Shown here in pieces: positions 1 through 64,000 of a stretch of 64,000 nt of DNA. Made by a program: the position numbers and the translations under genes. This DNA is from Halomonas sp. HAL1 (GTDB lineage Bacteria; Pseudomonadota; Gammaproteobacteria; Pseudomonadales; Halomonadaceae): contig NZ_CP130610.1 in the NCBI RefSeq assembly GCF_030544485.1, positions 3,782,001-3,846,000 on the forward strand. Direction: 5' to 3'. Every line of letters begins with the position of its first letter. Position 1 is the stretch's first letter. The notes under the pieces are model-generated. The model saw only the letters and a list, made by a program, of their open reading frames with translations. It was not told the origin of the DNA and did no database searches.

Positions 1-528
1 AGTGTTCCCAACCTTCTTGCCCGTCAGTTTCAGGCTGAACGCCCCAACCAACGGTGGGTCACCGACGTCACGGAGTTCAATGTCCGAGGCGAGAAGCTGT
101 ACCTGTCGCCCGTGATGGACCTCTATAACGGGGAAATTGTGTCTTACACCATGCAGAAACGACCACAGTTCTCGCTGGTAGGGGAGATGCTGAACAAAGC
201 CTTGGCCAAGCTGACCGACCAAGACGCGCCGCTGCTGCATTCCGACCAAGGTTGGCAATATCAGATGCCTGCCTACCGGCGCAAGCTCGCCGAGCATGGG
301 GTGATCCAGAGCATGTCACGCAAGGGAAATTGCCTGGATAATGCCGCGATGGAGAGCTTCTTTGGAACGCTGAAGTCTGAATATTTCTACCTGAATCGGT
401 TCGCCACTATTGAGCAGTTACAGGCGGGCATCCGACACTATATCCATTACTATAACCACGAGCGTATTAAGACCAAACTAAAAGGCCTGAGTCCGGTGCA
501 GTACCGGAATCAGGCCTTGGCCGCTTAG
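1..528 (+). CDS. IS3-family transposase OrfB, C-terminal part (5' end outside window)
   Basis: The frame is open from base 1, and the visible 175 residues are the rve-type integrase core that performs DNA cleavage and strand transfer. The three catalytic acidic residues are visible: Asp in WVTDVTEF, Asp in HSDQGWQYQ and Glu in [15 protein letters not shown], followed by the HYYNHERI block typical of OrfB C-termini. The usual OrfB length is about 270-290 residues, so roughly 100 are missing at the window edge rather than deleted. No frameshift is seen. The partner OrfA would lie upstream, outside the window. Confidence 0.9.
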
Positions 529-561
529 TTGTTCACTGTCCAAGTTTATGGGGTCAGTTCA
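1..561 (+). mobile_element. Right part of an IS3-family (IS150-like) element, cut by the window edge
   Basis: The first 561 bases hold the 3' part of an IS3-type transposase gene followed by a terminal-repeat-like sequence at about 534-561 that ends in GGGGTCAGTTCA. Read on the other strand this begins TGAACTGACCCC, a typical outer end for IS150-group elements. The left end lies outside the window, so target duplication and completeness cannot be judged. Confidence 0.8.
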
Positions 562-603
562 CCTGGGATGCGGGTTATTTGCTAGCACTAACGTGTTTAG
601 TGC

Positions 604-2775
<2,172 letters not shown>

Positions 2776-2998
2776 TCATTTTGTCTTAGTTGCTTTTGTC
2801 TTGGTTACGTTTGAAATAATAGCTTCCAAGTCAACTGACAGTGAGCGTCCTTGCACTCATCTAATGGTCAACCAGTGTCTTGCCATAAAAGGACGCTTCA
2901 CTTACCTGATACTGTTTTAAAGCAGATATGTGATAGGCACAATTTGCTTTTTGTGACCGCTCTAATAGTTTTTACCCATCACAGCTTAATTAACATCT

Positions 2999-4003
2999 TT
3001 AGCGGGCAAACTCCTCGGTATCGATATCCGCCTGCTGCGCTTCGCTGTAGCGAGCCCCTGCGACCTGGTCTGGCGTCATCATGGCATCCAACTGCTGCAT
3101 TGTGGTGACATCAAGGCGCAGTGTTTCCGCGGCTAAATTTTCGCGCATGTGGCCAGGTGAGCGAGTTCCCGGAATGGGAATAATATCGTCGCCTTTGGCC
3201 TTCAGCCATGCCAGCGCCAGTTGCCCCGGCGTCACGCTGAAGGCCTGCGCCAGCGCCGCAAGGCGTTCAAATAATTTGATATTATGCGGGTAGTTGTCGG
3301 TGCTGAAACGCGGCATGTTACGGCGCATATCGCCCTCTTCAAGACGCGTTGGGTCTTGAATGGCGCCGGTTAAGAAGCCGCGTCCCAGAGGACTAAAAGC
3401 GACCATCGCCGCGCCCACCTCTCGGCATGCATCAATCAGGGCGATCTCAGGGTTGCGCGTCCACAGCGAGTATTCAGACTGTACGGCGGCGATAGGATAT
3501 TCAGCTGCCGCACGGCGCAACGTTAGCGCAGAGATTTCCGACAACCCCACGCCTCCAATTTTGCCCTCTTCCATCAAGCGCCCCAGCGCGCCGACGCTCT
3601 CTTCAATGGGGACCTGGCGATCCAAGCGGTGCAGGTAGTAGAGATCCAAATGGTCGGTACGCAGGCGCGCAAGGCTTGCTTCGCACTGTTTGCGCAGCGT
3701 TTCCGGGCGGCCATCAATGACACGTTTGCCTGACTCAGGGTCCATCGCCATGCCGCATTTACTGGCCAGAAAGAGCTGGTGCCGCTTGCCCTCCAGGGCG
3801 CGCCCGACCACTTTCTCATTGGCCGTGGCGCCGTACAGGGTGGCGGTGTCAAAGTGGCGATAGCCCATATCAAAGGCCTCATCCAGCGCTCGTAAGGCCG
3901 CGCTTTCCGGCACAATGCTGCCGTAGCCGTGGGAGAGGTTCATACAGCCCAGGCCAATCGAAGGGGCATTAACAGCGTTAAGGCGTTGGAAAAAACTCGA
4001 CAT
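2999..4003 (-). CDS. Aldo/keto reductase
   Basis: A 334-residue NADPH-dependent aldo/keto reductase that should reduce aldehydes or ketones in the cytosol. The (beta/alpha)8 family signatures are in order: GLGCMNLSHGYG near the N-terminus, the catalytic Asp and Tyr in FDTATLYG, Lys in LASKCG and His in YYLHRLD. The cofactor-binding end has IPIPGTRSPGHMREN. The closest type by motif is the YakC/AKR13-like group; the substrate cannot be predicted. Start choice: GGGAG lies five bases before the ATG. It lies 27 bases downstream of the ABC exporter gene on the same strand, so the two may be co-transcribed. Confidence 0.9.
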   Translation of the reverse strand: MSSFFQRLNAVNAPSIGLGCMNLSHGYGSIVPESAALRALDEAFDMGYRHFDTATLYGATANEKVVGRALEGKRHQLFLASKCGMAMDPESGKRVIDGRPETLRKQCEASLARLRTDHLDLYYLHRLDRQVPIEESVGALGRLMEEGKIGGVGLSEISALTLRRAAAEYPIAAVQSEYSLWTRNPEIALIDACREVGAAMVAFSPLGRGFLTGAIQDPTRLEEGDMRRNMPRFSTDNYPHNIKLFERLAALAQAFSVTPGQLALAWLKAKGDDIIPIPGTRSPGHMRENLAAETLRLDVTTMQQLDAMMTPDQVAGARYSEAQQADIDTEEFAR

Positions 4004-4030
4004 AGAAACTCCCGTCTTTCAAGAACCGTT

Positions 4031-5797
4031 TTATAACGTTTCACCGCCAAACTGCAACGCGGCTAAATGACGATAAAGCGGGCTGGTGGTAATTAATTCG
4101 TCATGGGTGCCCGCTGCGATCAGCTTTCCACCATCAAGCACTAGCAAACGGTCAGCAGCGATAACCGTCGCCAGCCGGTGGGCGATCACTATGCTGGTGC
4201 GCCCGACCATTAGTCTGTCCAGCGCCTGCTGCACCAACCGCTCGCTCTCCGCATCCAGCGCGCTGGTGGCTTCATCCAACAACAACACGGCAGGATTTTT
4301 AAGCAGCGCCCGAGCGATAGCGAGCCGCTGGCGCTGGCCGCCGGAGAGCTGCACCCCACCGGGGCCAAGCGGTGTATCGAAGCCTTGGGGGAGCGCGTCG
4401 ATAAAGTCGAGGGCGCTGGCATCCTGGGCGGCGATACGCAGCCTTTCACTATTCGCTTCAGGATCGCCGTAGCGCAAATTGTCGGCCACCGAGCCACTAA
4501 ACAGCACCGGCTCCTGGGCTACCAGCCCCATGGCACTGCGTAAAGCAGCAAGCTCTAAGGTGCGGATATCACTGCCATCAAGGCTGATACGCCCTTGGCT
4601 AGGGTCATAAAAGCGCAGCAACAACGCCAAGAGGGTGCTTTTACCTGCCCCCGAAGGCCCCACCACCGCTACCCGTTCTCCCGGCTTAATATGCAGATCA
4701 AACCCTTCCAGTGCTGGGGTTTCCCGGCCGGGGTAGGTGAAGCTGACGTTCTCTAGCACAATGTCACCCTGCGAAGGTACCGGTAGGTGATGGGGATTCG
4801 CGGGTGACTGGATAGCGGGCTGCGTATCGAGCAGCTCCAATAAACGCTCCGCTGCTCCCGCTGCGCGCTGCACATCACCCGCGACTTCAGCCAGCGTCGC
4901 AATAGCCCCCGCCGCCAACACGGCATAAAAAATAAACGCCGATAGCTCGCCCGCACTCATGGTGCCATCTAACACCGCCTGGCCACCCTGCCAGAGCATT
5001 AAGCCAACCGCAGTAAACACCACTAGCATGGCGATACCGGTCAACCAAGCGCGCTGCTGAGTACGCTCTACGGCGCTGCCGAACGCCTGCTCCACGCGCT
5101 GACCGTAGTGGGTTTTATCTGCTGCTTCATGGGTAAACGCCTGGAGGGTTCGAATACCACTCAGCGCCTCTTCGGCATAGCGGCCAAGTTCGGCCACGCG
5201 ATCCTGGCTGGTGCGCGAAAGTCGCCGCACCCGCCGGCCGTACCAGACAATGGGCAGAAGAGTAGCGGGGATGCCAATCAGCACCATCGCCGAGAGCCAC
5301 GGTTGGGTGATCAGCATTAGCACCACGGCGCCTACCAGCATGACCAGGTTACGCAGCGCCAGCGATACCGAGGAGCCAAACAGGCTCTGAAGCACGCTGG
5401 TATCTGCGGTTAATCGTGAAGCGATCTCTCCGGCGGCACGGCCGTCGCTTGCGCTCTCAAAAAAACTGGGCTCCAGGGTAAGTAAATGATCAAACACGCG
5501 CTGGCGTAAGTCCGCAGCCAAGCGCTCGCCAATCCAGGTCACTTGGTAGTAACGCAGCGCGGAGGCAAACGCCAGCACCGTTACTACCACCAGCATCAAC
5601 ACCAACGCTTGGGCTAATGCTTGCTCATCGGCGGCTAAAAATCCGCGGTCGATCACTAAACGCAACCCGTTACCCAGTAGCAGCACGCTGCCCGAAGCCA
5701 ATAAAAGCGCCAGACCCGCCAAGGCCAAACGTAGTCGATAAGGACGTAGCAGCCCCAGCAAGCGCAACAGCACGCGGGGGTTAGGGCGTTGATTCAT
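4031..5797 (-). CDS. ABC exporter, fused permease and ATPase (MsbA/LmrA-like)
   Basis: A 588-residue half-transporter: six membrane segments in roughly residues 15-310, then a nucleotide-binding domain from about 345. Walker A is GPSGAGKSTLL, the signature is LSGGQRQRLAIARALL, Walker B is AVLLLDEATSALD and the H-loop is IVIAHRLAT, all intact, so it should dimerise and export a lipophilic substrate across the inner membrane. The substrate is unknown; MsbA-type lipid export is possible, but MsbA is usually encoded next to lpxK, which is not here. The start ATG has no strong ribosome site. The aldo/keto reductase gene follows by 27 bases. Confidence 0.88.
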   Translation of the reverse strand: MNQRPNPRVLLRLLGLLRPYRLRLALAGLALLLASGSVLLLGNGLRLVIDRGFLAADEQALAQALVLMLVVVTVLAFASALRYYQVTWIGERLAADLRQRVFDHLLTLEPSFFESASDGRAAGEIASRLTADTSVLQSLFGSSVSLALRNLVMLVGAVVLMLITQPWLSAMVLIGIPATLLPIVWYGRRVRRLSRTSQDRVAELGRYAEEALSGIRTLQAFTHEAADKTHYGQRVEQAFGSAVERTQQRAWLTGIAMLVVFTAVGLMLWQGGQAVLDGTMSAGELSAFIFYAVLAAGAIATLAEVAGDVQRAAGAAERLLELLDTQPAIQSPANPHHLPVPSQGDIVLENVSFTYPGRETPALEGFDLHIKPGERVAVVGPSGAGKSTLLALLLRFYDPSQGRISLDGSDIRTLELAALRSAMGLVAQEPVLFSGSVADNLRYGDPEANSERLRIAAQDASALDFIDALPQGFDTPLGPGGVQLSGGQRQRLAIARALLKNPAVLLLDEATSALDAESERLVQQALDRLMVGRTSIVIAHRLATVIAADRLLVLDGGKLIAAGTHDELITTSPLYRHLAALQFGGETL

Positions 5798-5867
5798 GGA
5801 AGTAAGTGCTCAACAAAGAGAGGCAGTACTCGACCATAGCAGGAGTGTCAGTGCCATGCACAGAATC

Positions 5868-5894
5868 AAAAAAGCCCGCGATCTCTCGCGGGCT
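5868..5894 (-). terminator. Rho-independent terminator after pntB
   Basis: On the minus strand, a nine-base-pair GC-rich stem (AGCCCGCGA / TCGCGGGCT) with a four-base loop is followed by a run of at least six T residues. It sits 20 bases past the pntB stop codon and should end the pntAB transcript. Confidence 0.92.
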
Positions 5895-5913
5895 CAGGAC
5901 CGAATGGTTAGGT

Positions 5914-7356
5914 CTAATCAATCAACGGCAGCAGCGTATTCAAGCTGTCCCGGGCATCGCCGTAGAACATGCGCGTGTTCTCTTTGAAGAACAGCGGGTT
6001 CTCGATACCGGAGTAGCCAGTGCCCTGGCCGCGCTTGCTGACAAACACCTGCTTCGCCTCCCATACCTTCAATACCGGCATACCGGCGATGGGGCTATTG
6101 GGATCTTCTTCAGCCGCAGGGTTCACGATGTCGTTGGAGCCAATCACGATCACCACGTCGGTGGTGGCGAAATCGTCGTTGATTTCATCCATCTCCAACA
6201 CGATGTCGTAAGGTACTTTGGCTTCCGCCAGCAGCACGTTCATGTGCCCTGGTAAGCGGCCCGCGACCGGGTGAATACCGAAGCGCACGGTCTTGCCCGC
6301 GGCACGAAGCTTGCGCACCAAATCGCTCACCGCCGTTTGCGCCTGGGCCACGGCCATACCGTAGCCCGGTACGATAATCACGCTGTCGGCATCGTTCAGG
6401 GCGCTCGCTACGCCCCCGGCGTCAATCGCCACCTGCTCGCCTTCGATCTCCGCCGCGGGCCCTTGGCTGCCACCAAAGCCGCCCAAAATGACGTTGACGA
6501 AGTTGCGGTTCATCGCCTTACACATGATGTAAGAGAGAATCGCACCCGATGAACCCACCAGCGCGCCGGTGACAATCAGCAGATCGTTGGAGAGCGTGAA
6601 GCCGATAGCGGCCGCCGCCCAGCCGGAGTAGCTGTTGAGCATGGAGACCACCACGGGCATATCGGCCCCGCCAATCCCCATGATCAGGTGGTAGCCGATA
6701 AAGAATGCCAGCGCCGCCAGCACAATCAGCGTCCAGAAACCTGCACCGTTCAGGTAGAGAATCGCCAGCAGCAGCGAGAGTACCGCCGCCCCGGCGTTAA
6801 GCATATGCCCGCCGGGCAACTGACGAGGCTTACCATCCACTTTACCCGCCAACTTACCAAAGGCGACCACCGAACCGGTGAAGGTGACGGCGCCAATAAA
6901 GATGCCTAGCACCACTTCAACCTGCAGGAACATCAGCTCGTCAGGGGCTTTGGTGGCGACCAGCGCGGCAAAGGCGGAGAACTGGTCCAACGACGCCTCG
7001 GCGGCACGCGCAGCCATTACCCTGCGGCGCTCTAGGTCTGCGCTCCAAGCCACCAATACCGCGGCCAAGCCCACAAAGCTATGCAGCGCTGCGACCAACT
7101 GGGGCATTTCGGTCATTTCGACCTTGCCCGCCACGTAGGCACCAATACCAGCGCCAATCAGCATCATCGGAATCAGCCACCAGTAACCGCCAATGCCTGG
7201 GCCGAGGGCAGTGAAGAACACCGCCACCGCCATGCCCACGATGCCGTACCACACGGCCCGCTTGGCTTTCTCCTGGTTACTCAAGCCGCCCAGCGACAGA
7301 ATAAACAGTACGCTCGCCGCGATTGCCGCGGCAGATACGAATCCTTGCTCTAACAT
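5914..7356 (-). CDS. pntB: NAD(P) transhydrogenase subunit beta
   Basis: A 480-residue beta subunit of the proton-translocating transhydrogenase, which couples hydride transfer from NADH to NADP+ to inward proton flow across the inner membrane. The N-terminal 260 residues are a run of membrane helices; the rest is the NADP(H)-binding domain III, with [32 protein letters not shown] and [14 protein letters not shown] visible. Length and domain order match the two-gene type (E. coli PntB is about 460 residues). The ATG has GGAGAG six bases upstream. It follows pntA by 16 bases, forming a pntAB operon closed by the terminator at 5868-5894. Confidence 0.97.
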
Positions 7357-7372
7357 ATCGTCTCTCCGCCGC

Positions 7373-8944
7373 TTAGGATTTTTGGAACATGGCCAGCATC
7401 CGGCGTGTCACCAGGAAGCCACCCACGATATTGATTGACGCGATCAGCACCGAGATCGCCGCCAGCACGCTCACCACTGCGCTGCCGGAGCCAATCTGCA
7501 GAATCGCCCCCAAAATAATGATGCCTGAAATCGCATTGGTTACCGCCATTAGCGGGGTATGCAGCGAGTGGCTCACTTTCCAAATCACCTGGAAACCGAT
7601 AAAACAGGCCAGTACAAAGACAATGAAGTGCTGCATAAAGGACGCCGGCGCCACTTGGCCCAGCAGCAACATCAGTACGCCGCCAACCGCCAATAGGCTC
7701 ACCTGACGCTTGGTTTGCGCTTTGAAGGCGGCCAGTTCAGTGGCCTTTTTCTCTTCCGGCGTAGGCTCTTTCTCTTTCTTCTTGGGTTTTGAGGCGCCAA
7801 TCGCTTTCACTTTGGGCGGCGGCGGCGGGAAGGTGATTTCGCCCTGATGCGTCACCGTGGCACCACGGATGACGTCGTCGTCCATATTGTGATTGATCAC
7901 ACCCTCTTTCTCGGGTGTCAGGTCAGTCAACATATGGCGGATATTGGTGGCGTAGAGCAGCGATGACTGCGTTGCCATGCGGGAAGGGAAGTCGGTATAA
8001 CCGATCACCACGACGCCGTTATCCGATACCACGCGCTCATCAGGCTTGGTCAGGTCGCAGTTACCGCCCTTCTCGGCGGCCAGATCAATAATCACCGAGC
8101 CCGGCTTCATGGCTGCGACCATATCTTCCAGCCACAGCTTGGGCGCCGGTTTGCCGGGAATCAGCGCGGTGGTAATCACGATATCCACGTCCGGCGCCTG
8201 CTCGCGGAAGCACTCAAGCTGCTTCTCGCGGAACTCCGGGCTTGAGGGCGAGGCGTAGCCACCGCTTTCGGAACCGTCCTGGCTATCCTCGAAATCGAGG
8301 AACAGGAATTCGGCGCCCATGGATTCAATCTGCTCAGAAACCTCGGGACGCACGTCAAAGGCGCGCACGACGGCGCCCAGGCTGGTAGCCGTACCGATCG
8401 CCGCCAAACCGGCCACACCGGCACCAATCACCAACACTTTGGCTGGAGGCACTTTACCCGCCGCGGTTACCTGTCCTGTGAAGAAGCGACCAAAGTTATT
8501 GCCCGCCTCGATCACCGCGCGGTAGCCGGCAATATTGGCCATGGAGGAGAGCGCATCCATTTTCTGCGCCCGTGAAATCCTCGGCACCATATCCATGGCA
8601 ATCACGGTGGCGCCCTGGGCCTTGCACTTTTCCAGCAGCGCTTCGTTTTGCGCTGGCCAGAAGAAGGCAATCAGCGTTTGACCTTCACGCAGCCGCTCGG
8701 CCTCTTCATCAGAGGGCTCGCGGACTTTAATGACCACCTCAGCGTCGCGCCAGAGTGCATCGGCACCCTCCACCACGGTAACGCCAGCATCGCGATAAGT
8801 GTCGTCATTAAAGCCCGCGGCCAAGCCAGCGCCGGTTTCCACTAAGCACTCGTGGCCTAGCTTCTGAATCTGTTTGGCGCTCTCAGGGGTCAGCGCGACA
8901 CGCGCTTCCCCCCGGGCACTCTCCTTCGGTGCACCTATTTTCAC
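7373..8944 (-). CDS. pntA: NAD(P) transhydrogenase subunit alpha, GTG start
   Basis: Alpha subunit carrying the NAD(H)-binding domain I (about residues 1-385, beginning [19 protein letters not shown], with the Rossmann motif [13 protein letters not shown]) fused to about four C-terminal membrane helices, as in E. coli PntA. A Lys/Glu/Pro-rich linker (about residues 400-425, [15 protein letters not shown]) joins the two. I place the start at a GTG (8944), seven bases after AAAGGAG; an upstream ATG at 8992 would add 16 residues not found in the family. The product is then 523 residues. It is followed 16 bases later by pntB. Together they supply NADPH at the expense of the proton gradient. Confidence 0.96.
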
Positions 8945-9129
8945 TCGCGTTCTCCTTTTATTTATCTTTCTACCCCGCCAAAACCAAACCATAGCGCGGC
9001 ACTGCTAACGACGTCATAAATAACACCTATTAGCAGTCTAGGATCTTACGGCGTGCCTGCCAGATACTATTCAACCTTTGATTCAACTGGGTTGTATAAC
9101 GACAACATAAGCGAGTTTGTGTAGTGCCA

Positions 9130-10077
9130 TCACTCTGGAAGGCTCTTCTCTTTTTGATGGTTAAACCCCTTAGCAAACTCAGTCAGCACCTCGTAGAGCC
9201 ACGCGTTGGCCGGTTCATTGGCATATAGTCCATGCTGAATCAGCGTCATTTTGAGTGCGGGCAACTCTTTCGGCGGCTCCACCAAGCGCACCGGCAGCAT
9301 GGTCACAAAACGCTCCGCCATTTGGCGCGGCAGGGTCATGATCGCTCCCGTCAGCGCCACCACGCGGGCGGCGGCAATGTAGTTAAGGTTTTTAGAGATC
9401 ACTCGCCGGGTTAAGCCGTGCTGCGCTAAACAACTATCAATATTACTGGGCAGCAGACCGCTGATATCCGCCAGTTCAACATGGGCTTCTTGGGCAAACT
9501 GCGCAATATCCAGCGCCTCGCCTACGCGCTCATTAAGGCTAGCGGCTAGGCAGACTAATTCCTCATCCATCCAAGGTGTCTGAATCACACCACTAGGTAG
9601 CGCACTCTGACTATCCAGCCCTACCACCATATCCACATGGCGCTGCTCTAGCCCTTCACTTAAAACGTCGGGAGTAATCAGCTCGATGGAAAAGCTAATG
9701 TCCGGTGCGTAGGCCAGCAGCTGGCTAAGAAAAGGCGGGTACATTACCTCTTCAAAATAATCGGTGGTGGCCAGCGTAAAGCGTCGAGTGCTATTGGCAG
9801 GTGAAAACATCGCAGGTGGCGCCAACCCCTTACGCAATAGTGCCAGCGCCTGCTGTACCACAGGTTGCAGCGCCTGGGCGCGGGGCGTTGGCTGCATGCC
9901 AGTTTCGGTACGAATGAACAGCGGGTCATCCAACGATTCACGCAAGCGCTTGAGCGCATGACTCAAGGCGGGTTGGCTTAAAAAGAGCCTTTCTGCCGCT
10001 CGGGTAACGTGACGTTCGCGCATAAGCGCCTCGAAAACCAATAGCAGATTTAGATCGAAATGGCGTAGCGAACGCAT
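9130..10077 (-). CDS. LysR-family transcriptional regulator
   Basis: A 315-residue LysR-type regulator. Residues 1-65 form the winged helix-turn-helix (HVTRAAERLFLSQPALSHALKRLRE), followed by a substrate-binding-like effector domain to about residue 300. The gene is divergent from speB with 130 bases between the two starts, and a good LysR-box candidate lies in that gap, so control of speB and of itself is the most economical guess. It could also act on pntAB, whose promoter lies just past its stop codon. The effector is unknown. The N-terminal FDLNLLLVFEALM pattern is shared with NodD/LeuO-like members. Confidence 0.92.
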   Translation of the reverse strand: MRSLRHFDLNLLLVFEALMRERHVTRAAERLFLSQPALSHALKRLRESLDDPLFIRTETGMQPTPRAQALQPVVQQALALLRKGLAPPAMFSPANSTRRFTLATTDYFEEVMYPPFLSQLLAYAPDISFSIELITPDVLSEGLEQRHVDMVVGLDSQSALPSGVIQTPWMDEELVCLAASLNERVGEALDIAQFAQEAHVELADISGLLPSNIDSCLAQHGLTRRVISKNLNYIAAARVVALTGAIMTLPRQMAERFVTMLPVRLVEPPKELPALKMTLIQHGLYANEPANAWLYEVLTEFAKGFNHQKEKSLPE

Positions 10078-10088
10078 AAGTCACCATC

Positions 10089-10103
10089 ATTCACAAAAAG
10101 AAT
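10089..10103. promoter_or_regulatory. Candidate LysR-type operator (ATTC-N7-GAAT)
   Basis: A perfect interrupted palindrome ATTC-N7-GAAT, matching the T-N11-A consensus of LysR-type binding sites. It lies 12 bases upstream of the LysR gene start and about 105 bases upstream of speB. A second inverted pair, GAATG (10100-10104) and CATTC (10118-10122), overlaps it and could be the activation half-site. Function is inferred from position and symmetry only. Confidence 0.5.
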
Positions 10104-10207
10104 GATTAAATTCTAAACATTCATTTAATTTATCACCAATTATTCCTTATCGTCTGCACCATTCGCATCAGACAGCGATTAACCAGCACGCAAGGAGACA
10201 TACGACG

Positions 10208-11134
10208 GTGACCCACCCACTAACTCAGACCATGCCTAGCCTTTATGGCGATGTGATTTCTACCTTTATGGGTGTAGCAAAAGCAACGGATCCCAAGACG
10301 ACCGATGCCGAGGTGGTAGTGAGTGGCGTGCCCTTTGACCTAGCGTGCTCTGGCCGTGCGGGCACCCGCATGGGGCCGAATGCGATTCGCCAAAGTACTG
10401 CTAACCTGATCTGGGAAGGCAAACGCTGGCCTTGGGACTTCGCCTTAGAAGAGTGCCTCAAGGTATGTGATGCAGGCAACGTCGATTACGCTTATGGCGA
10501 ACCCGAAAGCCTGGTCGATAATCTGGAAACCCACGCCAACCGTTGGTTAAGTGCGGGTAAAAAGATGCTTACCCTGGGCGGCGACCATTACATCAGCTTG
10601 CCGCTGCTACGCGCCCACGCACGTCAACACGGCCCGCTGGCGTTGATCCATTTTGACGCCCATACCGACACCTACGAGCAGGGCACACGCTTTGACCACG
10701 GCACCATTTTTCACCACGCCCTGAAAGAGGGATTGGTCGTGCCAGAACACTCGCTGCAAATTGGTATTCGTACCAGCTATGACCGCCACAATCACCCTTA
10801 TGAAGTGCTGGATGCGGACTGGGTCAACGACCACGGTGCAGCCGCGGTACTCGAGCGAATTCGCGCCAAAGTGGGTCATCATCCTGCTTACGTCAGCCTG
10901 GACATTGATGGCCTGGACCCCGCCTACGCCCCTGGCACAGGCACCCCGGTCTGTGGAGGCATGTCTACCGACCTGATGCTGAAAGTCATTCGCGGCATGG
11001 TGGGCATGGAGTTAGTTGGCATGGATGTAGTGGAAGTCAATCCTGCCTACGATCACGGCGACATTACGTCGCTCGCTGCTGCGACGTTAGGGCTTGAGTT
11101 TTTGTATACGCTGGGCGCATCTAAACGGGTTTAA
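10208..11134 (+). CDS. speB: Agmatinase (ureohydrolase family)
   Basis: A 308-residue agmatine ureohydrolase that converts agmatine to putrescine and urea. All manganese-binding motifs are intact: GGDH (H127), HFDAHTD (D150, H152, D154) and SLDIDGLDPA (D232, D234). SGRAGTRMGPNAIR near the N-terminus and GMDVVEVNPAYD near the C-terminus are typical of SpeB rather than arginase. The start is a GTG ten bases after AAGGAG; an ATG at 10232 is a weaker alternative. No arginine decarboxylase lies nearby. The divergent LysR gene is the likely regulator. Guanidinobutyrase or another ureohydrolase activity cannot be excluded, but the overall motif pattern favours agmatinase. Confidence 0.93.
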   Translation: MTHPLTQTMPSLYGDVISTFMGVAKATDPKTTDAEVVVSGVPFDLACSGRAGTRMGPNAIRQSTANLIWEGKRWPWDFALEECLKVCDAGNVDYAYGEPESLVDNLETHANRWLSAGKKMLTLGGDHYISLPLLRAHARQHGPLALIHFDAHTDTYEQGTRFDHGTIFHHALKEGLVVPEHSLQIGIRTSYDRHNHPYEVLDADWVNDHGAAAVLERIRAKVGHHPAYVSLDIDGLDPAYAPGTGTPVCGGMSTDLMLKVIRGMVGMELVGMDVVEVNPAYDHGDITSLAAATLGLEFLYTLGASKRV

Positions 11135-11145
11135 TAGTAGGGTAA

Positions 11146-11206
11146 GGTGAAATCACGCTAGTAAGAATAAAAGCAGGAGGCAGGAAGGTTTTAGCGTGGT
11201 TTCGCC
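11146..11206. repeat. Long inverted repeat between convergent genes
   Basis: GGTGAAATCACGCTA (11146-11160) faces TAGCGTGGTTTCGCC (11192-11206): 15 positions pair, two of them as G-U, around a 31-base loop. It sits between the ends of speB (+) and the response regulator (-), the place for a two-way terminator, but no T-run follows on either strand. Confidence 0.55.
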
Positions 11207-11222
11207 TAGCAAGCAGTCAACC

Positions 11223-11906
11223 TCACTGAGATTCATCAGTATCTTGCGGCGTCATTAGTAGGCCCAATCGAATAGCTTCGTGGACTAAGCCAGCGGTATG
11301 TCTAACGCCTAGGCGGCGCATGATATCAGCGCGGTGGGTCTCGATAGTTTTAATGCTGACGTTGAGCTGATCTGCAATCGCTTTACTACGAAAACCGCTT
11401 GCCACTAGCGTTAGCACTTCGCGTTGACGTGTGGTTAAGGGGTTTTCGTGCATAGAGGCAGCACCCACTACAGAAGCGGCATCGACAAATTCTTCAGGTT
11501 CCAAGGCTGTGAACACAAAACGCTCACCCAACGCTGCTTTTTGAATGGCCATTTTTAAGTCATTCACATGCGCATTTTTGTGAAGAAATCCATAGACACC
11601 CTCTTCAAAAAGACGTCGAATAAAAGTATCACTAGAGTAGGTAGAAAGGACAATGACGCGTATATCTGGGCAGATATTTCTAAGCTGGCCTAGCGACTCC
11701 AGTCCCTTTGAAGAGATAACTGCTGCATCAATAAGCGCCACATCAATGGGATAGCGGGCAGCCTCTTTTATGAGTTGTTGCTCAGAACCCACCTCGGCAA
11801 CCACCGTCATCTTGTCGAAGGTTTCGATAAGGGAACTGATCGCGGAGCGAACTAGCAGATGTTCATCGGCTAGTAATATCCGGGTGATATCTTCTGAACG
11901 TTTCAT
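11223..11906 (-). CDS. Two-component response regulator, NarL/FixJ type
   Basis: A 227-residue regulator with an N-terminal receiver domain (acidic pair D14/E15, phospho-acceptor D60 in VALIDAAV, conserved K110 in FLHKNA) and a C-terminal LuxR-type helix-turn-helix (about residues 156-210, LTTRQREVLTLVASG then IKTIETHRADIMRRLG). It should bind DNA upon phosphorylation. No histidine kinase is adjacent, so the partner is unknown. Its neighbour at 12117-12674 is a shorter paralogue without the DNA-binding core. Confidence 0.93.
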   Translation of the reverse strand: MKRSEDITRILLADEHLLVRSAISSLIETFDKMTVVAEVGSEQQLIKEAARYPIDVALIDAAVISSKGLESLGQLRNICPDIRVIVLSTYSSDTFIRRLFEEGVYGFLHKNAHVNDLKMAIQKAALGERFVFTALEPEEFVDAASVVGAASMHENPLTTRQREVLTLVASGFRSKAIADQLNVSIKTIETHRADIMRRLGVRHTAGLVHEAIRLGLLMTPQDTDESQ

Positions 11907-12116
11907 GAAAATATGGCATGGACCTTGAAAAGGTAAAACCTTACGTAAAACCCCTCGCTAGCGCGGGTTCAATCGCTATCAGTGGTGCTATCCGGTTTCC
12001 TTCTACGTCTAGCGGCCAAAAGCCAGAAAGAAACTAATCATAAAAACAGGTTGGCACCTGTTAGACCCCGCAAGGTAACGTACTGACTGCCAAATCAGTA
12101 TAGGTAAAAACCCTGA

Positions 12117-12674
12117 TCATTTTTCTTGTTGCAGGATGCCCAAGCGCAACGCTTCACTAATGATATCGTCAATTGAATAGCGCTCTTGAGCGGCACCAAT
12201 ATAAAAGCTGTCTCTATTTGGAAGCTCCTCCAAGACCAGCGCCTCAGACAACCGTTTGAGTATAGTAGGACATAAAAATATTTTATCTTTAACGGCAGCA
12301 TGTAGCGCTATTTCAAGCTCACTGACGCCAGCCTCGCGTAACAGAAAACCATTAGCTCCAGCCTGCAGCGCTCTGTTCACTTCAGCGAAACTAGGGTTAA
12401 CCGATAGAAAAACTACCCGCGTTATCACACTGCTTTCGCGCAATTGCTGAATTGCTTCAAACCCTGCTTGGCTAGGAAATTGTGCATCAATCAAGGCGAC
12501 ATCGGCCTGCGCTTGATGAGCCACTTCACACTGCTCATGAGGGCCAGCAATACTTGCGACCACCCTTATATCTTTGAAACGCTCAATGACTCGGCAAAGC
12601 CCTTCTCGAATGAAGCCGCTTTCGTTGACGACCACTACTCTGATGGATAAATCAGAATTGCTTTGTGGATTCAT
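12117..12674 (-). CDS. Degenerate receiver-domain protein, LuxR DNA-binding core missing
   Basis: A 185-residue paralogue of the neighbouring NarL-type regulator. The receiver fold is clear (IRVVVVNESGFIREGL, ADVALIDAQFPSQAG with D63), but the acidic pair is reduced to N17/E18 and the conserved lysine is replaced (FLLREAG, R113). After residue 150 the helix-turn-helix recognition block is absent, yet the tail IISEALRLGILQ still resembles LVHEAIRLGLL that ends the neighbour. This looks like an internal deletion of the DNA-binding core rather than simple C-terminal truncation. It may act by protein contact, or be a decaying gene. The two genes share orientation but are 210 bases apart. Confidence 0.8.
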   Translation of the reverse strand: MNPQSNSDLSIRVVVVNESGFIREGLCRVIERFKDIRVVASIAGPHEQCEVAHQAQADVALIDAQFPSQAGFEAIQQLRESSVITRVVFLSVNPSFAEVNRALQAGANGFLLREAGVSELEIALHAAVKDKIFLCPTILKRLSEALVLEELPNRDSFYIGAAQERYSIDDIISEALRLGILQQEK

Positions 12675-12882
12675 TCACGCACCTCCACCCATGCCTACCT
12701 GTGTCGTGGCGCGCCCTGCCAATTAGAACGTTCCCTGTGATTGCCAAATAATGACGATTAATACCGTTCTACGATGTGAATACTCACTACCGCCGTGTTG
12801 AGCTTTCACGCTCAATAGGTTTTTTCTGTATCTATTAGACTACACAAAAACCATGAGACAAGTTTGAAAAACACCAGTAGGA

Positions 12883-14811
12883 ATGATTAAATCCAGTAAT
12901 CATCTCATTCAAAGCAAGAGCGTGAACGCCATTGGCACATCACCTTCGTGCTCATTTTCTCATCAGGCACACTCCATGGATGACAATAATGTCCGCTTCA
13001 CCTGTCTAAAAGACGAGGACGCTCGGCTGAAAGAGCTGCATTCGCTCGACATCCTGGACACCCTAAAAGAAGCGGATTTTGACCGTTATACACGTTTAGT
13101 ATCGCAGGTCTTCAACGCCCCTATCACACTCATTTCACTAATCGATGAAAACCGTCAGTGGCTTAAATCTTCCGTAGGCATAGAGGTTCGTGAGATCTCA
13201 CGCGAGCTCTCTTTTTGCACACATGCCTTAGAGTATGGCTACCTCGAAGTATCTGACACGCTTGCTAGCGATTTTTTTCATAATCACAAGGCAGTAACGT
13301 CATACCCCTATATTCGCTTCTACGCCGGTGTTGTGCTGCACGGTCCTGGTGGGCACGCCATTGGCACTTTATGTATTAGCGATACCCAACCGCGGGCGTT
13401 AAATGAAGTGGAACGCTCGTGGCTAGTCGCTTTTGGCAAAATCGTCGAAGAACAGATCCATCTTAAGTCACAACTTTTCAATGTTCGCCATCAGGCTAGT
13501 CGTATCAATCAGCGTGACGCCCGAACAGGTCTACCAGACGAAACGCTGTTTGGGGAAACTCTCGAAAACTTAACTCAACTTGTAAAAACAGAGTCGTATC
13601 ACTTGGTTGTTCTGCACTTACGAATGAATAACCTCGATGAAATCAGCCGACTACATGGTCGCGAGAATCGCAACGCTATTCTGAAATGTCTCGCTGACCG
13701 TCTCACCGCGCCTGATATCGGTATCCTAGCAGTCGGCAATATGGATATTGATCGCTTCGGTGCCGTGGTTTCTATCTATTCGTTGCGCGAACTCTTCGGT
13801 GTGATTAAACCCATCATCAATAAGCTGAACGCTGCCATCGATCTGAACGGTCACACTATACGACCCAACATTGATGTCGGTATTAGCGTCTCCCCCGATG
13901 ACGGCATTAGTCCAGACGATTTACTGGAAAGAGCGCGGGCAGCCCTTAAAGGGCCCAAGACCTACGAAAGCATCCATATTTTTACTCATCGCACCGAAGA
14001 GAGTGCTTTACGCCGCCATAAGATTGAGCAGCGACTAGAGTCGGCGCTGCTAGGCAGAAAGTTACAACAACACTATCAACCGCTGGTTCTTGCTGACGGC
14101 AGCGGAGTGGTGGGTTTTGAAGCATTAGCCCGCTGGCAGGATAAGACTCTAGGCACCGTTAGTCCTGGTGAATTTGTGCCCATAGCAGAGAAGAATGCCC
14201 GGCTATCTCGGCTACTTACTGACTGGTCATTAAGATGCTTGTGTGAAAAAGGCCTTCATTGGCCAATCAAATCCAGCGATCCACCGCTAAAATTGAGTAT
14301 TAACATTCCTGCCAATCAGTTTTATCAAAGCAATTTTGTTGAGCATATTCTGCAAACACTTGAAGAACACAACGTAGCACCGCAGCGCCTGACACTAGAG
14401 CTTACAGAAGAGAGCCTGCTAACTGATATCGACAGCGCCGTTTTAACCATGCGCAAATTACGAGATTGCGGCATTTCCCTGGCTCTGGACGATTTTGGCA
14501 CCGGCTATTCCTCCCTTAACTACCTTAAACGCCTCCCTGTAGACATACTTAAAATCGATAAAAGCTTTATTGATGACCTTCCTCGTGATGCAAAAGCAGT
14601 CAATCTTGTCAGCGGTATTATCCGCATTGCCCATGGTTTGGGCTTAGAAGTGGTTGCTGAGGGCGTCGAATACGAAGCACAACAAAAAATATTGCTGGAA
14701 CTTGGTTGCGATGTGCTGCAGGGCTACTTGTTCAGCCGTCCAGTTGAAGCGGAATATGCATTGGCATTTCTAACTATGTGGCCTAAGGGCCCCCACACGG
14801 CAGCCACCTAA
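12883..14811 (+). CDS. GAF - degenerate GGDEF - EAL protein, likely cyclic-di-GMP phosphodiesterase
   Basis: A 642-residue soluble signalling protein. Residues about 50-195 form a GAF sensor domain. Residues 210-375 have GGDEF-domain character but the signature is replaced by DIDRF (about 289-293), so cyclase activity is unlikely. Residues 385-635 form an EAL domain with E413-A-L, NIPANQF, ELTEES, LDDFGTGYSS, DILKIDKSF and QGYLFSRP all present, so it should hydrolyse cyclic-di-GMP. Start choice is uncertain: the ATG at 12883 has a purine run directly against it, and an ATG at 12976 would remove 31 poorly conserved residues. Its stop codon abuts the start of a diguanylate cyclase gene. Confidence 0.9.
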   Translation: MIKSSNHLIQSKSVNAIGTSPSCSFSHQAHSMDDNNVRFTCLKDEDARLKELHSLDILDTLKEADFDRYTRLVSQVFNAPITLISLIDENRQWLKSSVGIEVREISRELSFCTHALEYGYLEVSDTLASDFFHNHKAVTSYPYIRFYAGVVLHGPGGHAIGTLCISDTQPRALNEVERSWLVAFGKIVEEQIHLKSQLFNVRHQASRINQRDARTGLPDETLFGETLENLTQLVKTESYHLVVLHLRMNNLDEISRLHGRENRNAILKCLADRLTAPDIGILAVGNMDIDRFGAVVSIYSLRELFGVIKPIINKLNAAIDLNGHTIRPNIDVGISVSPDDGISPDDLLERARAALKGPKTYESIHIFTHRTEESALRRHKIEQRLESALLGRKLQQHYQPLVLADGSGVVGFEALARWQDKTLGTVSPGEFVPIAEKNARLSRLLTDWSLRCLCEKGLHWPIKSSDPPLKLSINIPANQFYQSNFVEHILQTLEEHNVAPQRLTLELTEESLLTDIDSAVLTMRKLRDCGISLALDDFGTGYSSLNYLKRLPVDILKIDKSFIDDLPRDAKAVNLVSGIIRIAHGLGLEVVAEGVEYEAQQKILLELGCDVLQGYLFSRPVEAEYALAFLTMWPKGPHTAAT

Positions 14812-15780
14812 ATGGCTTGGCACTCCATACTATTCCCAAACACCAGCTCACAAGCTTCACAGGTGTTTACAGCACCATTAACACAGGAAGAGTGGCAGGC
14901 GCACGCACGCACGCTGCAAAAATTGCACAAGGTAGGCCGTCTGGGCTATTGGCAGATGTCGCGAACTTCAGGAAACGTCTACTGGTCGGAAATGGTCTAT
15001 GAGTTTTTTGGTGTCACTCCAGATGGCTTTGTGCCTAATCAAGACTCATTTATGACAATGGTTCACCCCCTAGATCAAGAAAAAGTAGCCAAATCGCGCC
15101 AAGACATGCTCGATATTGGTTTTACTGACATCAAATATCGAATTATCCAGCCAAACGGCTGCATTCGCTGGCTCCATGAAATTGCCGATAATACATCGCC
15201 CGATGATCCCAACATTCTCCTCAGTACCCTGCATGACATCACGGCACACAAAGCGTTAGAAGAAAAACTACGAAAGCAGGCGATTACCGATGATCTAACA
15301 GGCGTATTTAACAGACGCTACTTTATGAAGCGACTTCGCCAAGCCTTCTCTCACTTCCTGCGCAGTGAGCAAAATGCCGCCGTACTCCTCTTCGATGTCG
15401 ATTACTTCAAAACAGTCAATGATACCTATGGCCATGCAATGGGGGATCAGGTGTTGCAACAGATCTGCCAACTGTTCAAAGAGCGATTTAGAGAAACAGA
15501 TATTGTAGGCCGTTTGGGCGGCGAAGAGTTTGCCGTGCTGCTGTTTGAAGTTTCATCAGAAGATGCAGTGGCTATCGCTGAAAATATAAGAAAAACACTT
15601 GCAGATCAAAAATTTAAAACCGAATCTGGCAGCACCTTCCATATTTCCATCACCTGCGGCGTCTCCAGTTTTGCTGAGGATGACCCAACAGAAGACAGTA
15701 TCCTCCACCGCACAGATAAATCCCTCTACTTAGGTAAGCATCACGGACGGGATCAGGTGGTTGGTGAAGGGGATAATTGA
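14812..15780 (+). CDS. PAS-GGDEF diguanylate cyclase
   Basis: A 322-residue protein with a PAS/PAC sensor module (about residues 40-150, ending STLHDITAHKALEEK) and a GGDEF domain (about 155-320). The active-site loop is GGEEF at 236-240, a functional variant, and the product-inhibition I-site RETD (227-230) is present five residues before it, so it should make cyclic-di-GMP with feedback control. Its ATG directly follows the stop of the EAL protein (TAA-ATG), which implies translational coupling of opposed activities from one message. No membrane segment is visible. Confidence 0.92.
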   Translation: MAWHSILFPNTSSQASQVFTAPLTQEEWQAHARTLQKLHKVGRLGYWQMSRTSGNVYWSEMVYEFFGVTPDGFVPNQDSFMTMVHPLDQEKVAKSRQDMLDIGFTDIKYRIIQPNGCIRWLHEIADNTSPDDPNILLSTLHDITAHKALEEKLRKQAITDDLTGVFNRRYFMKRLRQAFSHFLRSEQNAAVLLFDVDYFKTVNDTYGHAMGDQVLQQICQLFKERFRETDIVGRLGGEEFAVLLFEVSSEDAVAIAENIRKTLADQKFKTESGSTFHISITCGVSSFAEDDPTEDSILHRTDKSLYLGKHHGRDQVVGEGDN

Positions 15781-16074
15781 GGGTTACGCTAATTTCACAA
15801 ACACAGCCACCACTGGTTCACCGAGCAAACCATCGTTATTATTATTAACTTAAACTAATTTAGCATGCTGGCGGGCAGTCGTGATCTATTCACATAGCGC
15901 GCGGTCAACGCGATAAACAGTGTGCGCAACTGTACAATCACTATATTCCGCAGAAGGCGCTGCACCAACGATTGCCGATGACAGCGATGAAAGAAGAGCA
16001 GACTAAACGTTCGTGTTATTTACTCAATAGGTAACTAATCACACAAATACCGACAACTAATGAGAAAAAGCTTA

Positions 16075-16557
16075 ATGTCTATAAAAAAAGTGGCGATATT
16101 TGTTGATGTTCAAAATGTCTACTACACCTCACGCCAAGCCTACGGCAGGAACTTTGATTATAATAAATTTTGGGCACAAGCAACCGCCAATAGAGAAGTG
16201 GTGCAAGCTTTTTGCTACGCCATCGACAGAGGCGACCAAAAGCAAAGGGAATTTCAAATTATACTTAGAGCTATTGGTTTTAACGTAAAGTTGAAACCTT
16301 TTATTCAACGTTCAGATGGTTCTGCGAAAGGTGATTGGGATGTAGGCATTGCGCTTGATGCCATGGAGTACGCTGAGCAGGCGGACGTTATTGTGCTCGT
16401 GTCCGGTGATGGAGACTTTGATCTTTTAGTCAATAAAATACGCGTTAAGTACGGTAAAAAAGTTGAAGTGTATGGTGTTCCTCAGCTCACCGCAGCATCT
16501 TTAATTAATGAAGCCAATGAGTTTGTCGCAATAGATAAGTCGCTTTTGCTAGATTAA
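16075..16557 (+). CDS. NYN-domain (LabA/DUF88-type) protein, putative ribonuclease
   Basis: A small PIN-like NYN protein of about 160 residues. The acidic residues expected to coordinate metal are at FVDVQNVYY, KGDWDVGIALDA and VSGDGDFDLLV. The family comprises putative RNases related to LabA and the Limkain-b1 group; the RNA target is unknown. I start at the ATG at 16075 (MSIKKVAIFVD), which begins the first beta strand; an ATG at 16060 would add five residues. The gene stands alone between two AT-rich gaps. Confidence 0.82.
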   Translation: MSIKKVAIFVDVQNVYYTSRQAYGRNFDYNKFWAQATANREVVQAFCYAIDRGDQKQREFQIILRAIGFNVKLKPFIQRSDGSAKGDWDVGIALDAMEYAEQADVIVLVSGDGDFDLLVNKIRVKYGKKVEVYGVPQLTAASLINEANEFVAIDKSLLLD

Positions 16558-16896
16558 CTAAACATTAATACCTAACAGCATACTCAATAATGACCTAGCT
16601 ACTGCTATTTCATGCTGATGTTTCATCAGCATTCACTGATCTTACTTATGTGCGTTTGTAAAAATAATCAACTCCCAAGCAGAAGAAAAAGTTCTACAGT
16701 TATTCAACAATAACTCTACAGTTTAATTGCCATTTGTAACCATATCGACTAGGTTAGTTACAACGGGTGCGCTAATAACTTTTCTAATGCTGGCTGATTC
16801 AATCGCTCCTGAACACTTCTGACTGTGGCTCAGCTCACTTGGTGCGCTCCAATCTCAGCACAGTCAGTTTGGGTCAACCAGCAAGGAGGACATCGA
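16558..16896. other. Non-coding gap upstream of the ATP-grasp gene
   Basis: No convincing gene. It is AT-rich and includes a near-direct repeat TCTACAGTTA/TCTACAGTTT around a small hairpin GTTATT-CAAC-AATAAC (about 16690-16722). The final part carries the strong ribosome site AAGGAGGA of the following gene; an in-frame ATG at 16825 is not preferred as a start. Confidence 0.5.
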
Positions 16897-18204
16897 ATGT
16901 CGATTACATCAGAAAAGCAATTACCCGAAGCAGTAGCGTCTTGGCGTGATCCAGAAATGGACTCGGTCAAAGGCACCGAGACTCCCAAAGACCCCAATAA
17001 AGGCTATATCGCCTTACTTGGCTGGAGTATCAACGCGATCAAGGCTGCGCAGAAATTTGACCGTCGATATATCGTTGTTGCTCCTGAATGGGCTGCGGAT
17101 TTCTGTACCGCGAACAACATCCCTTTTCTGCCGTGGGACTTTATCCGGCTAAACGACCGGTCCATGGAAATCGCCGAAAAGCTAAAAGAAGAAGGCGTCG
17201 ATATCGCCATCCCGCTGTTTGAAGAAACCGTTGAATGGTCCGGTGCGATCAACTCGGTTCTACTCGACAGTCCTCGTATGTTCGGCCAGTCCATTCTGTT
17301 CCGTGACAAGGCGTTAATGAAGCGTCGTGCCCAGCTTGGCGGTATTCGCGTCGGTATTTTCGAAGAGGCGCATGAGAAAGAAGACATCGTTCGCTTCATG
17401 AAGCGCGTCAACCAAACGCTGCTTAAACTCGATGGCGACCCGGATGACCCGATTCACGTCAAGGCATTCGACAAAGCCGGTTGCCTCGGCCACCGAATGA
17501 TTCGCAAGATCGAAGAGATCGACAACATTCCAGACGAAGAATATCCCCTGCTAATGGAAAGCCATTTGGATGGCTGGGAGTTCGCCGTTGAGGCCTGGAT
17601 ACACGATGGCAAAATCCAGTTCCTGAATATTTCAGAATACGTAACGTTGGGCTATTCGGTATTCGTACCCGCGACGGCGGAACTCGAGAGCTGGCGCACC
17701 GCGATCACTAAACAGATCGAACTGCTGATCAAAACGTTCGATATTCAGTTTGGCTTGATTCACCCCGAGTACTTCGTCACAGCTGATGGTGAGATGTACT
17801 TTGGCGAGGTTGCCTACCGCCCACCCGGCTTCAAAGCTTTCGAGCTGATTGAAAAAGCCTACGGGTTTAACGCCTATCAAGCATCGATGCTCGTGTTTGA
17901 TCCGAAAAGCACAAAAGAGGAAGTGGCAGCGTTCTTCCCCCGTGAAGTGGTCGATGCGAAAGGCTACGCCGGCTGCTTCGGTGTGTACCCACGCCGCCGG
18001 GTGGTCAGCAAGCTGGAAATGCCCAAAGAAACGATTGAGCATCCCTATTTCGAGTCCCACGAACTGGTCGCGCCCGCAGAAGAAACCGTTCCTGACCGCT
18101 CAGCCTTCGGGACACACTGGGGCCTGCTCTTCTTCTTTGGAGACGACCCCATCAAAATGCGCGATCTATTGAAAGCGCAGGAAGATCTGGATTTCTACGT
18201 CTAA
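16897..18204 (+). CDS. ATP-grasp family ligase of unknown substrate
   Basis: A 435-residue protein of the ATP-grasp superfamily, which forms acyl-phosphate intermediates to ligate carboxylates to amines or thiols. The order seen is a preATP-grasp domain (YIALLGWSINAIKAAQ), a central lid, then the ATP-binding half with LLMESHLDGWEFAVEAW and FGLIHPEYFVTADGEMYFGE, where Glu/Asp pairs would hold magnesium. The start is set by AAGGAGGA seven bases before the ATG; an upstream ATG at 16825 has no ribosome site. It is monocistronic, closed by the terminator at 18233. It may make or modify a small peptide or amino-acid conjugate, but nothing in the context names it. Confidence 0.78.
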   Translation: MSITSEKQLPEAVASWRDPEMDSVKGTETPKDPNKGYIALLGWSINAIKAAQKFDRRYIVVAPEWAADFCTANNIPFLPWDFIRLNDRSMEIAEKLKEEGVDIAIPLFEETVEWSGAINSVLLDSPRMFGQSILFRDKALMKRRAQLGGIRVGIFEEAHEKEDIVRFMKRVNQTLLKLDGDPDDPIHVKAFDKAGCLGHRMIRKIEEIDNIPDEEYPLLMESHLDGWEFAVEAWIHDGKIQFLNISEYVTLGYSVFVPATAELESWRTAITKQIELLIKTFDIQFGLIHPEYFVTADGEMYFGEVAYRPPGFKAFELIEKAYGFNAYQASMLVFDPKSTKEEVAAFFPREVVDAKGYAGCFGVYPRRRVVSKLEMPKETIEHPYFESHELVAPAEETVPDRSAFGTHWGLLFFFGDDPIKMRDLLKAQEDLDFYV

Positions 18205-18232
18205 AAAGCTTCAAAACAACAGGTTTCATTAT

Positions 18233-18276
18233 GGGCGCCCTATCTGCAATAGTTGCTGATAGGGTGCCCTTTTTTT
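18233..18276 (+). terminator. Rho-independent terminator after the ATP-grasp gene
   Basis: GGGCGCCCTATC (from 18233) pairs with GATAGGGTGCCC (to 18269) around a 13-base loop, followed by seven T residues. It lies 28 bases past the stop codon. Confidence 0.95.
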
Positions 18277-18363
18277 ACCCACGCTAGCTCTTTCAGCATT
18301 GAGGTTTGGTTCTCCCCTTGGCTAAGGCCGGTATACTCGCTTGATTTATTGATGAGAGATGCG

Positions 18364-19167
18364 ATGCGCCCACGACTCCTGTTGTGCCTATTATTCCTGC
18401 TCCCCCTGGTACTGCTGACCGGCTGCGATGAAACGCCGACCGGGCGCTCCCAACTGACATTGGTACCAGAAAATTTAATGACACAGATGGGCGAGGATAC
18501 CTTCGACCAACTACGCCGTGACCAGCCAGTGTCACGTGACGTAGCCGCTAACCGCCAGGTAGAGTGCGTAGCTCAGGAAATAATAGCCGCCACCGAGGCC
18601 CTCTATCCGACTGACGAGCTACCGGCGGCCTGGGAAGTTGTCGTCTTTGAAGATGATTCCCCCAACGCCTTCGCCCTACCTGGGGGGCGCATTGGCGTGC
18701 ATACCGGCCTACTCCAAGTCGCCGAGACGCCTGACCAACTGGCGGCGGTGATCGGCCATGAAGTTGGTCATGTGCTGGCTGACCATGGCAATGAACGCCT
18801 TACTCAGCAGCTTGGCATTAAGGCCGGGATGCTAGTAGTAGGATTGTTAGGCGAGGGAGACATGGGACAGCAGCAGTTAATGCAGGCATTGGGCCTCGGC
18901 GCCCAGCTCGGCATCACCCTGCCGTTCAGCCGCGCCCACGAGGAAGAAGCCGACCTGATGGGGCTGGCGATCATGGCGCAAGCAGGGTTCAACCCACAAG
19001 AAAGCGTGGCACTGTGGCGCAACATGGCGGCGGCTGGTGGCGGTCAGCCTCCTGAATTTCTCTCTACGCATCCCGCCCATGAGTCGCGCATTACGGCATT
19101 ACAACAAGCAATGGAAGAAGCCGTGGCAAGCTATCGCACGGTCGCCCCGGCTGATTGTTCTGGGTAG
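18364..19167 (+). CDS. M48-family metallopeptidase, lipoprotein
   Basis: A 267-residue zinc peptidase of the M48 family (YggG/LoiP-like), probably anchored in the periplasmic membrane leaflet. The N-terminus MRPRLLLCLLFLLPLVLLTGC is a lipoprotein signal with lipobox LLTGC. The zinc site is HEVGHVLADHG (HExxH) with the third ligand Glu in HEEEADLMGL. The role is probably envelope protein quality control. I chose the ATG at 18364 because it begins the signal peptide; a longer frame from 18253 would place a hydrophilic stretch before it. It is preceded by the terminator of the previous gene, so it has its own promoter. Confidence 0.92.
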   Translation: MRPRLLLCLLFLLPLVLLTGCDETPTGRSQLTLVPENLMTQMGEDTFDQLRRDQPVSRDVAANRQVECVAQEIIAATEALYPTDELPAAWEVVVFEDDSPNAFALPGGRIGVHTGLLQVAETPDQLAAVIGHEVGHVLADHGNERLTQQLGIKAGMLVVGLLGEGDMGQQQLMQALGLGAQLGITLPFSRAHEEEADLMGLAIMAQAGFNPQESVALWRNMAAAGGGQPPEFLSTHPAHESRITALQQAMEEAVASYRTVAPADCSG

Positions 19168-19379
19168 GTAATTATCAGGCAAATAGGTGATGTCTGCGAT
19201 GTGAGTAAGGATTACTAGCTGCTCTACGCAGAACCGCTTGTGGTCAATAATAACCCCACGTCACTCTCTTGGTAATTTGGATTCGCCCTGCCTACTCTTT
19301 GTCAGTGAACTCTCTCATGAGCGGCATATTCAAGCCCATGCCTAGTCCGCCCACAATTGATCTCTTATGGTAGCCATTG

Positions 19380-19964
19380 ATGAACCAGCCGTTGCAAAAC
19401 CTCGAACAACTCCTTGACCGAGTGGGCGAGTTGACACGCCACAACGATCGCGTCTCAATCGAGATGGTTGTTGAATCGATTGGCAGCCGTTCTTTTGGGC
19501 CGCTGTTGATGCTGATTGGCATCACGTTATTCTCGCCGCTCAGTGGCGTACCTGGCATGTCGTTCTTCATGGCGTTGTTCGTGTTGCTGGTAGCCGTACA
19601 GATGCTGATCGGTCGGAAAAAATTTTGGTTGCCCCATTTCATTCTCGACCGCTCAGTTGAGCATAACAAACTGCAGAAAGCGCTCGACTGGCTCAACAAG
19701 CCAGCGCGGGGCATAGACCGCGTTCTTAAACCACGATTAACGTTCCTAGTACATAGAGGGGGCAGCTATGGCATTGCCGTGCTGTGTGTCATCGTCGGTC
19801 TGTGTATGCCGCTCATGGAACTGGTGCCCTTTTCTTCCTCGGCTGCCGGGCTGGCTTTGCTGGCGCTAGGGCTTTCACTGGTGGCCCACGACGGGTTACT
19901 CGCCCTATTGGCGTTTGTTATCTTCGGCGCCACGTTCACGCTTATCGCTGTCAACCTACTGTGA
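19380..19964 (+). CDS. ExoD-like exopolysaccharide synthesis membrane protein
   Basis: A 194-residue inner-membrane protein of the ExoD family. It has four to five hydrophobic segments (around residues 40-75, 135-160 and 165-192) and the family-type blocks GSRSFGPLLMLIGITLFSPLSGVPG and IGRKKFWLPHFI. ExoD was first linked to exopolysaccharide production and alkali tolerance in rhizobia; its biochemical role is unknown. Start: ATG at 19380, since the TTG three bases earlier is weaker. There is no operon partner on this strand. Confidence 0.85.
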   Translation: MNQPLQNLEQLLDRVGELTRHNDRVSIEMVVESIGSRSFGPLLMLIGITLFSPLSGVPGMSFFMALFVLLVAVQMLIGRKKFWLPHFILDRSVEHNKLQKALDWLNKPARGIDRVLKPRLTFLVHRGGSYGIAVLCVIVGLCMPLMELVPFSSSAAGLALLALGLSLVAHDGLLALLAFVIFGATFTLIAVNLL

Positions 19965-20022
19965 TTGATCCCGACAGCAGCACTATGAGATAACGCGACA
20001 CAAGAGGCTCCTTAATGACGCA

Positions 20023-21222
20023 TTAGCTGGGGGCTTGACCGTCGTCCTGTGGCTGCGATTGGCTACCCTCGCGGAGGCGCTCGATGGAGGCGTTTCCCTG
20101 CTTCGCCAAGGTCGCCAGGCGGTCGATTTGCTCATCCAGCCGCGGTAAGGCCTCCTGCCGATAGCTTGAGAGATCATCGATCGCGCCCATTACCTCGCTG
20201 AAAGCTTCCTCAAGCACTTGCATATCAAGCATCGCGGAGGAGGCGCGCTTTTGTATATCTACCCCTTGCTGACGCAGTGCCTTGGCGGTCCCGCCAATCA
20301 TCTGCGACGTGGTAGTGTTAAGGGCTTCGATGCGGTCCAGCACCAGGCGTTGGTTAGCCATCGCCATGGCAACGGTCACCGCCACGGTAAGGGCTGAAAC
20401 AGTGACGTTAATGGCCCTGTCTACACCGCGCATCAATTCCCGGTTATTGCGGATGATGACCTCTAGCGCCAGCACGCCCTGCTGACTCACCGCCAGTTGC
20501 TGTTGGAGATCGACAATACGCTGGCGCAGGGGAAAGAGCAGTTCCTCCTCAAGGAAGTGACGCCGCGGATCATCGGCATCGCGAGCGGCAATCTCGTCCT
20601 GCAGGCGGCTATCAATCAAACGGCCCAGCGCAATTTGCCGGTTCAGCTCAACAAGGATTTTATTTAAAGCCTGTTGGTCATCGCTCAGGGTAACGTTGTC
20701 ACGATGTAGCATATCGCGACCGCCTTTCAACTCATCAATAATCGCGTCTAGCGCCTGCTGAGCATTTTCGAACTTCTGAAAGTAGCGCTGCAGGCGGCTG
20801 TCGACGCCGGGAATGAGCGCCATAACACGATCCAGCGCGCTCGGCGCTAGACGATGGCGAGCGGGATCAAGGCCCTCCATGCGCCCGCGAAGATCAACCA
20901 GCGCCTTGGCTACCGGCCCTCCTTCATCGCCCTGATGGGCTAACTGACGAAGCGGTGTTTGCAACATGGCACTACGATGCGCGGCCTGCTGCTGCAACTC
21001 AAGCCCCATCTCGTCTACGGCCCGGCGCTGGCGAGCGATGGATTCCTCGTCATTCTCGGCGAGGATATCTTCGACAAAGCGGCCGGCCATCGCCTCAAGC
21101 TCAGGGTCGATGGCACGCTCATTGGGGTCGACCGATTCTTCCTGGTTAGCCCCCAGCTGACTGGCAATCTCGTCCACCGGCGGCAGGGAGAGGCGACGTT
21201 TGTCATCGGGTTGCTGAGCCAT
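20023..21222 (-). CDS. TelA/KlaA-like toxic-anion resistance family protein
   Basis: A 399-residue, mostly helical cytoplasmic protein of the TelA family (tellurite or toxic anion resistance by name). Residues 1-60 are acidic and likely disordered; the rest is alpha-helical coiled coil with the core around FQKFENAQQALDAIIDELKGG and the conserved later block RAINVTVSALTVAVTVAMAMANQRLVLDRI. The start at the second ATG (21222) sits six bases after AGGAG. The upstream gene at 21357-22302 is an XpaC-like membrane protein, the common partner of TelA-like genes, but it is frameshifted here. Actual tellurite resistance is not implied. Confidence 0.88.
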   Translation of the reverse strand: MAQQPDDKRRLSLPPVDEIASQLGANQEESVDPNERAIDPELEAMAGRFVEDILAENDEESIARQRRAVDEMGLELQQQAAHRSAMLQTPLRQLAHQGDEGGPVAKALVDLRGRMEGLDPARHRLAPSALDRVMALIPGVDSRLQRYFQKFENAQQALDAIIDELKGGRDMLHRDNVTLSDDQQALNKILVELNRQIALGRLIDSRLQDEIAARDADDPRRHFLEEELLFPLRQRIVDLQQQLAVSQQGVLALEVIIRNNRELMRGVDRAINVTVSALTVAVTVAMAMANQRLVLDRIEALNTTTSQMIGGTAKALRQQGVDIQKRASSAMLDMQVLEEAFSEVMGAIDDLSSYRQEALPRLDEQIDRLATLAKQGNASIERLREGSQSQPQDDGQAPS

Positions 21223-21282
21223 AAACATCTCCTGAGCTATTGAAAGAAGCCGTTGTGAAAACCGCAGGGCACCATTGGCACT

Positions 21283-21328
21283 GAACCATTAACACAGAAC
21301 CATTAACACAGAACCATTAACACAGAAC
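21283..21328. repeat. 14-base tandem repeat, 3.3 copies
   Basis: The unit GAACCATTAACACA is repeated three times exactly (21283-21324) and followed by GAAC. It lies between the TelA-like gene and its upstream partner, in the untranslated leader of telA. Confidence 0.95.
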
Positions 21329-21356
21329 TTTCGGCACAGCAGCATCGTCCGCTGGA

Positions 21357-22302
21357 TTAATCTTTACGCGTATAACGATCCGCGCCTTCGACGAAGCGGA
21401 GTAAATCCTCCAGTGCCTTCTCGGTGGTAACCGACGCCTGTGGGCGCGCTGTCTCGATACGCGCCATGGAAACAGCGGTGTCGTCGAGCACGGTCAGGGC
21501 CGATTCGATACGGGCAGAAAGCTTATTCAACCGGTGCTCAGTTTCCACCAGCAGATCCAGGCGCCGCACCAGGGCAGCGCGCTCCTCCTCGCCCAACTGT
21601 TTGCCCTCTTGGGTCAGGCGACTACGCACGTAATTACCGTCTACGCTAACCACCCCTCGCGCCTGGGACGCCATAGATGTCAGCGTATCCACCGCGCCGA
21701 GACAAACCTGCGTGACCAAGCCACGCGAGCGCTCGAAAGCCAACTCGCCTGTGTGGAATCGGCCGCTCAGCACGTCCATCACATGCCGATAGCGGCTATA
21801 GAGGCGATCCGCCTGAATGGCGAGATCGGGGCGATGCACGTCGAGCAGGCTCTGCTTGGCCCGGCACATGGCGAGTACAAGCTCATCGGCCCCCTCTGGC
21901 GGCCGACCAGGGTCGAGTACTGACACGCCAGCCTCATAGGCCTTGCGCTCCTCTTGGGCACGGCGCTTACGTACCGCGGCCACTCGTTGAGCTTCCTGGC
22001 GGCGCTCGCGGCGTCGGGCCAGCCAGCCGCGCAGTGTTCGCTCGACTGGCAGCGCCACAGGAATAGAGACAATACCCGCCAGCCAGCCAGCCAAAAAGGC
22101 TGGGGCTGAAACCGCCCCATAGAGAGGTCAGCCACATCAGCATGCTGATAAAAGGAACCAGCAAACAATAGCGGAAGATGACCTGCAGACGGCTGGGAGC
22201 CAGCACCGGAAGCGCCAGACCAGGGTTGAAAAGGCCGACCAATAGCCAGGGCAGGCAGGTCATAAACAGGCCATAGGAAAATCCCTGCAGGAATCCCAAC
22301 AT
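21357..22302 (-). pseudogene. XpaC-like membrane protein gene, frameshifted at a CCAG repeat
   Basis: Two reading frames make one protein. The first (from ATG 22302, ribosome site AAGGA) encodes two or three membrane segments ending SPSLFGWLAG. The second encodes the cytosolic helical part from IVSIPVALPVERTLRGWL to FVEGADRYTRKD at 21357. They meet at a tetranucleotide repeat (CCAG on the plus strand, three full copies, 22079-22093). Removing one unit joins the frames perfectly as FGWLAGIVSIPV, giving about 313 residues. The layout (short membrane hairpin plus coiled helices, next to telA) fits the XpaC-type '5-bromo-4-chloroindolyl phosphate hydrolysis' family. It may be inactivated, phase-variable, or a sequencing error. 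Confidence 0.72.
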
Positions 22303-22617
22303 TGATACGGCTATCCTTCATTCATGAAACGCAAACACCAAGTGTAGAGTAACTGAGATGGCCCGCTCAGCACCAGTTGGGCACACGCTAGTGACTTTTT
22401 GAAGCCGGACGATATCACTTCCCTTGAGTGCTTTGATCAGCGCGGATGAAGCATGCTGCCAAACACCTTCTATACCGAACAGCAGCCTATGGAGAGGAGA
22501 AGAGGTACTCTACTTCGCCCAGCTTGGCGTAATCGACCGACAACTCCTACGTTGTTTTAAGGACGGTTGTAAAACCGGTTATAAAAACTGGCTGTAAAGA
22601 CTCAGGGAGACGTAACG
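22303..22617. other. Promoter gap between divergent XpaC-like and BCCT genes
   Basis: No gene found. The last 20 bases hold the ribosome site AGGGAGACG of the BCCT gene, preceded by a short repeat of the type GTTNTAA(AA)ACNGG (around 22565-22590). No clear promoter or operator could be assigned. Confidence 0.45.
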
Positions 22618-24240
22618 ATGGATGCACTTGCGCGAAAGCTGGGCCTCAAGACGGATCCCACTATTTTTTTCACATCGGCTGGGATCATGATTCTTTTCCT
22701 TGTGGCGCTGTTGATTGCGCCAGGCCCTATAGGGGAAGCCTTCGGCGCGGGGCGGCAATGGATCGTTACTAACCTTGGCTGGTTTTTTATTTTTGGGGTC
22801 ACAAGCTGGGTGGCGTTTCTACTGTGGGTGGCAATAAGCCGTTTCGGGGCAATACGCTTAGGTGGCAATGATGCGAAACCGGCCTATACCAACGCCTCCT
22901 GGTTCGCCATGCTGTTCGCTGGCGGTATCGGCACGGTGCTGATGTTCTGGGGCGTGGCCGAGCCGATATCCCACTTCGCAACGCCGCCACGGCCGGGTGT
23001 CGAGCCCTTCTCGGTGGCCGCCGCCGACGATGCCATGAGCTTTTCGATCTACCACTTGGGCCTGCATACCTGGGCCATTTTCGCCATGCCGGGGCTGGCG
23101 TTCGCGTACTTTATCTACCGTTACAACCTGCCGATGCGTTTCAGCTCGGTCTTCTTTCCACTGTTGGGCGAACGTATTCACGGCCCCATCGGCAAAACCC
23201 TGGATATCTTTGCCGTGCTCGGCACGTTGTTTGGCGTGGCGGTGTCTGTCGGCCTGGGCACCCAGCAGATTAATGCGGGGCTAACGGAACTGTTTGGTGT
23301 TCCAGACGCGGTGCTGCCCAAGGTGGTGATCATCGCCGTCCTGACCACCGTTGCCGTAGGGTCGATCATCGCGGGGTTGGATTCAGGGGTGAAGCGGCTC
23401 TCTAATATCAATATCGGGATGGCCGTTGGCCTGTTGCTGTTTGTGCTGTTTACCGGCTCAACCGTTTTCCTGTTACGTGCCGTTGTCGAAACCTTTGGCC
23501 TCTATATAACGAATCTACTGCCCATGGCGTTTTGGAATGACACGCTGGCACGCTACTCCAGCGAAGGCGGCGCCTGGGGATGGCAAGGCAGTTGGACGGT
23601 GTTCTACTGGGCCTGGACCGTCACTTGGTCGCCTTTCATCGGCATATTCGTAGCGCGGATTTCCCGCGGTCGGACTATCCGCGAGTTCGTGCTCGGCGTG
23701 CTGTTCGCCCCTTCCATCTTTACGCTGATCTGGTTTGCGATCTTCGGCTGGTCGGCAATGGAGATAGACGGAATTGGCCCCGAGGCCCGGGCAGCCCTGG
23801 GTGATCAAGCCGGTACTTTATCCGCCGCCGTGGCCGAAAGCATCCCGCTCGCCATGTTCGCGTTTTTCGATAACTTCCCCGCCGCAACCTTGATTCAGGG
23901 CTTGGCGGTGGTGATCGTCACCATCTTCTTCGCCACTTCATCAGACTCCGCCTCCCTGGTCGTCGATATGCTGTGTACCGGCAGCGCAGACCCAGGACCC
24001 TGGCATCAGCGGGTTTTCTGGGGTGTCTCCGAAGGCATGCTGGCCGCCATGCTCATCGTGCTGGCAGGCGATGCCGGGCTGACCGCATTGCAGGAGGTGA
24101 TCACCGTTGTCGGCCTGCCGATGTTTATTCTGGTGTTTATCATGATGTTCGCCCTGTACCGCGGCCTTTCCCATGAGGATCTGAGCGAAATTAAGGTAGG
24201 CACCCCGCCCAAGCAGGAAGAGCTAAAGCCGGAGGATTAG
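22618..24240 (+). CDS. BCCT-family betaine/carnitine/choline transporter
   Basis: A 540-residue secondary transporter with twelve predicted membrane helices. Family signatures are intact: GIGTVLMFWGVAEPISHF in helix 3 and the block WAWTVTWSPFIGIFVARISRGRTIREFV around helix 8. Such proteins import quaternary ammonium osmolytes (glycine betaine, choline, carnitine) with sodium or protons. At 540 residues it lacks the long regulatory tail of BetT. A start site AGGGAG lies eight bases before the ATG. No betaine-synthesis gene is adjacent, so substrate is not fixed, but osmoprotection suits a halophile. Confidence 0.93.
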   Translation: MDALARKLGLKTDPTIFFTSAGIMILFLVALLIAPGPIGEAFGAGRQWIVTNLGWFFIFGVTSWVAFLLWVAISRFGAIRLGGNDAKPAYTNASWFAMLFAGGIGTVLMFWGVAEPISHFATPPRPGVEPFSVAAADDAMSFSIYHLGLHTWAIFAMPGLAFAYFIYRYNLPMRFSSVFFPLLGERIHGPIGKTLDIFAVLGTLFGVAVSVGLGTQQINAGLTELFGVPDAVLPKVVIIAVLTTVAVGSIIAGLDSGVKRLSNINIGMAVGLLLFVLFTGSTVFLLRAVVETFGLYITNLLPMAFWNDTLARYSSEGGAWGWQGSWTVFYWAWTVTWSPFIGIFVARISRGRTIREFVLGVLFAPSIFTLIWFAIFGWSAMEIDGIGPEARAALGDQAGTLSAAVAESIPLAMFAFFDNFPAATLIQGLAVVIVTIFFATSSDSASLVVDMLCTGSADPGPWHQRVFWGVSEGMLAAMLIVLAGDAGLTALQEVITVVGLPMFILVFIMMFALYRGLSHEDLSEIKVGTPPKQEELKPED

Positions 24241-24587
24241 GTGGTATAAATTAGAGGGGCTGTGAGCCTAGCCTTCGATGCTGCCGTACCGCATGGGCCG
24301 GAGCAACGGCTAGAAGCACCCGTCAAACTGCTCTCGAGAATTCTTTTAATTCTTTACGACAATGAAGGTTAAGTCGCTTTGCTCGGATATACAGATTCGG
24401 ATGAATGTGTCAAAATAAATAAACGGTTTTATTGACAGGCGTGACTATACTGTGATTTGAGACTGGAGAAATGTCCTATTGCGGCCACTGTGAGGCATGC
24501 GGCTAATCCCCAGCCACATTGTCTTCCTCACTATCCCGTTCGGCGGTGCCTTCTGCGCACCGCCGAGCCCACTTAACGGTGCTCGTC
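24241..24587. other. Non-coding gap upstream of the flavin oxidase
   Basis: No gene found. The middle (around 24405-24455) is AT-rich with TTTATTGACAGGCGTGACTATACTGTGA, in which TTGACA and TATACT are 10 bases apart, too close for a standard sigma-70 promoter. An upstream start at 24519 for the next gene would add 23 residues unlike the family. Confidence 0.4.
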
Positions 24588-25973
24588 ATGAGCCAGCTTA
24601 CGTCAACCGCAATCAAGGAGTTCAAGGCCGGTTTCGCAGGAGGTGTTCTTCTTCCTGACAACCCCCAATACGACGAAGTGCGCCAGATATGGAACGCCAT
24701 GATTGATCGCAGGCCTTCCATGGTAGCTCGCTGCACGTCACCTGCCGATGTCGTTCACGCCCTGAACTTCGTACGCCAGCACAACGTGCCTTTCTCCCTT
24801 CGTGGTGGTGGGCACAACATTGCTGGCAATGCGGTCTGCGATGAGGGCGTAATGATCGACCTCTCACCGATGAAGAAAGTAGACATTGATCAACAACATC
24901 ATCAAGGCCATGTTGAGCCTGGATGTACCCTCGCTGAATTCGACACTGCTGCCCAAGCATACGGGCTCGCCACACCGCTGGGCATCAACTCCACCACCGG
25001 GGTTGCCGGCCTGACCCTGGGGGGCGGCTTCGGTTGGCTCAGCCGAAAATACGGCCTGACCGTCGACAACCTACTCGGCGTGGACGTTGTCACGGCAGAT
25101 GGCCAACAGCTGCACGCCAGCGAATCGGAAAATGCCGACCTTTTCTGGGGGCTGCGTGGCGGAGGCGGGAACTTTGGTATCGTGACCCGCTTCACGTTTC
25201 AGCTACATCCCGTAGGCCCGAACGTGCTGTGCGGTCTTATCGTTTTTCCCTTCGAACAGGCAAAATCGGTCATCACCCAGTTCGCCCGCTTTACCGAAAC
25301 CATGCCCGACGAACTCAACGTGTGGATGGTCACTCGCAAGGCACCTCCCTTGCCCTTCCTGCCTGAGGAAGTTCACGGCAAAGAGATCGTGGCATTCGCC
25401 CTGTGCTACGCAGGCGACCCCGCTGAAGGCGAGAAACTTATCGAGCCGCTGAGAGGATTCGGCACCGCCTACGGCGAGCATATCGGTGTGCAACCTTACA
25501 CAGACTGGCAGCAGGCCTTCGACCCGCTGTTGACGCCAGGCGCCCGGAACTATTGGAAATCCCATAACTTCTTGACGCTTGATGAAGGGGTGATCGATAC
25601 CATCATCGACTATGCCAGCGCACTACCCTCTTCGCAGTGCGAGATATTCATCGCCACGCTAGGTGGGCAGGCGAGCCGCGTAGACCCGCAAGCAATGGCC
25701 TATTCGAGCCGTGATGCCAATTATGTATTGAACGTGCATACGCGCTGGGAAACAGCGGAGGATGATGCTCGTTGCATTACCTGGGCGCGGGACTTCTTTG
25801 CTCGCTCACAGCCCTTTGCCAGTAGCGGCGCCTACGTCAACTTCCTGACTGGGGACGAGACCAATCGCATTGCCTTCGCCTATGGCGCAAGCTATGAGCG
25901 ACTGGTGGCAATTAAGAAGCAGTACGACCCGGAAAACCTCTTCCGTATCAACCAGAACATCAGTCCCGCCTGA
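24588..25973 (+). CDS. FAD-linked oxidase (berberine-bridge-enzyme-like)
   Basis: A 461-residue flavoprotein of the FAD-binding PCMH-type oxidoreductases. The FAD-binding half includes LRGGGHNIAGNAV, whose His is the usual covalent flavin site, and GVAGLTLGGGFGWLSRKYGL. The cysteine that makes a second bond in bicovalent members is absent (GINSTTG), so attachment is probably single. The C-terminal BBE motif YDPENLFRINQNI is present. It should oxidise an alcohol, sugar or similar substrate with O2, giving H2O2; the substrate is unknown. Start: the ATG at 24588 precedes the first conserved residues, though without a strong ribosome site. The nitrilase stump follows 60 bases downstream. Confidence 0.87.
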   Translation: MSQLTSTAIKEFKAGFAGGVLLPDNPQYDEVRQIWNAMIDRRPSMVARCTSPADVVHALNFVRQHNVPFSLRGGGHNIAGNAVCDEGVMIDLSPMKKVDIDQQHHQGHVEPGCTLAEFDTAAQAYGLATPLGINSTTGVAGLTLGGGFGWLSRKYGLTVDNLLGVDVVTADGQQLHASESENADLFWGLRGGGGNFGIVTRFTFQLHPVGPNVLCGLIVFPFEQAKSVITQFARFTETMPDELNVWMVTRKAPPLPFLPEEVHGKEIVAFALCYAGDPAEGEKLIEPLRGFGTAYGEHIGVQPYTDWQQAFDPLLTPGARNYWKSHNFLTLDEGVIDTIIDYASALPSSQCEIFIATLGGQASRVDPQAMAYSSRDANYVLNVHTRWETAEDDARCITWARDFFARSQPFASSGAYVNFLTGDETNRIAFAYGASYERLVAIKKQYDPENLFRINQNISPA

Positions 25974-26034
25974 GCGCTGCTTCCCGAACAAGGCCCTGAG
26001 CGGGATCTAACGACCCGCTCTGAGGAACACCGCC

Positions 26035-26175
26035 ATGCTCACCACGATTGCCGTCATTCAAAAACCGCCGGTGCTGCTCCAACGAGACACGACTATAGAG
26101 CAGATGGTCGAATCGGCCGACTCTGCATCCAAGGGCGGCGTGGCCAAACCCGCTCGATCGTTGGCGATTGCCTAG
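26035..26175 (+). pseudogene. Truncated nitrilase/amidohydrolase, N-terminal stump
   Basis: A short frame of 46 codons starts with ATG after TGAGGAACACC and reads MLTTIAVIQKPPVLLQRD, the first beta strand and following helix of nitrilase-superfamily proteins. The frame then departs from the family at GGVAKPARS and stops at TAG. The catalytic Glu-Lys-Cys regions are missing. The good ribosome site suggests a once functional gene, probably in an operon with the flavin oxidase, that lost nearly all of its 3' part by deletion. Confidence 0.6.
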
Positions 26176-28061
<1,886 letters not shown>

Positions 28062-28102
28062 TCGTCTTTATTTTATAAATCGCTTATACTGTAAAAAGTA
28101 TG

Positions 28103-28136
28103 CAGTCCTTCCTTTATTGGGGAAGGGCTGTTTTTT
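28103..28136 (+). terminator. Rho-independent terminator after gdhA
   Basis: CAGTCCTTCC (from 28103) pairs with GGAAGGGCTG (to 28130) around an eight-base loop, one pair being G-U, followed by six T residues. It lies inside the longest possible frame of rnk, which supports the later rnk start at 28172. Confidence 0.92.
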
Positions 28137-28171
28137 ATTGGTTTAAACTTATTGCTTTAAGGAGAGTCATC

Positions 28172-28585
28172 ATGGGACCACGCCCTGCTATTATTATTAA
28201 TCGTCTTGATGCCGAACGCCTCCAGCGCTTGATCGACAATGCATCCGATAAAGATATGGCCGTAGCTCAGCTACTTGAGGAAGAGTTATCACGAGGTGAG
28301 GTCTGCGACCCCGAAGATATACCGGATGACGTGGTCAGCATGAATAGTCAGGTTCGCTTCACCGACCTCACTCGTGGGCTTAAGATGATTCGAACCCTGG
28401 TTTACCCGCACTCCCTGGAAAGCGTAGCGGACGGCATTTCGGTGATGGCGCCCATTGGCGCGGCTTTGATCGGCCTCAAGGTGGGCGACATCATCGAATG
28501 GCCATTACCCAACAATACCGAAACACGGCTGCGTATCGATGCCATTTATTGGCAGCCCGAACGCGAAAAGCAGTTCCACCGATAA
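28172..28585 (+). CDS. rnk: Nucleoside diphosphate kinase regulator Rnk (GreA/GreB-like)
   Basis: A 137-residue protein closely resembling E. coli Rnk: a short N-terminal helical part (IIINRLDAERLQRLID) and a C-terminal FKBP-like domain shared with GreA/GreB (VVSMNSQVRFTDL, VMAPIGAALIGLKVGDIIEW). Rnk binds RNA polymerase and influences nucleoside diphosphate kinase and alginate-type outputs in pseudomonads. The start at 28172 follows AAGGAGAG closely, and the upstream ATG at 28100 lies in the terminator hairpin. It appears to be transcribed on its own or by read-through from gdhA. Confidence 0.93.
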   Translation: MGPRPAIIINRLDAERLQRLIDNASDKDMAVAQLLEEELSRGEVCDPEDIPDDVVSMNSQVRFTDLTRGLKMIRTLVYPHSLESVADGISVMAPIGAALIGLKVGDIIEWPLPNNTETRLRIDAIYWQPEREKQFHR

Positions 28586-28673
28586 GCCGCGCTAGAGAGT
28601 CCGCTAGTATCGGATAGAGAGAACTTCGCGGTGTTAGTGAAAAACTTATAAAGTATGGAAAATTGAAATTGAT

Positions 28674-28695
28674 GGCATCACTAATGCGTGATGCC
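28674..28695. repeat. Perfect hairpin in the gap after rnk
   Basis: GGCATCAC-TAATGC-GTGATGCC forms an eight-base-pair stem with a six-base loop. No T-run follows on the plus strand. It may be an mRNA-stabilising or weak termination hairpin for rnk. Confidence 0.6.
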
Positions 28696-28879
28696 AATGG
28701 GTTATAGAAAAAAGTGCGTTTACTTGAACAAAAAAATATTAATAAAAATTAAACAAGCATAGTGAATCGTTGATTAACGGTCATCAACCATTATCTGTTC
28801 AGCACCAAGGCCGTGTTGTCCGGCACGCTATCTGCGTGATAACTCGCTACACTTTGTCACACGGCCCTCAACGCAATGA

Positions 28880-30166
28880 TTAGGCTTTATAGGTTGCTTT
28901 TGTACCGGACACAATAGGTTCGCCATCTTCGTCCAGCAATTGGTGGTCATAGGCGGCCTGAAGGCCGGTATCCTCCACCGGTAGGGGCTGCAGCTCTTCC
29001 TCCTCGGCCCAGTAGTCAATGTGGCCTGGATAGAGTGGCGATAAAAATGCCACCAGGATGCCGACCACGGCGAAGATCGCAAAGGCGTCCGCATAGCCCA
29101 ATCCATCGACCAGCACACCGACCATCGGAGAACCCACTGCCTGCCCAAGCGCACAGGCCATAAAGGGCAGCACCGGCCCCATCGACAGTCGCCCTGGTAG
29201 TAACCGGATGCCTGTCATCAAGTACAGTCCCGTTAAGCTCATGTAGGCAAGCCCGAAAACCATCGCGGAAAACATCGCCAGCGCTAGCTGGCTTGGGCTA
29301 GCGGCCAGTAACACCAGGCTTGAAGAGAGCATCATCAACATCAATGCCTGGGTGATGGGTGGGTTATTGCGGTCGGCGAGATCACTCACTACGGCACCAC
29401 CGAGCCCGGCGATGCCGACCGCAAACCATAGCCAGCCAGTGTGGCCAGGGGGCAGCGCGCCAAGGGTAACCACCAGGTCAGGCGCGAAAAGCCAGTAAGG
29501 AGAAGAAACAAACCCCATGGCGAAGGCGAACAACGAGAGCCGGGTGAGTCGCGACCACTGCAACCGGGTGATGGGCGGTGGCGGTGCTGCGTTGGCTGGC
29601 GTTACTCTTGATACCGACGGGATAAAGTACCATGCCGCCACCACTCCCATGCCGGTCAGAACAGCAAAGAGCGTATAGGTCAGGCGCCATGCATCAGAGA
29701 GGAACACGACCGTCGGTACCGCCACGATAATCCCGACGCTGGTACCTGCGTTCATGATCGAACTGACTCGCCCGTGCATCGTCCGGCTCACCAGTGCCTG
29801 CATAGCAGCGGTCAGCGCTGGCATCATCAAACCGGTGCAGATCCCGCAGATAAATACCCCCACCCCGAGCGTGAGTGCGCCTGGCGCCTGACTGATCAGC
29901 CCCAGGCCAGCAACCCCGAAACCACCCGAGAGCACTGCCAGGTTACGCGCACCGAGACGATGCGCGGCAAGCGGCGCGACCAACGTAGCGAGCACGAAAC
30001 TGATAAATGGCAGCGCCCCGATGACCCCGATAAGGTAGGGCGTGAGCGCCAGCTCGGCGCTAATGGAAGGTACAAATAGACCAAATGCAAAACGCGCCAG
30101 CCCGTAACTAATGGCGACCAGCGCAGCACCGAAGATGGCAAACCCCATGTTTGACAAGGTTTTCAT
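28880..30166 (-). CDS. MFS transporter (YbfB/YjiJ-like)
   Basis: A 428-residue major facilitator protein with twelve predicted helices. Helix 1 has GLARFAFGLFVP, like the GLGRFAYTPLLP type of YbfB/YjiJ carriers; a cytoplasmic loop after helix 6 (about residues 187-205) is Pro/Ala-rich, and the C-terminal tail of about 55 residues is acidic and hydrophilic. The substrate is unknown. Start: GGAGG seven bases before the ATG. The gene is divergent from the truncated diguanylate cyclase, with 70 bases between. Confidence 0.88.
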   Translation of the reverse strand: MKTLSNMGFAIFGAALVAISYGLARFAFGLFVPSISAELALTPYLIGVIGALPFISFVLATLVAPLAAHRLGARNLAVLSGGFGVAGLGLISQAPGALTLGVGVFICGICTGLMMPALTAAMQALVSRTMHGRVSSIMNAGTSVGIIVAVPTVVFLSDAWRLTYTLFAVLTGMGVVAAWYFIPSVSRVTPANAAPPPPITRLQWSRLTRLSLFAFAMGFVSSPYWLFAPDLVVTLGALPPGHTGWLWFAVGIAGLGGAVVSDLADRNNPPITQALMLMMLSSSLVLLAASPSQLALAMFSAMVFGLAYMSLTGLYLMTGIRLLPGRLSMGPVLPFMACALGQAVGSPMVGVLVDGLGYADAFAIFAVVGILVAFLSPLYPGHIDYWAEEEELQPLPVEDTGLQAAYDHQLLDEDGEPIVSGTKATYKA

Positions 30167-30234
30167 ACTGATACCTCCACGGCCGCGCGCTGGATAAATA
30201 AAAGTCCGACTAGCTCATTGTCATAGCAACCGCC

Positions 30235-31098
30235 GTGATGAGCAATGCAGATGGGCGGTCATTTACTGAAGTCGTTTTTCGAGATAATGGCTATCGCCCC
30301 CCTTCATCATTGTTCTATAGTCGAGGGACGCTAACCGGATTACCCCAGCCTATGGCCGTTGACCTGCAAGCTCTCTGCCCCAAACTGATTCACCTGATGC
30401 TGGACACTGTCTTCGTGGTGGATAAGGACAACCAGATCATCTTTGTGAGTGATGCCTGTGAGTCGTTGCTCGGATACCTTCCGCACGAGTTGATCGGCAC
30501 TCTGATCACCCACTACATGCACCCAGACGATTTAGCGGCCACACGGGACTCCATTGTGCGAGTGATGGACGGAAAGCCCCACGTCGATTTCCGCAACCGC
30601 TATATCCGTAAAGATGGCGCTATCGTCCACATCCTGTGGTCTGCCCGCTGGTACGAGGATGAGGGCGTGCGAGTTGGTGTCGCGCGAAACGTCACGGCCC
30701 TTATGCAGGCCGAAGAGGGGTTACGATACCTCGCCCATCATGATTCCCTGACCAAACTAACCAACCGAGCGCTCTTCTATGACCGCCTTGCCTTGGGCCT
30801 GAGTACGGCCCACCGCTACCAGAGCAACCTGGCGCTGCTGTTCCTGGATCTTAATGACTTCAAAGGCATCAATGACGTTTATGGACATGCGGTGGGTGAC
30901 CGTGTGCTCTGCACAGTCGCCAGACGGTTGGAAGGCTGTGTGCGCGAGACGGATACCGTGGCCCGTATGGGCGGTGATGAGTTCACGGTGTTGTTAACGG
31001 ACATCAAGTCGGCGCACGCTGTCACAGAAAAGGTGGAGCAGATCCTCACCGTTATGAAGGCAGGATTTGAACCTGCGACCCTCGGCTTCGGAGGCTAA
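30235..31098 (+). CDS. PAS-GGDEF diguanylate cyclase, C-terminus replaced by tRNA-derived sequence
   Basis: About 287 codons: a PAS sensor (about residues 45-155, VFVVDKDNQIIFVSDACE) and most of a GGDEF domain (from LTKLTNRALFYDRL, active loop MGGDEFTVLL near 245). The real protein reads to about QILTVMK; the final residues AGFEPATLGFGG come from antisense tRNA-Arg sequence (31059-31095). Some 40-60 residues that complete the GGDEF fold, including its last strands, are missing. The active loop remains but the enzyme is probably unstable or inactive. Start: GTG 30235 or ATG 30238, neither with a strong ribosome site. Confidence 0.85.
   Translation: MMSNADGRSFTEVVFRDNGYRPPSSLFYSRGTLTGLPQPMAVDLQALCPKLIHLMLDTVFVVDKDNQIIFVSDACESLLGYLPHELIGTLITHYMHPDDLAATRDSIVRVMDGKPHVDFRNRYIRKDGAIVHILWSARWYEDEGVRVGVARNVTALMQAEEGLRYLAHHDSLTKLTNRALFYDRLALGLSTAHRYQSNLALLFLDLNDFKGINDVYGHAVGDRVLCTVARRLEGCVRETDTVARMGGDEFTVLLTDIKSAHAVTEKVEQILTVMKAGFEPATLGFGG
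31059..31095 (-). other. 3'-half fragment of a tRNA-Arg(CCG)-like gene, possible attachment-site scar
   Basis: Minus-strand bases read GCCTCCGAAGCCGAGG then GTCGCAGG-TTCAAAT-CCTGCC: an anticodon loop CTCCGAA (anticodon CCG, arginine), then a perfect five-base-pair T-stem (GCAGG/CCTGC) with the TTCAAAT loop. The acceptor end and the whole 5' half are absent. Phage and island integrases commonly recombine within such anticodon-to-T-arm segments, so this is most likely the boundary left by an integrated element. Confidence 0.75.
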
Positions 31099-31420
31099 TT
31101 CCAAACCTTACCGATGTTCTATCCTTCCAAAACAACCTATCGATAATTATCACTTTAAACCAATAAAAACAGCAGCTTATATAAAAACAGAGCACTAATA
31201 CCACATACCGTTTTATCCCGAATAACATCGACCACTACCCTTCGCCACCATCAAAGATGCCACAGAGCGTGATTTTAAAGTGTCCGGTTTTTGGACGTTT
31301 TTGACCTTTGGCGGCTGTGCCTTAACTGTCTCTTAAACACACCATGATGATCACCTCGGAAAAAGGGCCTCCTCTCCCCCGCCTGTCAGTATAATGAACC
31401 GACACAATGCCCGAACGGGT
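31096..31420. other. Gap between the tRNA fragment and the IS21 element
   Basis: No gene recognised. It is AT-rich for the first 150 bases. There is no integrase gene next to the tRNA fragment. The stretch TGTTCTATCC (31113-31122) resembles the D-arm complement of a tRNA, but the spacing is wrong. Confidence 0.4.
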
Positions 31421-31654
31421 TGCACTGCGTATTCCGCCCTATCGTGACCGCCCATTCCGTTTGAACGTGACCGTCTGTTCTGGATGATGGTGACCGCGCA
31501 TTCCGTTTTATCGTGACCGATTTTGGGTAGTTTTCCGGAATCGCTGGTCACGTTGCCGGAATCATCGGTCACGCTCCCCCGGAATCACATCCAACGCGCT
31601 GGAATTCTTCAATTTTATGCGGCATACCCTTCTTTTCATCACGAGGAAGTGCGG

Positions 31655-33199
31655 ATGCCGACTGCGAGGATTTGCATGCGACAGATCATCGAGGTCTTGC
31701 GCCTCAAGTACGAAGTAGGCCTGAGTCACGACCGCATTGCCCGCGCCTGCGGTCTCTCCAAAGGTGTGCTCGGCAAGTACGTCAGCCAGGCCCAGGCGAA
31801 GGGCATCACTTGGCCGTTGCCCGAGGATGCTGATGAGGCCTGGCTGGAAGTACGGCTGTTCCCCGTCAAGGCATCGCCCTCACGCTTTGCTGAGCCGGAT
31901 TACTTCCAGGTTCATCAGGAACTCAAGACCAAGGGCGTTACCCTGCAACTGCTCTGGGCCGAGCACACGGAACGCCACGGCGACAAGGCCTACCGCTACA
32001 GCCAGTTCTGCCATCATTACCGGCTCTGGCGAGGTTGGCAACGGCGCAGCATGCGCCAGGTTCACCGGGCCGGTGAGAAGGTCTTTATCGATTACTGCGG
32101 ACCGACCGTCCCGGTGGTGGATCCGAGCACCGGAGAGATGCGTCAGGCCCAGGTCTTTGTCGCCGTGCTTGGCGCTTCCAGTTATACCTTTGCCGAGGCC
32201 ACCCGGAGCCAGCGCCTGCCGGACTGGATCGCCTCCCACCAACGGATGCTGACGTTCTTCGGCGGGGTCCCCGCCTTATTAGTGCCCAACAACCTCAAGG
32301 CAGCGGTCACCAAGGCGGACCGATACACCCCGACGATCAACGAGACCTACGCTGACCTGGCTGCTCACTATCAGACAGCAGTGCTGCCTGCACGCCCTTA
32401 CAAGCCCAAGGACAAGGCAAAAGCCGAAGCCGCCGTGCTGTTGGTCGAGCGCTGGATCCTGGCCCGGTTACGGCACCAGACGTTCTTCTCCCTGGCTGAG
32501 CTGAACGCCGCCATCGCCGCGTTATTGCCAGCGCTGAACCAGCGCCCGTTCCAAGGGCGCACGGAGAGTCGCCAAAGCCTGTTCGATGCCCTTGACCGAC
32601 CGGCGCTACGCCCCCTACCCGCCACGCCCTACACCTACGCCGAGTGGCGTAAGGCACGCCCGGGCATCGACTACCATATCGAGATCGAGAAGCGGCTATA
32701 CAGCGTGCCCCACGCCCTGGTGGGGGTGAAGCTGGACGTTCGGGTGACCGACACGTCCGTGGAGGTGATGCACAAGGGACAGCGAGTGGCGCTACATCCC
32801 CGTCATGGTAAGGGCCGCTTCGTCACCCTGACGGAGCACATGCCCAAATCGCACCAGGCCCATCAGAACTGGTCACCGGGACGGTTCCTGAACTGGGCCA
32901 ATGACATCGGCCCCTGCACGCTGGGCGTGGTGCAGAAGCAGCTCAAGGATCGGCCTCATCCGGAACATGGTTACCGCGCCTGCCTGGGCCTTCTGAACCT
33001 TAGTCGGCGCTACAGTCGTGATCGCCTTGAGCAGGCCAGTGCCCGAGCGCTGGCCATCCACTCCGCCAGTTACCAGAGCATCACCTCGATCCTGAAGCAG
33101 GGGCTGGATCAGTTACCGCTGCCGGTGGCCGAGGAGCCACCGGAACTGACCGAGCTGCCGGTTCACACCAACGTTCGCGGCCCCCACTATTACCACTGA
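31655..33199 (+). CDS. istA: IS21-family transposase IstA, with Asn at the second catalytic position
   Basis: A 514-residue transposase with an N-terminal helix-turn-helix (LRLKYEVGLSHDRIARACGLSKG, about residues 15-37) and an rve catalytic core. The first catalytic Asp is D146 in VFIDYCGP and the Glu is E258 in KDKAKAEAAVLLVERW. The position normally Asp in the (V)PDNLK motif is Asn212 here (LVPNNLKAAV; codon AAC at 32288-32290), which may abolish cleavage. The start at 31655 follows GAGGAAG; the frame is open back to 31523 inside the terminal repeats. It overlaps no other gene and is followed 14 bases later by istB. Confidence 0.9.
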   Translation: MPTARICMRQIIEVLRLKYEVGLSHDRIARACGLSKGVLGKYVSQAQAKGITWPLPEDADEAWLEVRLFPVKASPSRFAEPDYFQVHQELKTKGVTLQLLWAEHTERHGDKAYRYSQFCHHYRLWRGWQRRSMRQVHRAGEKVFIDYCGPTVPVVDPSTGEMRQAQVFVAVLGASSYTFAEATRSQRLPDWIASHQRMLTFFGGVPALLVPNNLKAAVTKADRYTPTINETYADLAAHYQTAVLPARPYKPKDKAKAEAAVLLVERWILARLRHQTFFSLAELNAAIAALLPALNQRPFQGRTESRQSLFDALDRPALRPLPATPYTYAEWRKARPGIDYHIEIEKRLYSVPHALVGVKLDVRVTDTSVEVMHKGQRVALHPRHGKGRFVTLTEHMPKSHQAHQNWSPGRFLNWANDIGPCTLGVVQKQLKDRPHPEHGYRACLGLLNLSRRYSRDRLEQASARALAIHSASYQSITSILKQGLDQLPLPVAEEPPELTELPVHTNVRGPHYYH

Positions 33200-33213
33200 T
33201 CCCGGAGAAACGT

Positions 33214-33969
33214 ATGCTGACGTACAATACCCTCGATACCTTACGCCACCTCAAGCTGACGGGCATGGGCGATGCCCTGGAACAACAACGTGCTCAACCG
33301 GAAACGCATGACCTGGCGTTCGAGGAACGCCTGGCCCTGTTAGTGGATCGGGAGGTGCTGCACCGGGAAAACCGGCGGCTGGACCGGCTGCTCAAGGCCG
33401 CCCGCCTGCGCGTGCCGGCGTGCATCGAAGACATCGATTACCGCCATCCCCGGGGACTGGAACGCTCGCGTATGGCGGGCCTGGCGAGCAGCGACTGGAT
33501 CCGCCAGTCCCTGAACCTGTGCATCACCGGGCCTACCGGTTGCGGCAAGACCTGGCTGGCCTGTGCCCTGGGCAATCAGGCCTGCCGGCAAGGCCTCTCG
33601 GTGCGCTACCTGCGAGTGCCGCGCCTGTTCGAGCAGGTGCGCATCGCCCACGGTGATGGTAGCTACGGTCGGCTGATGAACCAGTTGCTGAAGACCAACC
33701 TGCTGAGCCTGGATGACTGGGGCATGCAGAAGATCACGGCGCAGCAGCGGCAGGACCTGATGGAAGTGATCGAAGACCGACACGGGCGGGGCTCCACCCT
33801 CATCGCCAGCCAGTTACCCACGGAGCACTGGCATGACTACATCGGCTCCGCCACGCTGGCAGACGCCATCATGGATCGGCTCCTGCACGGCGCTCACCGA
33901 CTCAATCTGAAAGGGGAATCACTGAGAAAAACCAACGCACAAAAAACGGAATCGGTTGACCCATCGTGA
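33214..33969 (+). CDS. istB: IS21-family helper ATPase IstB
   Basis: A 251-residue AAA+ ATPase that assembles on DNA and directs IstA to targets. Walker A is GPTGCGKTW (about 106-114), Walker B LLSLDDWG, with sensor motif LIASQLP and an arginine-rich C-terminal end. Size and motifs are normal for the family, so it looks intact. Start: GGAGAAACGT just before the ATG. It would be co-translated with istA. Confidence 0.93.
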   Translation: MLTYNTLDTLRHLKLTGMGDALEQQRAQPETHDLAFEERLALLVDREVLHRENRRLDRLLKAARLRVPACIEDIDYRHPRGLERSRMAGLASSDWIRQSLNLCITGPTGCGKTWLACALGNQACRQGLSVRYLRVPRLFEQVRIAHGDGSYGRLMNQLLKTNLLSLDDWGMQKITAQQRQDLMEVIEDRHGRGSTLIASQLPTEHWHDYIGSATLADAIMDRLLHGAHRLNLKGESLRKTNAQKTESVDPS

Positions 33970-34101
33970 CCGCTCAGCGTACAAAACTCTCTCCAGCGTG
34001 AAGGCCGTGTGCAAATCGGTCACGATCACCGGAATGACCGGTCACGTTCGCCGGAATACGCATGCACATTAGAAGACAGCGTGTCATCTACTTATCGCCG
34101 T

Positions 34102-35541
34102 AAACTTTCCACTGAAATGCAAACATTCTGACGTTTGCGAAAACGACGATTACTACGTTGATAAGACGCCCTTATTGAGCGCCTAGCCAATCAGAACAAG
34201 TACTATATTCTTCCCGGCCCAGGCGTTTTGGCAAGAGCCTACTACTGGTTCCCTTGCGCTGCCTATTGAAGGTAAAAAAGCCTTGTTTGAAAGTTTGTAT
34301 ATTCAAGATAAATGGGATTGGGGGACTACCTATCCAGTGGTTCGCTTGAGCTTTGGCAGTGGCGTTGTGCAAAGCCGCGCTGAGCTAGATGTGCACATCC
34401 GTGAGCAGCTGCGCACTGCACGGGGGCGCTTAGGCCGGTCTGTTGACCACAAGACCGATATTGCCGGTGAGTTTTAGACGCTGCTTCGTCAAGCGCACTC
34501 CAAAGCCAACCAGCGGGGGGCCTGACCGACAATTACGACAAGCTAATTTTGGATAATTTGCTCAACCTAGAGCTTGCCCAATAACTCCGAGAGGGATGGA
34601 AGAACTTATACAGCGTGTTCAAAGACGCTGACTCGCATCTTCAATTCGTCCTGCTCACTGTTATTTCCAATTTTAGTAAGGTCAGTTTATTTTCGGGATG
34701 AAACAATCTGAACGACATCACACTGGACGCGCCCTTTTCCGTTATTTGTGGCTATGCCGATACCATGTTTGCACCGGAGCTACTTGGATTGAACTGCGAA
34801 GTCACTCGCCCTGGTACAGAGACTACCGTTGGGGCGACCAGGAGGTAGCTGCTGTTAATACCTCGTTTGATGTACTGCTGTTACAGAAGTGCACATTCAG
34901 TCCTTACTGGTTCGAGTCTGCCATGCCAACATTTCTGGTGTACTTGCTTAAAGCGCGTGGCGTGTTTACGCTCAATTTGAGTCAACTTTAAACGGAAGCG
35001 GAGTTGCTGGGACGCTTTGATGTCGACCATATCGCCACGGAAGCGCTGCTTTTACCAAACAGGGTATCTCACGGTGCGTGCAGTAGAAGTACCAATGACA
35101 GGCTACTGGCTTTATACATTCGGCTACCTCAGTCACGAAGTTGAAACCGGCCTCAACTATGCCCTTTCGCGCTAGGCGTGCACGAGTATTCTAGAGAGCG
35201 ATTGACGTTGCTCCGCATCCTGCAGCAGCATGATATTATTGCTCTGGAAATGCATCTCATAGCGCTCAACGCCAGCGTGTTCTACAGCCACTTCGCTGCA
35301 TTGGGGTGAACGTTACAGTAGAAGACGAAGGTAGATATTAGCGTCGATTTTCACGACCATATCTGTCTATTTAAGTTCAAGGTGGTAGAACAGCTACCAA
35401 AAGGTAAAGCGCTTAAGCAGATTAAAAACAAAGGCTATGCTGATAGGCACCGCGCCTCTGTAAAACCCATCTATTCGATTGATGTAGAGTTTCAATCGTT
35501 GAGCGCAGCTTGTGGCCTTGGATATAGAAGAAATTGGGTAG
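34102..35541 (+). pseudogene. Decayed AAA-ATPase-like / PD-(D/E)XK nuclease-domain gene
   Basis: Several frames together spell out one protein of the AAA-ATPase-like plus DUF1703 type: MQTF then DVCENDDYYVDKTP (34118-34170), KKALFESLYIQDKWDWG and YPVVRLSFGSG (34270-34370), LYSVFKDADSHLQFVLL then DITLDAPFSVICGYADT (34610-34760), FDVLLLQKCTFSPYWFES (34865), FDVDHIATEALL, TGYWLYTFGYLSHEVETGLNYA, ASVFYSHFAALG, DISVDFHDHICLFKFKVVEQ and KQIKNKGYADRH. There are at least six frame changes or stops. The nuclease-core Glu of the usual LFEFK motif is Lys (LFKFK). It is an inactive relic; the family's function is unproven, though such genes are often found in accessory DNA. Confidence 0.8.
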
Positions 35542-35597
35542 CCGTTCAGCGCTAAGGAATCCTGCGCGATCTAATGAAAAAGTTCTATTCATCTTCT

Positions 35598-36021
35598 CGG
35601 TTATAAATGAGGGAATTACCTTAGCGGCGCCCGAAACGATTGACGACCTCTGGTCTATGGATTTTATGCATGACCAACTTAGTGATGGTCGTCGCAACCG
35701 CCTGCTGAGCGAGTTATCCAGACGCTAGACCAGATCATGGAATGGCGTGATAAGCCATACTCTGTTCGCTGTGATAACGGGCCAGAGTATATCAGCGATA
35801 ATCTAACAAAATGGGCGGAAAGTCGGAGTATTCAGCTAATTTTTATCCAGCTGGGAAAGCCTCAGCAGAATGCTTATATAGAACGGTGCGTTACAACCTG
35901 TTTAGCCCAATATCTGTTCAAAAGTATTAAAGAAGCTCAAGGTTACTCCACTAATCGGCTCTGGCTCTCCAATAACGAGCGCCCTCATATGGGGCTTAGC
36001 CTGGATTTCTCACAGGGATAA
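35598..36021 (+). pseudogene. IS3-family OrfB remnant with a misplaced IS end
   Basis: Broken copy of a transposase related to the one at 58328-59155. Recognisable pieces are [17 protein letters not shown] (35643-35694), [18 protein letters not shown] and GKPQQNAYIERCVTT, which contain the three catalytic acids, ending RLWLSNNERPHMGLSLD at 36005. About 40 residues between the first and second pieces are deleted and a stop interrupts them. An IS right-end-like sequence, CGGTTATAAATGAGGGAATTACC (35598-35620), lies in front of the gene fragment instead of behind it. Confidence 0.8.
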
Positions 36022-36092
36022 AAGAAAGCGGCTGAAAGTGTTAACGTTTCAGGGCCTTACACCAAAAACCAACACCAACAGCCGCTTCCAAA

Positions 36093-37393
36093 ATGGTACC
36101 TGAAAAAGTGACCTTCTCGCCACTCTCACGCCGGCAAATTGAAGCCGATTTTTCCGGCGGTCACCTCACCTCCGATGCCGGACTGCTCCTGCTACGGGAA
36201 GTCGATAAACAACATCGTCTGACGCACCGCTTGGCTTCAGTGATTCATGATCCACGGGCACCGGAACAGGTTCGTCACAAGCTCGACACCCTGGTTCGTC
36301 AGCGGGTGTTCGGTGTCACCGCGGGCTACGAAGATTTCAACGACCATGAAGCTCTGCGCTATGACCAGCTGCTCCAGACAGCGCTAGGTGAAGATAATGC
36401 TCTGGCAGGCAAGTCTACGCTGTGCCGGATAGAGCAGAACGCCGATCGACAAGCGATGGTGAAGGCCCATGAGTTGCTGTGGCACCACTTCATTGAACAG
36501 CATGACGCCCCCCCGAAGGAGATTGTGCTGGACTTTGATGGCACCGATATCCCTGTGCACGGTGAGCAACCCGGGAAGTTCTTTAACCGCTATTACGATC
36601 ACCACTGCTACTTCCCACTGTATGTCTTCTGTGGCCGCCATCTGCTAGTGAGCTATTTGCGCACCAGTGACCACAGCGACAGCCATCACAGCTGGGCCAT
36701 CCTGGCGTTACTGGTGCGCTTTATCCGCCAGTACTGGCCCGATACACGCATCGTGTTACGGGGGGATAGCCACTTTTGTCGCTCCCAGATGCTGAACTGG
36801 TGTGATCGGCATCATATCGACTACATCGTGGGCATCGGCAAGAACAGTCGGCTGCTCAAGGAGGTGGACGTCCCCATGATGCTGGTGCGCAAGACCCAGT
36901 GGGAGATGGGAGGTAAAGTGGCAAGACGTTCCGCTTCCAATATCAAGCACACTCCTGGAAGTATCCGCGCTGGGTGGTGGCCCGTCTGGAAGAAGGTGAA
37001 CTGGGCTCTAATCCCCGGTTTATCATTAGTTCCCGTTATGACGACGGCTTCAAGCTCTACTAAGAGCAGTACTGCGCTCGGGGCGACATGGAGAACCGGA
37101 TTAAGGATCAACAACTGAGCCTGTTTGCTGATCGTACCTCCGGCACGCACTGGTGGGCCAATCAGTGGCGGCTGATCTTGTCGGGCTTTGCCTATACGCT
37201 GTTCGAACGTTTACGAGCACACCTGAAAAAGACCCCCTTCGCGCGCATGAGCCCAAGCAACCTACGGCTAAAGCTCATCAAGGTGGGCGCGGTCATCATC
37301 CGCAACACGCGCCGAATCCGGGTGTTGATGAGTGACAGCTACCCCTATAAAACGGAACTATCCGATCTCATCAGACGGTTGGTGCCGAACTGA
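36093..37393 (+). pseudogene. IS1380-family transposase, frameshifted
   Basis: The N-terminal 290 residues are open (VTFSPLSRRQIEADFSGGHL, IVLDFDGTDIPVHG, IVLRGDSHFCRSQML) and match IS1380-type DDE transposases. Near 36932 the frame shifts by one base, after which the family sequence continues as FQYQAHSWKYPRWVVARLEEG to DDGFKLY, is cut by TAA at about 37062, and goes on through EQYCARGDMENRIKDQQLS to the end at 37393. The intact protein would be about 430 residues. One frameshift and one nonsense codon indicate a recent but dead copy. Confidence 0.88.
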
Positions 37394-38083
37394 ATGCGCG
37401 GGCGCCCCCGGCCCGACGCAATGGGGGAAAGGGGGAGGTGTGTTTGAACGAAGGAAAGAGGCTAAAAATTAAACCTTACCAATAGGCTTGTAGTGGTATG
37501 ACGGCCTGGAGGTGGTACTGGCTGAGGTGCTATGAGAAATCCGGGTTAGAGGGATTACTCCTCAACATAAACTGGCCGCGGTGGCCTGGAGCCTACTTTT
37601 GAACCCCTATAAAATGGAGGGATTACCCGGTAACGCTGGTAAAAAATGTCAAAGATTGGCACCGTAATTTGGGGCATAGCGGCCTCCAATCAAATGCCTT
37701 AGCTATAGCGAGCTCTTCTTTATGGCTCAACTCCGAACAAATCTCGACTTGAGATTGCCGTGTAAGGCAGCACCAGAGGCGCCGCTTTACACTAATTGAG
37801 CTATAATTCGCGGGCTAATGAAAAAAGTGCATTACCACATAAGCTCCTCCATAGCCATTTATCATTTCTATCTTCTGCCGGGTAAAGCGAAGCTTTCAAG
37901 GTACTCAAGGAGTAGTGGCTTGTTTAGATTGACTTTTAACACCATCTCTCATTGTGATATCTCCGATGAGGCCAATAATCAGCCACATGCACTTACTGAC
38001 TCCGTTATTCTATCGATGGAAAGTGAGTTTAAGGCTAAAAACATCCATACCCGGCCAAACTCCAGACCTGCTGAGATGACTCC
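37394..38083. other. Gap with IS-end debris and a tRNA-like relic
   Basis: No convincing gene. Near 37609-37628 a sequence (TATAAAATGGAGGGATTACC) resembles the right end of the IS3-family element at 57998-59197. At 37736-37816 lies a tRNA-like stretch. An open frame of 89 codons at 37818 that overlaps the next start by ATGA has no recognisable features. Confidence 0.5.
37736..37816 (-). other. Degenerate tRNA-like sequence
   Basis: Read on the minus strand, GCCCGCG is followed by TAGCTCAATTAGTGTAAAGC, close to a tRNA D-arm, then an anticodon-like loop (CTCTGGT) and a T-arm-like hairpin AATCT-CAAGTCG-AGATT. The 3' acceptor strand does not pair with GCCCGCG and the T-loop lacks the usual TTC, so it is at best a pseudo-tRNA. 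Confidence 0.3.
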
Positions 38084-39286
38084 ATGAATGTCTCGCCACG
38101 GGTCATCCTCCTGCTTGCCCTGGCCGGCTTCGCCAGCATGGCCTCAATGCGGGTCACCGACGCTATGCTGCCGGCGCTCTCCACCTCTTTCGATCGGCCA
38201 GTGGCCGACGTGGCTCAGAACATCACCGTCTTCGCCATCGCCTACGGCCTGATGCAACTGATCTACGGACCGCTGGGCGATCGCCACGGTGCGCTACGTG
38301 TCATCGGACTGGCGAGCTTGGCCTGCGCGCTGGGCACCCTGGGGGCGGCGTTCGCCGAGTCGCTGTCGTCCCTCTTGCTTTTCAGAGTGTTCGGCGGCGC
38401 TACCGCTGCGGCCATCATTCCGCTCTCCATGGCCTGGGTGGGCGACAATGTGCCCTACAAGACACGCCAGGTTACTCTGGTGCACATGCTTTCAGGCACG
38501 GTACTGGGGCTAACTTGCGGCCAACTGGCTGGGGGTATCTTAGCTGACACCCTTGGCTGGCAGTCGGCCTTCTTACTGCTTACAGGCCTGTTCCTGGTGT
38601 CCGGCTCCTTGCTGCTCGCCGCCCTGCACCGTTGGCCGGAATTGGCAGTGCGCAGCAAAGGGGAGCACATAGCCTTTCCGGTACGGCTCGCCAGCATTCT
38701 GAGGATCGCCAGAGCCCGCGACATCCTTGTGCTAGTCTTTCTCGAGGGAATCGCCACCTTCGGAGCGCTAGCCTTCACCGCCAGCCACCTCCATACTCGC
38801 CTCGGCACATCACTGACCCTAGCCGGGATAACGATCGCCCTTTTTGGAATCGGCGGTCTATGCTTCGCAGCCTTGGCCCGTCGGATAGTCGCCCTTCTGG
38901 GCGAGGCAGGCCTGGCCACTGCTGGGGGGGGGCTGATGGGTCTGGGTTTCATCGGCCTAGCCCTAGCCCCACTGACAGGGCTGGCCATGGCTGCAGCCTT
39001 CTGCGCCGGTCTGGGCTTTTATATGATGCATAGCACTTTGCAGACCAACGCCACTCAAATGGCGCCGGCTGCCCGTGGTACTGCCATGGCAGTGTTCGCC
39101 GGCTGCCTATTCCTTGGCCAGTCAGTGGGAGTCGGGCTCGGCGGGTTGTTGCTACCCATTGCTGGCAGCGCGGGAGTGCTGGTTATTGCTGGTGTGTGGC
39201 TTGCCGCTTTGGGTCTGTTATTTGGCCATCGGCTGCGTCAATGGCGCCATGCTGAGCACGAGTCCTCCACGATACCATCGGTGTAA
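38084..39286 (+). CDS. MFS transporter (DHA1-type, drug or metabolite efflux)
   Basis: A 400-residue major facilitator with twelve predicted helices. The loop 2-3 motif is YGPLGDRHGALRVI and the helix 4 region reads FRVFGGATAAAIIPLSMAWVGD, both typical of DHA1 drug:H+ antiporters such as Bcr/EmrD types. The high GC and intact frame contrast with the IS debris on both sides, so it is probably cargo that stayed under selection. The start ATG overlaps a spurious upstream frame; no strong ribosome site is seen. Substrate unknown. Confidence 0.85.
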   Translation: MNVSPRVILLLALAGFASMASMRVTDAMLPALSTSFDRPVADVAQNITVFAIAYGLMQLIYGPLGDRHGALRVIGLASLACALGTLGAAFAESLSSLLLFRVFGGATAAAIIPLSMAWVGDNVPYKTRQVTLVHMLSGTVLGLTCGQLAGGILADTLGWQSAFLLLTGLFLVSGSLLLAALHRWPELAVRSKGEHIAFPVRLASILRIARARDILVLVFLEGIATFGALAFTASHLHTRLGTSLTLAGITIALFGIGGLCFAALARRIVALLGEAGLATAGGGLMGLGFIGLALAPLTGLAMAAAFCAGLGFYMMHSTLQTNATQMAPAARGTAMAVFAGCLFLGQSVGVGLGGLLLPIAGSAGVLVIAGVWLAALGLLFGHRLRQWRHAEHESSTIPSV

Positions 39287-39399
39287 CAGTATCACGGAAC
39301 CGCCGCCACAAAAGATGCATTCAAACCCAAGTCGGGGCAGCTGGAGACACTTCTACGAACTTGCTCTGGGCATGCATGATCTCAGCAACCCATGCGGGT

Positions 39400-39830
39400 A
39401 ATACCGTTGACACGACACTCCTGATCATAATCGACATAGCCATCGGCTTGCAGGATGCCCCTGAAGTCGCCGAGCAGAGACACGAGCACACCGTCACTGC
39501 CTAGTGGGTCAAATGCAAAGAGTACGGACGGTTGTTTGAGCTGACCATCTTAGGTGGCCCACTTTTATTTATCTATTCATCCGATTGCGGCGTATTGATG
39601 TAAGTACCTGAAGCCAAGTTTCATCGGCCTGAAGATTATCGCTGCAGTTCTGCACTTCCCGTATTAAAGTGGTCAAGGATTTGAGCAAGTTGTCCAGGCG
39701 GATGATTCAATTTTCCATCTAGGTGCGGCTCCTCGTGTGAATCAAATGCCTGACCATCCCTACTTGTCGATACAGCAGTAATCCGTCAGCATATTTGGAA
39801 GTGATGAGGTAGGTAGTAGCGATGTGGACA
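39400..39830 (-). pseudogene. IS66-family transposase remnant
   Basis: Minus-strand translation gives LLGDFRGILQADGYVDYDQ (from about 39480 down to 39425) and, further upstream, pieces around GKLNHPPGQLAQILDHFNTG and LYRQVGMVRHLIH, all typical of IS66 TnpC. Frames change several times and catalytic parts are missing. Confidence 0.65.
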
Positions 39831-40459
39831 TGGTTCATTTGTCTAACCAGAGAACCCAACGGGACATGGGACTACCATGCCTCCTTCGGCTTGTTCAAAC
39901 TTCGTTTTTTCCTGATATCATTCAGGGTCTTTAAGCTGTGCAGGGATAAAGCAGCCATACTCTTTTGGCGCCAACAGGTAAATTGGTGATAGGTCAGTGA
40001 CTGCTATTGGCAAAAGACCATGCTGGCTAGGCCTGACGCCTGTCACTCAGTGATTTAGTGCTACTAAGTGCTACTAGTAGGTTTTAGGTTATTGCTGGGT
40101 CATGGCAGCTCCCTCACATTGATAATGATGGTGCCATTGTGAAAAGATCCGAACAGTAGCGATAGTGTCTATCTAAGGGGGGTTACGATACAAACACCGA
40201 CCACAAGTAACCTGATACTGTATTTGTGGCCGGTTAGGTGCGATGACACTCAGTTAAATAACTGTCGATGCCAGAGGTGTTACAGGCGCTGGTGAGATAC
40301 TAAATACAGTTTTCAACGATGATATCGACCAGTAGTTTAGCAAAACCCATGGCCCCGATGAGTATCCTGTCATAGAGCATCCACTACGGGCAGAGTCATT
40401 TTTCGTTTTACCGCCTCTCGCCCCCACCTTATTAAGCGCTTGTAAATAAATGGGCTTTT
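39831..40459. other. Non-coding stretch between IS66 debris and the TRAP operon
   Basis: No gene recognised. It includes a short direct repeat AGTGCTACTA (40060-40079) and probably more degraded insertion-sequence DNA. The last part is the 3' side of the dctM gene; no terminator hairpin with a T-run was found. Confidence 0.4.
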
Positions 40460-41929
40460 CTATTTCAGCATTGCATGAGGGATCCACATCGCGATCTGCG
40501 GGTACATCGCCACAAGGATCAAAACGAAGATCTGGATTGCCACGAAAGGAATGATACCTTTGTAGATTTCTGAAAGCCTCACCTCAGGCGGGGCTACTGC
40601 CTTCAGGTAAAATAGTGACGGCCCCATCGGTGGTGTCATGAAAGAGGTTTGCAGATTGATGGCCAGCATGATGGCGAACCAGTACGCCAGATCGGCCCGC
40701 GCAATATGATCTCCGAAATCCAGGCTTAGGATAATAGGCGCGAACACAGGCAGGACGATCAGCGTGATCTCGATCCAGTCAAAGAAGAACCCGAGAATGA
40801 AGACCAGAGCCAATACCATAATCAACAAATGCCAAGGGGTCAGATCCATTGCGGTCACGACATCAGTTATCAAGTGCTCTCCACCCAGAAGTCGGAATGT
40901 CAAGGCGAAGGCCGTTGCTGCAATAATGATCATGAAGATCATACCCGTCGTCAGCGAAGCTGCCCGGGTTGCATGAAGAGTCGTGGACCACCAGCCACGA
41001 TTCTCAGCGGCAAAGCGTGCAAGCGGACCTCCACGCACTTCGTTGGCCGTCGCCCCCTCAATTGCAAATCGTGTGTAGCTGAGCAACGTATAAATACCTG
41101 GTCGCACCAGGAATGCCAAAGCAAGCGAACCGGCGGCGCCAATCCCTGCGGATTCCGTTGGTGTGGCCCAACCAAACACGATCGAGCCCAGCACCAAGAA
41201 GATCAGGAGAAACGCCGGCACAAGCCCCACAAGTAAAGTAATTATCAGCTGCGCCCAGTTAGTACTCCCAGCCCGTTCCTTTATTGGAGGCGCCGCGCTC
41301 GGTGACAGAAAGCTGACCACAAGGATATAAATCAGGTAAAGCACGCCCAGCAGAAGGCCTGGCCCGAAAGCCGCCATGAACATGGTGCCGACAGAACGCG
41401 AAAGCAAGTCCGCGATGATGACCAACATGATCGAAGGTGGAATCAGGATACCCAGTGTACCCGAGGCAGCAATGGTTCCGGTCGCCAGACGGATCGAATA
41501 TTTTTTTTCCAGCATCACCGGTAACGCCAGCAGAGTCAGCATCACGACAGAGGCACCGACTATCCCGGTGGCTGCTGCGAGGATGATACCCAGCAGCGTC
41601 ACTGAGAGTGCCAATCCACCTGGCACCTGTTGGAGCGCACGGTTTAGGCTGTTCAGCATATCTTTGGCAACACCGGTCTTTTCAAGCACCAGCCCCATAA
41701 AGACAAACAGCGGTATCGTCGTCAGCGTCAGGTTCTCAGCTGCCCCGGTCCACATACGCTGCGTGATGGTGTAAAGCTGGATGGGAACCAACTCTCCCAC
41801 AGCAATGCCGATAAGACCGAAGGCAATACCAACGCCTCCCAGCACGAAGGCTACCGGAAAGCCGCTAAAAAGTAGTACAGCCATCGTGCCGAACATGAAG
41901 ATCGGCAGATATTCCACGAATATACTCAC
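40460..41929 (-). CDS. dctM: TRAP transporter large permease (DctM)
   Basis: A 489-residue large membrane subunit of a tripartite ATP-independent periplasmic transporter, with about twelve helices. Typical motifs are MFGTMAVLLFSGFPVAFVLGG at the start, ATGTIAASGTLGILIPPSIMLVI in the middle and MTPPMGPSLFYLKAVAP near the end. It is longer than the usual 425-440 because of a cytoplasmic insert around residues 300-330. Its start overlaps the dctQ stop (ATGA), so translation is coupled. With DctQ it takes up an organic acid or related compound, driven by the sodium gradient. Confidence 0.94.
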   Translation of the reverse strand: MSIFVEYLPIFMFGTMAVLLFSGFPVAFVLGGVGIAFGLIGIAVGELVPIQLYTITQRMWTGAAENLTLTTIPLFVFMGLVLEKTGVAKDMLNSLNRALQQVPGGLALSVTLLGIILAAATGIVGASVVMLTLLALPVMLEKKYSIRLATGTIAASGTLGILIPPSIMLVIIADLLSRSVGTMFMAAFGPGLLLGVLYLIYILVVSFLSPSAAPPIKERAGSTNWAQLIITLLVGLVPAFLLIFLVLGSIVFGWATPTESAGIGAAGSLALAFLVRPGIYTLLSYTRFAIEGATANEVRGGPLARFAAENRGWWSTTLHATRAASLTTGMIFMIIIAATAFALTFRLLGGEHLITDVVTAMDLTPWHLLIMVLALVFILGFFFDWIEITLIVLPVFAPIILSLDFGDHIARADLAYWFAIMLAINLQTSFMTPPMGPSLFYLKAVAPPEVRLSEIYKGIIPFVAIQIFVLILVAMYPQIAMWIPHAMLK

Positions 41930-42471
41930 ATCTGCTCCCTTTCCTTGGCATCAAGATCGGCTATTTTTGGACTACTCATAGCCACGATCGCGCGTAGAGC
42001 ACGACTAATGCCGGCCAACGCCAGCAGATAAATACCCAGGGGTAGCATCGATTTGATCGCCCAGCGATAGGGCAGACCATCGATGGATTGGGAAACTTCA
42101 TTACGAACGAAAGATGTGTAAGCGAAATTTGTGGCATAGTAACCGGTCACTGCGCAGAACGGCAGTAGCAATAACAAGATGCCCAGCAGTTCAACTAAAG
42201 CACGGCGCTTAGGGCTGAAGGTCCCCGATACAAGGTCGATCCGCACATGCTGATCGTAGATATAGGTCGCCCCTAGGAAGCACATGATAAGGATAGTATG
42301 AAGATGCCATTCGGCTTCCTGCAACTGAGTTGACCCCATCTGAAACAAACGCCGCGTGACGACGTCGAAGACCACCACCACAATCAGCCCCAGCAGCGCA
42401 AAGGACGCGGTCTTGCCTAGACTAATCAGCAGTGCGTCTATCCCGTTGCTTATCTTAAGCATGGTTTTCAT
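41926..42471 (-). CDS. dctQ: TRAP transporter small permease (DctQ)
   Basis: A 181-residue small membrane subunit with four helices; family features are the segments TASFALLGLIVVVVFDVVTRR, EAEWHLHTILIMCFLGATYIY and DQHVRIDLV. The start at 42471 follows GAGGGGAAAGAC; an ATG eight codons upstream has no ribosome site. It overlaps dctM by four bases and lies about 170 bases downstream of dctP, with a GC-rich hairpin between. Confidence 0.92.
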   Translation of the reverse strand: MKTMLKISNGIDALLISLGKTASFALLGLIVVVVFDVVTRRLFQMGSTQLQEAEWHLHTILIMCFLGATYIYDQHVRIDLVSGTFSPKRRALVELLGILLLLLPFCAVTGYYATNFAYTSFVRNEVSQSIDGLPYRWAIKSMLPLGIYLLALAGISRALRAIVAMSSPKIADLDAKEREQM

Positions 42472-42583
42472 GTCTTTCCCCTCTCTAACAGGCATTCCAT
42501 TCTGCCGATCTCTTGCGCAGAGTCGGTGATGGCTGCACCAGCTGAGGTCGTGCCCCGACCAGCGGACAGGGCGCGACCTTCTC

Positions 42584-42609
42584 GATGGGCCCTACACAGG
42601 GCCCTCATC
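42584..42609 (-). promoter_or_regulatory. GC-rich hairpin between dctP and dctQ
   Basis: GATGGGCCC (42584-42592) and GGGCCC-TCATC (42599-42609) form a stem with one bulged base and a six-base loop. There is no T-run, so it is not a classical terminator. By position it could hold back read-through or protect the dctP message, giving more binding protein than permease. Confidence 0.5.
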
Positions 42610-42641
42610 GTCAAGACAGCCTCTGTTTCCGAAACGAATGG

Positions 42642-43739
42642 TTACTCGGAGGAAGATGGCTTGAGATAGCCGAGCTCCTGCCATGGAGCGTATTGCTCTC
42701 GGAAATTTTTATACGACTCCATCACACGTGCGAAATTCTCGTTTTTCGCACTTTCCTCTTCAGCTACCTCATCCCAAGCAGTTGCGAGTGCCTCCAGTAT
42801 TTCGTCTGACCAGACCTTAATCTCGACGTTTTCTTCCTCAGCCAAAGCCTGCACAGCAGGAGGCTGAGCCGCAGCCCCCTGGGCTAAGGTGCGCATTGTA
42901 GCCTCACCGCAAGTGGTCTCGATTGCTAGCTGCTGCTGCTCACTCAACTCTTTCCAGGTGTCTAAGTTAATGATAAGCGTGTCAATTGCTACTTGCTGAT
43001 GCCAACCAGGGAAGTAGACGTAGTCAACTACCTGGTCAAGACCAGCACTGACGTCGATTGAGGGGTTCGAGTATTCCCCACCATCGATGATGCCTCTTTC
43101 CAGAGCGGCATAGACTTCGGATCCCGGCACCAGTTGAATCGACGCGCCAAGCTTGGCCAGCACCCTTCCACCGAGACCGAAATACCGGAGTTTGACGCCG
43201 GAGAGATCTTCAGGTGTATTGAATTCCCGCGTAGTCCAAGCGGCAGTTTCTGGCGCGGTTAGCGTACAGACGAACCCCTTCAAATTTAAACCCTTAAGGA
43301 GCTCATCATGCAGTTCCTGCCCCCCCCCCTCACGCATCCAAGCCATGTACTCAGTCACATCTGGTCCGAAGGGCACGGCAGTGAAGAGATTCAGCGCTGG
43401 TTCGAGTCCCGCTCCATAACCAGGAGTACCGAAGGCCATGTCGACAGCCCCCTGTGATACCGCATCAAAATAATCCGTGGCAGGAACCAAGGCTCCGGGT
43501 TCGAAGACATCAACTTCGAGCGTACCGCCGGTCAGCTTCTCGACTCGCTCGGCTATCCAGGGGGATATTTCGCCGATGACGGGGGTCTGGGTGGGGAAAG
43601 ACGCGTGCATCCTCAACGTCCGCGAGTCCTGGGCCTGTACCGCACCGGCGGCTAGCATGGTGAAGATCGAACCTGCCACATACAGGGCATTTTTAGCAGT
43701 CTTGTTTTTATTTCTCATGTTCAAAATACTCTTGTTCAT
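42642..43739 (-). CDS. dctP: TRAP transporter substrate-binding protein (DctP-type)
   Basis: A 365-residue periplasmic solute-binding protein. The signal peptide runs to about residue 38 (basic KNKTAK, hydrophobic ALYVAGSIFTMLAAGAVQA, cleavage before QDS). The mature part shows TRAP features: VEKLTGGTLEVDVFEPGAL, FDAVSQGAVDMAFG and the ligand-arginine region GLGGRVLAKLGA with ALERGIIDGGEYS. The group resembles TRAP receptors for 2-oxoacids and bulky carboxylates. The start at 43739 follows TTGGAGAACAAAAAG; an upstream ATG would add 11 residues to the signal. It is first in a dctPQM operon beside a flavin dehydrogenase. Confidence 0.93.
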   Translation of the reverse strand: MNKSILNMRNKNKTAKNALYVAGSIFTMLAAGAVQAQDSRTLRMHASFPTQTPVIGEISPWIAERVEKLTGGTLEVDVFEPGALVPATDYFDAVSQGAVDMAFGTPGYGAGLEPALNLFTAVPFGPDVTEYMAWMREGGGQELHDELLKGLNLKGFVCTLTAPETAAWTTREFNTPEDLSGVKLRYFGLGGRVLAKLGASIQLVPGSEVYAALERGIIDGGEYSNPSIDVSAGLDQVVDYVYFPGWHQQVAIDTLIINLDTWKELSEQQQLAIETTCGEATMRTLAQGAAAQPPAVQALAEEENVEIKVWSDEILEALATAWDEVAEEESAKNENFARVMESYKNFREQYAPWQELGYLKPSSSE

Positions 43740-44016
43740 CTTTTTGTTCTCCAAGAAAAGTCGCCTCGGCAATATGTCCCTTCGCTGGACTATAGGCTTC
43801 TAGGCGACCAGTGAGCGGCTCCAAAAACGTTTTTTTCCTCCTTTCCTATTGGTCAGCATATAAACTTATGCTTGACGAATTTCCATAAACACACGGTTCT
43901 ACATCCACAGCAAAATTCAATTTCTTAATTCAGACGCCAGCTACAGGCCAAACGACGTTTTCGATCAGCCGATGTCTCGCCCTGTACTCTGGGCGAGACC
44001 AACGATTCAATTACAA

Positions 44017-45729
44017 TCACTCCTGATTCGCACCGGCTATATGTCGTGCTGCGATATATCCGAAAGTGATCGCCGGACCTAGAGTGATCCCCCCACCGGG
44101 GTAGTTGCCCCCCATAATCGAAGCGGCATCGTTACCTACTGCATAAAGGCCGGTGATGACCTTGCCGTACTCGTCCAACACCCGCGCATTCGCGTCAGCA
44201 CGCAACCCATCAAACGTCCCCAAGTCGCCTATAACCAACTTAACTGCGTAAAAAGGTCCTTTCTTGAGTGGGGCAACACAAGGGTTTGGCTTGTGCTCTG
44301 GATCACCCAGCGAACGGTTATAAGCTGTGCTACCCTTGTGAAACTCGGGGTCATTGCCATCCTTCGCGTGGTGGTTGAACTCAGCCACTGTCTTTTCCAA
44401 CTGGTCCGGATCTGCTCCGATTTGCTCGGCTAGATCGTGCAGCGTCTTGCCGCGTATCAGATAGCCATTCTTGAGATGCGACTTGTAGGGCATGGGTGCT
44501 GGCTTGGCGAAACCAATACCGTATTTTCTGAAGGTGCGATGATCGGCGATAAAGAAGGCGCAGACTTCCGACTGTTCTTCGGTGCAACGCGTGTACATCG
44601 CCTGACAGAAGTCGTGATACGAGTTCGCCTCGTTCACGAAGCGATGCCCCGAACGCGTAACTGCAATAATGCCGGGTTTTGACCTGTCCACGAAGTGTGG
44701 GAAGGTTCCTTGCGTGCCATCCGACCATACAGGCCGTGATATCGGCACCCAGGCGGCCGCATTTGGCAGGTCCTCCTGAACCGTCGCACCTACTCCCTCG
44801 GCCAGACGTAGACCGTCTCCAGTATTTCCCGGCGGCGCGGGCGAAGCATGTTCGTGGCCGCTCGCCGCATGGGGGAAAAGTTTCTTACGACGTTCGGGAT
44901 CCTGCGGGAAACCACCTGCCGCCATAACGACCCCCTTGGACGCATTCACCTGAACCATGCCTGTCGACGTATCAACCAGGGCGCCTGTCACCCGTCCGTT
45001 TTCGTCTCGGATCAGTTTACGCACATGGGAGCGTGTCCAGATCGGCACATCTTTGTCGAAACAGGACTTTACCAGCCGCGCGACCAGCGAGTTGCCGTTC
45101 ATGAGGCGCATTGCTCGGCCATGGAAAACCTTGTCACGCAGGAACTTCGCGAAGAGCCCGCAGACAAAAAGTGCCGAAACTGGAGACCGCGTGACATTGA
45201 AGAAGTGCAGCAGCTCCTTGCCGGATCCAATCATCATGCCCAGCACTGTGATTTCAGCTAGTGGTGGACGTAAACGCTTAATCTCGTCACCAAGCTCACG
45301 TCCGTCGAAGGGTCTAGCGACAATAGAGCGACCACCGGGCATCCCTCCTGGAGCATCGGGATGATAGTCCGCAAAGGTCGGCCCTAGATCGAACTGTAAT
45401 GTGGTGTTCTTTTCGAAAAATTCCACGGACTTGGGGCCGTTCTCCAGAAAAGCATCCACGCGAGCTGCGTCAAAGAACTCGCCCGTCTCGTGCTTCAAGT
45501 AGGTCTTTGCCTTTTCGGTGTTGTCCTCGACCCCGGCGCGTTTGCCAGGAGCATTTCCTGGAATCCACATCCAGCCACCCGAACGCGCCGTGGTACCACC
45601 AAAGACCGGTTCTTTCTCTACCACGAGAACCTTCTGATGGTGATGTGCCGCAACGACGGCCGTTGACAAACCTCCTGCCCCCGAGCCTACAACCAGCACA
45701 TCACAGTTATATTCTTTCATCTCATCCAT
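44017..45729 (-). CDS. FAD-binding dehydrogenase, 3-ketosteroid dehydrogenase-like
   Basis: A 570-residue flavoprotein of the FAD_binding_2 / KstD group. The N-terminal dinucleotide fold is VLVVGSGAGGLSTA (G15-G20) with VVEKEPVFGGTTARSGGWMWIP. Residues that match the KstD active site are Tyr122 in FADYHPD, a Tyr in RFVNEANSYHDF and Tyr543 with Gly547 in NYPGGGITLGP. Enzymes of this group desaturate a ring next to a keto group or catalyse related redox steps. It has a paralogue at 61328-63049. Start: ATG 45729, or ATG 45720 which would space better from AAGGA. It is 240 bases upstream of dctP on the same strand, so probably the same substrate. Confidence 0.85.
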   Translation of the reverse strand: MDEMKEYNCDVLVVGSGAGGLSTAVVAAHHHQKVLVVEKEPVFGGTTARSGGWMWIPGNAPGKRAGVEDNTEKAKTYLKHETGEFFDAARVDAFLENGPKSVEFFEKNTTLQFDLGPTFADYHPDAPGGMPGGRSIVARPFDGRELGDEIKRLRPPLAEITVLGMMIGSGKELLHFFNVTRSPVSALFVCGLFAKFLRDKVFHGRAMRLMNGNSLVARLVKSCFDKDVPIWTRSHVRKLIRDENGRVTGALVDTSTGMVQVNASKGVVMAAGGFPQDPERRKKLFPHAASGHEHASPAPPGNTGDGLRLAEGVGATVQEDLPNAAAWVPISRPVWSDGTQGTFPHFVDRSKPGIIAVTRSGHRFVNEANSYHDFCQAMYTRCTEEQSEVCAFFIADHRTFRKYGIGFAKPAPMPYKSHLKNGYLIRGKTLHDLAEQIGADPDQLEKTVAEFNHHAKDGNDPEFHKGSTAYNRSLGDPEHKPNPCVAPLKKGPFYAVKLVIGDLGTFDGLRADANARVLDEYGKVITGLYAVGNDAASIMGGNYPGGGITLGPAITFGYIAARHIAGANQE

Positions 45730-46693
45730 CCTTCTGTCCGGCTCCGGCCCGAACCCGAGCCGAAAAAATCCGTTACCGGAGAGAGGCTAGGGACGATCAT
45801 AGGAGCGCCAGCAAGTCTTTAAGAAACCAACAACACGAGGCTTCCTCCTCTCTCCTTCCTTCACCCATCCACATGCGCGAATTGGGCTACCAGATCGTCC
45901 CAGGGACGTACGAATACTCTATCTAGCTCGCACCCGGCGGCAATCTTCGATTGCACAAAATTTACTCTTAGCGAATTGATTCGTCAATGGGGAATAACAT
46001 AGACCAAGGGAGGGGGTGGTGGCTCAGAGCAAAGAAACAGACGTGGTAAGTACTTCAGCCCTTAACTAAAAGCTTGCCATGTCAGAAAAGCCGGGAGCCC
46101 TTTCAAGACATTTCCACGAGAAAGGCGAGCTTTTGGCTTCCCTAATATTGGTCCGAGCTCAGGCCAGATGCCCATACCGCTATGCTGAGTTTTACCATAA
46201 ATACCGCCACGTTTTCGGGCAGGAAGTAGTCGTCACCCATATTCTGTAAGCTGGGCTATAGGAAGCCGGCGTACCATCAAAATTAACGAACCCAGACTTA
46301 TAAAGAGGCAAGCAGATATAAAAAGCTAGTCTGGGCGCGTTTTAATGCGACGCTGTTCACGTCGTCAGTCAACAATGTGAACTAAGCAGTTTTGATAACG
46401 GCCAGCCAAAGTCTTCCCAGATCGAAATTACCCTTGCCCACGACGCGGCCACCGAAACTCATTAGTAGCTGTACACGGCAGAGCGAGAGTATAATTCTTG
46501 GTCATAACGAATGGATCAAAACGAGAATAGCAACATATCGGCGTCGGGCAGCGCTGTCTTCAATCAACAAGCGCCCACGCAGGAAATAGCATGGTTACAG
46601 ATCAGCATCCGTCATGTGTATTAATGAAAAATTCTGTTTCTGATGACTTGCACATACGAGAGAATCAGGCGAACTAAATTGTAGGAGATGTAC
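45730..46693. other. Long gap between divergent flavoprotein and IclR genes
   Basis: No gene I can support. It includes the divergent promoters of the flavoprotein gene (-) and the first IclR gene (+). A weak resemblance to insertion-sequence proteins in 46140-46260 (RYAEFYHKYRHVFG) may be transposase debris. The ribosome site GTAGGAG of the IclR gene is at 46681-46687. Confidence 0.4.
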
Positions 46694-47497
46694 ATGGCAA
46701 AAGACGATCACGCCGCACGGGGTATAAAGTCGATCGCGGTTGGAGGTCGGCTGCTGCAAGCGCTCATAGATTCATCAAAACCCCTGACCCTACGGGAAAT
46801 TGCCGCCAGAGCCGAAATCACCCCAGCGCAGGCCCACGCTTATCTGGTCAGTCTTAAACGTGTCAGTATGGTTGTTCAACAGTTCGAGTCAGGCCCCTAC
46901 CTGTTGGGGCCAATGGCGCTTCAAGTAGGGCTCAGTAGACTTAGGAGCCTAGCTGTTTTCCGTCGTGCCAGCACGCTGCTCAAAGAGCTCTCGAACAGCC
47001 TGAACGTCATGTCCGTGCTCTCGGTATGGGGAGCCAAAGGGCCGACTGCCGTAATGGTCGTGCAAGCCCGAGATAAACGCAGTGACCTGAACATCCGTAT
47101 GGGCACACAATTTTCGGTGCTGAACTCTGCCACTGGCCGAGTGTTTGCCGCCTTTGAGAACCCTCTGCAGGTGAAAATGCAGTTGAAACTGGAGCTGGAG
47201 CGTAATCCACCCCCAAATTATCAGACGGAAGTTCAGAGCATGGAAAAATACTGGGAACAAATCGAAAGCATCCGAGAACAGGGCTTCAGTACGATCCAAG
47301 GTTTAAGGGTGCCTGGAATCGATGCAGTGTCGGTACCTATCTTCGACGAGCACAAAGAATTCACTGGCGCGGTGACCTGCGTGGGTCACACCGATACTCT
47401 GGACATTGAACCCGCCGGCGAGAGCATCCCCGCTATCCTAGCTGGTGTGCGCTATATGCACTTAGCGACAGCGCAGCCTGTTAAACATTCGACCTAG
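46694..47497 (+). CDS. IclR-family transcriptional regulator (first of a tandem pair)
   Basis: A 267-residue regulator with an N-terminal winged helix (about residues 12-75, SKPLTLREIAARAEITPAQAHAYLVSLKRV) and an effector-binding domain to the C-terminus (LGPMALQVGLSRL, SVLNSATGRVFAAF, VSVPIFDEHKEFTGAVTCVG). IclR proteins usually control neighbouring catabolic genes. The start at the second ATG follows GTAGGAG by six bases. It is divergent from the flavoprotein-dctPQM group and 30 bases upstream of a second IclR gene. Confidence 0.92.
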   Translation: MAKDDHAARGIKSIAVGGRLLQALIDSSKPLTLREIAARAEITPAQAHAYLVSLKRVSMVVQQFESGPYLLGPMALQVGLSRLRSLAVFRRASTLLKELSNSLNVMSVLSVWGAKGPTAVMVVQARDKRSDLNIRMGTQFSVLNSATGRVFAAFENPLQVKMQLKLELERNPPPNYQTEVQSMEKYWEQIESIREQGFSTIQGLRVPGIDAVSVPIFDEHKEFTGAVTCVGHTDTLDIEPAGESIPAILAGVRYMHLATAQPVKHST

Positions 47498-47527
47498 ACT
47501 TCTCCTTTGAAATAGCGAAGCAATCTC

Positions 47528-48331
47528 ATGTCCAGTAAGTCACAGAACTCTGAGGGACGAGGCGTCCAATCCATCGAGATCGGCACCCAGTTATTGGAAG
47601 CGCTCGTCACCTGCGGCGAGCCAATGATGCTGAAGGAGTTAGCCGCCGTAGCTGGCATAGCACCTGCTCAGGCCCACCCATACCTAGTCAGCTTCCGAAA
47701 CCTCGGCATGGTGGAACAGAACGGTCCTGCTGGGCGCTACCAGCTGGGGCCCTTTGCATTGGATCTAGCGATCACACGGATGCGGACGGTCGATCCAATG
47801 CAGTTGGCTGAGCAAGCAGTGGCTGAACTTTCACTGGAAACCGGCCTGACGGTGCTCCTATCAGTTTGGGGAGCCTTCGGCCCGACTGTTGTGGTCGTGC
47901 ACGAAGGCGAGGATCAGATTCACATGAACACAAAGGTCGGGACAGTTTACTCGGTCACCGGTACAGCGACTGGCCGAATTTTTGCGGCCTACCTTCCTCC
48001 AAATCTGATTAACCCATCCATGCGCTCCAACCTGCCGAAATCTTTTCTCGAACGATGCGTGGGCACCCCGCAGCCTTATGACGAGACAGATATCGCCATG
48101 ATACGAAAGACTGGCATTTCTTCGGTTCCAAACCCGCCAGTACGTGGTATCAACGCCATCGCCTCGCCGATCTTCGATCATCTCGGACAGATACTCGCCG
48201 TAGTTACACTAGTGGGCGATGCCCGCATTCTCGTAAAAGCACCTACATCAGCTTTTGCCCGCAAACTAGTCGAAGCGACACGCCGATTGTCATCAGAGCT
48301 CGGCTATTGGGACGAAGAGAAACCCCAGTGA
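47528..48331 (+). CDS. IclR-family transcriptional regulator (second of a tandem pair)
   Basis: A 267-residue paralogue of the preceding gene, sharing the layout motif by motif (MMLKELAAVAGIAPAQAHPYLVSFRNLGMV; YQLGPFALDLAITRMR; YSVTGTATGRIFAAY; IASPIFDHLGQILAVVTLVGD). The effector domain differs enough to suggest a different ligand or altered dimer partner. It is followed 90 bases later by a short-chain dehydrogenase gene on the same strand, a likely target. A heterodimer of the two regulators is possible but unproven. Confidence 0.92.
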   Translation: MSSKSQNSEGRGVQSIEIGTQLLEALVTCGEPMMLKELAAVAGIAPAQAHPYLVSFRNLGMVEQNGPAGRYQLGPFALDLAITRMRTVDPMQLAEQAVAELSLETGLTVLLSVWGAFGPTVVVVHEGEDQIHMNTKVGTVYSVTGTATGRIFAAYLPPNLINPSMRSNLPKSFLERCVGTPQPYDETDIAMIRKTGISSVPNPPVRGINAIASPIFDHLGQILAVVTLVGDARILVKAPTSAFARKLVEATRRLSSELGYWDEEKPQ

Positions 48332-48419
48332 TTATTATTTTATTGTGAACTAATTATCTATCGTATAATCTTTGAACATGAATGACTGATGGATTGCCAT
48401 GTTTGAGGAGAAATATAAT

Positions 48420-49166
48420 ATGAAATTGAAAGATAGACTGGCCGTCGTGACGGGAGCCGGGCAGGGTGTTGGCGCCTGCATCGCAAGAGGACTTGCCGAT
48501 GAGGGCGCGCGGGTTATCTTGGCCGATATCCAATTGGAGAACGCTGTAAAAATTGCTGAAGAGATTCGCAACTCCGGAGGTGAAGCATGGGCCTATGCAC
48601 TTGATGTCACCGATGCCGAAGCCTGTACCGCGCTGGCAGAAACAGTCAAACAGCACGGGGACGTATCGTTACTGATTAACAATGCAGGTGTCTGCCCACG
48701 CAATACGATCGACAGCCCCGATGTCCGTGAAACATGGGCGCTCGGCATGAGCGTCAATCTCGATGGCACACTCAACATGATCCTTCCCTTCGTCCCCGTG
48801 CTGCGGAAGACCAAGGGCGTAATCATTAATATGGCCTCTATTGCCTCATTTGTTTCGACCGCCACGTCGATCTCCTATTCGACTTCGAAATCGGCAGTGA
48901 AGATGCTAACCCAGAACCTCGCTGCTGAACTTGGCAAGGACGGGGTACGCGTTAATGCAGTAGCCCCAGGCACACTGGTCACTCCGATGACCGAAGCCAC
49001 CCGCAACAATGACGAGCGTCGGGAGCGGTTTCTGTCGCGAATCCCAATGGGCAGATTCGGCGACCCGAAGGAAATCATCGGTCCAATCATCTTTCTTGCA
49101 TCTGACATGTCAACTTACGTAACCGGTGCGACCATCGTAGTGGATGGTGGCTATCTGACCACCTGA
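48420..49166 (+). CDS. Short-chain dehydrogenase/reductase
   Basis: A 248-residue classical SDR. Cofactor motif TGAGQGVG (TGxxxGxG), NNAG, catalytic Ser in INMASIAS, and YSTSK with the catalytic Tyr and Lys are all present; the acidic residue at the end of the second strand (LADIQ) favours NAD. It probably oxidises a hydroxyl to a ketone or the reverse. Start: ATG 48420, nine bases after GAGGAG; an ATG at 48399 would put the ribosome site inside the gene. Its stop codon touches the end of a decayed group II intron lying on the other strand. Confidence 0.92.
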   Translation: MKLKDRLAVVTGAGQGVGACIARGLADEGARVILADIQLENAVKIAEEIRNSGGEAWAYALDVTDAEACTALAETVKQHGDVSLLINNAGVCPRNTIDSPDVRETWALGMSVNLDGTLNMILPFVPVLRKTKGVIINMASIASFVSTATSISYSTSKSAVKMLTQNLAAELGKDGVRVNAVAPGTLVTPMTEATRNNDERRERFLSRIPMGRFGDPKEIIGPIIFLASDMSTYVTGATIVVDGGYLTT

Positions 49167-49167
49167 A

Positions 49168-50609
49168 TTGAGAAGAAGGGGGAATTTCTTCCCCCGCCTT
49201 TACACCACCGTACGCACCGTTCGGTATACGGCAATTCTTAAAGAAAGTGTAAGCCATCTAATCGGATGGAGTACCGAGATCAGCCCTTGCCGTTGAACCA
49301 CTTTCGCGGCAGAAACTAATTCATGTGCGATGCCCAGCCTTCTACCAGCAGCCTCGACCATTCCATGCCGATTACCAGACATGATATGCACCAGTCCTAG
49401 CACTAGATGCTTCCGACAACGCGTCTTTCGCTTCCACTGGTGCAAAATCAAGGCGCGCAATCGACTATTTCTCCACTGATCCAACGTTTCAAGCGGACGC
49501 TTCACATCAACTCAATCGAAGTAGTTAGTCTAGCCCCGATGGATCGGCGTCAGCTTTTCGAAGATGCGCCAAATGTGGCGCCAGTAGGCAGGCCATACAG
49601 GAATAGTCCGGCCTTCAGGTAGCGGAGTAGGATCAGATACAGCACTCGTTTGTCGCTAACGCGCGTGCTACCCGTGCCATTAGCAGGTCGAGGTCGAACA
49701 ACCACCGGTGGTCCTCGTCGACGCCTTCATGGCCGAGATAGTTTGCATGATCAAAGATCGGCATCGTTATCTATGACGGCACTTGCTGGATCAGCTGGTC
49801 GGTGATCGTGGGGATACCGAGCTGTCGCGTCCTGCCTTTAGGCTTGCGGATCGTAACGGATGGGGCTGGGGGATATCCTTCGGCCAGTAGCCGCTTACGC
49901 AGCCTTGTACGATGCTGCTTAGATGATCAAATGATGCATCGTCATGCCCTCAACACTCGATGCCCTTTGTGAGCGGTAAGCTCGGCTCGCTGCATGCTGT
50001 CTGGGCAGAAGCCCCTTTCCATGACGATCGCGGCTGATTCCACTTTCGTCCCGATAGCGATGCAGGAGTCGTCTAGAAGCTCACCCTCTGAGGTGCGGGT
50101 TCCGTCACTAACCCTCAGGGGAAGTGGCGGCAGTAGCGCCATAGTCTGTCTTCATGATCGATCCTTAAGACGTTATCGCCTACTCGCGGTTCTTCATGTT
50201 CGGCCACCATTGTTGCCACGGAGATCTAGCACTGACTATGGCCTCGGCTAACTTCTGCCGACCCATCCCATCGCTGGTAGCATCGTGGCAGGCCACCAGA
50301 CAGCCTTTCAGGGTAAGATGCGCGGCCTTCCCGCTTACGCCTGACAGATTTACGGCGTGGCATTCCGTGCAAGTACCGGGATTTGATAATTGTGGCCATC
50401 TCACCCCGCCATCACGCCTCGTGACTGCTTCCTTTTCGTCAGGCCAGCGTTTGCCTTATGACTCAGTCAGATACACTTTCGCGAGGGAGACCCTTGCCGG
50501 TGGCTAGCACTACACCTTGCAGTGTGCACAGGGAATCTGCCCCCAAATCACCCTGAAGCACCACCCTCAGGAACAACATAAGTCAAGGTGCTACGCGCTT
50601 TGTCTGATG
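49168..50609 (-). pseudogene. Decayed group II intron with maturase remnant
   Basis: Minus-strand relic related to the intact intron next to it. Domain V/VI-like sequence lies at about 49170-49250 (GTGCGTACGGTGGTGTAAAGGCGGGGG), and the maturase C-terminus is recognisable (VKRPLETLDQWRNSRLRALILHQWKRK, QGLISVLHPIRW). Upstream, RT pieces are broken by many frameshifts, while the 5' RNA region around 50160-50600 (including GTTCGGCCACC, GGTACTTGCACGGAA complements) is still similar. The extreme 5' end is missing; it stops where the 3' end of the intact intron begins. Confidence 0.8.
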
Positions 50610-52599
50610 ATCGAGTAGGAAGGGGAGTCACCTCCCCCGTCCTCTCACACCACCGTACGCACGGTTCCGTATACGGCGGTTCATGAAGAACGTTTAAGCC
50701 CTCTTACCGTCTCCAATACCGAGATCAGACCCTGATCGTAAAACCACTTTCTCGGCAGGGCTTGGTTCATGTGCGATGCCCCGGCGTTCCACCAGGGGCC
50801 TCGCCCATTACCCGCCGATTTCCAAGCGCAGGGCGCGTCCAGACCCAGTCCTCGAAGGTTCCGGTGCCGAGTCTGAGGGCGTTTCCATTGCCGCCAGAGC
50901 AGGCCGCGTAAGCGCCGTCGTATCCATTGATCCAGCGCTTCCAGTGGGCGCTTCACATCAACGAGGTCAAAGTAGTTGGCCCAGCCTCGCAGGATGGGCT
51001 TTAACTCTTTGATCACTTGCTGGAGGTGACGCCCCCTACCACGCTTCAGTATCTCACGGACACGCTGCATCATACGCTTCAGGCTGGTCTTGGCTAGCGT
51101 CAGTTTCGACTGCTTGTGCCGAGTAAGACTGTAGCCTAGATAGTCGCGTTTCCATGGCCGATCCACCGCACTTTTCCGGCGATTGACCGTCAGCCGGAGT
51201 GAGCTCTCGAGATACTCACTCAAGCTTTCCATGACACGTTCGCCTGCCCGCCGACTTTTGATATACACCTGCACATCATCGGCGTAGCGGCAGAAGCGGT
51301 GGCCTCGGTGTTCCAACTCCTTGTCCATGTCGTCCAGCAGGATGTTCGCCAGCAGCGGGCTGAGTGGCCCGCCTTGGGGCGTCCCCTGCCTTCTCGGCGT
51401 GGGGAGACCCTGCTGGAACATGCCCGCCTCCAGGTAACGACGGATCAGACGCAGCACGCGCTTGTCGTCAACGCGCCGCGCGACCCGGGCCATCAGCAGG
51501 TCGTGATTCACTCGGTCGAAGAAGGCTTCCAGGTCAAGGTCGACCACCCAACGGTGGCCAGCGGTAACGTGAGCCTTCATGGCCGAGACGGCCTGCTTGG
51601 CACTCCGCCTGGGGCGGTAGCCGTAACTTGACTCAGAGAAGAGCGGGTCGAAGATCGGCATGAGCACCTGGGACAGCGCTTGCTGGATCAGCCGGTCAGT
51701 GACTGTGGGAATGCCGAGTTGCCGTACGCCGCCTTTAGGCTTGGGGATCGTGGCCGCTCGGATTGGGCTGGGGTGATACTCATCGGCCAGCAGCCGCTCA
51801 CGCAGCGTTGGCCAGTACTGCTTTAGGTGGTCGGCTAACTGATGTACCGTCATGCCTTCGACACCTGGTGCCCCTTTGTTGGCCACCACCTTACGGTAAG
51901 CTCGCTCCATGTTCTCCGGGTCAACGACCCGCTCCATGAGCGAGGTTGGCTCCGCTTTCGTCCACGATAGCGACGCCGGGATCGTCTCGACGCTCACCGG
52001 CCGGGACGCGGGGTACTGCCCTTGCCCCTCTGGGTGAGTGACGGTATTAGCGTCGGTTTCTGTCTTCATGATCGAGCATCGAGACGTTATCGCCTACTCG
52101 CGGTTCTTCATGTTCGGCCCTTGGTGCCGTGGTGAACCGGCACTTACTATGGCCTCTGCTGACGTCTGGTGATCCATCCCGTCGCCTCTTGACGCCGGTA
52201 GCACAGTGGCAGACCACCAGACCTCCCAGGGTAAGACGCGCGACCTTCCCGCTTATGCCTGTCGGATCTACGTCATGGCGTTCCGTGCAAGTACCGGGCT
52301 TTGATGATGATGGCCATCTCACCCCGCCATGCCGCCTCGTATCCGCTTCCTGTTCAGCTAGGCGCCCCCGTCGAGCCAGCGTTTTGCCTTAGGCTTCCTT
52401 CAGATTCCACCTCGCGGGAGACACCCTTGCCGTTGGCTAGCACTTCCCCTTGCCGGGCGTGCAGGGGACTTCCACCCCCAAGTCATCCTGCGGCACCACC
52501 CACAGGAATAGCGCCCGTCAAGGCGCTGCGCGCCATGCCTGGCGCACCACCAAAAGAGCCCGGAGCATTCCCCGAGCTTTCTGATTTGCCGCGACGCAC
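50610..52599 (-). mobile_element. Group II intron, intact-looking
   Basis: About 2.0 kb on the minus strand. The 5' end is GTGCGTCGCGG (52599), next to the stop codon of the EthD gene. The RNA 5' domains occupy about 52070-52599; the maturase gene is in domain IV. Domain V is visible as GAACCGCCGTATACGG...CCGTGCGTACGGTGGTG around 50650-50690, followed by a GC-rich domain VI hairpin ending near CTACTCGAT at 50610. The intron is antisense to nothing coding, lying in the gap between two catabolic gene groups. Confidence 0.82.
50681..52069 (-). CDS. ltrA: Group II intron reverse transcriptase/maturase
   Basis: A 462-residue intron-encoded protein with RT domains 0-7 (IPKPKGGVRQLGIPTVTDRLIQ; YRPRRSAKQA; VVDLDLEAFFDRVNHD with D177; TPQGGPLSPLLANI; YADD at 262-265) followed by the maturase/thumb region (RGWANYFDLVDVKRPLEALDQW). 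No HNH endonuclease domain is present, so mobility would rely on nascent DNA at replication forks or on RNA-DNA pairing alone. The catalytic YADD is intact, so it appears active. Confidence 0.94.
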   Translation of the reverse strand: MKTETDANTVTHPEGQGQYPASRPVSVETIPASLSWTKAEPTSLMERVVDPENMERAYRKVVANKGAPGVEGMTVHQLADHLKQYWPTLRERLLADEYHPSPIRAATIPKPKGGVRQLGIPTVTDRLIQQALSQVLMPIFDPLFSESSYGYRPRRSAKQAVSAMKAHVTAGHRWVVDLDLEAFFDRVNHDLLMARVARRVDDKRVLRLIRRYLEAGMFQQGLPTPRRQGTPQGGPLSPLLANILLDDMDKELEHRGHRFCRYADDVQVYIKSRRAGERVMESLSEYLESSLRLTVNRRKSAVDRPWKRDYLGYSLTRHKQSKLTLAKTSLKRMMQRVREILKRGRGRHLQQVIKELKPILRGWANYFDLVDVKRPLEALDQWIRRRLRGLLWRQWKRPQTRHRNLRGLGLDAPCAWKSAGNGRGPWWNAGASHMNQALPRKWFYDQGLISVLETVRGLKRSS

Positions 52600-52601
52600 A
52601 C

Positions 52602-53297
52602 TTAGACAATTTTTCGTGTTTCGACGAAATAGGGAGTGATCGTGTCGAGGAAGACTTTGGCGTGCTCCTGCGTCTTGGCCACAATGTCGCTAGCATAGAG
52701 CTCAGCCGCCTCTTCCTTATTGCGAAACCAGAACTCAACAATTCCGTCCACCGGCACCTCATTATAAGTAGCATTTTCAGTGCGCGAGCCTTGGTGACGA
52801 TCGACTACTAGGTTCTGGCGATAGCCCAACACCTTCGGCCATTGACGAACAAAATTTGCATGATTTACCAACCATTCATGGCGGAACTCTTCGGGGCTAA
52901 TGCCCGGCAAGCGCCTGAGCAGAGTCATACGCTTAACAAACGAGCCCTCTCCCAGGTTCACGGGCACAACCTCGTGCTTCTCGCAGGCAACGAGGCTGAC
53001 ACTGTCGAGGAATTCGATCTCATCAACTAGCGCGGGCGCGAAGGTATCGCCGTTGACGGCTTCCAGCATCGCCTCCATGTCGTCGAAATGAAGCTCTGAA
53101 AAGCCATCCAGGTCCCAATAATCACCGCGTGAATGAGTGATACCGAACTGCTCCTTGTCAACTACCGCATGCTGCCAATAGCCTCTTAGCCCTGGAAAAC
53201 GTGCAGCCATGAGGCCATGCACCAGATGCCAGTGTTCGTTAAACGCCTCGGTTGATAAACCTTTGCGTTTTGTCAACAACCCAAATCGCGTGATCAT
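52602..53297 (-). CDS. Tandem EthD-domain protein
   Basis: A 231-residue protein with two copies of the EthD (dimeric alpha-beta barrel) fold: residues about 1-105 (FGLLTKRKGLSTEAFNEHW, VHG) and 115-225 (RMTLLRRLPGISPEEFRHEW, VNH). Each copy keeps the F-x-x-x-W...H pattern typical of the family. EthD-like proteins are found in degradation pathways of ethers, terpenes and polyketide-like rings, but their reaction is rarely known. Start: AAGGAG six bases before the ATG. The OYE gene ends 28 bases upstream on the same strand, so they form an operon. The group II intron begins directly after its stop codon. Confidence 0.87.
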   Translation of the reverse strand: MITRFGLLTKRKGLSTEAFNEHWHLVHGLMAARFPGLRGYWQHAVVDKEQFGITHSRGDYWDLDGFSELHFDDMEAMLEAVNGDTFAPALVDEIEFLDSVSLVACEKHEVVPVNLGEGSFVKRMTLLRRLPGISPEEFRHEWLVNHANFVRQWPKVLGYRQNLVVDRHQGSRTENATYNEVPVDGIVEFWFRNKEEAAELYASDIVAKTQEHAKVFLDTITPYFVETRKIV

Positions 53298-53325
53298 TGA
53301 CTTCTCCTTCTCATTATCATTGTTA

Positions 53326-54501
53326 TTACTCGGATTCGCTCAGACGACTCAGCACCTTATGCCTCCGGTCAAGCCACTCACGGTGCTGCAACGGCCAAGA
53401 GCTGAAGTCTTCGGGCCCACTCAATACGCGCGTCGCTTCGGCGGGCCAGTAGGGCGTGCGCAACAACTCGCGGCCGAGCGCAACCAGATCCGCCTTGCCG
53501 CTGGCCACGATCTCATTGGCCTGCTCGGGAGTCAGAATGATGCCAACGGCCTGCGTCATAATTCCTGCTCGGCGGCGTACCTCTTCAGCGAAGGGCACCT
53601 GGAAGCCAATGCCGCGCGGCACGTTGCTACGCCGCGTCTCTTCCGTCAGCCCTCCCGAAGAACAATCAATCACGTCAACACCGACCGCCTTCAAGGCAAG
53701 AGCCAGAGCCACGGTATCCTCCATCCCCCAACTACCTTCCGCCCCATCTAGACAGGACAGGCGGGCAAACAAAGGTTTGTCGTCGGGCCATACTTCGCGC
53801 ACTGCTTGTGCCGTCTCGACGGCAAAACGCATCCGGTTTTCCAGCGACCCACCGTATGTGTCGGTTCTCTGGTTCGAGAGAGGTGACAGAAAACTGGCCA
53901 GCAAGTAACCATGACCGAAATGCAGCTCTATTACATCAACGTCCGCCTGGTCGGCCCTTTTGGCCGCTGCCACGAAATCCTCCCGTATCTCTTCAATCTC
54001 ACTTTGCGTCAACATCTCGGGTTCGGACCATTCGCCGCTAGCCGCGATGGCACTTGGCCCCACGCGTCGCCATTGAAGGCCGCTGGCATCGAGCGCCTCA
54101 ATGCTTAGCGCCCTTCCCCCTTCCCATAGCGGCTCTGAAAATGCTTTACGTCCAGCATGAGCTAGTTGGAGGCCGAAGGCCGTATTATTGGCATGGGCAA
54201 AATCGCTCAGCCGTTTCAGCCCCGGCACATGATCGTCGGACCAGATACCTAGGTCCGCCACTCCGACTCTGCTGTCGCTTCTGACGGCTGTGCTTTCGGT
54301 TAGCACTAGCCCTGCACCGCCCAAAGCGAACTTACCATAATGGACGATGTGCCAGTCCTGCACAGCACCGTCCACCGCCGAATGCTGGCACATGGGTGAG
54401 ACGGTCATCCGGTTCTTAAGCTTCAATCCCCTTAGAGATAACGGCTGAAGAAGGGACGGTTGATCCTGGGTCGAGACATCACAAGTATCAAGCACCGACA
54501 T
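53326..54501 (-). CDS. NADH:flavin oxidoreductase, Old Yellow Enzyme family
   Basis: A 391-residue FMN ene-reductase of the YqjM/XenA-like class. Visible residues are C38 in PMCQHS (flavin-tuning cysteine), LAHAGRKA with His115, the substrate-binding pair H194/H197 in ELHFGHGYLL, and RTDTYGGSLENRMRF. It should reduce an activated C=C bond or participate in ring transformations with NAD(P)H. In most relatives the pair lies in HAAHGYL, so the Phe-Gly variant here may change the pocket. Start: GAGGAAACAGT before the ATG. It is upstream of, and probably co-transcribed with, the EthD gene. Confidence 0.92.
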   Translation of the reverse strand: MSVLDTCDVSTQDQPSLLQPLSLRGLKLKNRMTVSPMCQHSAVDGAVQDWHIVHYGKFALGGAGLVLTESTAVRSDSRVGVADLGIWSDDHVPGLKRLSDFAHANNTAFGLQLAHAGRKAFSEPLWEGGRALSIEALDASGLQWRRVGPSAIAASGEWSEPEMLTQSEIEEIREDFVAAAKRADQADVDVIELHFGHGYLLASFLSPLSNQRTDTYGGSLENRMRFAVETAQAVREVWPDDKPLFARLSCLDGAEGSWGMEDTVALALALKAVGVDVIDCSSGGLTEETRRSNVPRGIGFQVPFAEEVRRRAGIMTQAVGIILTPEQANEIVASGKADLVALGRELLRTPYWPAEATRVLSGPEDFSSWPLQHREWLDRRHKVLSRLSESE

Positions 54502-54749
54502 ACTGTTTCCTCATTCACATGGCGAAGATTGTCAGTAATTTACTACCCACATGATTTTACATTAACTAATAAAAACACCATTATCAAATTTTAATGCACG
54601 TATAAATCACAAGCCTGAGTCTTACCAAACCCTGAGCACCAACATGAGGTTGATGAACAGGAATAGAGAGAACCGCCCTGCTTGCGAGATGTCCACTATA
54701 GTGGATAAAGTGGCTATCGAGGCCAACTGGCAGGAAGAGAACTGTAAGA

Positions 54750-56150
54750 GCCCTTTAATTAGCCCACTTGGCCTGATCGCATTACGACACTTTTTTGTCG
54801 GCCTCAAGAATCTCTAGTCGGGGCAGTAACGCTTTCAATGCCTGCAACGTACCCGTCGTGGCAATGTGGGTCAGCACGTGATAGAGGTACGCAGCAGAAC
54901 CCAGTTCATTGACCTGGGCTGTTTCGACTAAAAAGTAGCAGGTAGCGCTGGAGTGAGCACAGCACGAGATATCACCGAACAGTCATGTTTTGCGCTTAAG
55001 GTAACTCTTCCATAACTTAAGTCCTGGGATAATCCTTACCCAGCTGGATAGGGCGCCGGATCTGTTCTAGTTAGCTGGTGTCCGACCGGACGTCCGGGTC
55101 TCCAGGTATACCCGGATGGACCCACTCGCTGCTAAGCACGCAGTGAAAGGCTTTGATCAACCTTTCACTGAAAAGCAGGCCACCTTGTTCCAATTGAGCT
55201 CGGCACCACTTAAAGAAGTCGCAGACCACCGACTACGGTGTGTTCCCGCCGACGGTACTAGCATTTTATCAACGTTCAGTGCCTTCTCCTTAAGGGTCCT
55301 TTCTACCTAGTACAGTGTCGCGAACTGTTGCAGGACCTCTGTCGTCGGCTCCGGCTAATCGTCCAGGGCGTTGACAAAGTAATGGCGGCTATGTACCCAA
55401 CAATAGGCGTGGGTGATGCTTTTCTTTGCCGCCACATAGCTGGCACATCGACGTAACCGTCGCTGATCAGAGTGCTCGTGAACTAGGCGTTCAATACCTA
55501 TTCATAATGGGGGCGCCCACAGCTGTTCGAGTAGGTGCAGACCACCTCGCCGGTATCGACGTATAGCGACTAGAACCAGCTGGCTTTCATCTTGCCTTTT
55601 TGCGGACTTGTCCGGTCCTGGTGACAGACTTCAATGGGCGCTTCGCCAATGGACAGCATCCGACTGCGCAGGACACTGTCAGTTTGGGCATCCACAATGA
55701 CCCGCAACAGATCGTGGCCCGCTTGACCAGATTGGTCAGGATGCTGCGGCTGAAGGTGACACCTGCCTGCTGGATGCGATGATATTGGCGATACAAAGGT
55801 AGGTGGAACTGGAACTTGTGACGTGTATGGATGAAAGGGAGCGGCCCACCAACAGTCCGGTCAGAGGCTGGCATTAGTCAGGCTGTTGAGCGACGCTGGC
55901 GTATTCACCGGCTTCTTGGTTCCTATTTTGCTTCTTGCCGGTACCGTCTTGATAGGCCCGAACCGGGAGTTGTTTACCATCGGCAGGCTTATCGGAGATA
56001 AGGACATTTTCTGTCTGGAACAGCGTGTCTTGTCACTGCAGGCCAGCCACCTGCTTCTCCGATATAGGGCCGAAAAGTTGCTTCTTGGACCAACTCATCT
56101 TTAGAGTTAGCTAACGAATAGCCATAGTCTAGGCCTCCAGCTGCTCCCGC
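54750..56150 (-). pseudogene. IS66-family transposase remnant (first)
   Basis: Fragments of an IS66 TnpC gene on the minus strand: from right to left KFQFHLPLYRQYHRIQQAG and VTFSRSILTNLVKRA (about 55800-55720), a TGP-linked piece (about 55620-55500), and the C-terminal LVETAQVNELGSAAYLYHVL and LLPRLEILEAD near 54930-54800. Frameshifts and stops are frequent. Parts near 55886-56104 are not recognised. Confidence 0.7.
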
Positions 56151-56640
56151 AACAAGACATTTTTCTTTTGGAGGAAGGTGCGCTGGAATGAGAAACTTAA
56201 CCCTTTGAATTCATTGTTCATATGATACCAGAAGTCGGTTAAAAATACCTTCGAAAACGCTTGAGCTGGCGGTATATTTACACTTTCATGCCATTGATCA
56301 GCAACTGCAGATCCTAGAGGATCAGGGCACGCTGACCGGAGGTGGATAACGATACCCCGAATAAACCCCTGCTACCTCAGCATGATCTTCCAGCCCGACC
56401 CAAACTATGGGGACTCGACCATTATTGACGAAAGATTCAGGACACGTGTCTCACTGGCATTCGAAGCTTCATTGGGTGGATCTCGGTCAGCCGCTTTTCC
56501 AATTACAGAATCTGGCATAGTTTATGCCTCCCTACTTACAAAACTGTGGAGAGAACAGGCCGCTATCACGCTACTGACTAGCACGGGTAGCCACTGTCTC
56601 GGGGCCCGGCGCCTTCTCAATCGGGTATCCTAGCGTTGGA
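56151..56640. other. Gap between two IS66 remnants
   Basis: No supported gene. It probably contains further degraded transposon DNA; a weak open frame at 56382-56633 on the plus strand has no recognisable motif. Confidence 0.35.
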
Positions 56641-56644
56641 AAAT

Positions 56645-57430
56645 GTGAGATCACTTAAGGGAGATGTTCACCAGGGTGGCAAGACGCCTTGGAATGAAAG
56701 CTAACCCTTGAACTTGCGGCGTGCATGAATCCAACACCCAACACGAGTGAAGCCATTGGCATGGCGCACCTGGCGTTACCAGCGAAGCCATCAGCTTACA
56801 AGACACCTGAGAAGTCGTCGAGCAGGCACACGGGTATCTCTCTCCAAAGAGACGGATCATACGCAAAGAGCACCGTGCGCTGATTGGGTGGCCCTCCCCG
56901 TGTGACCCACATCCAATTATCCAACTTTGCCGATTTGCCGCTTTCCTTGATTACTTGCAAGCGGACTCATCGGCCTAAAGATAAGCGCTGCTGTTCTGTC
57001 CCCCTTATCAAGTTGGTCAAGGATCCGAAGCTGTTATCCAGGCAAATGATCTAGGTTACCATCTGAGTACGGCTCACTTCATGCCCCGAGCGCTTTAGTA
57101 TGCCCTCCAGCCGGTACAGCGGTAAATCGTCGGCGTACTTGGCGGTGATCAGATATGTAAGCAATGACGTTGAGGCGGTATGTTTGCCGAGCATGGACAC
57201 TGGGCGGGATACGGAATTCATACGCCCGTCGCCGCCTTGCACGAACACGGCCTTTTCCTGCCTGTATTCGAGCATTTTCAGTTGAGCGGGGATCGACTGC
57301 AGCTCTTCGCTCACCTAAGCAAAGAACGTTTTGATATTCAATATGCTCTCGCACCAGCGTGTCGGAGAAGCCGTGCTGACGGCGCTAACGGGAGGCACAA
57401 GGCGGCTCTCCTTTTCATTTGGCTCGGCAG
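56645..57430 (-). pseudogene. IS66-family transposase remnant (second)
   Basis: Minus-strand pieces include a TYLITAKYADDLPLYRLEGILKRSG segment (57200-57080), WVTRGGPPNQRTVLFAYDPS (about 56910-56850) and VGCWIHARRKFKG (about 56740-56700), all IS66 TnpC motifs in the expected order, with several frame changes. It differs in sequence from the remnant at 54750-56150, so it comes from another IS66 member. Confidence 0.72.
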
Positions 57431-58067
57431 TTGATCGCGCAGGGCGTCAATCTTAACATCCTCTTTGGCCTCATTGAGCATTGGATCTGGTGAACCAACT
57501 TCTCGCTGATAGCCACTTACTGCTGGATCTTTTCAGGAGCGGCAACTCTTCTATAATAGCAAGATCTTGCGGCCTCTCTGATCCTGAATTCAAACATTAA
57601 GCACATATATGGTCTCCTCCCGGCTTGCAAGGCCTCAGGCTGAAGAAAGGGACAGGTTGGCTTTCATATATCCGGCCTGTTGTTGAAGCCTGAGGCTTCT
57701 GGCCTTGATGAGACATTCGCGCATACCGTCCTTATCAACACCTCGGCATTGGCTGCCGCTGCACTTATCAGGTTTTCAGTATGCCGGTCTGACCTGTTTT
57801 TCATCGTGCCTGTTGCCTTCGCAACCTAGACATTGAAGCGCTTTACTTCGCCTCGGCAAATTAAAATACGGGTATGTAAAGGATTTTTTATGCTGCGCTG
57901 GCTAGCCTCACGCAGTAATTTTCTCCGCGACTGATGATCACCCAAGCGATTCGAAGTAACTTGTTGGCCAAGGCGACGGTGGCCTTGTTAACACCCCGGT
58001 AATCCCCCCGAAAAATAATCGCGGTGATAAGTGGAATTTTGTACTCTGAACAGACAGGAGATTCCAC

Positions 58068-58334
58068 ATGCGAAAATCACGTTTTACCGACAGCCAGATC
58101 ATGGCGATTCTGAAGCAAGCCGAATCTGGCGTGCCGGTTCCTGAACTTTGCCGCGAGCACGGTATGAGCAGTGCCACGTTTTATAAATGGCGTTCGAAGT
58201 ATGGCGGTATGGACGCGTCCATGATGAAGCGCCTCAAGGACCTGGAAGACGAAAACCGTCGACTCAAGAAGATGTACGCCGAAGAGCGCTTGAAATCCGA
58301 GCTTCGCCAGGAGGCCCTTGAGGGAAAGTGGTAA
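58068..58334 (+). CDS. IS3-family transposase OrfA
   Basis: An 88-residue DNA-binding subunit: helix-turn-helix ([35 protein letters not shown]) followed by a leucine-zipper-like helix ([19 protein letters not shown]) that mediates oligomerisation. Its end overlaps orfB by seven bases in another frame, so OrfB is made either by re-initiation or as a frameshifted OrfAB fusion. Start: ACAGGAGATTCCAC before the ATG. Confidence 0.94.
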
Positions 58335-59155
58335 AGCCATCTCAACGCCGAGAGATGGCAAAAAATGCAGTTGATGCCGATCGCTGCAGTGTACGGCTGG
58401 CCTGTGTGGCCTTTGGTATCAGTGAGACCTGTTATCGCTACCGGGCAAAGCTGAGCCATGAGAACGCGGTGATTGCCGACTGGCTGGTGCGTTTAACCCA
58501 TAACCAGCGTAACTGGGGGTTTGGGCTGTGTTACCTGTATCTGCGCAACGTGAAGGGCTTCGGCTGGAACCATAAGCGCATCTACCGGATTTACCGGGAG
58601 CTGGAGCTTAACCTGCGGATCAAGCCCAAGAAGCGACTGGTGCGGAAAAAGCCGGAACCCTTGTCGGTACCGCAGGTTCTGAACGGCTGTTGGTCTATGG
58701 ACTTCATGCACGACCAGTTGGCAGACGGCCGAACGTATCGATTGTTCAACGTGCTCGATGACTACAACCGGGAAGGTCTGATCATCGATGCAGACTTCTC
58801 GCTGCCGGCAGAGCGCGTAATACGCTCTCTCACGCAGTTGATCGAATGGCGCGGCAAGCCAAAAGCCATTCGCTGTGACAACGGCCCGGAATACATCAGC
58901 GGTAAGCTCGTTACCTGGGCAAGGCAGGAAGGCATTGAACTTCGATATATCCAGCCGGGGAATCCGCAGCAGAATGCTTATGTTGAACGCTACAACCGAA
59001 CAGTCCGTTATGATTGGTTGAGCCATTATCTTTTCGACTCGATCGCTGAAGTACAGGATTTTGCCACACGCTGGCTCTGGACGTACAACCACGAGCGACC
59101 GAACATGGCATTGGGTGGGATAACACCGAAACAGAAGGTGGCCATGGCGGCCTAA
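58328..59155 (+). CDS. IS3-family transposase OrfB (integrase core)
   Basis: A 275-residue catalytic subunit. DDE residues are in [20 protein letters not shown] and [12 protein letters not shown]; an HTH_21-type region ([19 protein letters not shown]) precedes them. The frame is intact, so this copy could still transpose. GTG at 58328 is a formal start in the overlap with orfA; production through frameshifting is likely. Remnants of a related OrfB lie at 35598-36021. Confidence 0.94.
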
Positions 59156-60279
59156 CCAACTCTACTTATCGCTTCGGTTATAAATGGGGGGATTACCCCC
59201 CGAGTAGCCACGAGACGATTGATCCACTGATGAAGAGGGTCGTCTTTTCCTGCCGCACACCTGACAGCAGCCCTGGCACCATGGATAACCAGACCTCGAA
59301 CGTAAGGATCGCCCCGTTTCGTGATGCCCAGTAGTACATTGCGTCCGCCCGTACTGAACTGCTTAGGCACCAACCCCAAGGCGGCCGATGCATCCCGTCC
59401 GCGAACAAACTGCTTGCCATCACCCATCCAGCTTTTCACCGCTTTGCTGACAATGGGGCCAAATCCGGGGATTTTTAGTAACCGTTGGCAGACGGCGTCC
59501 TGCCGAGTGTCGTGCTTCAGTTGATCATTGTACCAAGCCAACTCCTCGTCTACCGCGACCAGTCGTGAATACTGGCGATGCAGCAAGGTTCGCATTCTCT
59601 CGGTCAAATCATTGCGCGTATCATCCAGGATACCGGGTAGTGCTTTTCTCAAGACGCCATTTCCTTGCTTCAGAACCAGGCCATATTCTGCGAGTAGCCC
59701 GCGAACATGGTTGATCAATCGCGTGCGCTCTGCCGACAGATGCCTGCGCATCTGCAAGAAGGTCTGTTCATCTTGATGCTCGATAGTCTTGATGGCCACT
59801 GGCCGGATGGCCCCATGTTGGCTGGCTTCGGCAATCGCCTGCGCATCGTTGTAATCGTTTTTCTGACCGCGTAGGTACCCTTTGACATGTTGAGCCGGTA
59901 GCAGCTGTACACGATGGCCGAAATGTTGAATCTCACGTGCCCAGTAGTGAGAGGATGCACAGGCTTCCATGGCCACCGTACACACGGGTTGCTGAGCCAT
60001 GAAATTCAGAAGTTTGGCTCGAGTGAGTTTGGTTCTTCCTTCACGCTTGCCTTGCGGGCTGAGAGTCACCAGGTAGAAGCTGCTTTTGGCCAGGTCAATG
60101 CCGATTGTCCTATGCTTATTCATGGTCTTCTCCTGCTCATGCAGATAGTGGATGTCACCTCTATCTTGGCGCACTATGACGCCGGTTTGGAGTGGGAGGA
60201 GACCATCTCATCAGTACCTGCGGTCAAGCCTCTTGAGTATTCCCCCTGTAGCACCTGTGCCGATGTTCGATAGCCGCGA

Positions 60280-61150
60280 CGCTTTCTAGGCCGGTCATTT
60301 AACTTATTGACCACTCGTCGCACCTCGGCATTCGCGATCTGTTGTAAGCCCGACCCTTCGGGGAATACTGTCGTATCAAGCGGTTCGTATTTTAGTTGGC
60401 GCCTCGTTTTCCCGAGCAGTAGCCATCACAGAAGTAAACTAACGCGCTAACGGCCTTGGCAACCTCCTCGTGACATGCAAACTCCGAACCGTTGTTCAGC
60501 GTGATGCTCTTCATCGCACCGAGGCTAGAGTAGCCGAATCATGGCCTTCTCGCTCAGTTCTGCTGTTATCTTTGGCAAACGCGCTGTCATTAAATAGCCA
60601 CTGCGGCGCTCCACCAACGTAACTAAGCCCGACTGGTTATGCCCCTTAAGCAAAGTGTCGCCCTCCCGATGGCCGATAATGAGTCGATCATCGACTTCAG
60701 TGGGACGGTGCTCAATACCCACATGGTTGGGATCTTGCTCTTGGCATGAGCACGGTCTTGCTGCGCCGCTTAGGCTGGCGAAGGTACCGCCAGAGACCGC
60801 TTCCGCGCGCCTTGTCATTCCAATTCAAGGCGTAGATCCATTGGTAATTGACACCTATGCCGTTCAAAGGCGCCATGAAACCGCTAATCTGCTCAGGACT
60901 CCACCCCTCACTCAGTTTCTTAGCGACGATTTTGATCATGCTGGGTAGACCGCTTCGTCCACGTCCAGGCGGTACGTCGCCGGTTGTTGCTACGGTGCTG
61001 AGCCAGCTCAGGTTCATAACCGTCAGCGGTCGTGTTACGACACAGTTCGCGGATAATCGTACTGTTATGAATTCCAAGGTCTCTGGCGACCTGTCACTGC
61101 TCATTCCTACCCCAATATAAGAGTGAATCTGGTATCGTTGGGTCTGAGTC
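60280..61150 (-). pseudogene. IS30-family transposase remnant
   Basis: Minus-strand frames give, in family order, LSWLSTVATTGDVPPGRGRSG, KIVAKKLSEGWSPEQISGF and YQWIYALNWND (61030-60840), then DPNHVGIEHRPTEVDDRLIIGHREGDTLLKG, SGLVTLVERRSGYLM and LSEKAMIRLL (60740-60525). The first catalytic Asp region (HREGDT) is present, but there are frameshifts near 60750 and 60525 and the C-terminal third is degraded. Confidence 0.82.
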
Positions 61151-61327
61151 AGCTATCGGTATCCCATGCTCTGCTTCACTTTGGTCGGTAAAGCAGGGGG
61201 GGGTACCGGCGCGGCCCTTCTGCTTCTACCGAGTGGCTCAAAGTGCTGCAGTTATTCTATGAACCCAGGCATACAAGCAATTAAATTAGAACAATAATCA
61301 CATAGGCAACACCGCAACAACATTAAT

Positions 61328-63049
61328 TTAAACAGCCTCTTCTTTGTAATTTTCTGAGGCTCTTTTAGCTTCAGAAGCATCACGGCCTACAATATAGCCA
61401 AATGCCAATGCGGGCCCCAGGGTAATGCCAGCACCTGGGTAAGAGCCTGCCATAATAGAGTTCATATCATTACCACAGGCGTAAAGCCCAGGGATAACTT
61501 TATTTTCTTTATCCAGAACCCGTCCTTTTTCGTCGGTTGCAAGACCCATGGAAGTCCCGATATCCCCTGGATATATCTTGATAGCATAAAACGGTGCTTG
61601 CTCAAGAGGTTTCAGGCAAGGGTTAGGCTCATGCTCAGCATCGCCCAAATAGGTTTGATAGTCTGTAGAGCCCTTTCCGAATTCTTGGTCAGTCCCTGTG
61701 CAAGCATCTAAGTTGAAACGCTTAACAGTCTCAATTAAGTTATCTGAAGGCATGCTTAGCACCTCAGCCAATTCCTCGAGCGATGTTCCCCTCTTCAAGT
61801 AACCGGTGCGTAATTGATTCTTGAAAGGGGAAGGGAATGGCCGGACTGGGCCCAAACCATATCTTCTCAATGTCTGATGATCACACACCAGCCAAGCTTC
61901 ATGAACCTCTTCTTCAATCATGCCAGTCACGAAGTCATGGTAAGACACCGCTTCATTAACAAAGCGTCTACCATCCAAATTCACAGCAATAACACCCGGT
62001 TTGGCTCGATCGAGAAACAAATGGGGAAATGGTCGTTCACCGTGCTGACTGGGAATTAGTGATACTGGCGCCCAGAATCCGGCATGTTTATTAGTCTTGA
62101 CGAAGTGAGCTCCAATGGCTTCAGCGGCTTCAATTGCAGTCCCTATCGCCGGCTTGGGTGACATTGAGTAATGCTTAGAGCCAGCCTGGACATGTGGCAT
62201 AACACTCTTACTTAAATCACCATTTCCAGGAAATCCTCCAGTGGCAAGCACTACGCCATGCTTGGCGAGAATCTCTCGTCCATCATTGGTATGAAAGCCC
62301 ACAACTTTATCGGCTTCGACCTTGAGAGAAGCCAGCGCCACTTCGGTGAATATCGGGATTTCTTTTTCTATCGCTGAATAGGCCAGTCGCCCTGCAATCG
62401 CCTGACCCAACGTAAGCCGGGTGCCACGTGAATAGAGTAATCGGTCCCGAGCATGTCTAAGGAGAAGGCGGAACGCATGCCACGCCGATGCTGGCTTCCT
62501 CGTAATGTTCATGAAGTGACCAATGTCAAACCGGTTAAGCATCATGCCACCGAAAATAGTAAAATCTTCAATTGGAGGCTTAAGGCGATTGAATTGCTTC
62601 TTTAAGAGGCGCCCATCAAAAGTCTGCGCATCTAATACTCTACCGCCAAGCGAAGCTCCAGGTTGGTCTGAATGATAATCAGGAGAAAAAGTCCTGTGTT
62701 CGAATTTTAGGTAAGTATTCTCCTCCATGAAACCCACCATTTCAGGGCCCGCCTCCAGAAAGGCCCTTACCAAACTAGGATTCAGCAGTTCGCCGGTCTC
62801 ATTAGCAATATAGTTATAGGCCTCGTCTCGATTATCAGTCATTCCAGCTGCACGCATTTTGGGGTTATCCGGTATCCATATCGCCCCTCCAGATACAGCC
62901 GTCGAACCACCAAAGTAAGAATCCTTCTCGAAAACAGCAACTTTCATACCTCCGAAGTGAGCGACTAGAGCTGCAGTCATACCAGCTGCTCCAGAACCGA
63001 TCACTACTAAATCATATTCGCTGTCTGGAAAGTCATTGCACATGCTCAC
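61328..63049 (-). CDS. FAD-binding dehydrogenase, 3-ketosteroid dehydrogenase-like (second copy)
   Basis: A 573-residue paralogue of the protein at 44017-45729. The dinucleotide fold is LVVIGSGAAGMTAALVA with VFEKDSYFGGSTAVSGGAIWIP; KstD-like residues are the Tyr in FSPDYHSDQPG, the Tyr in RFVNEAVSYHDF and Tyr537/Gly541 in SYPGAGITLGP. It should be a cytosolic or peripheral flavoenzyme acting on a cyclic ketone. It overlaps the upstream SDR gene by four bases (ATGA), so the two products are made together, and a further SDR gene lies upstream in the same operon. Confidence 0.87.
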   Translation of the reverse strand: MSMCNDFPDSEYDLVVIGSGAAGMTAALVAHFGGMKVAVFEKDSYFGGSTAVSGGAIWIPDNPKMRAAGMTDNRDEAYNYIANETGELLNPSLVRAFLEAGPEMVGFMEENTYLKFEHRTFSPDYHSDQPGASLGGRVLDAQTFDGRLLKKQFNRLKPPIEDFTIFGGMMLNRFDIGHFMNITRKPASAWHAFRLLLRHARDRLLYSRGTRLTLGQAIAGRLAYSAIEKEIPIFTEVALASLKVEADKVVGFHTNDGREILAKHGVVLATGGFPGNGDLSKSVMPHVQAGSKHYSMSPKPAIGTAIEAAEAIGAHFVKTNKHAGFWAPVSLIPSQHGERPFPHLFLDRAKPGVIAVNLDGRRFVNEAVSYHDFVTGMIEEEVHEAWLVCDHQTLRRYGLGPVRPFPSPFKNQLRTGYLKRGTSLEELAEVLSMPSDNLIETVKRFNLDACTGTDQEFGKGSTDYQTYLGDAEHEPNPCLKPLEQAPFYAIKIYPGDIGTSMGLATDEKGRVLDKENKVIPGLYACGNDMNSIMAGSYPGAGITLGPALAFGYIVGRDASEAKRASENYKEEAV

Positions 63050-63816
63050 AGCTCCTCCTCCGGCCTTGGGTATCGACCCATCCCCCAGCCTCCATCAACC
63101 CGTAAAATCTCACCATTTATGAAACTGGCATCTTCGCTGGCCAAGAATACTATGGCACGCGCAACCTCATCGGATTGACCGACACGACGAAGAGGCGACT
63201 GCTCAACAAAAATTTGCTTGCGCCAGCGTTCCGTACGAATACGCTCCGCTGTCAGAGGAGTCTCGATGAGGCCGGGAGCGACAGCATTGACACGAATGCC
63301 ACTGGGTCCATAATCGGTTGCCATCTGCCTAGTCAATGACGCAACGGCCCCCTTGGAGGAAGAGTAGGCAGAACTAGAAGTTGCGCCTACTTCCGCATAG
63401 ATGGAAGCCACATTGACGATGGCACCATGTGACTGTTTTTTCATTTCGGTGATAGCTAAACGACTCAATCTGAAAAGCGATACAATATTAATTTCAAGAA
63501 AATTTCTGAGCGATTCATCCGATGTACTGAGAACACTATCCCCGCCTCCCATCCCTGCATTATTGACGAGGATCGACAGCTCACCACCAATGACATGCAG
63601 GGCCTCAGCAACCTTGATTTCTAAGTCAGTATCCGTCAAATCGGACTCTAGGGTGTAGATCTTGTCAGCGGAGGAATTTCTCAAAAGCATCAATCCATTT
63701 TCGTCACGATCAATTGCAATAACGCTCATTCCTTTATCCGCTAAGAATGATGCTGTCGATTTTCCAATGCCAGATGCTGCTCCGGTGACGATGGCAACTT
63801 TATTTTTACTGCTCAT
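63046..63816 (-). CDS. Short-chain dehydrogenase/reductase
   Basis: A 256-residue classical SDR: TGAASGIG cofactor loop, acidic D in AIDRDENG (NAD preference), NNAG, VNVASIYAEVG with the catalytic Ser region, and YSSSK. The C-terminal DGGWGMGRYPRP tail is slightly longer than usual. Start: GAGGAACCTTAA before the ATG; the ribosome site overlaps the stop of the upstream SDR gene, ten bases away. Its stop overlaps the flavoprotein start. A pair of SDRs with a ketosteroid-dehydrogenase-like enzyme suggests successive alcohol oxidation and ring desaturation. Confidence 0.93.
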   Translation of the reverse strand: MSSKNKVAIVTGAASGIGKSTASFLADKGMSVIAIDRDENGLMLLRNSSADKIYTLESDLTDTDLEIKVAEALHVIGGELSILVNNAGMGGGDSVLSTSDESLRNFLEINIVSLFRLSRLAITEMKKQSHGAIVNVASIYAEVGATSSSAYSSSKGAVASLTRQMATDYGPSGIRVNAVAPGLIETPLTAERIRTERWRKQIFVEQSPLRRVGQSDEVARAIVFLASEDASFINGEILRVDGGWGMGRYPRPEEEL

Positions 63817-63826
63817 TTAAGGTTCC

Positions 63827-64000
63827 TCATATATTCGTAACGCCGCCAAGAGAACGACCACCATCTACTAACATTACTTGTCCAGTTATGAATCTGGCTT
63901 CGTGTGAGGATAGGAAATTCACTGCTCCCGCAATGTCATCCGCAGATCCCAGCTGTCCCATTGGCTGCATGCTCCTCAAGGCATCAAGATCAGTATCCGA
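63827..64000 (-). CDS. Short-chain dehydrogenase/reductase, C-terminal part (5' end outside window)
   Basis: The last 57 codons of an SDR are visible on the minus strand and open to the window edge. They show MGQLGSADDIAGAVNFL and FITGQVMLVDGGRSLGG, the typical SDR end with the VDGG turn. The catalytic part lies outside. It is the first visible member of an operon with the SDR and flavoprotein genes downstream. Confidence 0.9.
   Translation of the reverse strand, partial: SDTDLDALRSMQPMGQLGSADDIAGAVNFLSSHEARFITGQVMLVDGGRSLGGVTNI

Follow-up and report, generated by a model that had tools for sequence, protein, structure and literature searches.

Organization of the locus

Do the three groups of catabolic genes found in the window (the whole 64,000-nucleotide stretch of Halomonas sp. 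HAL1 DNA analyzed here), at 40.5-49.2, 52.6-54.5 and 61.3-64.0 kb, derive from a single cluster, and what kind of compound would their products degrade? The genes that an earlier note had named in this region were all recovered as open frames in the same places, and ORF calls and profile searches matched them to their families. The first group contains, on the reverse strand, a complete TRAP trio in which each member scored above its Pfam gathering threshold: the large permease DctM (M1, 40460-41929; Pfam DctM 224.6 bits and 89% versus Halomonas organivorans), the small permease DctQ (Q1, 41926-42495; Pfam DctQ 63.2 bits) and the solute-binding protein DctP (P1, 42642-43772; Pfam DctP 142.5 bits). 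On the same strand lies K1 (44017-45729), a KstD/ChcC2-like FAD ring dehydrogenase. This K1-TRAP unit diverges from an IclR-SDR unit, and the spacer between them (45730-46687 from the gene coordinates), which partly aligns with H. organivorans, is likely the control region. The forward-strand unit comprises two IclR regulators (I1, 46688-47497, and I2, 47528-48331), both matched by Pfam IclR_C and HTH_IclR, and the SDR dehydrogenase S1 (48399-49166; adh_short_C2 201.8 bits). The second group, on the reverse strand, encodes an EthD-EthD protein (ETH, 52602-53297) with two stretches matched by Pfam EthD and an old-yellow-enzyme family ene-reductase (OYE, 53326-54501; Oxidored_FMN 225.7 bits), whose best relatives among solved structures were 8uaj and 3hf3.

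The spacers between the three groups proved to be mobile DNA, as the earlier note had held. A reverse-strand insert at approximately 49200-52560 (the ends are approximate) gave four Rfam ribozyme matches over the gathering threshold, RVT_1 and GIIM matches for the RT/maturase, and repeats spaced about 1.9 kb apart. Judged by these matches, the insert at 49.2-52.5 kb is formed by two tandem bacterial group II introns that split the cluster: a decayed first copy at about 49.2-50.6 kb and a second at about 50.65-52.55 kb that retains an open RT/maturase frame (50681-52069). The 54.5-61.3 kb spacer holds an IS66 relic (55587-55874), an rve-type transposase (58328-59155) and an IS110 transposase (59152-60174), and some fragments at 60.5-61.1 kb that were taken by eye for an IS30 relic and had no match in a Pfam search.

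One cluster and an adjoining operon

In H. organivorans the same nine genes are contiguous and in the identical order to that of groups 1 and 2, and the intron site measures 151 bp versus the 3.4 kb with two tandem group II introns observed here. Because the arrangement is intact in that species, groups 1 and 2 are, from this comparison of gene order, a single cluster. In Billgrantia only a remnant of EthD is present.

The third group has a different character. It starts with K2 (61328-63049, reverse strand), a second KstD-like flavoprotein assigned to a separate operon on its model scores, catalytic residues and conserved gene order, followed on the same strand by the SDR S2 (63046-63816; identified by a family match, with the order conserved in genomes G574 and G566) and by a third SDR, S3, truncated at the window edge (63827-64000) and complete at L002:827-1573. 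The remaining genes of the operon, P2, M2, Q2, S4, GntR and GST, lie beyond the window (L002:1613-6913), so that its content amounts to a KstD-like protein, three SDRs, a second TRAP system, a GntR and a GST. A K2 relative in G714 (48%) was left out of the comparison for poor gene calls at that locus. The K2 operon is separate from the K1 module but built similarly to it, and group 3 looks, at sequence level, like a different operon that happens to adjoin groups 1 and 2.

The earlier note had proposed that the three groups were originally one cluster, which mobile DNA then split, for the breakdown of one alicyclic, terpenoid or steroid-like acid. Nothing but mobile DNA separates the groups in this genome, and K1 and K2 occur together in two of the three family genomes with K1, both of which agree with such an origin; but the K1 cluster of H. 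organivorans is complete and yet no K2 match was reported there. Moreover, K2 begins its own conserved operon, the one relative with both flavoproteins (Billgrantia, G574) has them on separate contigs, at least 118 kb apart by the contig ends, and the G+C content is 0.47-0.48 in the K2 part versus 0.535-0.557 in groups 1 and 2. The conserved K2 operon, the separate contigs and the G+C gap therefore largely refute an origin of all three groups in one cluster, which we regard as very improbable; the union of groups 1 and 2 is the part of the proposal that stands.

K1 and K2 as ring-dehydrogenase-like flavoproteins

K1 matched PRK06134 with 809.5 bits, above the cut-off of 747, a subfamily that NCBIfam names merely 'FAD-dependent oxidoreductase'. 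Both flavoproteins missed the cut-offs of the more specific models: ChcC2 (K1 593.8, K2 479.4; cut-off 900), ChcC1 (338.1 and 340; cut-off 1000), and the KstD models PRK07843 (461.8 and 413.6; cut-off 788) and PRK12844 (493.2 and 459.6; cut-off 789). However, the four KstD catalytic residues, whose roles are described in an excerpt of PMC5348764 and which correspond to Y122, Y371, Y543 and G547 of K1, were conserved in 82 of 82 aligned sequences (K1, K2 and 80 relatives). The reductase branch scored far lower with K1: the flavocytochrome c model gave 178.9 versus 593.8 for ChcC2, and the urocanate reductase structure 6t85 gave 116 bits versus 356 for 7p18. The two flavoproteins are thus ring-dehydrogenase-like, as had been proposed, and do not side with the fumarate/urocanate reductases that the earlier note had set against this assignment.

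As the closest solved structures of both K1 and K2 are 3-ketosteroid dehydrogenases, and the catalytic residues are conserved, one might take them for true 3-ketosteroid dehydrogenases of a steroid or bile-acid pathway. The likeness to the KstDs 7p18 and 4c3x extends to a fold-level sequence relationship and the four residues, but K1 and K2 fall below the KstD cut-offs, K1 by a wide margin, their genomic context is that of a pathway for a small acid, and no steroid-degradation genes were recognized in the 60 kb that follow the window. A steroid pathway is in our judgement extremely unlikely, and the steroid or terpenoid substrate class suggested by the earlier note is left unsupported.

Genes for ring cleavage beyond the window

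The earlier note had also predicted that the pathway must continue past the window, and the genes beyond position 64000 bear this out. A ring-cleavage set formed by hmgA, fahA and maiA lies 33-36 kb past the end of the window, with hmgA 51 kb from K1, and the CoA ligase gene paaK was found 19 kb beyond it. The HmgA (678.9, cut-off 510.75), MaiA (305.4, cut-off 171.05) and FAA_hydrolase (120.8, cut-off 23.9) matches were all over their cut-offs. A PRK08132-subfamily flavin hydroxylase (L003:12096-13868) adjoins hmgA, as does an MBL protein with an 85% relative placed 4 kb from the H. organivorans K1 cluster. In G574 and G620, hmgA is on a contig other than that of K1.

Neighbours of K1 relatives

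We surveyed 80 loci of K1 relatives, in 26 of which the stretch was shorter than 19.5 kb. The most frequent arrangement was TRAP, SDR, K1 and IclR, with EthD and OYE absent, and an S1-type SDR was present at 72 loci. Homogentisate genes (HmgA, FahA, MaiA or VOC) lay within about 10 kb of K1 at 14 of the 80 loci, the other 66 having none in the compared stretch. By chance such a gene would be expected near K1 at about 0.4% per locus, a figure that overstates the case since the loci are related. Two genomes carry the genes as one-strand runs: FahA, MaiA, importer, IclR, S1, EthD, K1, OYE and MBL in Microvirga, and OYE, EthD, DctP, DctQ, DctM and VOC in Salipiger. The Salipiger run leads into a likely homogentisate dioxygenase. 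The closest solved relative of the VOC protein in a sequence search is titled homogentisate 1,2-dioxygenase; against this, the molecule name of 9u42 is 'Glyoxalase'. The structure model of the VOC protein was poor (pLDDT 51.9) and only its best match was used, which was the same as that from the sequence search. The homogentisate genes near K1 were associated with the absence of TRAP, not with its presence (Fisher p 0.02, uncorrected). By gene neighbourhood, K1 loci are recurrently linked to homogentisate genes, above chance and above the pcaGH control.

That control bears on a different sink, in which the product would be a benzoate-type phenol or phenylacetyl-CoA drained by the protocatechuate or paa pathway, by analogy with the chc route for cyclohexanecarboxylate. 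ChcC2 is the nearest named model of K1 that describes a ring acid, this genome carries pcaGH as well as, 9-27 kb past K2, a paa cluster, and 50% K1 relatives in G031 adjoin pca-type and QuiC-type genes. Nevertheless, PcaG and PcaH were found at none of the 80 K1 loci despite the presence of pcaH in 38 of the 48 genomes searched, Paa proteins at 0-3 of the 80, and K1 misses the cut-offs of both Chc models, so we consider this sink unlikely. According to an excerpt of PMC9795900, the chc cluster of Sinomonas cyclohexanicum converts cyclohexanecarboxylate to 4-hydroxybenzoate by a logic akin to the one considered here, in which a ring alcohol becomes a ketone and KstD-like desaturases then yield a phenol. 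The ChcC2 model gives K1 and K2 good scores, as the ChcB models do for S1, but every Chc cut-off is missed, groups 1 and 2 are without a P450, and the neighbours of K1 indicate homogentisate and not protocatechuate. OYE and EthD may be extra relative to chc. A P450-reductase fusion of this genome (L004:12766-15117), which has an 86% relative close to K2 in G589 (L102), was dropped as a chc-like partner because, of the nine among 121 family genomes that have the fusion, only this one had a reported K2 match.

Homogentisate genes might also accompany the set for another reason, namely that OYE, SDR, MBL and K1 repair homogentisate oxidation products, with benzoquinone acetate or similar quinone adducts as their substrates. 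Redox enzymes (OYE and SDR) do accompany homogentisate genes in several genomes; however, a dedicated importer, an IclR pair and the majority of loci, where K1, SDR and TRAP occur without homogentisate genes, fit a feeding pathway better, and a repair role seems decidedly unlikely.

A proposed route to homogentisate

We favour, by a slight balance, the reading that groups 1 and 2 constitute a horizontally acquired upper pathway that would import a hydroaromatic carboxylate, aromatize it with the KstD-like K1 and drain it to homogentisate. The order and linkage of the genes are observed, and they would form a horizontally acquired catabolic unit. DctPQM, whose family is clear from the profiles, would import the carboxylate, probably under control of the IclR pair placed between the two divergent transcription units. 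S1 would oxidize a ring alcohol to the ketone, OYE may saturate or shift a ring double bond that is out of place, and K1 would dehydrogenate the ring beside the ketone to give a phenol, a desaturation chemistry assigned because the KstD residues are conserved. The product would be homogentisate, or a hydroxyphenylacetate one step earlier, an assignment made because of the neighbour genes in other genomes. HmgA, MaiA and FahA would carry out the cleavage in this genome, while in other species HmgA or a VOC-type dioxygenase encoded next to K1 may cleave the product.

A more specific version, which we put forward only tentatively, is a mobile aromatization pathway that takes up a hydroaromatic C8 acid and turns it into homogentisate through the KstD-like enzyme, with the VOC-type dioxygenase replacing HmgA in some hosts; these would include several alphaproteobacterial lineages, Marinobacterium and Halomonadaceae. 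Candidate acids are the hydroxy or oxo derivatives of cyclohexyl or cyclohexenyl acetate. Such an acid might stem from a lactone whose ring the MBL-fold protein opens, with the EthD protein taking part in its handling.

The homogentisate pathway that is entered through peripheral hydroxylases (MhaAB, for example), as presented in part of PMC3053370, shares its sink genes with the route proposed here, and a flavin hydroxylase adjoins hmgA in this genome. The use of 4-hydroxyphenylacetate or tyrosol via homogentisate has been reported for Halomonas strains (PMC9338888, in an excerpt). The peripheral routes in these portions of PMC3053370 and PMC9338888 start from compounds with an aromatic ring already in place, whereas the enzyme linked to the homogentisate genes here is a ring desaturase. 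A search of open-licence papers did not find the gene set described. If the proposed route is true, it would provide a non-aromatic entry into the homogentisate pathway and the PRK06134 flavoprotein subfamily would gain a testable function. The spread of the module over marine, halophilic and soil bacteria suggests that its substrate is a common alicyclic carboxylate.

Organization of the catabolic stretch

The HAL1 genome comprises 4.44 Mb in two contigs, and the window corresponds to C1:3782001-3846000. Open reading frames and family-model matches bore out the gene positions and families of the earlier note, and the spacers between its three catabolic groups (40.5-49.2, 52.6-54.5 and 61.3-64.0 kb) are indeed mobile DNA, consisting of group II introns and of transposase genes or relics. 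Two tandem intron copies, about 80% alike, occupy the minus strand at 49200-52560, near a terminator-like sequence between the convergent genes of the SDR S1 (48399-49166) and EthD (52602-53297); the younger copy carries an open RT/maturase frame. Transposase genes or relics, among them an IS30 relic recognized by eye, lie between groups 2 and 3 (54.5-61.3 kb). At the left border, an IS21 pair (31.5-34.0 kb, from 31523) and a DDE transposase (36.1-37.1 kb, to 37118) separate ordinary chromosomal genes from the cluster of the KstD-like flavoprotein K1 (44017-45729). The MFS gene at 38084-39286 adjoins this cluster as well as that of H. organivorans, with 72% DNA identity, and may be part of the module.

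A K1 scan of genome contigs yielded 125 relatives, the best 80 of which were retained. In H. organivorans the genes for OYE, EthD, S1, the IclR regulators I2 and I1, K1, DctP, DctQ and DctM are contiguous and 76-89% identical to those of HAL1, and nucleotide comparison showed the same order with 77-79% identity. The S1-EthD gap measures 151 bp there, against 49167-52601 in the window; it contains a terminator-like hairpin, beside whose remainder, by eye, the window insert lies. Billgrantia zhangzhouensis keeps the order OYE, S1, I2, I1, K1, with a TRAP set of another type (38-44% identical) and EthD as a remnant of about 200 bp (L013:5347-7614). Of the single broken-up cluster proposed earlier, groups 1 and 2 stand as one cluster, intact in H. 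organivorans, but group 3 is an operon apart from them.

Read outward beyond the window, this operon comprises the second KstD-like flavoprotein K2 (61328-63049), the SDRs S2 and S3, P2, M2 and Q2 (its DctP, DctM and DctQ) and S4, followed by divergent GntR and GST genes. The set is complete in genomes G574 (77-88% identical) and G566 (42-58%); in G589 its order is rearranged, and gene calling missed S2. Among 250 family genomes, K2 relatives were found in four at E <= 1e-160 (HAL1, G574 with 82%, G566 with 49% and G589 with 48% identity) and K1 in three at E <= 1e-200 (HAL1, G574 and G620). In G574, K1 and K2 are on separate contigs, and their distances to the contig ends place them 118 kb or more from each other, which counts against a single origin that includes group 3; K2 there precedes an OYE of its own, which shares 43% identity with that of the window. 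The G+C content of the K2 part is 0.481 in the window and 0.470 beyond it, that of the group 1 and 2 pieces 0.535-0.557 and that of the first 30 kb of the window 0.538. Wider searches found K2 in one of 369 genomes of the class, HAL1 itself, and, in the class to which a Celeribacter genome belongs, in one of 385 (48% identity). In G589 (C1:2625000-2644999) the K2-type set adjoins a P450-reductase fusion (86%), a DctP and a flavin hydroxylase, neighbours related to genes of locus L004, at least 100 kb to the right in HAL1. Within that locus, two adjoining open frames of 252 and 207 aa (L004:5825-7285) resemble, by eye, the halves of one sodium symporter, perhaps split by a frameshift.

The flavoproteins K1 and K2

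The earlier note set ring dehydrogenases against fumarate and urocanate reductases, and both flavoproteins side with the former in model scores and solved relatives. K1 and K2 score hundreds of bits more with models of the KstD and ChcC2 types than with those for flavocytochrome c or tricarballylate dehydrogenase. The top solved relative of each is the 3-oxosteroid 1-dehydrogenase 7p18, and fumarate and urocanate reductases rank far lower. An excerpt of PMC5348764 assigns roles to four catalytic residues of KstD1, and all four are kept in 82 of 82 proteins (K1, K2 and the best 80 of 125 relatives). These scores, the 7p18 relationship and the conserved residues give good support for K1 and K2 as ring dehydrogenases that act beside a keto group. 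Of the 25 models shown, PRK06134, to which no function is assigned by name, is the single one whose cut-off K1 exceeded; K2 exceeded none. A steroid substrate is not supported, as the KstD-type cut-offs were missed.

Association of K1 with homogentisate genes

Neighbours were sought by tblastn (E <= 1e-15, at least 45% of the query) at the best 80 of the 125 K1 loci. An S1-type SDR was found at 72 of these 80, I2-type IclR at 54, DctP and DctM at 53 each, MBL-fold at 21, EthD at 16, MaiA and FahA at 10 each, OYE at nine, VOC at six and HmgA at five; at 64 of the 80, K1 has an SDR no more than 600 bp away. Any of HmgA, FahA or MaiA occurs at 12 of the 80 loci, under eight genus labels, and the VOC gene at L042 and L069 raises the total to 14. 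Chance would give about 0.4% per locus, a comparison weakened by the relatedness of the loci. The other 66 showed no HmgA, FahA, MaiA or VOC in the stretch searched, which was shorter than 19.5 kb at 26 of the 80. By coordinates, hmgA lies just outside L027, L081, L082 and L083, presumably on the same contig; the L081 genome has four hmgA matches. As controls, PcaG and PcaH were found at none of the 80 loci, yet pcaH is present in 38 of 48 of their genomes; a catechol-dioxygenase-like protein occurred at two, PaaK at three, PaaE and PaaZ at one each, and PaaA and PaaC at none. By Fisher tests, uncorrected and on related loci, EthD co-occurs with OYE (p 4e-6) and with homogentisate genes (1e-4), and MBL with homogentisate genes (4e-7); absence of the TRAP genes is associated with EthD (p 0.003) and with homogentisate genes (p 0.02).

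The clearest loci are those of Microvirga (L081, L082), with FahA, MaiA, an ABC importer (by eye), IclR, S1, EthD, K1, OYE and MBL on one strand; FahA and MaiA of L082 exceed their cut-offs, and L083 has the same order without a MaiA match. The Celeribacter litoreus locus (L040) places S1 and K1 next to VOC, MBL, FahA, MaiA, HmgA and acetoacetate-CoA ligase; the last four exceed their cut-offs, MBL exceeds none and no NCBIfam model matched VOC. Salipiger (L042) carries OYE (81%), EthD (74%), DctP (75%), DctQ (71%), DctM (84%) and VOC on one strand.

Of the 48 genomes searched, which represent 49 loci with one further locus left out, 45 gave an HmgA match, the exceptions being those of L017, L077 and L053; the L017 and L077 genomes, both Marinobacterium, gave no match at E <= 1e-80. 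In their K1 clusters a VOC gene (L017:16155-16694, L077:16156-16695) lies between MBL and FahA. Its product is 66-70% identical to the other VOCs, and its closest solved relative is PDB 9u42 (281 bits), known here by its title, homogentisate 1,2-dioxygenase of Acinetobacter, with the molecule name 'Glyoxalase'. VOC is a possible non-cupin replacement of HmgA in Marinobacterium, and a homogentisate dioxygenase function would explain a K1 cluster with FahA and MaiA but without HmgA.

The pathway had been expected to continue past position 64000, and the genes beyond include paaK and a set at L003:10970-17162 with hmgA, fahA, maiA, an MBL protein and a PRK08132-type flavin hydroxylase. K1 and the single hmgA match of HAL1 are 51 kb apart; hmgA starts 33 kb past the window end, and a paa cluster, including paaK, lies between that end and the set. 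In G574 and G620, hmgA and K1 are on different contigs. H. organivorans has an 85% identical relative of the MBL protein beside HAL1 hmgA, located 4 kb from the DctM gene in its K1 cluster, which links the set to the K1 cluster. According to an excerpt of PMC9338888, Halomonas strains use 4-hydroxyphenylacetate or tyrosol through homogentisate.

Proposed pathway, origin and a parallel module

Families, gene order, residues and linkage are observed, and from them we infer every chemical step. The substrate would be imported by the TRAP system, an SDR would convert an alcohol to a ketone, OYE (53326-54501) would adjust a ring double bond, and K1 would aromatize the ring before homogentisate cleavage. 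Methylmuconolactone isomerases are among the three solved relatives of EthD (E about 2e-5), so this protein may handle a lactone, but all that is left of it in Billgrantia is a remnant. Named substrate candidates are guesses. Among the 82 genomes of the genus searched, the best match outside HAL1 is 51% identical, against 70-86% for K1 and its TRAP proteins in the alphaproteobacterium Mangrovicoccus (L014), which argues for acquisition of the K1 module by horizontal transfer.

In another genome of the genus, G031, KstD-like genes with 50% identity to K1 adjoin an intradiol dioxygenase gene. Their other neighbours are a class II dehydroquinase gene, shikimate-dehydrogenase-like genes, a QuiC-like gene below its cut-off (756 against 1200 bits) and, by eye, genes for TctC-type binding proteins. 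The region C66:1-40000 of this genome holds four KstD-like genes among protocatechuate-, dehydroshikimate- and dehydroquinate-type genes, and appears to be a parallel module with another sink. Given this gene context, the K1-type flavoprotein subfamily may serve several hydroaromatic acids that drain to different sinks.
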